Source: a virus. Taken from it: a stretch of DNA of 30,471 nucleotides. The notes under the pieces were generated by a model. That model saw only the letters and a program-made list of their open reading frames with translations, made no database searches and was not told the DNA's origin. How positions within the stretch are numbered: the stretch's first letter is position 1; every line of letters starts with the position of its first letter. This document shows positions 1 through 30,471 of the stretch, piece by piece. Both the position numbers and the translations under genes were made by a program. The stretch spans positions 1-30,471 of IMG/VR virus record IMGVR_UViG_3300030451_006653; one strand, given 5' to 3'.

Positions 1-92
1 TGCTGATATTTTGATTGAACTTCTTCTAAAAGTTCACCTTCAATAAGAATAGTACTACCATTCTTTTTATCCCAACTATCATCTATAATCAT
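1..92 (-). CDS. Partial hypothetical protein cut by left window edge
   Basis: The first 30 codons of a minus-strand gene are present; the rest lies outside the window. The ATG at 92-90 overlaps the TGA stop of the divergent SpeD gene (91-89) as ATGA, the usual sign of translational coupling in this genome. The visible N-terminus reads MIIDDSWDKKNGSTILIEG and is acidic. I do not recognise it. It is presumably the fourth gene of the queE-speD-speD-like transcript. Confidence 0.6.
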   Translation of the reverse strand, partial: MIIDDSWDKKNGSTILIEGELLEEVQSKYQ

Positions 93-469
93 TGACGCCA
101 ATTACCTTTTGATAATACGTTTTCAGCTTCAAAAAATTCTTTACTGAACTCTTTCACTTTATGAATATCATACCATCGGCATGAAAAAATATCTAAATAT
201 GCAGCATTAGTATTATTAGCAAAGTGACCTGATACTAATGAAGTTTCTATTAATTGAGTCATAGAAAAGCCTGTAACTTTAGGATCATCTCCAAAATGAA
301 CTACTTGACATTCTCCATATCTTTTCATATTGATAATATCATCACATAATATTCTTACATACTCTTTAACTTTATCTGCGTCTCTAATTGTTTCTGGATT
401 ACAATTATATAGATCTACAGAATAGGACATGCCCCATAACTTATCATTTTCGAATGTACGTTCGTCCAT
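89..469 (-). CDS. Divergent SpeD-family pyruvoyl-dependent decarboxylase
   Basis: 126 aa, the length of a class 1b S-adenosylmethionine decarboxylase proenzyme. Aligned to the neighbouring canonical SpeD, the catalytic set is kept in register: Ser77 (pyruvoyl precursor), His82 at +5 and Cys97 at +20. Around it much is changed. The residue before the cleavage serine is Thr, not Glu. The residue after it is Leu, not His. The Trp-Pro-Glu that follows the catalytic His is replaced by Ala-Asn-Asn. In the family that Glu contacts the ribose of AdoMet. I infer a self-processing decarboxylase that may use another substrate; SpeD homologues that became ornithine or arginine decarboxylases are known. 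The start at 469 has a good Shine-Dalgarno (AGAGAGG) and lies inside the end of the upstream speD. A different role, or an inactive partner subunit, remains possible. Confidence 0.75.
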   Translation of the reverse strand: MDERTFENDKLWGMSYSVDLYNCNPETIRDADKVKEYVRILCDDIINMKRYGECQVVHFGDDPKVTGFSMTQLIETSLVSGHFANNTNAAYLDIFSCRWYDIHKVKEFSKEFFEAENVLSKGNWRQ

Positions 470-809
470 GTTTACCTCTCTTAATACTTTTTGAATTTAC
501 TTTTTTAGCTTTAAAATGTCTTTGTAAAACATTTACTAACCTTTCATGATCTAATTTATCACAACAGCTAAATACATCTATTGCAACATATCCATGCTCA
601 GGCCAAGTATGTATACTTATATGACTTTCAGTAATTACTAATACACCTGTTAAACCGTACGGACTAAATTCATGAAACTTTTCCGATACAATAGTTGCTT
701 GTGATAGTTCAGCAGCTTTAACAAAATAACTTTTTACTATATCTGAATTTGATAAAACATCTTTATCACACCCGTAAAAATCAATTATCTGGTGATTAGC
801 TAGATTCAT
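444..809 (-). CDS. speD: S-adenosylmethionine decarboxylase proenzyme (SpeD)
   Basis: Decarboxylates AdoMet to the aminopropyl donor for spermidine synthesis. The proenzyme cleaves itself before a serine to create the pyruvoyl cofactor. The 121-aa product has the class 1b signature: ESHISIHTWPE with Ser62, His67 and Glu71, then Cys82 in VFSCC. I use the ATG at 809 rather than the in-frame ATG at 836. It sits 2 nt after the queE stop, has AAAGG 7 nt upstream, and the protein then starts at the usual family position (NLANHQIIDFYGC). The 836 start would add nine residues and overlap queE. Second gene of the queE transcript. The C-terminus is basic (KSIKRGKHGRTYIRK). Confidence 0.9.
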   Translation of the reverse strand: MNLANHQIIDFYGCDKDVLSNSDIVKSYFVKAAELSQATIVSEKFHEFSPYGLTGVLVITESHISIHTWPEHGYVAIDVFSCCDKLDHERLVNVLQRHFKAKKVNSKSIKRGKHGRTYIRK

Positions 810-811
810 TC

Positions 812-1552
812 TTAAACCTTTAATGCCATATCCCATATTACTAATTGCAATCTAGGACTAAAATTAAATTGATATTGTTTACATATATCGGCTACCATAG
901 CTGACTTTTCAGTATGTTCTTCCCTACTACCGCAACAAGGCATTAACCAAACTTTTTCTTTATCAATAATACCATTATCAATATATCTTTCAAACATTTC
1001 TTGAACATCAGCTTGCTCATTTATAACAAACTTAAAACAAGCATTATGTTTATTATGCCATCTTAATACATCAGGCTTATATCTTATTCTATCAGGATCA
1101 CCATTATTAGACATTTTAGGAGATACCGTAAACGTAGCTCTATATCTTTTTACCCAATCTTCTTTAGGTTGCATAGTACCATTAGTTTCAAAATCTATAA
1201 TAGGTAAGAAATTAAATCTATTTATAAAGGTAGGTATCCATTTAATTAATCTTGATTGCTGCAACATAGGCTCACCACCAGTTATTTTAAGTATTGCACC
1301 TTTATATAACTCTTCAGCAAACCCATTTTCTTCGAAGAAGTCATTTAATTCATCGAAGGTATACTTATTTTTTACTGACCACGATACAAAAGAATCACAT
1401 CCATGAGGTGAATCCTCAGATGCAAATCCTTTACATGTAAGATTACACATTGCAACCCGCATAAAAACAGAAGGTTTACCAATATGTACCCCTTCACCTT
1501 CTAAAGTATAAAATACTCTATCATCACTTAAGTTTATAAAATCAAACGCCAT
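812..1552 (-). CDS. queE: 7-carboxy-7-deazaguanine synthase, radical SAM (QueE)
   Basis: Rearranges 6-carboxytetrahydropterin to 7-carboxy-7-deazaguanine in the preQ0/queuosine pathway. The 246-aa protein has the family start FYTLEGEGVHIGKPSVFMR, the SAM-binding GGEP (92-95), and the C-terminal SPRLQLVIW strand. The cluster cysteines are Cys36, Cys40 and Cys52, i.e. CX3CX11C. Most radical SAM enzymes have CX3CX2C, so the loop before the third cysteine carries an insertion; QueE enzymes with an expanded cluster loop are known. First gene of a minus-strand operon with two speD-type genes. A sigma70-type promoter lies 6 nt before its ATG, with a late-type octamer further upstream. It works with QueD (2623-3258) and FolE2 (4669-5718). 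Confidence 0.92.
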   Translation of the reverse strand: MAFDFINLSDDRVFYTLEGEGVHIGKPSVFMRVAMCNLTCKGFASEDSPHGCDSFVSWSVKNKYTFDELNDFFEENGFAEELYKGAILKITGGEPMLQQSRLIKWIPTFINRFNFLPIIDFETNGTMQPKEDWVKRYRATFTVSPKMSNNGDPDRIRYKPDVLRWHNKHNACFKFVINEQADVQEMFERYIDNGIIDKEKVWLMPCCGSREEHTEKSAMVADICKQYQFNFSPRLQLVIWDMALKV

Positions 1553-1558
1553 AATACA

Positions 1559-1586
1559 ATTATATCTAAGTTCCTTTTTTTATCAA
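1559..1586 (-). promoter_or_regulatory. Early sigma70-type promoter of queE operon
   Basis: TTGATA (1586-1581), 16 bp, TATAAT (1564-1559), then 6 nt to the queE ATG. Transcription would start at or next to the start codon. Further upstream on the same strand AATAAATACT (1604-1595) resembles a T4 late promoter and could give a second, longer late transcript. Confidence 0.7.
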
Positions 1587-1649
1587 TATAGTATAGTATT
1601 TATTCTATGATAATCAATTATTTTTATATATTTTTTACGTTGTATTTTA

Positions 1650-1657
1650 CATAAATA
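1650..1657 (+). promoter_or_regulatory. Late promoter octamer of phoH
   Basis: CATAAATA on the plus strand, followed by 6 nt and the phoH ATG at 1664. It matches the T4 late consensus TATAAATA at 7 of 8 positions and would give a leaderless or one-base-leader mRNA. Confidence 0.6.
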
Positions 1658-1663
1658 GTTATA

Positions 1664-2407
1664 ATGGCGAAGAAGAAAACCTCTACACGTCGGGCAAATG
1701 AAACTGATATATTTGATTTGCATAACTTAGCATCAAAAGATTGGGATACTGATTTCCATATCAAAAAAGAGTATAAACTCAATCATATCCAGCAAGAATT
1801 TTTTGATACTATAATTGATGATAAAACTAGCATGGGATTTATTGATGGTCCTGCAGGAAGTGCTAAGACATATATAGGAGTATTAGCAGCTTTACGTCTC
1901 CTTAACGAAGGTAAAGTTAATAATATAGTTTATATACGTTCAGTTGTTGAAAGCGCTAACAGAAGCATGGGTGCATTACCGGGAGAGTTAGAAGAAAAGT
2001 TTAAACCGTGGGCTGCACCTTTAATTGATAAGCTAGAAGAAATATTAGCACCGGAAGTACAAAGTAACTTGTTAACTAAACATATTATTAAGTGTATTCC
2101 TGTAAATTTTACACGTGGTTTAACGTTCCGTAACAGTTGTGTTATAGTAGATGAAGCGCAAAACATGACAGTTGATGAATTAACTACAGTTTTAACAAGA
2201 TTTGGTGAAGACACTAAGTATATTGTAGTAGGAGACTCATTACAAAGTGATATTAACGGTAAATCAGGGTTTAAACGTATAAAAGATTGTTTTGATACAC
2301 CAGATTGTCAGGAAAATGGTATATTTGCATATGAATTTACTGAAAATGAAGTGGTTCGTAGTAAAATACTAAGATTTATAGTTAGTAAATTAGCTGATAT
2401 CGCTTAA
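1664..2407 (+). CDS. phoH: PhoH-like P-loop ATPase
   Basis: PhoH family ATPase, one of the commonest accessory genes of marine phages; its role in infection is unsettled (phosphate-stress and RNA-related functions have been proposed). The 247-aa protein has Walker A GPAGSAKT (62-69), Walker B VIVDEAQNM (160-168), and the family stretch YIRSVVESANRSMGALPGE after the P-loop. Walker A has Ser-Ala where many PhoH proteins have Thr-Gly. The N-terminal 40 residues are charged. It stands alone on the plus strand between two minus operons, and its end overlaps the last 18 nt of the convergent gene at 2390-2632. A late promoter octamer lies 6 nt before the ATG, and there is no clear Shine-Dalgarno. 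Confidence 0.95.
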   Translation: MAKKKTSTRRANETDIFDLHNLASKDWDTDFHIKKEYKLNHIQQEFFDTIIDDKTSMGFIDGPAGSAKTYIGVLAALRLLNEGKVNNIVYIRSVVESANRSMGALPGELEEKFKPWAAPLIDKLEEILAPEVQSNLLTKHIIKCIPVNFTRGLTFRNSCVIVDEAQNMTVDELTTVLTRFGEDTKYIVVGDSLQSDINGKSGFKRIKDCFDTPDCQENGIFAYEFTENEVVRSKILRFIVSKLADIA

Positions 2408-2632
2408 TTCTTTAAGAGCTTGCTCAAAACTTACAAAATTTACTGTAGGTTCAGGTGTTTTTTCAGTTTTAGGTATTTGTTCGTTACTAATATTGTTCAT
2501 TTTACTAAAAACATCGTTTTCTAACTGTATAGATTTAGGGTCTCTTTCACGTGTTATAAAAGAACTACCTGAAAAACCTGTATTACTAACAGATTTTTTA
2601 GGCATACTATTATAAACGTCTTCTAACCCCAT
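2390..2632 (-). CDS. Small hypothetical protein downstream of queD
   Basis: 80 aa, hydrophilic, rich in Ser, Asn, Glu and Pro, with a short C-terminal helix-like stretch (FVSFEQALKELSDIS). I do not recognise a family. The ATG at 2632 overlaps the end of queD by 10 nt and has AAGG about 6 nt upstream, so it is probably co-translated with queD. Its 3' end overlaps the end of the convergent phoH gene. The low-complexity composition resembles the C-terminal tail of the neighbouring QueD. Confidence 0.6.
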   Translation of the reverse strand: MGLEDVYNSMPKKSVSNTGFSGSSFITRERDPKSIQLENDVFSKMNNISNEQIPKTEKTPEPTVNFVSFEQALKELSDIS

Positions 2633-3258
2633 GATGTACCTTGGAAAGGATTACTCATACCTTGTGTAACTCTTGTATTTGCACCAATTGCACTAGGTCT
2701 ACCCTCTACTTGTTCTTTTTCTTTCTGAATATTATTGACAACTTCTTCTTTTGTCTTTTGTTCTGTCTCTTTTTGTGTATTTTCAACTTTTGGTGTTAAA
2801 GTTGATGCATTATCATTAAGAGTTTGTTCGTAAATAGCACTATTACCTTCATGTTCCCATACTTCAACTTTAGTTACGGTAACTCTATCATTTGTAGACT
2901 CTTTAACGTAATTACTTACTGCATTATATACCCATTCAGCTGTTTTTTCTATACCAACACCTTCTTCCATAATGCGAAGATCAATCATACCTTTTTCTGA
3001 AAGTAATTTAAACGTTTCTAACTCTGGATCATCACCAGCAACGCATGTAGTATGATCAAATTGTTTTTCTAATACCTTTTTGATTTCTCTACAACCGCCG
3101 AAATCAAATACCCAATTTTTATCATCAAGACTATCAGCTGTAAAGTAAATTTTAGTTTGTAATCTATAACCGTGAATTAATTTGCAATGACTATCTGCTT
3201 TCCACTGACGAAATGCAGTAGAGCCCATAGGAATAACTTTTGTTGATATATATCTCAT
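2623..3258 (-). CDS. queD: QueD/PTPS-family 6-carboxytetrahydropterin synthase with C-terminal tail
   Basis: Converts dihydroneopterin triphosphate to 6-carboxytetrahydropterin, the step before QueE. Residues 1-145 match the T-fold family: Cys25-x3-His29-Gly (catalytic Cys and a metal His), WVFDFGG, FDHT (Asp68, His69), and VWEH with Glu135. Two features are odd. Of the three His that bind zinc in E. coli QueD, one aligns with Phe16 and one with Tyr31, so the metal site is remodelled; His24 may substitute. About 65 extra residues (from 146) form a Lys/Glu/Gln-rich, probably disordered tail ending in NPFQGTSWG; E. coli QueD has about 120 aa. Both an early TATAAT promoter and a late TATAAATA lie upstream, so expression may be continuous through infection. 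Confidence 0.82.
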   Translation of the reverse strand: MRYISTKVIPMGSTAFRQWKADSHCKLIHGYRLQTKIYFTADSLDDKNWVFDFGGCREIKKVLEKQFDHTTCVAGDDPELETFKLLSEKGMIDLRIMEEGVGIEKTAEWVYNAVSNYVKESTNDRVTVTKVEVWEHEGNSAIYEQTLNDNASTLTPKVENTQKETEQKTKEEVVNNIQKEKEQVEGRPSAIGANTRVTQGMSNPFQGTSWG

Positions 3259-3267
3259 AATAAATCT

Positions 3268-3295
3268 ATTATAGTATATAGATATTTATAATCAA
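3268..3295 (-). promoter_or_regulatory. Early sigma70-type promoter of queD
   Basis: TTGATT (3295-3290), 16 bp, TATAAT (3273-3268), then 9 nt to the ATG. The -35 box lies in one arm of the hairpin at 3290-3315. Confidence 0.6.
3283..3290 (-). promoter_or_regulatory. Late promoter TATAAATA upstream of queD
   Basis: Perfect T4-type late octamer on the minus strand, 24 nt before the queD ATG. It falls between the -35 and -10 of the early promoter, so the two polymerase forms would compete for the same site. Confidence 0.6.
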
Positions 3296-3324
3296 CCTAA
3301 AAAAAATGGTTGATTTCTTTTTTT
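3290..3324 (+). terminator. Hairpin plus T-run, intrinsic terminator read on plus strand
   Basis: AATCAACC (3290-3297) pairs perfectly with GGTTGATT (3308-3315) across a 10-nt A-rich loop, and TTTTTTT follows at 3318-3324. Read on the plus strand it has the form of a rho-independent terminator, although both flanking genes are on the minus strand. It would stop read-through from phoH. The minus strand has no T-run after the stem. Confidence 0.5.
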
Positions 3325-4630
3325 ACTTAGTTATAATATCTTTAGATAAGAGAGAATGCAGAATGGACTGTAGTTTATCTTCAAATGATATTTTTTCTAA
3401 ACTTAATCCTAAAGCATTATCTTGATTATCTCTTTCTACCTTTAAAATAACGTTTAAATATCTTCTTCTTACATTATCAGGTTTACTTAATGGTTGTTTA
3501 CCCTCTTTTTTAAATATATTCTCAACATATTTTTCAGGAGATACTATACCAACTTTTTTAGCTCTTTCTCTCATACCAGATGATATCTTTGAAACTGCTG
3601 TTTTAATTGCTTTACTACTTAATTTAGTTTCTTCTTTTTTACTTTTCTCTTTATCAATTGCTTTCTTTATTTTTTTCTTTGCATCATCTGATAATTTTTG
3701 CTTTTTATCTTTTATTTCATCTGGAATAATATCTTTACCGCTAGGCATATCATCTTTTAGTTTGGACATTTCTTCATCGTAACTAGCTTTAATTTTATTA
3801 GCAATTATAGTTCTATCTCTATCAGGTAAGTATTCAGGTATTAATTTATTCATAATATCCCTTTCAAACCTTTGATCAAATACGTTTTTATCTTGTCTAT
3901 GTGATTTAAAAATAGGATTACCTTGTTGTATAACTGAACCCATCCCATCTTTTTGGTTTATTTCTCCACCATATATGAAAACTTTTAATACATCTATAAT
4001 ATCATTAATAAATTCAGATTTTGAATGGTGAGCTAACCTATTAGGATCTTTTTTAGGGTCAATTTTATATTCAATATAATCATTAACCATCTCTCTTGCT
4101 GCTAATAAAGTTCTTAAATCAGGATCTAATTTTCTTATTTCTGAATTTTTAAGTCTTTGAAATTCTGCTTTAGTTTGTTTTGCCTTTTCTTGTGGAGTAG
4201 GACCTTTAGGTGTTACACTATCAATTTTTAGATCATATAAATTCTGTTCTGGTCCAGTTAAATCTTCTCCAGCGAATAATTTATCAGATAACTTTTGAAA
4301 TGCTAAATCAGTCATATATAATTTTTTTATAGGGTCACTATCTTTTAAATTAGCATAAGGTTTTACATTTGTCTTTTCTTTACCGAAAGGTTTTAATTGA
4401 GTCATTAAATTAGCTCTTTTTTGAGCCATATCTAAGTCTTGATCCATTCTCCTTCTTCTTCTACCTTTAAAATCTAAAGCTTTACCGGTTCTGTCTATTA
4501 TATCTCCAACTATTGACCTAGCTCTATTTACATCAGGACCAGTTTGCGTTGTATTAACTGGAGTCTGCTCATTTAATAAATTTTTAAAAGTACCAGATTC
4601 AAATACTTCATTTATTTTTTCATTATTCAT
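3323..4630 (-). CDS. Large charged hypothetical protein, possible internal head protein
   Basis: 435 aa, very rich in Lys, Asp, Glu and Arg, with an Arg cluster (GRRRRRMD, about 56-63) and a Lys-rich helix region (about 310-345). No enzyme motif is visible. The N-terminus ends in Leu-Asn-Glu at 19-21, the (L/I)-x-E form cut by the T4 prohead protease. Many late genes here share this kind of leader, so I infer a packaged or core-type protein; the sequence does not prove it. A late-type octamer (ATTAAATA, 4645-4638) lies 7 nt before the ATG. It is divergent from folE2, with overlapping promoters between them. Confidence 0.6.
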   Translation of the reverse strand: MNNEKINEVFESGTFKNLLNEQTPVNTTQTGPDVNRARSIVGDIIDRTGKALDFKGRRRRRMDQDLDMAQKRANLMTQLKPFGKEKTNVKPYANLKDSDPIKKLYMTDLAFQKLSDKLFAGEDLTGPEQNLYDLKIDSVTPKGPTPQEKAKQTKAEFQRLKNSEIRKLDPDLRTLLAAREMVNDYIEYKIDPKKDPNRLAHHSKSEFINDIIDVLKVFIYGGEINQKDGMGSVIQQGNPIFKSHRQDKNVFDQRFERDIMNKLIPEYLPDRDRTIIANKIKASYDEEMSKLKDDMPSGKDIIPDEIKDKKQKLSDDAKKKIKKAIDKEKSKKEETKLSSKAIKTAVSKISSGMRERAKKVGIVSPEKYVENIFKKEGKQPLSKPDNVRRRYLNVILKVERDNQDNALGLSLEKISFEDKLQSILHSLLSKDIITK

Positions 4631-4631
4631 C

Positions 4632-4659
4632 TTGAAATATTTAATCTATAATCTATAAT
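4632..4659 (+). promoter_or_regulatory. Early sigma70-type promoter of folE2
   Basis: TTGAAA (4632-4637), 16 bp, TATAAT (4654-4659), then 9 nt to the ATG. A second TATAAT lies at 4647-4652. Confidence 0.75.
4638..4645 (-). promoter_or_regulatory. Late-type octamer of the 3323-4630 gene
   Basis: ATTAAATA on the minus strand, 7 nt before the ATG at 4630. Weaker than the other late motifs (6 of 8). It lies inside the opposing early promoter of folE2. Confidence 0.45.
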
Positions 4660-4668
4660 AATACATAT

Positions 4669-5718
4669 ATGAGTAAAAAAGAAACAGATTCTGGTTATGA
4701 ATGGTTAGGTGAAGATGATGAGCTTACCGGTGAAAAAGATGTCATCGCTAAAGAAATTATGGGTGAAGAATTTGCAAAAGGTTACTTTCCTCCGATTAGA
4801 GTTTACGATGACAATGTAAATGCTGATAAAAAGTATATTTCATCGTTACCTGATCTTCAAAATGGACCTTCTAGTTTAATTCAAGGAGCTGCTGTACCGA
4901 TTCAACAAGTTGGTATACATAATTTTAGATTACCTCTTAATTATAAAAAGAGAGATGGTAAAACTATTGAATTGGAAACTAGTGTAACTGGTAGTGTTAG
5001 TTTAGAAGCCCATAAAAAGGGTATTAATATGTCTCGTATTATGAGAAGTTTTTATGATCATAAAGATGAGATATTTAGCATCGATAAAATTAAGGATGTA
5101 TTAGAAACTTATAAAGAAAATCTTAAAGTATTTGATTCTCGTATAATGCTTAAGATTTCATATCCTATTAAGCAAAAAAGTTTACGTAGCGGGTTAGAAG
5201 GTTATCAATATTATGATGTAGTATTCGAAGGTGATCTTACTAAAGATGGTGAATTTAAGAAGTATATTCACTTTGATTTTGTTTATTCCTCTGCTTGTCC
5301 TTGTAGTTTTGAGCTAAGTGAACATGCTGAGAAGTACCGTAACCGTGCTACAGTACCTCATAGTCAACGAAGTGTTGCAAGAGTAAGCGTACGCTTTGAT
5401 GATATGCTTTGGATTGAAGATATACAAGAATTATGTTTAGCTGCTCTTCAAACTGAAACTCAAGTAATGGTTAAAAGAGAAGATGAGCAAGCATTTGCTG
5501 AAAAGAATGGTGCTTATCTTAAGTTTGTAGAAGATGCTGTAAGATTATTATATGAAAAACTAAATAATGAGTCTCGTATTAAAGATTTTAAAATTGTAGC
5601 TTCTCATAATGAAAGTCTTCATAGTCATAATGCTATATCTGTTATTGTAAAAGGTATACAAGGTGGTTTTAGAGCCGGAGTTGCTAGAGATACTTTTGAA
5701 TCAACTGGTTTAAGATAA
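4669..5718 (+). CDS. folE2: GTP cyclohydrolase IB (FolE2/MptA family)
   Basis: Hydrolyses GTP to 7,8-dihydroneopterin triphosphate, the entry point for both folate and 7-deazaguanine synthesis. FolE2 landmarks in order: VGIHNFRLPL (81-90), TGSVSLEAHKKGINMSR (107-123) with active-site Glu113, SSACPCS (207-213) with the metal-site cysteines, PHSQRS (230-235), TQVMVKREDEQAFAEKNG (264-281), and KFVEDAVRLLYE. The protein has 349 aa, with an N-terminal extension of about 60 mostly acidic residues before the conserved part. The start at 4669 is set by an early promoter 9 nt upstream. It probably feeds QueD and QueE of this phage, since no folate genes are visible. Confidence 0.93.
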   Translation: MSKKETDSGYEWLGEDDELTGEKDVIAKEIMGEEFAKGYFPPIRVYDDNVNADKKYISSLPDLQNGPSSLIQGAAVPIQQVGIHNFRLPLNYKKRDGKTIELETSVTGSVSLEAHKKGINMSRIMRSFYDHKDEIFSIDKIKDVLETYKENLKVFDSRIMLKISYPIKQKSLRSGLEGYQYYDVVFEGDLTKDGEFKKYIHFDFVYSSACPCSFELSEHAEKYRNRATVPHSQRSVARVSVRFDDMLWIEDIQELCLAALQTETQVMVKREDEQAFAEKNGAYLKFVEDAVRLLYEKLNNESRIKDFKIVASHNESLHSHNAISVIVKGIQGGFRAGVARDTFESTGLR

Positions 5719-5728
5719 GGAACCAATC

Positions 5729-5734
5729 TATAAT
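5729..5734 (+). promoter_or_regulatory. TATAAT box before the 5741 gene
   Basis: TATAAT followed by exactly 6 nt and the ATG at 5741, predicting a leaderless mRNA. No convincing -35 box is visible. It lies in the short gap after folE2. Confidence 0.5.
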
Positions 5735-5740
5735 ATTAGT

Positions 5741-6271
5741 ATGAATATATTTTGTACTGATAACGACCCTGATATAGCAGCTTTTGATCTTTGCGATCAA
5801 CATGTTAGATCTAAAATGCAAATTGAAGGTGCTATAATGTTAGCTCATGCATTTGATCAAGAAGTATTAAATCATAAAGACTGTCCTAGAACTAAACTTG
5901 GTAAACCTCGTAAAAGCGGTAAAGGGTATTACAATCATCAATGTAGTATATGGGCTAGAGAATCTAAAGATAATTTTAGATGGTTAGTTGACCATACTTT
6001 AACAATGTTTGAAGAAAGAAATTATAGGTGGCCTGGAAGCCCTACACATCATACTTTAGCTTTTATAGAATGGTGTTATAAGAACGTGCATAATACTAAT
6101 ATTACTAAAGAAAGTATGACGCCGTTTGCAGTAGCTATTAGCGATAATTGTGAATGTAGAAAGAATCCAAAATTTGATAGTCTATCGACTTTAGAAAAAT
6201 ATAAAGAGTATATAAGAAAAGATAAACCTTTTGCAACGTGGACTAGAAAAAAACCCCCGGCTTGGTATTAA
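5741..6271 (+). CDS. Conserved phage protein of unknown function
   Basis: 176 aa, starting MNIFCTDNDPDIAAFDLCD and ending in a Pro-Pro-x-Trp-Tyr motif. In between are CDQHVRSKM with a following Glu, and WARESKDNFRWLVDH. From memory this pattern belongs to a family widespread in T4-like phages whose function I cannot name. The many invariant-looking Asp, His, Trp and Glu residues suggest an enzyme. It follows folE2 by 22 nt with its own TATAAT box. Its TAA shares bases with the stop codon of the convergent gene at 6268-6684. Confidence 0.75.
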   Translation: MNIFCTDNDPDIAAFDLCDQHVRSKMQIEGAIMLAHAFDQEVLNHKDCPRTKLGKPRKSGKGYYNHQCSIWARESKDNFRWLVDHTLTMFEERNYRWPGSPTHHTLAFIEWCYKNVHNTNITKESMTPFAVAISDNCECRKNPKFDSLSTLEKYKEYIRKDKPFATWTRKKPPAWY

Positions 6272-6684
6272 TCTAAATTATTTTCAGCACTAACGTCAAT
6301 AAGACCGCCAAGTTTTTCTATAAAATCTTTACCTAATAAAATTTTATATTCATTTGCTTCTCTATCACCAATTGAGAATTTAGTTTCAGGATAAGCAACG
6401 TCTCCTACTTCTATATCAAAAAGTACAACTGGTCTTGTTTCTATATTACCTGAACCGACATTTATATCGATATTTTCTATTACCTCTTTAGTAATATTTT
6501 TACCGTCTACAGTATCAAATGATATAGTACCGTCATCATTTTTAACAATATTAAGACCGTGCAATACATTATATGCACCATTACCACTATCTACTTTAGC
6601 TTCTATAGATCCTAATTCATCGAATACTATAGTTTCAATTAGACCTAATGGTTTATTTTCGTAAAAAGTTTTAAAGTTAATCAC
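6268..6684 (-). CDS. Retropepsin-like aspartic protease-fold protein (RimK-associated type)
   Basis: 138 aa. After a short leader (MINFKTFYEN) the sequence follows the retropepsin-like family linked to RimK: EAKVDSGNG (28-36) with the predicted catalytic Asp32 in Asp-Ser-Gly, a hydrophobic middle strand (RPVVLFDIEVG), then ILLGKDFIEKLGGLIDVSAEN, matching the family's LLG-x-x-F ending before an Asp. The usual Asp-Thr-Gly is Asp-Ser-Gly. Such proteins act as dimers, with one Asp from each subunit. The start is a GTG at 6684, chosen because CATAAATA lies exactly 5 nt upstream. Late expression and the leader suggest a virion-associated protein. Its substrate is unknown. Confidence 0.7.
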   Translation of the reverse strand: MINFKTFYENKPLGLIETIVFDELGSIEAKVDSGNGAYNVLHGLNIVKNDDGTISFDTVDGKNITKEVIENIDINVGSGNIETRPVVLFDIEVGDVAYPETKFSIGDREANEYKILLGKDFIEKLGGLIDVSAENNLD

Positions 6685-6689
6685 ATTAT

Positions 6690-6697
6690 TATTTATG
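6690..6697 (-). promoter_or_regulatory. Late promoter octamer of the retropepsin-like gene
   Basis: CATAAATA on the minus strand, 5 nt before the GTG at 6684. It overlaps the stop codon of the upstream histone-like gene. Confidence 0.65.
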
Positions 6698-6878
6698 CTT
6701 TAGCTTCGTTCTTCTTCTCTTGAATTTGTTTTCTAAGTTCCTTAGCTAATTTTGTTATTTCTAATAAAGCTTTTCTTGCTCTTGTTCCAGCTGCTGAATT
6801 ACCAGATGTATTAAATTTTTCGATATCAGTGCTAAAAGATTCAAAATTACTTTTTACTTTTTCAATATTTTCTATCAT
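6693..6878 (-). CDS. Histone H1-like protein, Hc1 family
   Basis: 61 aa, basic and helical. The core GNSAAGTRARKALLEITKLA, followed by KELRKQIQEKKNE, matches the N-terminal helical domain of the bacterial histone H1-like Hc1 family, known from Chlamydia and Bacteroidetes. The long Lys/Ala/Pro-rich C-terminal tail of Chlamydia Hc1 is missing. A DNA-binding or DNA-packing role is inferred from the family. A perfect late octamer lies 6 nt before the ATG, so it would be made late and could coat progeny DNA or enter the head. The stop lies 8 nt before the start of the retropepsin-like gene. Confidence 0.75.
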   Translation of the reverse strand: MIENIEKVKSNFESFSTDIEKFNTSGNSAAGTRARKALLEITKLAKELRKQIQEKKNEAKA

Positions 6879-6884
6879 AGAAAT

Positions 6885-6892
6885 TATTTATA
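6885..6892 (-). promoter_or_regulatory. Late promoter TATAAATA of the Hc1-like gene
   Basis: Perfect octamer on the minus strand, 6 nt before the ATG at 6878. It overlaps the stop codon of the upstream glycosyltransferase gene. Confidence 0.7.
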
Positions 6893-7574
6893 GCAACACT
6901 TTATCTTTATCAAACCATGAATTACTATATTCATGTACTCCGTATATTGTATTATCATCTTTACCTTCTTCTTTCTTTCTATATTTTTCAAAAAATAAAC
7001 ATGATTTTATTTCAAAATTAAAATTATTTGCTTTGTAAAAATTAGATAGTAAAATTGGACCTGCTTTAGTTAAAACATTTATTATATCAGTTTGCCATTG
7101 ATTTTGAGCTATTCTATTATTTCTATCTATTAAATTAAAATATTTTATTTGTTTACATAATTTATTAAAAAATATAGAATTATTATTATAAAATATTGAA
7201 TTGGTTATAAATTCTTCACCTTTATAGAATGAATCACTCTCCTTCAATAAAAGAATATTTTCATTGTTAATTAAAGTTTCTATATTTTTAAAAAAGAATA
7301 TATCAGTATCACAATATAAACCATTATAAGCATCTAATATAAAAAATTTAGATGCATCGATGCGTTGTATTTTATATTCATAATTATCAAAAGTATCTAA
7401 AAAATAATTATATTTTTCTTTAATTAATTCTCTACATTCATCGATATTCCAAAGTTTATAATTCCAATCTTTATGATTATCTATTAAACTTTGTTGATTA
7501 ATTTTATATTTGTCTGGTAAAATTCCATTATCCCAAATTTGATGTAAATTTTTCTTCATATTTATTTTTACCAT
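6888..7574 (-). CDS. Glycosyltransferase with DXD sugar-binding motif (OCH1/GT32 type)
   Basis: 228 aa. Predicted to transfer a sugar from a nucleotide-sugar donor. The family pattern is clear: LHQIWDNG near the start, SLIDNHKDWNYKLWN, then RIDASKFFILDAYNGLYCDT with the metal-binding Asp89-Thr-Asp91, and a C-terminal HEYSNSWF. The acceptor is unknown. An in-frame ATG at 7559 would remove five residues and is equally plausible; neither has a well-spaced Shine-Dalgarno. It overlaps the upstream gene by 47 nt. It is the last gene of the A+T-rich sugar island. Confidence 0.8.
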   Translation of the reverse strand: MVKINMKKNLHQIWDNGILPDKYKINQQSLIDNHKDWNYKLWNIDECRELIKEKYNYFLDTFDNYEYKIQRIDASKFFILDAYNGLYCDTDIFFFKNIETLINNENILLLKESDSFYKGEEFITNSIFYNNNSIFFNKLCKQIKYFNLIDRNNRIAQNQWQTDIINVLTKAGPILLSNFYKANNFNFEIKSCLFFEKYRKKEEGKDDNTIYGVHEYSNSWFDKDKVLL

Positions 7575-8271
7575 CTCCTGACCACATTATAGCATTATCA
7601 TTATGATCTTTATCTTTATATGATTTATCTAAAAGTTTTAAAGAAAGGGTGTTATTATAAAACTTATGCAATGCTTTATGATCACCATTCCAATCTAAAT
7701 AATTTTTTTCTTCAAATAAAAACATATTAATTTTGTTTATAAATTCCTTTACTCTATCATTATTTTTAAAATATAAAAAACCTTCATTAGAAAAAATATC
7801 TTCATTTTCTGGATTTTTAACAGTACATATATCATCAGACAGTTGTGTAAAAATATCATCAAAGTTTTGAAGTACCAAAGTATCACAGTCTAATGATAAA
7901 ACGTTATATTTTTTATCTAATAATTCTTTAATAGATTTAAATCTTGAATGGCATGTATAAAAACTTCTCGGGCTATATAATACTTTTTTTATTTCTAATA
8001 TATTTTTTATATCATATACGTGTTTTAACTCTTGTTTATTTTTTGTTTTAAATAAAGTTTTTTCTTGACTTAAATTAGGATTATCAATTATTATATTAAC
8101 GTTGTATTTCTCTTTAAATTCATTTATTTGAACATCTGTAAAATCTACTAATCTAACAAATACCTCAATTTTTGAATTTACTTTTTCTAAAGTTCGGATT
8201 AAATTACTAACATAATTGACGTAATTATAATCAGTTGAACAAGTAATAGCATTTTTAAAAATAGTTTTCAT
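7528..8271 (-). CDS. Putative glycosyltransferase, DXD type
   Basis: 247 aa. The N-terminal ITCSTDYNYVNYVSNLIRTL resembles the first strand and helix of GT-A fold glycosyltransferases, and SLDCDTLVLQNFDDI carries Asp128-Cys-Asp130, a DXD metal site. Late in the protein NAIMWSGDGKNKYE matches a HMWSGQSQEK stretch in the gene at 12028-12819, and the N-terminal halves also correspond, so the two are probably diverged paralogues. It overlaps the amidinotransferase gene by 17 nt. Donor and acceptor are unknown. Confidence 0.65.
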   Translation of the reverse strand: MKTIFKNAITCSTDYNYVNYVSNLIRTLEKVNSKIEVFVRLVDFTDVQINEFKEKYNVNIIIDNPNLSQEKTLFKTKNKQELKHVYDIKNILEIKKVLYSPRSFYTCHSRFKSIKELLDKKYNVLSLDCDTLVLQNFDDIFTQLSDDICTVKNPENEDIFSNEGFLYFKNNDRVKEFINKINMFLFEEKNYLDWNGDHKALHKFYNNTLSLKLLDKSYKDKDHNDNAIMWSGDGKNKYEEKFTSNLG

Positions 8272-9328
8272 ATTTACTTTTTCTTCTTATATCTAAAGTA
8301 GTACAATGATGAGCTCCGCTAAATAGCTCACAATGTCTAAAAGGTGAACCTATAGCTTGAATATTATATTTTTTTAGTTCTTTATTTAAAATATTTTCAT
8401 ATTGCGGATGACATATAATAAGCTCTTTATTTACTGAAAAAACATTTAATTCTATTCTTGGTGATGCTAAATTTACATCTTGTTTTTTATATTCAGATAC
8501 ATCTCTTTGTCTTAAAGGTATATAAATTAAATCCCAATTTTTTAACTCTTTAGGTAATTTATCCTTTACATCAGGTCTCATTACTAATCCTAATCCCGGT
8601 TTTAAAGGTAAAAATGTTGAATCAATATGAGAATCAGTTAAGTTTGAAGTTAAAATTTTATAATTACTACCTAAAGTATTTTGTAACCATTTTGCACCTA
8701 GCATTTGATTTTTATTTGATACATTCATTAAAATATGTTTACCCATTCTAACGCAATTAGCTGCATCAAACATTATTTCAGTACCTAATCCCATGTAGTC
8801 ATCTTTTATTTTATAATCATTATATGCATCGTCATATACAGACATATCAAAGCTTGTATCAAGAATTAAAGGTCTTGGGGCAGATATCCATTTAGCACCA
8901 TTTTTAAAATAATTTAGAAACAAATGTTTCATATAATCATTCTCAAAAATTCTCCACCTACATGAAGGAGGGGTTTCAATAATAGTATCATCAACTATCA
9001 TGCATAAATCTCTAACATTTAATGCAGGGTAATCAGTACTCTCCCAGTTCGGAGTTTTAATTTTATTTACCTTCTTAGGTACTTTAGGTCTCTGTACTAT
9101 AACGTTAAAAGATTTTAATAGATCTACATATTTTTCTATATCTTCTCTATGTTCATCAACATGTCTTTTTTGAATATATTGCTTTATATCAAATACTTTA
9201 CCAAAAATATTATCATGAAAAAATAACTTAAACGAAAAGTCTAAAGCAGGTATAGTATCTGGAAATCCGTCTCCTACTATTACTTCTTGTAATTCATCCC
9301 ATTCATTATGACTGTTAACTATCTTCAT
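8255..9328 (-). CDS. Glycine amidinotransferase-like enzyme
   Basis: 357 aa. Transfers an amidino group, typically from arginine, to an amine. The catalytic set of the arginine:glycine amidinotransferase family is in place with family spacing: Arg106-Asp107 in NVRDLCMIVDD, Asp188 in FDAAN, His234 in SHIDSTF, and the nucleophile Cys342 in SGAHHCTTLDIRR. The acceptor may not be glycine. In this operon the neighbours are a PLP sugar aminotransferase-like protein, a LmbE deacetylase and a nucleotide-sugar epimerase, so a guanidino-sugar is an attractive inference. Nothing in the sequence fixes the acceptor. It overlaps the next gene upstream by 14 nt. Confidence 0.85.
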   Translation of the reverse strand: MKIVNSHNEWDELQEVIVGDGFPDTIPALDFSFKLFFHDNIFGKVFDIKQYIQKRHVDEHREDIEKYVDLLKSFNVIVQRPKVPKKVNKIKTPNWESTDYPALNVRDLCMIVDDTIIETPPSCRWRIFENDYMKHLFLNYFKNGAKWISAPRPLILDTSFDMSVYDDAYNDYKIKDDYMGLGTEIMFDAANCVRMGKHILMNVSNKNQMLGAKWLQNTLGSNYKILTSNLTDSHIDSTFLPLKPGLGLVMRPDVKDKLPKELKNWDLIYIPLRQRDVSEYKKQDVNLASPRIELNVFSVNKELIICHPQYENILNKELKKYNIQAIGSPFRHCELFSGAHHCTTLDIRRKSKYENYF

Positions 9329-9947
9329 TGAAACATTTTAGTTTAGATAAATCTACTCTATAATCGTCATTAGTAGCTCTATCTTCATTATAAAAATTAA
9401 TTCTATAAAAATCTTGAATACCTCTACATGCTTGATCTGGAGTCATATACATATGATAACCTATTTCATTGCAGTTTAGATCAATTAAATTATTATACAT
9501 TAAAGATGTTCTTCCATCATATCTCATTTTTTTAAACCATAAATAAGCATCTTTATTATCGGTTAAAATCATACCCCCTCTACCGGTGGATAATATCTTT
9601 TTATAATTAAAAGATAAACAATAAAAGGTATCTTTAATATACATTCCGTTAGTAAATCTTTGAGCTGAATCTATAATAGGAAGGGGGTCTAATTTATAAC
9701 ATCCGCTCCATTTTAAATCGATAAAATTAACTTTATAACCGCCGTGAATTACTTGTTGAGGAACTGATATGTAAGTTTGATTAGGTACATTTACTAATTT
9801 ATCAGAATGAATATTATTTTTCTTACAATATTTAACACTTAAAAAAATTGCATTAGTACAACTATCAACAGCTACTGCATATTTACTACCGCTATAATCT
9901 GCTACTAATTTTTCAAAGGTTTCAATATTTTCCCAAATATCTTTCAT
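9315..9947 (-). CDS. Short DegT/DnrJ/EryC1-type PLP aminotransferase
   Basis: 210 aa; the family usually has about 370. Present are SKYAVAVDSCTNAIFLSVKY (cofactor phosphate region), IIDSAQ (Asp93, pyridine nitrogen contact), and SFNYKKILSTGRGGMI with the likely PLP lysine Lys117. The protein ends shortly after QACRGIQ, where full-length members continue into a C-terminal domain. No frameshift is obvious, because the next gene starts inside its last 14 nt. It may be a minimal or degraded enzyme. Full-length members aminate keto sugars on nucleotide carriers. Confidence 0.75.
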   Translation of the reverse strand: MKDIWENIETFEKLVADYSGSKYAVAVDSCTNAIFLSVKYCKKNNIHSDKLVNVPNQTYISVPQQVIHGGYKVNFIDLKWSGCYKLDPLPIIDSAQRFTNGMYIKDTFYCLSFNYKKILSTGRGGMILTDNKDAYLWFKKMRYDGRTSLMYNNLIDLNCNEIGYHMYMTPDQACRGIQDFYRINFYNEDRATNDDYRVDLSKLKCFNEDS

Positions 9948-9959
9948 TTAAAGATTTAA

Positions 9960-10577
9960 TTAAGATTTTTGGTAAATCAAATTGAACCCTTCAGCATACC
10001 ATGAATTACATTCCATTCCTCTAAATAAAGCATAAGTTACTATACCATCTTTACTTCTAGGGTTAGGAAAATCTCTAACTTCATTATCATAAACTAAAAA
10101 TGTTTGAACTTTATTATTTAAATTTTCTTCAGATAAAGGTACATAGTAATTACATTTAAAATTATTTTTAAATGATTGAGTAGTAGATGAAGGTATTTCA
10201 TACATTAATATTTGTTCAGGAGGTTTGTCTTGATATCTTCTTACTACTATTTCACAAACTTCATGCACCGTTTTATGATCCATATTAAAATCATCTTTAT
10301 TAGGTATAAATACAATATCTGGATTAATTTGTTTATATAAGTTTTCTAAATGTTTAATTAAGTTCCATTTATTTTCATGTAGTTTTTCATCTTCAAAATT
10401 TAAAATACCAACTTTTGTATAATTACCATATGCGTTGATATAATCTTTATCAGTGGTTCTTTTAGAACATACTATTAGATAAATTTCATAACCCAAATTT
10501 TTAAATTTATGAGCAGTTCCACCCACGCCTAACACTTCATCATCTCCGTGCGGAGCTATAATTAAAACTTTCTTCAT
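9960..10577 (-). CDS. LmbE/PIG-L family de-N-acetylase
   Basis: 205 aa. Metal-dependent deacetylase of N-acetylated sugars or related amines. The zinc motif APHGDDEVLGVGG is at 8-20 (His10, Asp12, Asp13), and NMDHKTVH supplies the second metal half. AAAAGG lies 6-7 nt before the ATG at 10577, one of the clearer Shine-Dalgarno sites of this operon. The start overlaps the stop of the epimerase gene. It could expose an amine on a sugar that the neighbouring amidinotransferase then modifies (inference). Confidence 0.88.
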   Translation of the reverse strand: MKKVLIIAPHGDDEVLGVGGTAHKFKNLGYEIYLIVCSKRTTDKDYINAYGNYTKVGILNFEDEKLHENKWNLIKHLENLYKQINPDIVFIPNKDDFNMDHKTVHEVCEIVVRRYQDKPPEQILMYEIPSSTTQSFKNNFKCNYYVPLSEENLNNKVQTFLVYDNEVRDFPNPRSKDGIVTYALFRGMECNSWYAEGFNLIYQKS

Positions 10578-11506
10578 TTTTTACCTTTTAAATATTCATA
10601 TAAAAATTTACTACCGGTTTTAAAATTAACTTCCGGGGACCAATTTAACAATTTTTTAGCTCGTTTATTACTAACTATTTTACCTTTATAATCTCCTGCT
10701 CTCTTATCAGTGTATTCTACTTTTATAGAACCGTGTAAATTCTTAATAGTTTCAACTACTAAATTTAAACTTATAGCTTCATTGCCATCAACATTTATAA
10801 TTTTATTTTTTGCTTTTTCATTTAAAGACTTGAAATTTGCATTAGCATGATCAGTTACATATAAAAAGTTTCTATATATAGAACCATTACCCGTGACTGT
10901 ACATAGTTTTTTATTTAACGTATTATTAATAAAAGTACTAAGAATTGTACCAGGATTACAACCAGGTCCATAAGCTACCCCATATCTAAGTATTGTATAA
11001 TTGACATTAAAAAACTTATTATAATTCTCAATTATATTTTCACAAGTTAACTTCATTGTAGTATATATGTGATTACTCTTATTAATTGGTAAAAGAGTTG
11101 CTTCATTAACATTAGTACTACTACTAACACTATAAACCCAAACAGTAGAAGAAAAAATTATTCTTTTTATTTTAAACTCTTTTACACATTCCAATACATT
11201 AGTTAAACTTAAAATATTTTGATTAACTGAGTTAGGTACACTAATTAAGTTTTCTTCACTATTGGATATAGCTGCTAACATAAAAACATAATCAAAATTA
11301 TTTTCTTTAAATATTTTTTTTAATTCTACTAAATTAGTAGCATCACATTTGTAAAAAGATGGAGGATTATTATCTTTTTCTAATAATATACTATCTTCTA
11401 AATCAATAATAGTTACATTATAACCATTATTTAAAAGTAAAGATGCTGTATGTGTACCAATAAACCCTGATCCACCTACTATAGCTATATTTTGTTTTTT
11501 ATCCAT
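10574..11506 (-). CDS. NAD-dependent nucleotide-sugar epimerase/dehydratase
   Basis: 310 aa, extended short-chain dehydrogenase fold. Rossmann motif GGSGFIG (11-17), a following acidic residue after the second strand (IIDLED), IIFSST with the active-site Ser/Thr region (about 117-121), and YTTMK (Tyr148, Lys152). GPGCNPGTIL and the late NVDGNEAISL region fit UDP-glucose 4-epimerase or dTDP-glucose dehydratase relatives. The exact sugar cannot be read. It overlaps both neighbours by a few bases, so the operon is tightly coupled. Confidence 0.87.
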   Translation of the reverse strand: MDKKQNIAIVGGSGFIGTHTASLLLNNGYNVTIIDLEDSILLEKDNNPPSFYKCDATNLVELKKIFKENNFDYVFMLAAISNSEENLISVPNSVNQNILSLTNVLECVKEFKIKRIIFSSTVWVYSVSSSTNVNEATLLPINKSNHIYTTMKLTCENIIENYNKFFNVNYTILRYGVAYGPGCNPGTILSTFINNTLNKKLCTVTGNGSIYRNFLYVTDHANANFKSLNEKAKNKIINVDGNEAISLNLVVETIKNLHGSIKVEYTDKRAGDYKGKIVSNKRAKKLLNWSPEVNFKTGSKFLYEYLKGKK

Positions 11507-12041
11507 ACCTGTGTATTGGAGTTACTAATTTATTATAATAAGATTCTATTAAAAAGTATTTTTCACAAACCAATACAATTCTTTCTCTATCAAAAGATTT
11601 AACTTCAGTAACACTATGAACTTTATTTTTTTCAAGATAAACTGCTGAGTTTGTTACTGGGGTTATTTCTTTGTCATCAACTATTAAATTACCTCCTACC
11701 ATATTTTCGCAAACATCCGCATAATATACTATAGTTTCAGGAAACCCTATTATAAAACTAGGATCAATTTTTCTTTTAACGTAACTAAATAAATCATGAT
11801 CAGTATGAGGTTCAATAAAACCTCCGACAAAAGTAAAAAATCCTATAAAATTATATATATTATACTTTTCATCTTTAAATGAACTTAACCAATCTGGCAA
11901 TTCATCTTTTTTATATGTAGAAGCAAAACCTTTTTTTTGATTTTCATCATCATCTAAAAAAGGATTATTAGCTATCCAATCTAAAATTGAGTTTCTATCG
12001 CTTTCTTTTAAAAAATCTTTAATTAATTCATGATATTTCAT
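11499..12041 (-). CDS. 2-oxoglutarate/Fe(II)-dependent oxygenase-like protein
   Basis: 180 aa. The iron-binding pattern is visible: His79-Thr-Asp81 in EPHTDHD, His142 in KNKVHSVTEV, and Arg154 in RERIVLVCE, which would bind the 2-oxoglutarate carboxylate. A Gly-Gly-Asn-Leu strand (116-119) lies between them, as in prolyl-hydroxylase-like enzymes. Such enzymes hydroxylate proteins, sugars or small molecules; the substrate is unknown. Its place between sugar genes suggests hydroxylation of the same product. Confidence 0.75.
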   Translation of the reverse strand: MKYHELIKDFLKESDRNSILDWIANNPFLDDDENQKKGFASTYKKDELPDWLSSFKDEKYNIYNFIGFFTFVGGFIEPHTDHDLFSYVKRKIDPSFIIGFPETIVYYADVCENMVGGNLIVDDKEITPVTNSAVYLEKNKVHSVTEVKSFDRERIVLVCEKYFLIESYYNKLVTPIHRYG

Positions 12042-12819
12042 ATTTTTTACTTTCTATTTTATAACTATCATTTAATACCTTTTCTTGAGATTGACCACTC
12101 CACATGTGACTATCTATATCATAGTTTGGTCCATTATCTTTAAAGGTTTTTTCAACTTTATATAACTTAAGTACTTCTTTATGTTCATTGTATATTTTAT
12201 CGAACACCTCTTCATCAGCATCTACGTCCCAGAACTTATCATTAACAAACTTTTCAATTAACAAATACATCATTTTTGAAGCATTAGTGTTTCTTATTAA
12301 CATAATACCAGCATTCCAACCGCTATAACAATCTAATTCATCTTCATTTATAAACATACCAATATCATAATTTTGTAAATTATCTTTTAATATTGATATA
12401 TCTTTTCTAACTATAGTATCTACATCAAGATAAACTATATTTTTAAAATCTTTATTTAGTAACTTATTAATTGTATTAAATTTTATATTACTGCAATATA
12501 CCCCTTCACTATTAGTTATTAAATTATTATTTTTACTTCTAACTAAACTTAATAATTCTTGATAACCAAACTCTCCTATCTCAGGTTTAATAACTTTTTT
12601 ATTATTAATTTTTTTGTTATCGTTCATAATATATAAATTAAGAGATTTAAATTTTTTTCTTAATTCTTTTTTAGTTTCACTATCCACATTAACTAGTCTA
12701 GCAACTATATTAACTGAAGGAGAATTAATTAAAATACTATTTAAAAATGTTTTTAAATATGGTATATATTTTTGATTTGATGAACAAACTATTGTTAAAA
12801 TATCTCTATCTAATTTCAT
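12028..12819 (-). CDS. Putative glycosyltransferase, DXD type
   Basis: 263 aa. ILTIVCSSNQKYIPYLKTFL at the start and NIVYLDVDTIVRKDISIL with Asp132-Val-Asp134 fit a GT8-like GT-A glycosyltransferase; NAGIMLIRN follows as in that family. The second half, with SHMWSGQSQEKV, resembles the gene at 7528-8271. The ATG overlaps the end of the upstream glycosyltransferase gene by 14 nt. Donor and acceptor are unknown. Confidence 0.75.
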   Translation of the reverse strand: MKLDRDILTIVCSSNQKYIPYLKTFLNSILINSPSVNIVARLVNVDSETKKELRKKFKSLNLYIMNDNKKINNKKVIKPEIGEFGYQELLSLVRSKNNNLITNSEGVYCSNIKFNTINKLLNKDFKNIVYLDVDTIVRKDISILKDNLQNYDIGMFINEDELDCYSGWNAGIMLIRNTNASKMMYLLIEKFVNDKFWDVDADEEVFDKIYNEHKEVLKLYKVEKTFKDNGPNYDIDSHMWSGQSQEKVLNDSYKIESKKYEIS

Positions 12820-13477
12820 CTCTTAATTTATTCCATTCTATATTATAGCTACAGTCTTTGTAATTTTCCAGCCACGGACCACCTTCTGTATAATGTAAAG
12901 CTTTAGGTTTAAAACTATCAGTTTCATTGTACCAATTAACTAACCAATTCCACTCTAAAGGCAATGACCCTATTTCATTATCTTTAAGCCATTTAAAACG
13001 ATGTAAATATTCTCCTGAAGAACTATTACAAGTTAAAGGTGTTAAAACTTTATGTCTATGATGACTATTATTAAAAATAACCAAACTACTCCAATTTTTT
13101 CTCGGATAATTTGTTTGTATTTTTCCATCCATTTTAACCATATTAGAAGGGGTATATTCATGCTTACAACACATAATAGCGTATCTATCATCATATAAAT
13201 CTATTAAATTATCTATTGACTCTAAAAAAATAAAATCACTATCTAAAAATATACTAATACCTTTAAAATTATCTTCCCAAGGGACCCAAAATCTTGCAAA
13301 TGAAAATTGAGTAGATTCACTAGGGTCTTTTTTCCTTTGATAGTTTCTTACTAAGTTATAATTTATGGGAGAAATTTTTAAGTTATGTTTATTGTTTAAT
13401 TTTAAAATACTATGTTTACAAACATCATAAGCTATTTGATGCGGTTCATCTAACCCTATATGTATTCTTACATCCAC
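12806..13477 (-). CDS. GT8-like glycosyltransferase
   Basis: 223 aa. Strong family pattern: IHIGLDEPHQIAYDVCKHSI at the start, STQFSFARFWVPW, IFLDSDFIF with Asp79-Ser-Asp81, KNWSSLVIFNN, and HYTEGGPWLENYKDC near the end. This resembles a bacterial GT8-type family of roughly 230 aa, so the protein looks complete. The start is a GTG at 13477, supported by a late-type octamer (TGTAAATA) 6 nt upstream. It is therefore probably the first gene of a late transcript running through the sugar genes. Confidence 0.85.
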   Translation of the reverse strand: MDVRIHIGLDEPHQIAYDVCKHSILKLNNKHNLKISPINYNLVRNYQRKKDPSESTQFSFARFWVPWEDNFKGISIFLDSDFIFLESIDNLIDLYDDRYAIMCCKHEYTPSNMVKMDGKIQTNYPRKNWSSLVIFNNSHHRHKVLTPLTCNSSSGEYLHRFKWLKDNEIGSLPLEWNWLVNWYNETDSFKPKALHYTEGGPWLENYKDCSYNIEWNKLRDEIR

Positions 13478-13483
13478 AAATAA

Positions 13484-13491
13484 TATTTACA
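13484..13491 (-). promoter_or_regulatory. Late-type octamer inside the sugar island
   Basis: TGTAAATA on the minus strand, 6 nt before the GTG at 13477. It overlaps the end of the upstream gene at 13487. Confidence 0.5.
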
Positions 13492-14476
13492 GAGTTTTAT
13501 CTAAAAAAACAATCCTATCAACTAATGTGGTTATTAAAGATTTTAATGAATTATTCTTTGCTTTTTTCATCATTCTTTCACAATAATTAAATCCTTTTTC
13601 ACCATAACGCATTTGTAGTTCTTTATCACCATCATAACCATCTACTTTGATTTCTTTATCAAATACCTTACCTTTGTGATAATAAAAAGGCATATAAAAA
13701 TAATCTTCAAAGTGTTTTACATATGGTTTTTGTATAGCTATGGTAGAGCATATAATTGGTTTAGTTTTAGCAAAAGCTGATTCAATAGTTCCACCATAAA
13801 AATGAAAAGGGTTAGAATATAAACAACATTCATTTAAATAGTCTACATGACTTTTCCACTCTACATTATATCCTAAATCCTTTTTTATAAATTCAGGTAT
13901 ATGATTTTTAAATTTTGGAATAATTAATACATCGTTAAAGTTTTTAATAAATCTGTCATCTATTAATTTTTTTAATACTTTATAGATAACACATAATTGA
14001 AATATATCTACCCCTACTTTAGTTGAATCATTAAAATTTGTATGATTTGAGTCCCCCGTTTTAAAGTATAAAATAAATTTTCTCTTGGTTATATCTTTAT
14101 TTTTACTAACAATAAACTCCTCTTTTTCAAAATTATATATTCCTTTTAATCTTTCATTTTTAGGAGAATTAGTAGTAACTATATTAATAATAAAATCTAG
14201 ATCTTTTAATTTATTATATTGCTTTAAATTGGTCTGAAAAATACCGTTTACTATTTCTGATCTAGTATAAGTAAAATAATTTTTTACTGCTTTTTGGTAA
14301 TATTCATCTACTATAAAATTAAAAAAATCTATATTATCATTAATTTTATATTTTTTTATTTCGTTATATATTGTATTGAAATACATATAACAGCCAAATG
14401 ATTGTAAAAATTTACTATGGTAGTCGTTTGGATATTGTTTATAATAACTTTCTAAATATTTTTCAGCTCTTAACAT
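13487..14476 (-). CDS. Hypothetical protein, possibly glycosyltransferase-like
   Basis: 329 aa, rich in Tyr, Phe, Lys and Asn. I do not recognise a family. A region near residues 225-245 (FYGGTIESAFAKTKPIICST) resembles the donor-binding Gly...Glu-x2-Ala...Pro-Ile stretch of GT-B glycosyltransferases, and a preceding region mentions repeated hydrophobic strands. This is weak. The gene sits between a radical SAM gene, which it overlaps by 14 nt, and a GT8-like gene. Confidence 0.5.
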   Translation of the reverse strand: MLRAEKYLESYYKQYPNDYHSKFLQSFGCYMYFNTIYNEIKKYKINDNIDFFNFIVDEYYQKAVKNYFTYTRSEIVNGIFQTNLKQYNKLKDLDFIINIVTTNSPKNERLKGIYNFEKEEFIVSKNKDITKRKFILYFKTGDSNHTNFNDSTKVGVDIFQLCVIYKVLKKLIDDRFIKNFNDVLIIPKFKNHIPEFIKKDLGYNVEWKSHVDYLNECCLYSNPFHFYGGTIESAFAKTKPIICSTIAIQKPYVKHFEDYFYMPFYYHKGKVFDKEIKVDGYDGDKELQMRYGEKGFNYCERMMKKAKNNSLKSLITTLVDRIVFLDKTL

Positions 14477-15299
14477 AACGTTTATATAATTTTACAGATT
14501 CTTTACCCCTGTTTTCAAATACCCCATTTACAGAGCAATTTATACAAGGTTTTATATTTCTATTTTTTATTAAAGTATTTCTATATTTGTTAATTTTATC
14601 ACCATACCAAATTTTTTTTAAATTATCTTCATTAACATTACCAAAAACTATATCTTTCTTCCAATTATTATCACATAATAATAAATCACCATTCCAGTCA
14701 ACTAACATTTTATAGAATGGTAAATAGCATGGATTATTATTAAAAATATTTTTTGACCCTTTTAATAAATCACTCCTATTAACTATATTTAAATTGTAAT
14801 TAACATTATGATTATAATGGTGTCTAAGTATCATTTCAATAGGTATATCTTTTTTTAGTGATAAGAAATATTCAGATTTATCACTATCATACATACTAAT
14901 ACTAATATGAGAACACCCTGCATCAAATAATTTTTTAATTATATCTGAGGTTAATTTATCGCCGTTAGTATTTACTTCCAAATACTTTATATCCGGAATT
15001 AAATCTTTTACAGTTTTAATACTATCAATAATATTTTTACATAAAAGAGGCTCACCGAAACCAACAAAACCTATTCTATTATTAAAATTTAATTCTTTTA
15101 ACCCATTACATAAATTTTTAATTGTTTCTATAGATATATGTTTATTTTGATTTTTATATATCTTTTTATCATGTCGTGGACAAAATGAGCAAGTACGATT
15201 ACATAACTCAGTAGGATTTATTTGAACGCTTCGCAGCATATTATCTACTTTATCTTCGATAAATATGCTTTGTTTTCTTCTTAATTCAACTATATCCAT
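14463..15299 (-). CDS. Radical SAM protein with SPASM-like C-terminus
   Basis: 278 aa. CNRTCSFC gives the canonical cluster motif Cys33-x3-Cys37-x2-Cys40, followed by a glycine-rich strand (GFVGFGEPLL) and a SPASM-like end with four cysteines (NNPCYLPFYK, DLLLCDN, KPCINCS) that would bind an auxiliary cluster. Such proteins modify peptides or sugars; the substrate cannot be read. GDLLLCDNNW and the VFGNVNEDNLKKIW stretch are typical of members found in surface-polysaccharide clusters. Its start codon lies in a 16-bp perfect palindrome. Confidence 0.88.
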   Translation of the reverse strand: MDIVELRRKQSIFIEDKVDNMLRSVQINPTELCNRTCSFCPRHDKKIYKNQNKHISIETIKNLCNGLKELNFNNRIGFVGFGEPLLCKNIIDSIKTVKDLIPDIKYLEVNTNGDKLTSDIIKKLFDAGCSHISISMYDSDKSEYFLSLKKDIPIEMILRHHYNHNVNYNLNIVNRSDLLKGSKNIFNNNPCYLPFYKMLVDWNGDLLLCDNNWKKDIVFGNVNEDNLKKIWYGDKINKYRNTLIKNRNIKPCINCSVNGVFENRGKESVKLYKRYVKS

Positions 15300-15307
15300 A
15301 TGGATAT
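15292..15307. repeat. 16-bp perfect palindrome over a start codon
   Basis: ATATCCATATGGATAT reads the same on both strands and contains the ATG of the radical SAM gene. It could be an operator half-site pair or an RNA hairpin (6-bp stem, 4-nt loop) that hides the start. Confidence 0.5.
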
Positions 15308-15316
15308 CTTAATACA

Positions 15317-16192
15317 CTAAGTAGTGAATTTCCATTGACATTCTTGGAATGTAGTATCATTATCTGTATTATCACAAATAAAAGTTGGTACTGGATATAA
15401 AATAGGGGGCCATGTTTCGAATATATCAACCATTGCTTCACTTAATGATAATGTACCTGTATTATAATTTGTTACTGCAGTATTGCAAGTATCTTTGACA
15501 TCAGCAACACCGCTATTTACTAACCCTATTACTGAATCTATTTCTTCTCTAGCATCTAAAGCTATTTTTTTAGTTTTTTCTTCCTCTAATCTTGCTACAG
15601 CTATTGCTGCTTCTTTATCCAATACTTCAAAATACTTATCTCTACTTGCAGTTAAATTATATGTATTATTCAAGTATTGTGTTGGGGTTATATTAAAAAT
15701 TAAATTAAATTTAGCTTGGTTATCGTTAAAAACTTTATTGATATATAAAGTTTGATTTGTTTTTAAATTTTCTATAGCAGATGCAGGGGTATAATTAGTT
15801 GCAAAAGTTGAAAGTATTTTAAAATCATTTTTAAGTTTATCTAAATTACCTAATGTTAATTCATTAGCTGATAAAACACCGGGATTATTATTTAATATAA
15901 CTTCATCTCCTATTTCTTCTAATTCACAGTTTAATAATTTTACGTTAGGATATAATATAGAATAAATATTGTCTCCGTCCATCTTTACAAACTCACTTGC
16001 ATTTATATCAAAAAAGATATATTCATTAGGATTTGCATTACTAAGATGATATGTTGAAGTTCTATTAACTGTTATATGTTCTTCATTATTTGTACCATAA
16101 AAAAATTTACCGCAAGGAATTTGACTATCTTTACAAGCTACCTGAAGTATTAAATTTTTACTTATATCAATTATATAATCTTTATGTGTCAT
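15317..16192 (-). CDS. Hypothetical protein following the tail-fibre-like gene
   Basis: 291 aa from the ATG at 16192, which overlaps the previous stop codon as TAATG. A TTG start further upstream (16222) would overlap the neighbour by 31 nt and is less likely. The middle has a heptad-like helix rich in Ala, Glu and Lys (about 200-235: KEAAIAVARLEEEKTKKIAL), and the C-terminus is Cys- and Trp-containing. I do not recognise it. The position directly after a fibre-like gene in a late transcript suggests a virion or fibre-assembly protein; this is inference. Confidence 0.55.
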   Translation of the reverse strand: MTHKDYIIDISKNLILQVACKDSQIPCGKFFYGTNNEEHITVNRTSTYHLSNANPNEYIFFDINASEFVKMDGDNIYSILYPNVKLLNCELEEIGDEVILNNNPGVLSANELTLGNLDKLKNDFKILSTFATNYTPASAIENLKTNQTLYINKVFNDNQAKFNLIFNITPTQYLNNTYNLTASRDKYFEVLDKEAAIAVARLEEEKTKKIALDAREEIDSVIGLVNSGVADVKDTCNTAVTNYNTGTLSLSEAMVDIFETWPPILYPVPTFICDNTDNDTTFQECQWKFTT

Positions 16193-16869
16193 TAAAAAGT
16201 TCTCGTATGAGTTTGTATACAAGTAATAGTTTCAGGTGATCCTGAATCATTATATTTTATAGGTATTGTATTTCTTGTAACTGATACATTACTTGATAAA
16301 GCAGGATTTCTATTGTGTATAGCTAAGTTAGGTGACGTGTCTCCTTGTAGAGTTACGTCTAGACCAGCACTAGCACCAGCACCTTTAAAAATACAAAACT
16401 TACCATCAGTAAAAGATGCAGGGTTTATTTGACCTGCTAAGATCATATCGCTACTACCCGCATTAATACAAACATTTACACATTTAGCACCGGTACTGTC
16501 AGGAGTTATAGATCCTAAGTCTAAATCTACTACCATACAACCGTTATCATTATTTTTATATCGACTTGTAGTTTCTGGAAATGCTTTTATTTCAGCAATA
16601 GTTAATACACTAGCATTACGAAATTCACTAAATGCTATAGGTGTATCTGGATTTCTATCCGGCATAAATGCAAAGTTACTAGAGCTACTATAAAACCCTT
16701 CAGTTTCACATAAACTAGATGACCCTCCATCACATCTTTGACCTCTATTAGCATCGCCATCAGGTTTAAAAGTGCCAGTTTGAAAAGCATTTTTATCTCT
16801 AACTACGTTTAAGTCACTAAATCTAATAGGACCATTCGCGCATATAAAACCTCTACATGTATCTGCCAT
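16192..16869 (-). CDS. Tail-fibre or tail-associated structural protein, putative
   Basis: 225 aa, rich in Asn, Ser, Asp, Gly and Thr, nearly free of Lys-rich or helical stretches, as in beta-structured phage surface proteins. Two stretches have the form Pro-Ile-x-Phe-Ser-Asp/Glu (GPIRFSDLN near the start, TPIAFSEFRN near the middle), a motif I associate with phage tail proteins. It contains an unusual number of cysteines. A late octamer (AATAAATA) lies exactly 5 nt before the ATG. Flanking glycan genes fit a host-range region. No receptor-binding domain can be named. Confidence 0.6.
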   Translation of the reverse strand: MADTCRGFICANGPIRFSDLNVVRDKNAFQTGTFKPDGDANRGQRCDGGSSSLCETEGFYSSSSNFAFMPDRNPDTPIAFSEFRNASVLTIAEIKAFPETTSRYKNNDNGCMVVDLDLGSITPDSTGAKCVNVCINAGSSDMILAGQINPASFTDGKFCIFKGAGASAGLDVTLQGDTSPNLAIHNRNPALSSNVSVTRNTIPIKYNDSGSPETITCIQTHTRTF

Positions 16870-16874
16870 AATAA

Positions 16875-16882
16875 TATTTATT
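16875..16882 (-). promoter_or_regulatory. Late promoter octamer of the fibre-like gene
   Basis: AATAAATA on the minus strand, 5 nt before the ATG at 16869. Confidence 0.65.
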
Positions 16883-16893
16883 CATGAGGTATC

Positions 16894-17742
16894 TTATAAC
16901 CAGTTTTTCATTATATCGATATTAGTTAATGAAATGCGAAGATAATTATCTATATTTTTATATAAAAATTTACCTTTAATTTTATTTTCATATTTTTTAT
17001 CTAATAATACAAAGTTACCATTACTCTCTTTATGCTCATATTTATTTTGTAAATACAACTTAGTTTCTAACATTCTGTTTATATGTTCTTCTTTATAGGG
17101 TAATAATTTTTCAACTCTATTTACTGTTTCAGTTGTAGTTATATATTGAGGTCTATTTTCTTGCAAATATTTTAAAACTTTTTTATTATTTGTATATGCA
17201 AACCCGCACCTTAAACCAGCTATACCTAAGCTTTTACTTAATGATCTTAAAACTATTATATTATTTAAATTACTATTTAAAAAACTATTAGCATTAGAAT
17301 ATTCTATATAAGCTTCATCAATTATAGCTATACTTGAATCGTTTATTATACGTTCGATAATATTATTACAGTATATCTCTCCAGTGTTACCGTTAGGGTT
17401 AGAAATATATACCACTTTATTTTTAAAGTCAGTTTTTTCAGGATTATCAATATTAAAATATTTTATATTTTTTACTTTACAATGGGCTTCTACCAGTTTA
17501 AACGTAGGTTGAATAATGAATACATTATCATCAATACAATAGTTTAAAATACGTTGTAATACATCACTACTACCTAATCCTATTGCTATTTTATTAATAT
17601 CTATATTATAATTTTTTGATAAAATTTTATATAATTTTAGTTCATCAGGGTAATCTACACTAAAATCTTTATCATATACAACGTTTCTGCTTAGATCTAG
17701 TAGTTTTGATGATTTATCTTTTAGATGATACTCTCTATACAC
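16894..17742 (-). CDS. PLP-dependent class I/II aminotransferase (HisC-like)
   Basis: 282 aa; HisC proteins are usually about 350, so it is compact. Visible: GLGSSDVLQRIL (cofactor phosphate region), SNPNGNTG (114-121), IDEAYIEYS with Asp142 and Tyr145, and LRSLSKSLGIAGLRCGF with the Schiff-base Lys170 and Arg178. This resembles histidinol-phosphate aminotransferases and amino-acid phosphate decarboxylases of the same fold; the substrate is not determined. The start is a GTG at 17742, chosen because AGTAAATA lies 5 nt upstream. It is unlike a usual T4 gene and fits acquisition with the sugar island. Confidence 0.85.
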   Translation of the reverse strand: MYREYHLKDKSSKLLDLSRNVVYDKDFSVDYPDELKLYKILSKNYNIDINKIAIGLGSSDVLQRILNYCIDDNVFIIQPTFKLVEAHCKVKNIKYFNIDNPEKTDFKNKVVYISNPNGNTGEIYCNNIIERIINDSSIAIIDEAYIEYSNANSFLNSNLNNIIVLRSLSKSLGIAGLRCGFAYTNNKKVLKYLQENRPQYITTTETVNRVEKLLPYKEEHINRMLETKLYLQNKYEHKESNGNFVLLDKKYENKIKGKFLYKNIDNYLRISLTNIDIMKNWL

Positions 17743-17747
17743 GAAAG

Positions 17748-17755
17748 TATTTACT
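17748..17755 (-). promoter_or_regulatory. Late-type octamer of the aminotransferase gene
   Basis: AGTAAATA on the minus strand, 5 nt before the GTG at 17742. It touches the stop of the upstream gene. Confidence 0.5.
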
Positions 17756-18030
17756 TACTTTTTCTTTTTCTTCCAATTGACTCGTTTAGAGCTCTTCTTC
17801 TGATACATCTTACCTTTAATCTTACGGCATTCTGCTTTAGTTGGTCTACATGCTGGGTAACTACCACCAGACTTTCTTGATTTGCGTCCGCAAGGACCTC
17901 CAGTTTTACAATTTATCCAACCGCTAAATTTTTTACCAGTTTTTGGATCTTTACCTCCGCGTTTGAACCATTGATGAAGACTGTCACTGGCTTCATTAAC
18001 GTAGTATTCATATAGTTCATCAAAATTCAT
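17755..18030 (-). CDS. Small basic Cys-containing protein, possible internal head protein
   Basis: 91 aa. After a leader MNFDELYEYYVNE (ending in Val-Asn-Glu, a possible prohead-protease site) comes a strongly basic domain with spaced cysteines: INCKTGGPCGRK, then SYPACRPTKAEC. The four cysteines, with few hydrophobic residues, suggest a small metal-bound or disulphide fold; from memory it resembles the DUF5872 type found in phages and large viruses. It ends in a Lys-rich tail. AAAGG lies 7 nt before the ATG. Role inferred: a DNA-contacting protein packaged in the head. Confidence 0.7.
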   Translation of the reverse strand: MNFDELYEYYVNEASDSLHQWFKRGGKDPKTGKKFSGWINCKTGGPCGRKSRKSGGSYPACRPTKAECRKIKGKMYQKKSSKRVNWKKKKK

Positions 18031-18032
18031 TA

Positions 18033-18200
18033 TTAACCTTTACGCATTTTATTAGCATGCAACTTATCACCTGCTTTTTTAGCTGCTTTATAAGCTTTAG
18101 AACCTTTTCTTGCAGATTTGCGACCAGACTTCTTCTTTTTATTGATATTAGCCCATAAACTTTCTACTAATTGGTCAAACGTTTTTATTTTTTCTTCCAT
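18033..18200 (-). CDS. 55-aa Lys/Arg-rich small protein
   Basis: A small gene that fills the gap between two neighbours: ATG at 18200, stop at 18033. The start overlaps the end of the upstream gene by 16 nt, and the stop lies 2 nt before the next start. The N-terminus MEEKIKTFDQLVE ends in Leu-Val-Glu, the same type of leader as its neighbours. The rest is extremely basic (KKKKSGRKSARKGSKAYKAA) and free of Cys, resembling histone tails. Likely a DNA-binding internal protein by composition; no homologue is named. Confidence 0.78.
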   Translation of the reverse strand: MEEKIKTFDQLVESLWANINKKKKSGRKSARKGSKAYKAAKKAGDKLHANKMRKG

Positions 18201-18736
18201 ATCTTACCTTTTCTACATCTTACTATTGCACCAGACTTATATGCTGAAGTTTTTTTACCATAAACTTGATCAGCTTTCCTTTTACACCTATCAGCAGCAT
18301 CTTCTTCAGCAGCTAAATTTTTATCTATAAATGATTTAAATTCATTTACTTTTATACCCCCCATGGTATTGATAAAATCTTCACTACCTGCCCCTACCTC
18401 TTTTTCTGGCAATTGAATACTTTGACCTTGAGGGTTATATATAGTACCGTAGTAAAAATATCTTTCATTAGGTTCTTCATCTTGCTCAACTTCTAAATGA
18501 TATCCTCTATAGCTTATACCGTAATCGGTGAATCTACTAAAAAATTCATCATTTGTTAAATCTTTTACTTTCATTTCTGAAGATCCTTGTTTAGCTTTTT
18601 CTAATTTTCTTTTAAGCATATCAACGTATTCAGTTCCACCACCATACATTTTAACTCTGCTTGGGTCTGGATTAGCAATTAAAGCTTCAAGACTTTCAAT
18701 TTCAGATTCTTCAAAAAATATTTTAAACGACTTCAT
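18185..18736 (-). CDS. Hypothetical protein with conserved basic Cys-pair C-terminal module
   Basis: 183 aa. N-terminal leader MKSFKIFFEESEIESLE, an acidic mixed middle (about 60-140), then a basic module of about 35 residues at the end: two cysteines flanking YGKKTSAYKSGAIV, followed by RKGKIWKKK. I recall this end module from several otherwise different marine virus proteins, so it may be a portable DNA- or head-binding tag. A late octamer (AATAAATA) lies exactly 5 nt before the ATG. It heads the group 17755-18736. Confidence 0.7.
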   Translation of the reverse strand: MKSFKIFFEESEIESLEALIANPDPSRVKMYGGGTEYVDMLKRKLEKAKQGSSEMKVKDLTNDEFFSRFTDYGISYRGYHLEVEQDEEPNERYFYYGTIYNPQGQSIQLPEKEVGAGSEDFINTMGGIKVNEFKSFIDKNLAAEEDAADRCKRKADQVYGKKTSAYKSGAIVRCRKGKIWKKK

Positions 18737-18741
18737 TATAT

Positions 18742-18749
18742 TATTTATT
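18742..18749 (-). promoter_or_regulatory. Late promoter octamer of the 18185-18736 gene
   Basis: AATAAATA on the minus strand, 5 nt before the ATG at 18736. It overlaps the stop codon of the upstream gene. Confidence 0.65.
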
Positions 18750-18945
18750 TTTTCTTTCCGCCTTTCATATTAGCACACCAATGATACATTTTACCTTTTT
18801 CTCCACCATATTTTTTAGCTTTACGTCTTAGCTCTGATACCGAGCCTTTACAACTAGCTCCAGCTCGTTTAACACGTCCAGGTCTACTTTTACCTTTACG
18901 TTTACCGTCTGCATAGTTTTCAAAATATGTTTGGAAGTTAATCAT
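18745..18945 (-). CDS. 66-aa basic Cys-pair protein
   Basis: Leader MINFQTYFEN, then a strongly basic body. A conserved-looking module CKGSVSELRRKAKKYGGEKG leads to MYHWCANMKGGKKK, with one Cys at each end. I recall this pattern from other marine phage proteins, without known function. The ATG overlaps the upstream TGA as ATGA. The gene belongs to the run of small basic late proteins and is probably packaged with DNA (inference). Confidence 0.72.
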   Translation of the reverse strand: MINFQTYFENYADGKRKGKSRPGRVKRAGASCKGSVSELRRKAKKYGGEKGKMYHWCANMKGGKKK

Positions 18946-19319
18946 TTGTTTTTTCTCATTCTTTGCGTTTTACGTTTGCTTGCTTCTTTACGTTTACTAA
19001 TATAATTATACGCAGCAGTTAATCTTTTCTTTTTAACTGGATCTTTTACCCTCCCTTTAGCAGCTCTTACTCTTTGATGAATTAAATTAATAATTTGTGA
19101 CTGTCTTGCATGTGATTTTGCTTTAAATGATTTTTTACTTAGTGTATCTCTAATATCTGAAGCAGTACTAAACTTTACTTTAACAGTATCTTTAGGATTT
19201 TCATCAGTATAAAGCCTTCTACCTGAACCTTTAGGTTTCTTACCAGTACCTTTTTTAGGGTCAGCTTCTAAAAGTATACTTTCTACTAAAGTATTAAATT
19301 TATTTACCATTTTCGACAT
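18942..19319 (-). CDS. Basic hypothetical protein with cleavable-type leader
   Basis: 125 aa from the ATG at 19319. An in-frame TTG at 19325 is possible, but AAGG lies 8 nt before the ATG. The leader MSKMVNKFNTLVESILLE ends in Leu-Leu-Glu before Ala, a very T4-like prohead-protease site. After it come a Lys/Gly-rich stretch (KKGTGKKPKGSGRR), a short domain with possible helix (DIRDTLSKKSFKAKSHARQS) and a basic end. No cysteines. The 3' end overlaps the next start as ATGA. Probably a packaged DNA-binding protein. Confidence 0.7.
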   Translation of the reverse strand: MSKMVNKFNTLVESILLEADPKKGTGKKPKGSGRRLYTDENPKDTVKVKFSTASDIRDTLSKKSFKAKSHARQSQIINLIHQRVRAAKGRVKDPVKKKRLTAAYNYISKRKEASKRKTQRMRKNK

Positions 19320-19624
19320 GACCAATACCTTGCTTTAGTTTTAGGACCAGGATTATCACAATTATGTCTAGCTCTAAATGATCTACGACGAGCAGGGTTT
19401 GATTTTCTAATTTTCATTGTTTTTTCTCCTCGTCTTTTAGCAGAAGTACCACCATGCCCAAAATTTACCTTCTTAACATTACCAGTTTTAGGATCTTTTA
19501 CATATACTTTAAATTTTTTAACATCACCTCTCATAGGTTTGTTAAGTTTTACTTTTCTACCTCTATATTCTGCATCTTCTTCAAAAGATTCAAGTAAGCT
19601 AGATACTGCATCATTAAAATTCAT
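19304..19624 (-). CDS. 106-aa basic protein with conserved Cys-pair C-terminus
   Basis: Leader MNFNDAVSSLLE, ending in Leu-Leu-Glu. The rest is basic: a short strand-rich part (KKFKVYVKDPKTGNVKKVNF), then NPARRRSFRARHNCDNPG and a second Cys in ARYWSCRKW at the very end. I recall this C-terminal signature as conserved in marine T4-like phages, with no assigned function. A late octamer lies 5 nt before the ATG. It starts the six-gene run that ends at 17755 and is divergent from the acidic protein at 19657. Confidence 0.75.
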   Translation of the reverse strand: MNFNDAVSSLLESFEEDAEYRGRKVKLNKPMRGDVKKFKVYVKDPKTGNVKKVNFGHGGTSAKRRGEKTMKIRKSNPARRRSFRARHNCDNPGPKTKARYWSCRKW

Positions 19625-19629
19625 ATAAT

Positions 19630-19637
19630 TATTTATT
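19630..19637 (-). promoter_or_regulatory. Late promoter octamer of the 19304-19624 gene
   Basis: AATAAATA on the minus strand, 5 nt before the ATG at 19624. It is back to back with the plus-strand late promoter at 19644. Confidence 0.65.
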
Positions 19638-19643
19638 ATATCT

Positions 19644-19651
19644 TATAAATA
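19644..19651 (+). promoter_or_regulatory. Late promoter TATAAATA of the acidic protein gene
   Basis: Perfect T4 late octamer on the plus strand, exactly 5 nt before the ATG at 19657, so +1 would fall on the start codon. Confidence 0.75.
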
Positions 19652-19656
19652 TTAAT

Positions 19657-20502
19657 ATGGCAAATAAAGATAGTGACTTGATTTACGAAGCTTATAATAA
19701 AAGTCTTAATGAAGACCTAGGTTTAGGACCAAAAGTAGGAAAAGTAATGAGGCTAGCAGGGGATTTGAATAATGATATGTCTAGACCTGCAAAAGTAACA
19801 ATTCATATTCAAAATTTAGAAGATGAAGAAGATGATAGAATTTCATCTTTTAAAAAGTTACAAAAAGCAAAAGAAAATATGACTAAGATACAACCTGAGA
19901 AAGAAAAAGAAAATAATAAAAAAGAAGAAGAAATGGTTTATATACAAGCAGGTGAACCAACCGAGTCAAGTTGCGGTGGTGATTGTGAAGGTGATTGTGG
20001 AGATGATTGCAGTTGTGATGATAAAGAAGAAAAAAGACAAATTTATGATGGTGAATTAGATATGGCAAGACTAGAATTGCTGAAAGCTAATGAGTATGCA
20101 GCTAAATTATTTCACCATATTGGTAACCATCCTGAAAGTGATTATTTAGAAGGATGGGTAGCTAGTAAAATTACTAAAGCAGCAGATTACTTATCTTCAG
20201 TTTACCATTACTTAGATTATGAAGATAATTTTGCTACAAGAGAGCCATGTTATAGTGATGAAGAAATCGATTCATTGGTAGGTCAACCAACAGCAAAAGA
20301 TACTGGATTTGCAGGAGATGAAGAATCTTGCGACGAAGAATGTGACGAAGGTCAATCTGCTGCTAATGATGAAATGATGGAATACTATTATGAAAAGGGT
20401 TTAGAAAGAGGTTTATCTATATTTAAAGATAAAGAAAAAGCTAAAAAATATGCTCTTGATTTTACTCAAAAAATGATGGAAAGACCCGGACCCCACGGAT
20501 AA
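19657..20502 (+). CDS. Acidic Cys-cluster protein with conserved helical domain
   Basis: 281 aa, acidic. Leader ending in Leu-Asn-Glu (17-19); a Lys/Glu-rich linker (about 65-92); a dense cysteine cluster with the repeat Cys-x3-Cys (CGGDCEGDCGDDCSCD, about 105-120); then a helical domain with KANEYAAKLFHHIGNHPE and WVASKITKAADYLSSVYHYL (about 142-188). I recall the last stretch as a conserved phage domain of unknown function. A second acidic Cys group follows (DEESCDEECDEG). The clusters could bind metal. It is the only plus-strand gene between two long minus runs and has a perfect late promoter. Probably virion-associated. Confidence 0.7.
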   Translation: MANKDSDLIYEAYNKSLNEDLGLGPKVGKVMRLAGDLNNDMSRPAKVTIHIQNLEDEEDDRISSFKKLQKAKENMTKIQPEKEKENNKKEEEMVYIQAGEPTESSCGGDCEGDCGDDCSCDDKEEKRQIYDGELDMARLELLKANEYAAKLFHHIGNHPESDYLEGWVASKITKAADYLSSVYHYLDYEDNFATREPCYSDEEIDSLVGQPTAKDTGFAGDEESCDEECDEGQSAANDEMMEYYYEKGLERGLSIFKDKEKAKKYALDFTQKMMERPGPHG

Positions 20503-20526
20503 TAACAGATTTATTGTTTTTTATGG

Positions 20527-20556
20527 GATTCCCCTTTATGAGATTAACGGAGAATC
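20527..20556 (-). other. Hairpin between convergent genes
   Basis: On the minus strand GATTCTCC pairs with GGGGAATC (one G-U pair) over a 14-nt loop. It lies in the 98-bp gap between convergent genes and could help stop transcription, but no T-run follows on either strand. A weaker AGGTA/TACCT pair lies at about 20572-20590. Nothing else is visible in this gap. Confidence 0.3.
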
Positions 20557-20600
20557 AATTTGTTTGGTGTTAGGTAACTGATTATATACCTGGAATTCCT

Positions 20601-22400
20601 TTAAATTAACTTATTATCAAATATACGTTTAACATCCTCATTAGCTGAGCCGTATAAATCTATTAATAATTCTCTTCTTACTTTTTCATCACCCTTACGG
20701 TAAATGTCTCTAATTTGCGAAGCACTAGTAATATTTTTACCTAATATATCAAAATTCATAGTAGGTAATGTATCAATATACCCATGTTTAGCAGAAAATT
20801 CAGCTTCCCCTACACTTTCAAAAGGTTGAAAATAGCTAGGTGACCCATCTCTTTTAGTGCCAAATTTAAATCTAGGTTTATCACCTTGCATATCTTTTTC
20901 ACTAACTGCAAAAATAATTTTAGTATTATCAGAATTATATTTTTGTACTATTTCTTGGGCAAGATATGGGTTAGTAGTCTGTACTACCATATTAGGATCT
21001 ACACCAGCATGCTTGATTAGTACTTTCTTTTCTTCAAAATTAAAAGGTGATTTATCATTATCAGATTTATTAGATGTTGAAATATAAACATCAGCAAAAG
21101 GAAATTTTTCTTTTAAACTATTATAAACTGATGCATGACCTTTATGGAATGGATGAAATCTACCAGGATAAATAACAACCGTTTTAAATTGTTTATTTTC
21201 TTCAAATTCATTTACTAAATTAAACATTTCTCCGAAAGAAGAAACTTTACTTCTTAATCTAGTACCTTCACCAGTATTAAAAACAGGAGGATTATTTATA
21301 TAATTTGAATAATAAGGCGCTACTTCAGTTTCATCTTCATTTCTAAACTTACTTTCCATTCCTTTAACTATAAACTCGCCAGTAATTTTAACAGGTGCAG
21401 GAGATATTTTTGGATCTCTTATAACTATTCCTTCATGATATTTTACTTCACCCATATCTGATGTTAAAGTAGTTAAAAGCTCATCTCCTAACAATCTAGT
21501 TGCATGATATATTACTGCACCGTCAATAGCTTTTTGAAAATCATCTTCATCTTCTACAAATAAATCTACCGGTACACCGTTTAAAATTTGCATATAAACA
21601 AACTTACTTAAAGCACCGACTCTCTTACCATCTTCTAAAGTTATCATCTCCCCGAAAGGATTATTAGCTTCTTCTAAAAACTTAATTAAAGGTTTTTGTA
21701 TTTTTTGATTTTTAATTGTAACGTTAAAATTTTTATTTAAAACATTTTGAAAATTAGGTCTTTTAGTAAATCTTGTTGGTACACTACCGTAAACTTTAAA
21801 ATTATATTTTTCTGCAAACTTGTTTAATTTTTTTATTAAATTATCCAATATTCTAGGATTAACTTCTACTTCTTTACTAGCTCTTCTTCTAGGAGTTACT
21901 TGATAAAATTCATTAACACCGTGAATAGCTAAAAAATCATTCTCATATTGTAAAACATTAGATTGACCTTCTACAAATTCAGTATTAAAAAATCGATTTG
22001 TATTATCAATCATACCTAATTTTTTTAGCTCAGGTTCAATATTAGGTAAAGCCTCATTCATTATAGATAAAAGTTTTTGCCCAGCATTTACCATACCATG
22101 ACCTTCACCGAATCTATCTAATAGTTTATCTATAGTAATACCTTGAAGGTCGAGTGGTTTCATAGAACCTCTATCTAATGCAAATCTTTTACCTTCAGGG
22201 GTATCTACTAGTCTAAAACTAGCATTAACACCGTCGATTTTTAAAGCTGGGGCATTAGTTGCAATACTATTTACTATTCGATTAAAAAAATTAATTAAAT
22301 CTTTTCCTGTTTTATTTGTAGGTAAATCGAAAGGATGAGCCATATGCCCTGCAGCTCCTCCTTCATTAATTAAATTATATAGTTCTTTAAAATTTCTCAT
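20601..22400 (-). CDS. RNA-ligase-like and NMNAT-like two-domain protein
   Basis: 599 aa from the ATG at 22400, which overlaps the upstream TGA as ATGA; an upstream start adds six residues. The leader MRNFKELYNLINE ends in Ile-Asn-Glu. The N-terminal domain has motifs of covalent nucleotidyltransferases (RNA/DNA ligases): KIDG (54-57) as motif I, Glu141 in FFNTEFVE as motif III, EGIVIRD (323-329) as motif IV, and FIVKG (Lys346) as motif V. The C-terminal domain (about 406-570) has GRFHPFHKGH (413-422), the HxGH of nicotinamide-nucleotide adenylyltransferase relatives, and TSASQIR (558-564), like ISSTxIR. So one chain may both adenylylate or seal nucleic acid ends and make a dinucleotide such as NAD. 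The spacing between ligase motifs I and IV is longer than in T4 Rnl2, so ligase activity is not certain. Confidence 0.72.
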   Translation of the reverse strand: MRNFKELYNLINEGGAAGHMAHPFDLPTNKTGKDLINFFNRIVNSIATNAPALKIDGVNASFRLVDTPEGKRFALDRGSMKPLDLQGITIDKLLDRFGEGHGMVNAGQKLLSIMNEALPNIEPELKKLGMIDNTNRFFNTEFVEGQSNVLQYENDFLAIHGVNEFYQVTPRRRASKEVEVNPRILDNLIKKLNKFAEKYNFKVYGSVPTRFTKRPNFQNVLNKNFNVTIKNQKIQKPLIKFLEEANNPFGEMITLEDGKRVGALSKFVYMQILNGVPVDLFVEDEDDFQKAIDGAVIYHATRLLGDELLTTLTSDMGEVKYHEGIVIRDPKISPAPVKITGEFIVKGMESKFRNEDETEVAPYYSNYINNPPVFNTGEGTRLRSKVSSFGEMFNLVNEFEENKQFKTVVIYPGRFHPFHKGHASVYNSLKEKFPFADVYISTSNKSDNDKSPFNFEEKKVLIKHAGVDPNMVVQTTNPYLAQEIVQKYNSDNTKIIFAVSEKDMQGDKPRFKFGTKRDGSPSYFQPFESVGEAEFSAKHGYIDTLPTMNFDILGKNITSASQIRDIYRKGDEKVRRELLIDLYGSANEDVKRIFDNKLI

Positions 22401-23410
22401 GTTAATGTACAACTCCACCCTTTACCGTCTTTACGACGTGAAAATCTAAAATTGCCTTTTAAATTATTTATTTTAGAATAAAAATCAGATAAATTAGATA
22501 CGTTTTGCATATTTACAGTCTGAAGAACTAAATCATTGCCTATTTGATTATAACCTAAGAATACATCAAAACCTTGAGCTTTTTGGTAATAATACAATTG
22601 AACAATACCACCTATTTGGGTAATCATATTTACACCTAATCTACCCATACCAGGTCTTAATCTTCCTCTTTGTAGATAATAATCCCTTTCCTGAAACATT
22701 AGATCTGAAAGATTATGATCTTTAATTAGTTTTAAAAGTTCATCTTTTGATTGTTCTAAGCCACAATATTTAGCAATAAACTTACTAATATTTTGTAAGA
22801 TTGATTCATTGTTATCACTAGTTTCTTCTAAGTCACTAAAGTCATCAGTTAGAGCTGCAGTTTTACATAATCTGCCGCCTGGGCCTTTTAATTCAATTTC
22901 TAAACCACCAGTACTTAAATCCCCTTTTTTAGGTTTTACTCCATCACATATAAATGCTAAGTATAACTCTCCACATCCTGGAGCTCCATGAGTAGGTGCT
23001 TCTGGTAGCGCGCACCATGCTTTATCAAAATATTTGTTATACACATCAGTATTAGGAAAACTATTATTAATAAATTCATCCAATTTAAATAAAGCACTAT
23101 TATTACATAAATTTACTAAATTATTTTGAGCAGATTTAAATTTATCATCATTTAATTCAATTCTAGCTGCATAGGTGTAACTTTGAAATGTATTGAGATT
23201 ATCATTAATATTACCACCAGCTTTTTCTAATCTATCTTCTATTTTTTTTCTTCCAGCTATACTATCAGTAGATCCCATTTTCATATAACGAGATAAAATA
23301 TCTTCGTAATATTTTTGATCTACATTTGCAAGTAATTCATAACTATCACCCTTTTTTGTATAAAGAGCAACATCTTCGTTATATACTTTATCTAGTGGTC
23401 TCCAGCTCAT
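22397..23410 (-). CDS. PD-(D/E)XK-like putative nuclease
   Basis: 337 aa. The core KKGDLSTGGLEIELKGPGGR contains Asp164, Glu173 and Lys175 in the Asp...Glu-x-Lys arrangement of restriction-endonuclease-fold enzymes, with Glu148 in GELYLAF as a possible helix residue. A glycine-rich GPGGR follows, as in related phage proteins. The N-terminal 120 residues are helical and unknown. ATGA overlaps join it to both neighbours, so it is coupled to the ligase/NMNAT-like protein. Substrate unknown; a structural role with a remnant nuclease fold is possible. It lacks the (L/I)-x-E leader of its neighbours. Confidence 0.6.
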   Translation of the reverse strand: MSWRPLDKVYNEDVALYTKKGDSYELLANVDQKYYEDILSRYMKMGSTDSIAGRKKIEDRLEKAGGNINDNLNTFQSYTYAARIELNDDKFKSAQNNLVNLCNNSALFKLDEFINNSFPNTDVYNKYFDKAWCALPEAPTHGAPGCGELYLAFICDGVKPKKGDLSTGGLEIELKGPGGRLCKTAALTDDFSDLEETSDNNESILQNISKFIAKYCGLEQSKDELLKLIKDHNLSDLMFQERDYYLQRGRLRPGMGRLGVNMITQIGGIVQLYYYQKAQGFDVFLGYNQIGNDLVLQTVNMQNVSNLSDFYSKINNLKGNFRFSRRKDGKGWSCTLT

Positions 23411-23748
23411 AACCCAACGTCTATATCAGATGAATATTTTTTCAGAATATTAATTAGACGTTTGAGAGCTTCTTTGGCATTATTTTCATTGATATCTTCG
23501 AAATCACCAATTGCAGTTAAATCCTCGGCATCAATCTTTGTTGCTAAAGCTTTCTTTATTAATCTAACTAATAAAACTTCACTTTCTGGTGATAACTTAG
23601 TAACTTCAACTTCAGGTACTTCTGGCTCTACTGGTGTAGTTGCCATTAAATTAGAAGGATTACTGTTAGGACTCAATGACTCTGGGTTAGGCATATCACC
23701 TTGCTGTAACTCATTAATAAGTTTATCTATTGTACTAACAAAATTCAT
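23407..23748 (-). CDS. Small hypothetical protein with cleavable-type leader
   Basis: 113 aa. Leader MNFVSTIDKLINE ends in Ile-Asn-Glu. Then comes a Pro/Ser/Asn/Glu-rich linker (about 18-50) and a helical C-terminal part (SEVLLVRLIKKALATKIDAE, then LKRLINILKKY). Unknown family. Acidic overall. The ATG overlaps the previous stop as TAATG, and the stop overlaps the next start. It belongs to the four-gene unit 23981 to 20601. Confidence 0.65.
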   Translation of the reverse strand: MNFVSTIDKLINELQQGDMPNPESLSPNSNPSNLMATTPVEPEVPEVEVTKLSPESEVLLVRLIKKALATKIDAEDLTAIGDFEDINENNAKEALKRLINILKKYSSDIDVGL

Positions 23749-23981
23749 TATATTTTTCTCTCTAATTCCTCTATTTTAGAAGCAATTTTACTAAAGACTC
23801 TATCTAATGCTTTATTAATTCTTTCTTGACCGCTTTTTTGAAAAAAACGAGATTTCTCTGGAGTAGCTCCTATAGAAGTAGCAACTTTAGCTATTTGACT
23901 TAATTTAGCTAAATCTTCAGATGCATCTTGCTCATTTATTTTGCTTAGTATCTTCGATGCTTTTACAGTATAGTTATCCAT
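23748..23981 (-). CDS. Small helical hypothetical protein with cleavable-type leader
   Basis: 77 aa, predicted mostly helical. Leader ends in Ile-Asn-Glu (15-17). The C-terminal part (RINKALDRVFSKIASKIEEL) has heptad-like spacing, suggesting an oligomerising helix. No family recognised. A late octamer (GATAAATA) lies exactly 5 nt before the ATG, making this the first gene of the unit with the PD-(D/E)XK-like and ligase/NMNAT-like genes. Confidence 0.65.
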   Translation of the reverse strand: MDNYTVKASKILSKINEQDASEDLAKLSQIAKVATSIGATPEKSRFFQKSGQERINKALDRVFSKIASKIEELERKI

Positions 23982-23986
23982 AATAT

Positions 23987-23994
23987 TATTTATC
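23987..23994 (-). promoter_or_regulatory. Late promoter octamer of the nuclease/ligase unit
   Basis: GATAAATA on the minus strand, 5 nt before the ATG at 23981. It overlaps the stop of the upstream gene. Confidence 0.6.
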
Positions 23995-24550
23995 TAATTA
24001 TGAGTAGTTTTGTAGATAACCTATTAAAGTAATCTGTATTAAGAAAACTTAATTCATATTTTTTAGTAAATGATTTAATTTTACTAAAAGTAAATTTTGT
24101 AATATCGATACTATTAATCTTTGAAATCATTGAATTTATAGTAGTATAACCTCGCCCGTCATTGGTATTAATAAGATGGTTTAGATATTCAATTGAATAT
24201 TTGCTTATATAAAATTTAACTGGAAGTAGTTTTTCTATTCTTCTTAGTATATTTGTGATATAATTAAGTTGTTCTGTCTCACTAAAATACTTCATTAAAT
24301 GATTTTCTTCTAACTGAGTATTATTAAAATATACAATTGACTTGGTATCTTTTGATAAAACCTTTTCACATACAGAATATATAATTTGATGTAAAAACCA
24401 TCTTTTTATATTAATATTGTTTATACTATAATCAAGTAAATCTAATTCATATAAAGATTCAATAATGCTATACTGTATTTCAGTATTATACAATTCATTG
24501 AAATCAATAATTTCAATATCATGATTTTTTAAAGTAATATCAGACATCAT
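23990..24550 (-). CDS. Hypothetical protein
   Basis: 186 aa, rich in Ile, Asn, Leu, Ser and Tyr, mixed helical. No motif recognised. Tandem ATG codons at 24550 and 24547 are both possible starts, and the gene overlaps the end of the upstream GIY-YIG gene by 11 nt. It lacks the (L/I)-x-E leader of its late neighbours and has no late octamer at its start, so it is probably expressed from the 26350 transcript. Confidence 0.55.
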   Translation of the reverse strand: MMSDITLKNHDIEIIDFNELYNTEIQYSIIESLYELDLLDYSINNINIKRWFLHQIIYSVCEKVLSKDTKSIVYFNNTQLEENHLMKYFSETEQLNYITNILRRIEKLLPVKFYISKYSIEYLNHLINTNDGRGYTTINSMISKINSIDITKFTFSKIKSFTKKYELSFLNTDYFNRLSTKLLIIR

Positions 24551-24974
24551 TGCTTTTATTATAATACTGTTCCAATAAAATTTGCGGTGGTTTACCTATT
24601 CTACAATTAATAATACCGTTATAGTAGTCTTTATTCAATAAAACGTCTCTATCAAATTGTTCTTTAGCTTCGAAATAACTTAATTCAAACTTACTATTAC
24701 AAAATTTTAATATTTTAAATATAAACTTATCATGTCCTAGTGATGAAATATCATTGTTTAATGCATCAGATGAACCTGTATAATTTTTCCAATCACTTTC
24801 TATTAAACTTATACGTTTTCGTTTTTTACCTTTTAAAGGTTTTCTTTTTATTTTACGTACCATTTGTTTTTTACCTATATACTTTTTATTGCTAATAGTA
24901 TTGGTAATTTCATATATAAACCCATATGCATTTTCCGGGATAGGTCCGTAAACTTTCCAATGTCCTGTATCCAC
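24540..24974 (-). CDS. GIY-YIG family endonuclease
   Basis: 144 aa. The nuclease signature is YGFIYEITN (17-25) and KKYIGKKQ (30-37), followed by a basic stretch (RKIKRKPLKGKKRKR), FELSYFEAKEQ with a candidate metal Glu, and YYNGIINCRIG with the usual late Asn. It lacks an added DNA-recognition domain, so a homing role is possible but not shown. Start is GTG at 24974, 8 nt after the upstream stop; no clear Shine-Dalgarno. Confidence 0.75.
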   Translation of the reverse strand: MDTGHWKVYGPIPENAYGFIYEITNTISNKKYIGKKQMVRKIKRKPLKGKKRKRISLIESDWKNYTGSSDALNNDISSLGHDKFIFKILKFCNSKFELSYFEAKEQFDRDVLLNKDYYNGIINCRIGKPPQILLEQYYNKSNDV

Positions 24975-24982
24975 GTTAATAA

Positions 24983-26350
24983 TTACTTCTTTTTTCTTCT
25001 TTTTCTACGTCTTTTACCAACAGAGCCACTTCTTGTTTGTACTGCTCCAAGTGCTTTTGGTATTCTTGCATCACCGGGAGCATAAAAATCACCTTGCGTG
25101 TTACCGATAGCAGCAGCTGGACCTAATGCTCCCCCGCCGACCGAATTATCATCTTCTTCTTTTACCTTTTTCCTACCCTCTTTTTTAGAAGCTTCTTTCT
25201 TTTTATCTTTATGAACTCGAGTTTTTGAGCCCATTAACCCTTGTTTATTTTTTCTAACTTTAATATTTTCATCAATAGGGTCGTATGGCGAGTCAGTTAA
25301 TCCTGACTTAGGGGTTTTACCCGTAAGTTCAGCAACCCTTGTTGTAAGACGTTTTATAAAATATGGGTTATCTTCTAAATGATGTGGAATTCCATCAACG
25401 ACATACCTGTGCGTTAGATGAAAATAAATTTGTTTTGGATCTGTTATACCCCTATCTACTAAATCTTTTATATATGGTTCTGCTATTTTCATGATTCCGC
25501 TTAAAGGTCTACCATCAGGGGAAGTATCTTCAGAAGCCTCGCGCCCTGAAGGAAAGCCATGCCTCATGTATGGTGTTTTATATTCTTGACTTTCATCTTT
25601 AGCATCAAGATAAGCAGCTATAGCCATTTCTCTTTTTTTCTTTTTAGACTTACCTTTAAATTGTGGAGCTTTAGACTTAGCAAAATCTTTTACATAATCA
25701 CCTGCATCATGTTTTTTAGGATCTAATTTTTCATTTAAACCTTTTCTCATTCTTAATATTTTTTGGTACATTAATCCTAATTGAGTGTAATCACCTGAAC
25801 CATCATTTTGTAAATCTTCAAGTTTAAGAGGCGTGTTGTGAAATTTATCTACTTCTTTATCTTCTTTATCTATAGCTTCACGTCTAGCTGTTAAATACTT
25901 ACCGTCGTTTTGAAATTGATAAAATTTACTACGTGCAGCTTCTTTTTCCGGACCGGGTGGTAAACTAATTGCTTTTTTACCTAATTCCATTCTTTGTTTT
26001 TCAAGTCGTTTATGTTCACCATAGTAATCATATTTCTTTTTAAACTCTTCAGTTTCATATATACGAGGTCTTTCTAATCCTTTATTAAGATAATTTCCTA
26101 AGTTTTGTAAAAATTTAGCTATAAGTACTTCAGGATTTTTTGTATCAAATGCAGCATTGGTCATACCATATTTGTTTCCTGAATATAAAAAAGCAAAAGA
26201 ACCTGCATCAAAAATTTGACGTCTAGTTTTACCTACCAAACTATTCATAAAGTCTCTGAAAGTACCGCCCATACTTTGCTTCATTAGTTCATAATTATCT
26301 TCACTTAATAAGACTTTAAATTTCTTTTCATATAGACTTGTTTTTCGCAT
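24983..26350 (-). CDS. Large basic hypothetical protein, possible internal head protein
   Basis: 455 aa from the ATG at 26350; an upstream in-frame start adds 13 residues but would place the late promoter inside the gene. Leader MRKTSLYEKKFKVLLSE ends in Leu-Ser-Glu. The body is charged and helical with Lys-rich patches (GKSKKKKREMAIAAY). The C-terminus has a Gly/Ala/Pro stretch (GALGPAAAIGNTQGDFYAPG) and ends in GKRRRKRRKKK. No enzyme motif. A perfect TATAAATA lies exactly 5 nt before the ATG. Inferred to be a packaged or core-associated DNA-binding protein. Confidence 0.68.
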   Translation of the reverse strand: MRKTSLYEKKFKVLLSEDNYELMKQSMGGTFRDFMNSLVGKTRRQIFDAGSFAFLYSGNKYGMTNAAFDTKNPEVLIAKFLQNLGNYLNKGLERPRIYETEEFKKKYDYYGEHKRLEKQRMELGKKAISLPPGPEKEAARSKFYQFQNDGKYLTARREAIDKEDKEVDKFHNTPLKLEDLQNDGSGDYTQLGLMYQKILRMRKGLNEKLDPKKHDAGDYVKDFAKSKAPQFKGKSKKKKREMAIAAYLDAKDESQEYKTPYMRHGFPSGREASEDTSPDGRPLSGIMKIAEPYIKDLVDRGITDPKQIYFHLTHRYVVDGIPHHLEDNPYFIKRLTTRVAELTGKTPKSGLTDSPYDPIDENIKVRKNKQGLMGSKTRVHKDKKKEASKKEGRKKVKEEDDNSVGGGALGPAAAIGNTQGDFYAPGDARIPKALGAVQTRSGSVGKRRRKRRKKK

Positions 26351-26365
26351 ATAAGTATTTATAAT
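26338..26365 (+). promoter_or_regulatory. Early sigma70-type promoter of the uvsY-uvsW block
   Basis: TTGTTT (26338-26343), 16 bp, TATAAT (26360-26365), then 6 nt to the GTG at 26372. The TATAAT shares bases with the late promoter of the opposite strand. Confidence 0.65.
26356..26363 (-). promoter_or_regulatory. Late promoter TATAAATA of the 24983-26350 gene
   Basis: Perfect late octamer on the minus strand, exactly 5 nt before the ATG at 26350. It overlaps the early -10 box of the plus strand by four bases. Confidence 0.75.
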
Positions 26366-26371
26366 AAGAGT

Positions 26372-26767
26372 GTGAATATTATAGAGCAATATATATCTGA
26401 AATTGAAAAGGATTTAGAAATAAACGAATTTAATATTAAAGAGTCATCTATGAAAACTCCTTCTCGTAAGCATTTTTGGGTAAGTAAACTTATACAACAT
26501 AAAAAAAATCTTTATAAACTGCAGCAAGAAAAAGAAGCCATAAAAAAGCAAGTAATGGATGAAATTATAAAAACTAGTGCTATTAAAATTACAGCGCCTA
26601 TAGCAGAAAAAGCAAGCTATAAACATCCTAAAATGAAAGAAATAAATCAGAAGATTAATGATGAATCTTTGATAGTAGAATTTTTAGAAAAAACTGAAAA
26701 AACGTTTAGTAGTATCTCATTTGATATTAAAAATATTATTGAGATTATGAAAATGGAACAGTTATGA
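26372..26767 (+). CDS. uvsY: UvsY-like recombination mediator
   Basis: 131 aa, close to T4 UvsY (137). UvsY loads the UvsX recombinase onto single-stranded DNA covered with gp32. The sequence shows the expected all-helical basic profile: RKHFWVSKLIQHKKNLYKLQ in the first half and a helix ending FDIKNIIEIMKMEQ at the C-terminus. Primary sequence identity to T4 UvsY is low, so the call leans on length, pattern and order (uvsY-uvsW-55-47-46, as in other marine T4-like phages). Start is GTG at 26372 with an early promoter 6 nt upstream. Its end overlaps uvsW as ATGA. Confidence 0.78.
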   Translation: MNIIEQYISEIEKDLEINEFNIKESSMKTPSRKHFWVSKLIQHKKNLYKLQQEKEAIKKQVMDEIIKTSAIKITAPIAEKASYKHPKMKEINQKINDESLIVEFLEKTEKTFSSISFDIKNIIEIMKMEQL

Positions 26768-28182
26768 TATCTTTTACATACGATAGAAATAAAATAAAAC
26801 TGCAATGTGATCATTTAGATGTTATAAGAGAACATTTTAGCGTAAAAGATGATACTGCAAGATTTAGATTAAAAGGTAGAGCTCGATTTTATGCTAACAC
26901 GAGGATATATTGTATTACTCCTACCGGGTTATTTGAGCCTGGATTATTTTTTAATATATTAACTTTTATAAAGACTGAATTTCCTGATGAAGATATTAAT
27001 ATATCTCCTGATATTTTATCTATAGTTAAGCCGAGTTATAAAGACGGTGAAATATATAATGAACTAACATATGAATTAAGAGATTATCAAGAAGATGCTT
27101 TAAAGGAATGTTTAAAGTTTGGTAGAGGTATTATTAAACTCGGTACTGGTGGTGGTAAAACTTTAACTATAGCTTCTTTACTAATGAGTATGTTTAAACT
27201 CAATGAAAATTTTAAATGTTTAATTATAGTACCTGATCTTGGATTGGTAAATCAGACGTATAAAGATTTTGAAGATTATAATGTAAAATTTAAATATACA
27301 AGATGGACAGGTAAAATAAAACCTGACTTAACTTCTAATGTAATAATTGCAAATAGAGGTATATTACAAAGTCAGTTTGATGACTTTGATTTTCTAAAGT
27401 ATGTCGATGTATTAGTAATAGATGAATGTCATACGATTAAGAAAGGTAATAAGATAAGTAAGTTAGTACAACAAATACAAACTAATCATAAGTTTGGTCT
27501 AACTGGTACCTTACCTGATAATAAACCTGATGAATGGAATATATTAGGTAAGATAGGAAGCGTAATTTATGATAAAGATAGTTATGCTTTACGTTTAGAA
27601 AAATATCTAACTAATGTTAGGGTTAGTATAATTGAACCGAAATATAAAATAAAACCAGTTTATAGTACTGATAATCATTATAGAGAAGAATTAGATTTTA
27701 TTTATACTAACGAATATAGAAATAATCTTATAAAAAATATTTGTAATAATTTTGGTAATAATTCTCTTATATTAGTTAATCACTTAGCGCATGGAGATGC
27801 TTTATATGATAAATTAAATGAATGTAGTGATAAGCAAGTGTTTTTCGTTAAAGGTGAAGTAGAAGTTGAGGAACGAGATAGAGTTAAAAAGATAATGGAA
27901 AAAAATAATAACGTAATTTGTATAGCAATGACTTCTATTTTTAGTACTGGTATAAATATTAAAAACATACATATGATTATGTTTGCTTCTGGTGGTAAAA
28001 GTTTTATACGTACTATCCAGTCTATAGGTCGAGGATTACGTCTTAATGATAATAAAGAAAAATTAGTAATTATCGATTTTGCTGATAAACTAAAATATGG
28101 TGAAAGGCATGGTGATAAGAGAAAAGATATTTATCATCAAGAAAATATACCATATAAAATTACGGAAATAGTTGAAAAATAA
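26764..28182 (+). CDS. uvsW: UvsW-like SF2 helicase
   Basis: 472 aa. In T4, UvsW unwinds branched DNA and R-loops and drives the change from origin to recombination-dependent replication. Helicase motifs: a Q-like RDYQEDAL (106-113), Walker A GTGGGKT (127-133), DECH (220-223) as motif II, LTGTLP as motif III, and QSIGRGLR as motif VI. The N-terminal 95 residues hold the small T4-type domain (RFYANTRIYCITPTGLFEPG). Motif II is DECH, where T4 UvsW also has a DExH form. Coupled by ATGA to uvsY. Confidence 0.93.
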   Translation: MISFTYDRNKIKLQCDHLDVIREHFSVKDDTARFRLKGRARFYANTRIYCITPTGLFEPGLFFNILTFIKTEFPDEDINISPDILSIVKPSYKDGEIYNELTYELRDYQEDALKECLKFGRGIIKLGTGGGKTLTIASLLMSMFKLNENFKCLIIVPDLGLVNQTYKDFEDYNVKFKYTRWTGKIKPDLTSNVIIANRGILQSQFDDFDFLKYVDVLVIDECHTIKKGNKISKLVQQIQTNHKFGLTGTLPDNKPDEWNILGKIGSVIYDKDSYALRLEKYLTNVRVSIIEPKYKIKPVYSTDNHYREELDFIYTNEYRNNLIKNICNNFGNNSLILVNHLAHGDALYDKLNECSDKQVFFVKGEVEVEERDRVKKIMEKNNNVICIAMTSIFSTGINIKNIHMIMFASGGKSFIRTIQSIGRGLRLNDNKEKLVIIDFADKLKYGERHGDKRKDIYHQENIPYKITEIVEK

Positions 28183-28199
28183 AGTATTTATATTATAAT
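28172..28199 (+). promoter_or_regulatory. Early sigma70-type promoter of the gp55 gene
   Basis: TTGAAA (28172-28177), 16 bp, TATAAT (28194-28199), then 7 nt to the ATG at 28207. It overlaps the uvsW 3' end and lets gp55-47-46 be transcribed separately. Confidence 0.72.
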
Positions 28200-28206
28200 T
28201 GAAATT

Positions 28207-28668
28207 ATGGCTAATAAAAAAGCAACTGGTAAGAAGAGGGGTCCTAAACCAAAGAAAACAGAGTTTTACGTTAACCCTGCTGAGTTTAAAGAAGAGTTAG
28301 TTCAATATTATAAAACTGATGATTGTACTAAAATCTTAGGAGAAATGATAACTAAAATTGCACACGGTTTAAGTTATTCAAGTAACTTTATTAATTATAC
28401 ATATCGTGATGAAATGGTCGGAGATGCATTAGTTAAAATGTTTACTGCAGTTAAAAATAAAAAATTTGATGTAACCTCATCTTATAATCCTTTTTCTTAC
28501 TTTACTACAATTGCCTTTCATGCATTTATTAATAGAATAAAGAAAGAAAAGAAACATACCGAAACAGTTAGTCAATATAAAGAAAAGGTATACGAAGAAG
28601 AAATGATTGAATCTGCTGGTGGTATGGTTTATATTAAACCAACTCAAGACGAAGAAGATACTTTTTAA
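28207..28668 (+). CDS. 55: Late sigma factor gp55
   Basis: 153 aa. Phage sigma factor that directs host RNA polymerase to TATAAATA late promoters, which occur throughout this window. The conserved region-2-like stretch is YRDEMVGDALVKMFTAV (66-82) and SYNPFSYFTTIAFHAFINRI (92-111), with aromatic residues for strand melting. The N-terminus is a basic Lys-rich segment, and the C-terminus is acidic, where T4 gp55 binds the sliding clamp. Preceded by its own early promoter, as expected for a factor needed before late transcription. The stop overlaps the gp47 ATG as TAATG. Confidence 0.9.
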   Translation: MANKKATGKKRGPKPKKTEFYVNPAEFKEELVQYYKTDDCTKILGEMITKIAHGLSYSSNFINYTYRDEMVGDALVKMFTAVKNKKFDVTSSYNPFSYFTTIAFHAFINRIKKEKKHTETVSQYKEKVYEEEMIESAGGMVYIKPTQDEEDTF

Positions 28669-29717
28669 TGGATAATAAGATAGCAATCTTTTCTGATTTA
28701 CATCTCGGTGTTCATCAAAATAGTGATTTCTGGTTAGGAGTCTCTAGAAAATGGACTGAGTGGTATATAAAGCAACTAAAAACCAATAATATAAAAACTA
28801 TTATATTTTGTGGGGACTTCTTTCATTATAGAGATGAAATATCTGTTAAAACTTTAAACTTTGCTAAAGATCTTTTAGATATGTTTAAAGATTTTAAAAT
28901 TATAATGATAACTGGTAATCATGATGCATGGTATAAAGATACAAGTGAAATTAATAGTTTAAGCATTTTTAAAGGTTATAATAATGTAACTATATATGAT
29001 AAGTTAACTACTATCGATATGAATGATAAAAGAGTTACTTTTTGTCCTTGGGGTACTAATTTGAATGATATTCCAGAAAGTGATATTTTATTCGGTCATT
29101 TTGAGTTAGAAAATTTTAGAATGAATGCCTATAAGATTTGTGATCATGGTGATGATCCTGAATTACTTGTAGATAAAGCATCAACCATTTACTCCGGGCA
29201 TTTTCATAGAGAAGATACAAAATATTATAATAATAAAAAAGTAAAAATAGTTTACGTAGGTAATCCTTTTGAAATGGATTTCGGTGATAGTGGTTCACGT
29301 AAAGGTTTTTATATATACGATTTTTCAACTGATCAACATGAATGGGTAGATAATGATATATCTCCTCAGCATATAAAAATTATTTTAAGCAATTTAATTA
29401 AACGTAATGATAAAGAGGTAAAATATATATTTGAAAATATATTACCTGGCAATATTATAAAATTAATAATTGATAAAAATATTAGCACTGAGCATTTAGA
29501 TGCTTTAACTACTAAATTCTTAACTTGCAAACCTTGTGAATTAAGGATTGATTATGATGTAAATTATAATAAACTTAAAATAGAAAGCGATGAAGAATAT
29601 GACTTATCTGGAGTTGACATTAAGCAAGCCATCAACGACTTCGTAAACATGTTAGATATAAACAATAAAAAGGAAGTAGTAGATTATACCTGCTCTTTAT
29701 TTGATACCGTAAAATGA
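28668..29717 (+). CDS. 47: Recombination nuclease subunit gp47 (Mre11-like)
   Basis: 349 aa, close to T4 gp47 (339). The metallophosphatase motifs are complete: FSDLHLG with Asp10 and His12, CGDFFH with Asp50, TGNHD (82-86), LFGHFE and SGHFH (176-180). Together with gp46 it processes DNA ends for recombination and host DNA breakdown. The C-terminal part (from about 245) is helical and should contact gp46. ATGA overlap with gp46 supports equal synthesis. Confidence 0.95.
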   Translation: MDNKIAIFSDLHLGVHQNSDFWLGVSRKWTEWYIKQLKTNNIKTIIFCGDFFHYRDEISVKTLNFAKDLLDMFKDFKIIMITGNHDAWYKDTSEINSLSIFKGYNNVTIYDKLTTIDMNDKRVTFCPWGTNLNDIPESDILFGHFELENFRMNAYKICDHGDDPELLVDKASTIYSGHFHREDTKYYNNKKVKIVYVGNPFEMDFGDSGSRKGFYIYDFSTDQHEWVDNDISPQHIKIILSNLIKRNDKEVKYIFENILPGNIIKLIIDKNISTEHLDALTTKFLTCKPCELRIDYDVNYNKLKIESDEEYDLSGVDIKQAINDFVNMLDINNKKEVVDYTCSLFDTVK

Positions 29718-30471
29718 AATACGTAAACTTTACCGAACTAAAAATTAAGAATTTCCTGTCTATAGGTAATGACCAAGTAGTAGTAGACTTTAAAAAAGGT
29801 CTTCATATTATTACTGGTATAAATCGAGATAAAGAAGATCGGAGAAATGGTGTAGGTAAAAGTACCGTAGCTGATGCTTTATATTTTGCTATTTTTGGTA
29901 CTACATTAAGAGATATAAAAAAGAATTTTATTGCTAATAACTTAACTGCAAGTACATGCGAAGTTCAATTAACGTTTACAGTTGATGACCCTCAACATGG
30001 AGTTAATGAGTTTAATATTATACGTACTTTGAATCCAAGTAAATGTTATATCTATAAAAATGGTAACGATAAAACGAGAGATAGTATAGTTAATACTAAT
30101 GAGTATATTCATACTGTATTATCTTCTACTCCTGAAATATTTCAAAACTGCGTTATTATGACTCTTAATAATCATATACCTTTTATGGGTAAGAGTAAAA
30201 ATGATAAACGTAAATTTATTGAGCAGATTTTTAATCTTGAAGTTTTTTCTAAAATGTTACATGAGTTAAGAACTAACTATAATGAAGTAAAAAGAAACTT
30301 TGATGTTGAAATTACTCGATTAGAAGAAAGTAATAACTACTTAACTGCGCAAAAAGGTCATAGAGATACGTTTAATACTAATAAAGATAAACGTATTGGT
30401 GTACTTAAAGAGACTATAGAGAAACATAAGGAAGACTTGGGAGAAGCTAATGATAAATTAGATAAGATTAA
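29714..30471 (+). CDS. 46: Recombination nuclease subunit gp46 (Rad50-like), partial
   Basis: Only the first 252 codons are in the window. SMC-type ATPase that opens DNA ends for gp47. The N-terminal ATPase lobe shows FTELKIKNFLSIG, and the P-loop NGVGKST (45-51) preceded by a longer loop than in T4: GINRDKEDRRNGVGKST against GRNGGGKST. PFMGKSKNDKRKFIEQIFNL matches the T4 gp46 stretch PFMGLS...RRKLVEDLL. The coiled coil begins at about residue 195 (VKRNFDVEITRLEES) and runs off the edge. Confidence 0.93.
   Translation, partial: MKYVNFTELKIKNFLSIGNDQVVVDFKKGLHIITGINRDKEDRRNGVGKSTVADALYFAIFGTTLRDIKKNFIANNLTASTCEVQLTFTVDDPQHGVNEFNIIRTLNPSKCYIYKNGNDKTRDSIVNTNEYIHTVLSSTPEIFQNCVIMTLNNHIPFMGKSKNDKRKFIEQIFNLEVFSKMLHELRTNYNEVKRNFDVEITRLEESNNYLTAQKGHRDTFNTNKDKRIGVLKETIEKHKEDLGEANDKLDKI

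Follow-up and report, generated by a model that had tools for sequence, protein, structure and literature searches.

Do the short N-terminal leaders carried by otherwise unrelated, presumably late genes of this marine virus send their proteins into the phage head, as the capsid-targeting sequences of T4 do? The window, by which we mean the whole stretch of DNA that was analysed, is a virus record of 30,471 bases. It is assigned to a T4-like genome because T4-type genes occupy its right end:

26372, right end of the window: UvsY-like gene
26764, right end of the window: helicase at the UvsW position, named from sequence and gene order
28207, right end of the window: late sigma factor gp55
28668, right end of the window: gp47-like nuclease, named from sequence and gene order

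All 13 leader genes listed in the initial annotation were present with leaders as described, and gene 22397, absent from that list, bears a leader too, which brings the number in the window to 14. In these genes a short N-terminal leader ends in L/I-x-E, with P3 sometimes F, Y or V. The probable start of gene 20601 is 22400 and that of gene 18942 is 19310. The leaders are as follows:

4568-4630, minus strand: leader MNNEKINEVFESGTFKNLLNE of gene 3323-4630, from sequence; body of net charge +21
6658-6684, minus strand: leader MINFKTFYE of gene 6268-6684; orthologues have MISFKIFYE, MITFKKFFE and MKKFKQFFAE
17992-18030, minus strand: leader MNFDELYEYYVNE of gene 17755-18030, basic body
18162-18200, minus strand: leader MEEKIKTFDQLVE of gene 18033-18200, basic body
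18710-18736, minus strand: leader MKSFKIFFE of gene 18185-18736; matches T4 at targeting and cutting residues 4, 7, 8 and 10
18919-18945, minus strand: leader MINFQTYFE of gene 18745-18945, basic module
19266-19310, minus strand: leader MVNKFNTLVESILLE of gene 18942-19310, basic module
19589-19624, minus strand: leader MNFNDAVSSLLE of gene 19304-19624, basic module of the HVA1 family
19657-19689, plus strand: leader MANKDSDLIYE of gene 19657-20502; leader type also on unrelated bodies
22362-22400, minus strand: leader MRNFKELYNLINE of gene 20601-22400
23375-23410, minus strand: leader MSWRPLDKVYNE of gene 22397-23410; orthologues have MSWKSLEQVYLQE, MSWKPLDEIYLKE and MSWKPLDQVYLNE
23710-23748, minus strand: leader MNFVSTIDKLINE of gene 23407-23748; hydrophobic-x-Glu kept in 20 non-redundant members
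23931-23981, minus strand: leader MDNYTVKASKILSKINE of gene 23748-23981, from the sequence alone
26300-26350, minus strand: leader MRKTSLYEKKFKVLLSE of gene 24983-26350; leader type also on unrelated bodies, e.g. G034_118955

The aromatic residues 4 and 7, which are the T4 targeting positions, occur in the leaders of 6268, 18185 and 18745, and the spacing differs in the others. The 19657 leader has two candidate sites, LIYE/AY and LNE/D (residue 19 being the alternative end), of which relatives favour LI(F/Y)E. The assignments for 3323 and 23748, which have too few orthologues for a comparison of leader and body conservation, are the weakest of the set and could reflect chance. The bodies had been said to share nothing; this is mostly so, except that seven of them (3323, 17755, 18033, 18745, 18942, 19304, 24983) are strongly basic, with net charges of +15 to +29.

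The motif alone proved a poor guide. In three relatives, [LIV]xE occurred within about the first 25 residues of 46/126, 51/183 and 74/219 genes (28-37%), and at an internal control position in 32/105, 45/163 and 45/184 genes of the same relatives (24-30%). Because it is so frequent, a bare (L/I/V)-x-E was ruled out as evidence; the leaders singled out by this hallmark hold up, the hallmark by itself does not. We therefore scored similarity to the T4 leader MKTYQEFIAE, taken from the T4 record, over the 570 N-termini encoded by the window together with three related contigs. Scores of at least 25 were reached by seven N-termini versus 0.3 expected from shuffling, and scores of at least 18 by 48 versus 17. 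Of 50 orthologous families compared, most of the candidates and few of the controls kept a hydrophobic-x-Glu close to the protein start.

Comparison of orthologues revealed that the conserved body starts right after an invariant Glu, whereas the leaders ahead of it differ in sequence and length, and this boundary is kept for most of the 14 genes. When the 25 residues after the Glu were taken as the body, conservation of leader versus body in the clearest families was 0.22 versus 0.66 in the 20601 family, 0.24 versus 0.77 in the 17755 family, 0.36 versus 0.96 in the 18942 family, and 0.42 versus 0.91 in the 18033 family. Orthologues of 20601 carry the invariant body start GGAAGHMAHPFD behind such dissimilar leaders as MKTFKNYILNE, MKSFKQFIINE and MKKFSEYFKLIAE, and those of 17755 carry one body behind 36 distinct leaders. 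The leader consensus of 22397 orthologues is MSWK.L(D/E).(V/I)YL.E. Leader types are also shared between unrelated bodies, as is the case for T4-type capsid-targeting sequences: the ..DLI(F/Y)E.Y..NE leader type of 19657 also stands ahead of GGAAGH bodies in L103, L105 and L107.

The small basic bodies are mobile modules, and the module of 18745 was found behind many unrelated sequences in other viral contigs; no homologue of it was found among annotated phages. The residue preceding this module is Glu in 49/49 distinct contexts, with a hydrophobic residue two positions before the Glu in 40 of the 49, even far from any N-terminus. No other upstream position is comparably conserved, and the same motif occurred only 0-5 times at shifted positions in the 49 contexts. 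For the 18942 module the boundary motif was present in 29/47 extended contexts, and 15 further copies are free-standing. For the HVA1 module of 19304 it was present in 53/82 contexts, with offset controls reaching 22/82, a value raised in part by the window's own lineage, whose site lies several residues upstream. T4 gp21 cuts after L/I-x-E (PMC9026906). The module boundary is what a protease with the specificity of T4 gp21 would be expected to produce, and it is hard to explain by a folding boundary alone.

The gp21-type S77 protease, a homologue of which the initial annotation proposed to seek, is absent from the 30 kb window and was found in related contigs: in G004, the carrier of a 20601 orthologue (65% identity), and also in G034 and G047. 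HVA1 homologues lack a leader in Kolga, Aegir, CRP-901, HTVC202P, HTVC106P, CRP-2 and CRP-6, isolates without a Pfam S77 protease and including complete phages. Those of the first five begin at the module itself (Kolga and Aegir sharing the same HVA1 gene, the Aegir record being only 18 kb), and those of CRP-2 and CRP-6 begin with a short stretch that is unrelated. In the isolates with gp21 (C48C1, HTVC008M, Melnitz-3, immuto), 4/4 HVA1 homologues are extended, with hydrophobic-x-Glu at the boundary. Over all contigs the tracking of leader extension with gp21 presence is suggestive, confounded as it is with T4-like lineage and contig completeness, and several large motif-bearing contigs show no gp21.

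Signals resembling the T4 late promoter, TATAAATA, are also found at these genes. DATAAATA lies at most 25 nt before 7/42 window genes versus 0.7% at random positions, and five of the seven sites stand in front of a leader gene or a run of such genes:

26356-26363, minus strand: late-promoter-like TATAAATA before 24983
23987-23994, minus strand: late-promoter-like GATAAATA before the 23748-20601 run
19644-19651, plus strand: late-promoter-like TATAAATA before 19657
19630-19637, minus strand: late-promoter-like AATAAATA before the 19304-18745 run
18742-18749, minus strand: late-promoter-like AATAAATA before the 18185-17755 run

Over the whole window TATAAATA is not enriched (10 occurrences versus 17 expected); the enrichment is confined to positions just before genes.

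In T4 IPIII, genetics assigned residues 4 and 7 to targeting and residues 8 and 10 to cutting (PMC9026906). A strict motif of these T4-derived residues (aromatic 4 and 7, hydrophobic 8, Glu 10), written as a pattern after the S-CREM2 N-termini had been viewed, was found in 4/219 proteins of cyanophage S-CREM2 versus 0.05 expected from shuffling. According to the published S-CREM2 virion proteome (PMC10665884), all four bearers, namely a SAM hydrolase, an APH-like kinase, a cytidylyltransferase and ORF136, are present in the virion (Fisher p = 3.5e-4, with the listed structural proteins set aside and 195 proteins remaining). The T4-score, which had been fixed beforehand, gave p values of 0.06, 0.007, 0.011, 0.0016 and 0.27 on the same data at thresholds of 15, 18, 20, 22 and 25. 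In the available 100 kb part of a second cyanophage, S-SCSM1, a virion label was carried by one of the two proteins with the motif (p = 0.26, not significant), and most of the virion proteins there have no recognisable leader. A position matrix from seven window families agreed with the S-CREM2 data only in its top two hits and was not significant overall. Since S-SCSM1 was not significant and the matrix failed to transfer, the virion support comes mainly from one phage. The accessible portions of the S-CREM2 and S-SCSM1 reports keep contamination open, for S-CREM2 as possible lysate carry-over, and propose no targeting leader (PMC10665884, PMC9602691).

As to the cargo, one assigned body is the following:

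20601-22361, minus strand: body of gene 20601, with ligase-like motifs seen by eye and an NMN-adenylyltransferase-like domain

Its C-terminal part is a cytidylyltransferase-like domain with GRFHPFHKGH (Pfam CTP_transf_like, 8.4e-9; family profile against 2qjt, 7.4e-6), and KIDG and EGIVIRD are the ligase-like motifs ahead of it. The structure model is poor (pLDDT 48). The protein is NMN-adenylyltransferase-like, and this activity is putative. Gene 6268 encodes a retropepsin-like protease (Pfam Zn_protease, 2.3e-6). In 22397 a conserved GDL..E.K pattern resembles, by eye, PD-(D/E)xK nucleases; searches with Pfam, PDB and Foldseek returned nothing significant, and the C-terminal half of the structure model, which is usable, gave no significant fold match. 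In five small proteins (17755, 18033, 18745, 18942, 19304) Lys and Arg make up 32-38% of the residues after the leader, a share that DNA-bound internal proteins would be expected to have, and these lysine-rich bodies most likely bind the packaged DNA.

Taken as a whole, the leaders are very probably T4-type capsid-targeting sequences cut by a gp21-type prohead protease. This address-tag reading, put forward in the initial annotation, agrees with most of the comparative tests (leaders exchanged between bodies, the protease-like logo at the boundary, the presence of gp21 in relatives, module copies that have no leader where gp21 is lacking, and the S-CREM2 virions); the S-SCSM1 virion dataset and the trained matrix moved to S-CREM2 lent it no support. 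It is unlikely that the leaders dock proteins on the prohead core and mostly stay uncut, with hydrophobic-x-Glu as part of a docking helix. T4 targeting residues are indeed kept in leaders such as MINFKTFYE, and T4 proteins with a changed residue 10 are still targeted and escape processing (PMC9026906), but Glu and a hydrophobic P3 are all that is conserved before the mobile modules, also far from N-termini.

The high frequency of the bare motif would suit a chance occurrence of hydrophobic-x-Glu in unrelated N-terminal helices, and so would UvsY and the tail sheath, which pass the simple family filter and were rejected as false positives. This explanation is nevertheless very improbable in view of the conservation within families, the exchange of leaders, the logo at the boundary and the counts above those from shuffling. 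Short amphipathic Phe-rich peptides act as other addresses in other systems, so that the leaders might direct proteins to a membrane, the tail or a nucleus-like compartment. We give hardly any credence to such a destination, since the T4 capsid-targeting residues, the late-promoter-like signals, the gp21-like logo and the leader bearers in S-CREM2 virions all speak against it.

If the leaders are capsid-targeting sequences, the leader proteins would be made late in infection and built into the prohead as their leaders bind the scaffold core. A gp21-type (S77) prohead protease would then cut after hydrophobic-x-Glu, and the bodies would be left inside the head alongside the DNA; we infer targeting, cutting, retention and injection for the phage of the window. 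Because some 14 otherwise unrelated, presumably late proteins carry a T4-like head-loading tag, enzymes and DNA-binding proteins are probably shipped with the phage DNA. The enzymes would most likely be active at an early stage in the next host, as T4 Alt and IPI are, this being the least certain step and guessed from domain type.

The set resembles IPI, IPII, IPIII and the Alt propeptide of T4 in its short N-terminal leader, putative L/I-x-E cut motif and probable late expression, in its diverse bodies, some of them basic and probably DNA-associated, and, for part of the window set, in aromatic residues 4 and 7 (PMC9026906, PMC3012670). The internal proteins of T-even phages are diverse, and their targeting sequence alone is conserved (PMC3012670). 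However, T4 has four leader genes, whereas the window has about 14 within 30 kb, with several leader types and other cargo, and in other contigs sites also precede mobile C-terminal modules. Among cyanophages, the virion enzymes of S-CREM2, S-SCSM1 and S-SM1 (NMNAT/cytidylyltransferase, kinase, SAM hydrolase) include leader-bearing NMN-adenylyltransferase-like proteins, with leaders such as MKNFSSFLTE, MKSFLQFLKE, MKSFSQFLTE and MKLFNQFFKE. In P1, the N-terminal signal of DarB suffices to send a reporter into the capsid; the Dar proteins, likened here by description, have no reported common consensus, and P1 differs in having no separate scaffold (PMC9024508). The available description of the ejection proteins of the giant phage SPN3US is similar in that many packaged proteins are matured by the prohead protease.

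The targeting sequence has been suggested as a general protein-packaging route of T4-like phages (PMC9026906), and a search of the open-access literature for capsid targeting in cyanophages returned only a T4 review. The principle is already known from T4; what looks new is how many genes bear a leader, that leaders are swapped, and that sites stand before mobile modules. It is quite possible, if somewhat short of probable, that marine T4-like phages possess a general, evolvable means of head loading, in which interchangeable leaders and protease sites before mobile lysine-rich modules allow almost any protein (a ligase/NMN-adenylyltransferase, a retropepsin-like protease, a possible nuclease) to be packaged, cut from its carrier in the prohead and then delivered together with the genome; each phage would carry well over a dozen such proteins. 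If true, a signature read solely from the genome would predict the head-carried proteins of these phages. It would also offer a testable reason for the recurrence of NMN adenylyltransferase, kinases and SAM hydrolase in cyanophage virions, where contamination was kept open in the accessible portions of the reports, and would indicate a large repertoire of proteins that act within the first minutes after abundant ocean bacteria become infected.

As a separate observation, most genes of contig G047 from 84.1 to 92.0 kb begin with a leader.

The basic HVA1 module, the mobile body of window gene 19304, often lies, in other viral contigs (L020-L091), directly after an extended run of acidic sequence whose last residues are x-E; one such boundary reads ...DEYDVEDEDEEDFINFLKGYTTEINE|AEYQGREV, where the bar marks the putative cut. 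It is as if the acidic stretch were a propeptide that masks the basic module until cleavage. In G047, a relative carrying gp21, the bodies of 17755 and 18942 are joined in a single protein (84755-85501; L176:4755-5501), whereas in the window they belong to two distinct genes.

Leader-like sequences were also found in cyanophages. The S-CREM2 Cas9-like nuclease (7704-10313; L208), which was detected in the virion (PMC10665884), has a leader-like core, FASFMAE|A, located 25 residues in, after an N-terminal extension. Within the compared 100 kb of S-SCSM1, ORF30 (MKTFKQFMSE; 44215-44535, L379) comes closest to the T4 leader; despite this resemblance, it lacks a virion-protein label.

Around the leader genes, the window contains the following:
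444-5718, QueD-like (phrog_2389; sole family match), radical-SAM QueE-like and other genes
6888-17742, genes apparently for sugar and surface modification, named by eye, which take up about 11 kb between leader genes
24540-24974, SegE-type GIY-YIG endonuclease (Pfam 9.8e-32), adjoining UvsY/UvsW

The genes at 444-5718 suggest 7-deazaguanine synthesis, perhaps serving DNA modification. Putative members of the 11-kb region, likewise assigned by eye, are glycosyltransferase-like, NAD-epimerase-like, aminotransferase-like and radical SAM proteins. The position of the endonuclease gene matches that in T4, where segE adjoins uvsW.

A small lysine-rich protein without a leader (SAAGTRARKALLEITKLAKELRKQIQEKK) is encoded at 6693-6878, behind a TATAAATA; judged by its sequence, it looks like a histone Hc1-type protein.

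Four late-promoter-like sites (18742-18749, 19630-19637, 23987-23994 and 26356-26363) are followed by a start codon just 5-6 nt downstream. Because this gap is so short, the 5' untranslated region of mRNAs from these sites may be nearly absent.

Follow-up and report, generated by a model that had tools for sequence, protein, structure and literature searches.

The gene and its two domains

The gene lies on the minus strand of a 30,471-base IMG/VR virus record, the whole of which was analysed and is called the window here. It starts with an ATG at 22400, sharing an ATGA overlap with the gene upstream, and ends with a stop codon at 20601. Neighboring genes in the window encode a UvsW-like helicase and an SbcD/gp47-like phosphoesterase, and the window is therefore taken to be a fragment of a T4-like phage genome. 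A HisC-like aminotransferase gene also lies in it, at 16894-17742 (minus). PADLOC returned nothing credible, and the T4 late-promoter motif TATAAATA is not enriched in the window, so late promoters offer no evidence on timing. The features discussed below are as follows.

20601..22400, minus: whole gene, 599 amino acids; leader, ligase-like domain, linker and HIGH nucleotidyltransferase
22362..22400, minus: leader, residues 1-13 (MRNFKELYNLINE), with a putative T4-type capsid-targeting/prohead-protease site, L-I-N-E↓GG
21345..22361, minus: ligase-like (KxDG) domain, residues 14-352; RNA ligases in Foldseek, no Pfam match
22326..22349, minus: invariant GHMAHPFD block, residues 18-25; its counterpart in DUF6267 is HxxHLED
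22218..22241, minus: motif I, KIDGVNAS; Lys54 is the predicted nucleotide acceptor
22164..22175, minus: motif Ia-like DRGS (Arg77), conserved in the alignment
21966..21989, minus: motif III-like FNTEFVEG (Glu141), paired by hhalign with FGEFAG of T4 Rnl2, a pairing not significant alone
21414..21434, minus: motif IV, EGIVIRD (Glu323), conserved in the alignment
21372..21392, minus: motif V, VKITGEF (Lys338 invariant), conserved in the alignment
21192..21344, minus: linker, residues 353-403, predicted to be disordered
20604..21191, minus: HIGH-superfamily nucleotidyltransferase, residues 404-599, with GRFHPFHKGH (413-422), EKDM (501-504) and TSASQIR (558-564)
22397..23410, minus: upstream overlapping gene, 337 amino acids, with PD-(D/E)XK nuclease-like motifs GxGE...GDL...IELKG..GR

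The first-pass annotation had described one protein that combines ligase-type and adenylyltransferase motifs behind a head-targeting leader. The open reading frame is genuine and every motif quoted there was located in the translation: LINE at the end of the leader (10-13), KIDG (54-57), FNTEFVE (138-144), EGIVIRD (323-329), FIVKG (343-347) and the two C-terminal motifs listed above. AlphaFold2 models the full-length protein with a mean pLDDT of 86.7 (78 aligned sequences), with values below 50 at residues 12-14 and 349-403, and gives the ligase-like domain modeled alone (residues 14-352) a pLDDT of 92.7. At least 562 relatives of the protein are present in IMG/VR.

A KxDG lysine followed in order by motifs III, IV and V places the N-terminal domain, as judged from its motifs, in the covalent nucleotidyltransferase (ligase/capping) superfamily, the order fitting motifs I, Ia, III, IV and V of these enzymes. 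Across 42 aligned N-domains, K54, D56, G57, N59, R77, E141, E323, G324 and K338 are invariant. The ordered KxDG-R-E-EG-K set fell in conserved columns in one of 200,000 column shuffles, a control that ignores secondary structure and whose ranges were chosen with the observed motifs in view. Both Lys54 and Lys346 (of FIVKG) had been expected to be conserved. Lys54 is invariant, but position 346 is K, S, G or R in relatives; Lys346 was accordingly ruled out as the motif V lysine, and the invariant K338 (of VKITG) takes that place. Motif V is usually K-x-K; in the window family it has one lysine (KIT), and a long insertion separates motifs III and IV.

When the model of residues 14-352 was compared with the PDB by Foldseek, T4 Rnl1 ranked first (E 0.016), RNA ligases including Rnl1 and Rnl2 fell at E 0.016-0.1, and 13 of the 15 best folds were covalent nucleotidyltransferases (ligases or capping enzymes), mostly RNA ligases. 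A fold unrelated to ligases was thus not the outcome, but the likeness is weak: because no PDB match passes E 0.001 (TM about 0.2), the assignment is suggestive and not proven, though RNA ligases rank first. In sequence searches, Pfam recognizes only the C-terminal half of the protein, and no ligase profile matched significantly, including those of T4 Rnl1 and Rnl2 (PF09511, PF09414). The hhalign comparison of the window family with T4 Rnl2 was not significant (E 0.39), and PDB sequence searches with the family alignments returned nothing relevant.

Scans recovered a distant branch of the family, which hhalign aligns to the window family with an E of 2.6e-18. In IMG/VR it is represented by at least 598 relatives, and a single isolate, Microcystis phage Mel-JY01, also carries it; there the fused protein (WWT39297.1), in which IIAE stands before GGLGGH, is encoded ~2.6 kb from the large terminase. 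The branch has EK-x-DG as its motif I. A match to Pfam RNA_ligase, below the cut-off, came from one member (E 0.0043-0.027), and the branch aligns to Rnl2 with an E of 0.017, the four control families all being worse (0.083-0.67).

The C-terminal half matches PF01467 with an E of 8.3e-9 (36.2 bits against a cut-off of 21), and this profile together with HxGH and SxTxxR-type motifs indicates membership in the HIGH nucleotidyltransferase superfamily. Foldseek with the full model retrieves NadM and NadD structures through this domain (best E 5e-5). Motifs and Foldseek ranks therefore agree on a covalent-nucleotidyltransferase-like half fused to an NMNAT-like HIGH domain, as first proposed. With both folds presented here as models, the window family is a phage protein in which a ligase-like enzyme not described before and a nucleotidyltransferase form two confidently modeled domains; in the library of papers searched, none dealt with RNA ligase and NMNAT fusions or with DUF6267. 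Jumbo phages have members of the HIGH family too: in Pseudomonas phage PA5oct the gene (L182 3959-4531) lies among others whose products are labeled virion proteins on mass-spectrometric evidence.

Leader and putative prohead-protease site

The leader had been read as a head-targeting signal, and it does end in the pattern of T4 internal proteins, [LI]-x-E before a small residue, which points to a T4-type capsid-targeting and processing leader. In T4, gp21 cleaves after L/I-X-E, and ten residues of IPIII suffice for targeting (PMC9026906). Cleavage at this site would leave GGAAGHMAHPFD as the mature N-terminus of the ligase-like domain; residues 1-14 have low pLDDT. Leaders of relatives, such as MKTFKNYILNE and MITFAQFITE, resemble MKTYQEFIAE of T4 IPIII.

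The GGxxGHMAHPFD block is preceded by [LIV]-x-E in 66 of 79 copies, by the start Met in 10 and by Cys in three, the last adjoining a homing-endonuclease insertion. In the distant branch [LIV]-x-E↓GG is found in 80 of 83 copies, with one copy that ends just before the Glu left unscored. The site precedes the ligase domain even when that domain is internal, and in swapped fusions it lies between the two enzymes. Once stripped of Met, the leaderless copies would likewise begin with Gly-Gly, which suggests that this end is itself important and that the cut falls between E and G. The insertion just mentioned (L022 6400-7500, also L021 and L023) is in frame, spans ~265 codons, has HNH homing-endonuclease features and adjoins the LLTEGGAA/GHMAHPFD junction; an Rfam search of the L022 copy found no intron. 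An AGGxVAGH-type motif like the GGAAGHMAHPFD block was seen in the C-terminal parts of larger fusions (L024, L064, L068).

An S77 prohead protease was found in eight of the 18 records searched, including all of those of 150 kb or more, and not in the window, a 30 kb fragment. The gp23 of one relative carries LNE↓A at a plausible site. Some relatives, with a Met-GG start, and the P-HM2 proteins have no leader; therefore, either packaging is not universal or the leader is not needed for it. In P-HM2, DUF6267 (T4-GC71) adjoins a HIGH protein (T4-GC190), with profile matches of E 1.4e-60 and 2.4e-19, respectively. T4-GC190 belongs to the core proteins of cyanophages, and mass spectrometry has detected it in virions (PMC3037559); a cytidylyltransferase, which may not belong to the HIGH family of the window, was found in S-CREM2 virions (PMC10665884). 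By analogy with the cyanophage partner enzyme, published virion proteomics supports packaging of the window-family protein only indirectly. Several small neighbors in the window (18942-19325, 19304-19624, 19657-20502, 23407-23748 and 23748-23981) also begin with short leaders containing [LIV]-x-E and may form a head-packaged cluster.

Linkage to the HIGH nucleotidyltransferase and DUF6267

The pairing of a ligase-like protein with a HIGH domain recurs in hundreds of aquatic phages, the much-studied cyanophages among them, as fusions in both orders and as split neighboring genes. Of the 67 whole genes of the window family, 63 either are fused to a HIGH nucleotidyltransferase or have one no more than 500 bp away, a count somewhat biased because two of the six patterns used to retrieve these genes were at or within the C-terminal half. 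For DUF6267, retrieved by its own half only, the linkage holds in 49 of 53 whole genes. Neither count is made up of independent cases, as many loci are near-identical.

DUF6267 is another KxDG family, with KFDG, an EG motif followed by a lysine, and an HxxH block like GHMAHPFD. In one locus (L074, which shares its contig with L086) and in its relatives, a HIGH domain ~66% identical to that of the window is fused to DUF6267 (E 2.6e-78); S-PM2d138 is another DUF6267-HIGH protein. The window protein itself does not match the DUF6267 profile (PF19782), and hhalign with a single DUF6267 sequence gave a wrong register and low probability. Redone with a DUF6267 alignment, the comparison with the window family gave an E of 8e-4, against 0.08-0.75 for controls. 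A further hhalign match, of one of the family alignments (A3) to that of the C-domain, was discarded as an artefact, because the latter runs into the KxDG start in swapped fusions. The same slot in related phages holds either the window family or DUF6267; in L101, for example, DUF6267 and a HIGH domain stand beside a homologue (66%) of the gene upstream of ours. Distant homology of the two families is likely, and their functional equivalence is more likely still.

The upstream 337-residue gene is likely part of the same cassette. Homologues or look-alikes of it are found in front of both KxDG families, HTVC008M and Melnitz being two of the cases. In Pelagibacter phage HTVC008M (L143 3914-9158) nuclease-like, DUF6267, P-loop kinase and HIGH genes are close together, the kinase lying between DUF6267 and the HIGH protein, and all are annotated as hypothetical. 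The cluster has the look of an end-healing and sealing cassette. The PD-(D/E)XK-like nuclease and the HTVC008M kinase, taken with the ligase and NAPRTase searches described below, fit a cassette for nucleic-acid end processing.

Candidate function and comparison with known systems

We give an even chance to the reading that the protein is a virion-packaged bifunctional enzyme of a T4-like phage that processes or joins nucleic-acid ends, together with its own nucleotidyltransferase. For the window protein we infer self-adenylylation, sealing, substrate, cleavage and injection as follows. The N-domain would be a very diverged RNA-ligase-type covalent nucleotidyltransferase whose Lys54 takes AMP from ATP and passes it to a 5'-phosphate, after which the nick or break would be sealed. 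The fused HIGH domain would perform a linked nucleotidyl transfer, for cofactor supply or recycling or for end activation. Meanwhile, the 13-residue leader would send the protein into the prohead, where a T4 gp21-type protease would remove it after LINE to leave a Gly-Gly N-terminus, and the enzyme would travel in the head and be delivered along with the DNA. The enzyme pair may thus be a repair set that the virion brings with it.

The absence of a significant ligase profile match, the weak fold scores, the single motif V lysine, the insertion between motifs III and IV and the leaderless relatives speak against this reading, as does the location of the genes near uvsW and gp47 and not in a head-gene block. 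This location sits better with the KxDG domain being a DNA ligase that seals nicks in place of gp30, which marine T4-like phages lack, and that serves replication and recombination, not repair against host defence, and the corresponding cyanophage genes lie near uvsX and gp41. Cyanomyoviruses lack g30, and whether distant homologues exist has been asked (PMC2984593). No PF01068 or PF01653 ligase was found in 16 related marine or aquatic records, although T4, the positive control, was matched by PF01068; these records are mostly fragments. Most related records likewise lack Rnl1 and Rnl2 profile matches, and only one (G020) has Rnl1/Rnl2-type genes, elsewhere in the record. However, RNA ligases supply both the closest folds and the pattern of motif I (K-x-x-G-x-N), a head-packaging leader would be odd for a replication enzyme, and the host ligase could do the job (PMC2984593), so that we regard a DNA ligase as unlikely. 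Much the same holds for the idea that the domain keeps nucleotidyltransferase chemistry without being a ligase: the HIGH domain would make or activate a nucleotide, and the KxDG domain would attach it to DNA, to the end of an RNA or to a host protein, much as capping or AMPylating enzymes do. The conserved catalytic-type lysine and glutamates, the almost obligate pairing with the HIGH enzyme, a capping enzyme among the weak fold matches and a motif V without its second lysine are all consistent with it; but RNA ligases dominate the fold matches and the substrate assignment is purely conjectural, and we consider this, too, improbable.

The first-pass annotation had also raised rebuilding of NAD destroyed by host defence, in which the HIGH domain would be a genuine NMN adenylyltransferase assisted by the KxDG half. 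The best enzyme-specific profiles and folds for the HIGH domain are indeed those of NMNATs, but it falls far below every NMNAT-specific curated cut-off (27.1 against 181.2 bits for TIGR01527; 11-24 bits against 354-449 for NadM models). NAPRTase (NadV) was found in none of 18 related records, 15 of which may be fragments. NAD rebuilding is therefore poorly supported, the NadV plus NMNAT pathway was rejected, and this role would not explain why the KxDG half is conserved more strictly; we consider this role very unlikely. As for the leader, LxE-GG could instead simply be the end of a helix that the KxDG domain requires in order to fold, as the site is conserved even where internal and E↓GG is almost invariant. 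Yet the ten Met-GG relatives start directly at GG and so lack both the Glu and the helix, residues 1-14 are modeled with low confidence, and the leaders are like those of T4 IPI, IPII and IPIII. We find a helix end unlikely, and capsid targeting remains the preferred reading of the leader.

A bolder extension of the packaged-enzyme reading, which we think quite unlikely, is that T4-like aquatic phages have their unrecognized ligases in the window family and DUF6267, and that each is packaged in the head as a pro-enzyme, to be split from its nucleotidyltransferase by the prohead protease. In its extreme form, the ligase would use NAD, and the fused NMNAT-like domain would remake NAD from the released NMN and ATP, giving a self-recycling enzyme.

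In the sea, few viruses are as abundant as cyanophages and their relatives. To our knowledge, T4-GC71 (DUF6267) and T4-GC190 are conserved cyanophage genes with no function, or only a guessed one, assigned to them. The present analysis ties both to one enzyme pair, and provides DUF6267 and a second, unnamed family with a testable set of catalytic residues. It offers a candidate for the ligase noted as missing in a 2010 review (PMC2984593), and the internal E↓GG site predicts that the head protease splits the two-enzyme fusion inside the virion.

Compared with T4 Rnl1 and Rnl2, which provide the best-ranked PDB folds, the window family has motifs I, Ia, III, IV and V in the same order, and motif I of Rnl2 (KIHGTNFS) shares K-I-x-G-x-N-x-S with KIDGVNAS of the window, with the same spacing to the Asn. 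Unlike these ligases, the family has a single motif V lysine, a long insert between motifs III and IV and no profile match, and the window protein adds the N-terminal GHMAHPFD block, the fused HIGH domain and the leader. DUF6267 (PF19782, PHROG 455, cyanophage T4-GC71) shares the KxDG...EG...K order, an HxxH before motif I, fusion or adjacency to the same HIGH domain, and the genomic slot, but is too diverged for an HMM match and differs in having Asp in motif III and Lys in motif Ia. T4 IPI, IPII and IPIII, like window-family relatives, have an M-K-[TS]-[FY]-type leader ending in [LI]-x-E before a small residue (MKTYQEFIAE↓A in IPII and IPIII), whereas the cargo here is enzymatic, with targeting and cleavage predicted from sequence. 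Finally, members of the HIGH superfamily (NadM, NadR, archaeal NMNAT, the phage 'cytidyltransferase' of PHROG 395/3041 and T4-GC190) share GRFxPxHxGH, (S/T)xSxxR and the fold with the window domain, which is set apart from NMNATs by its sub-cut-off scores, a conserved EKDM..D.PRF and its fusion partner.
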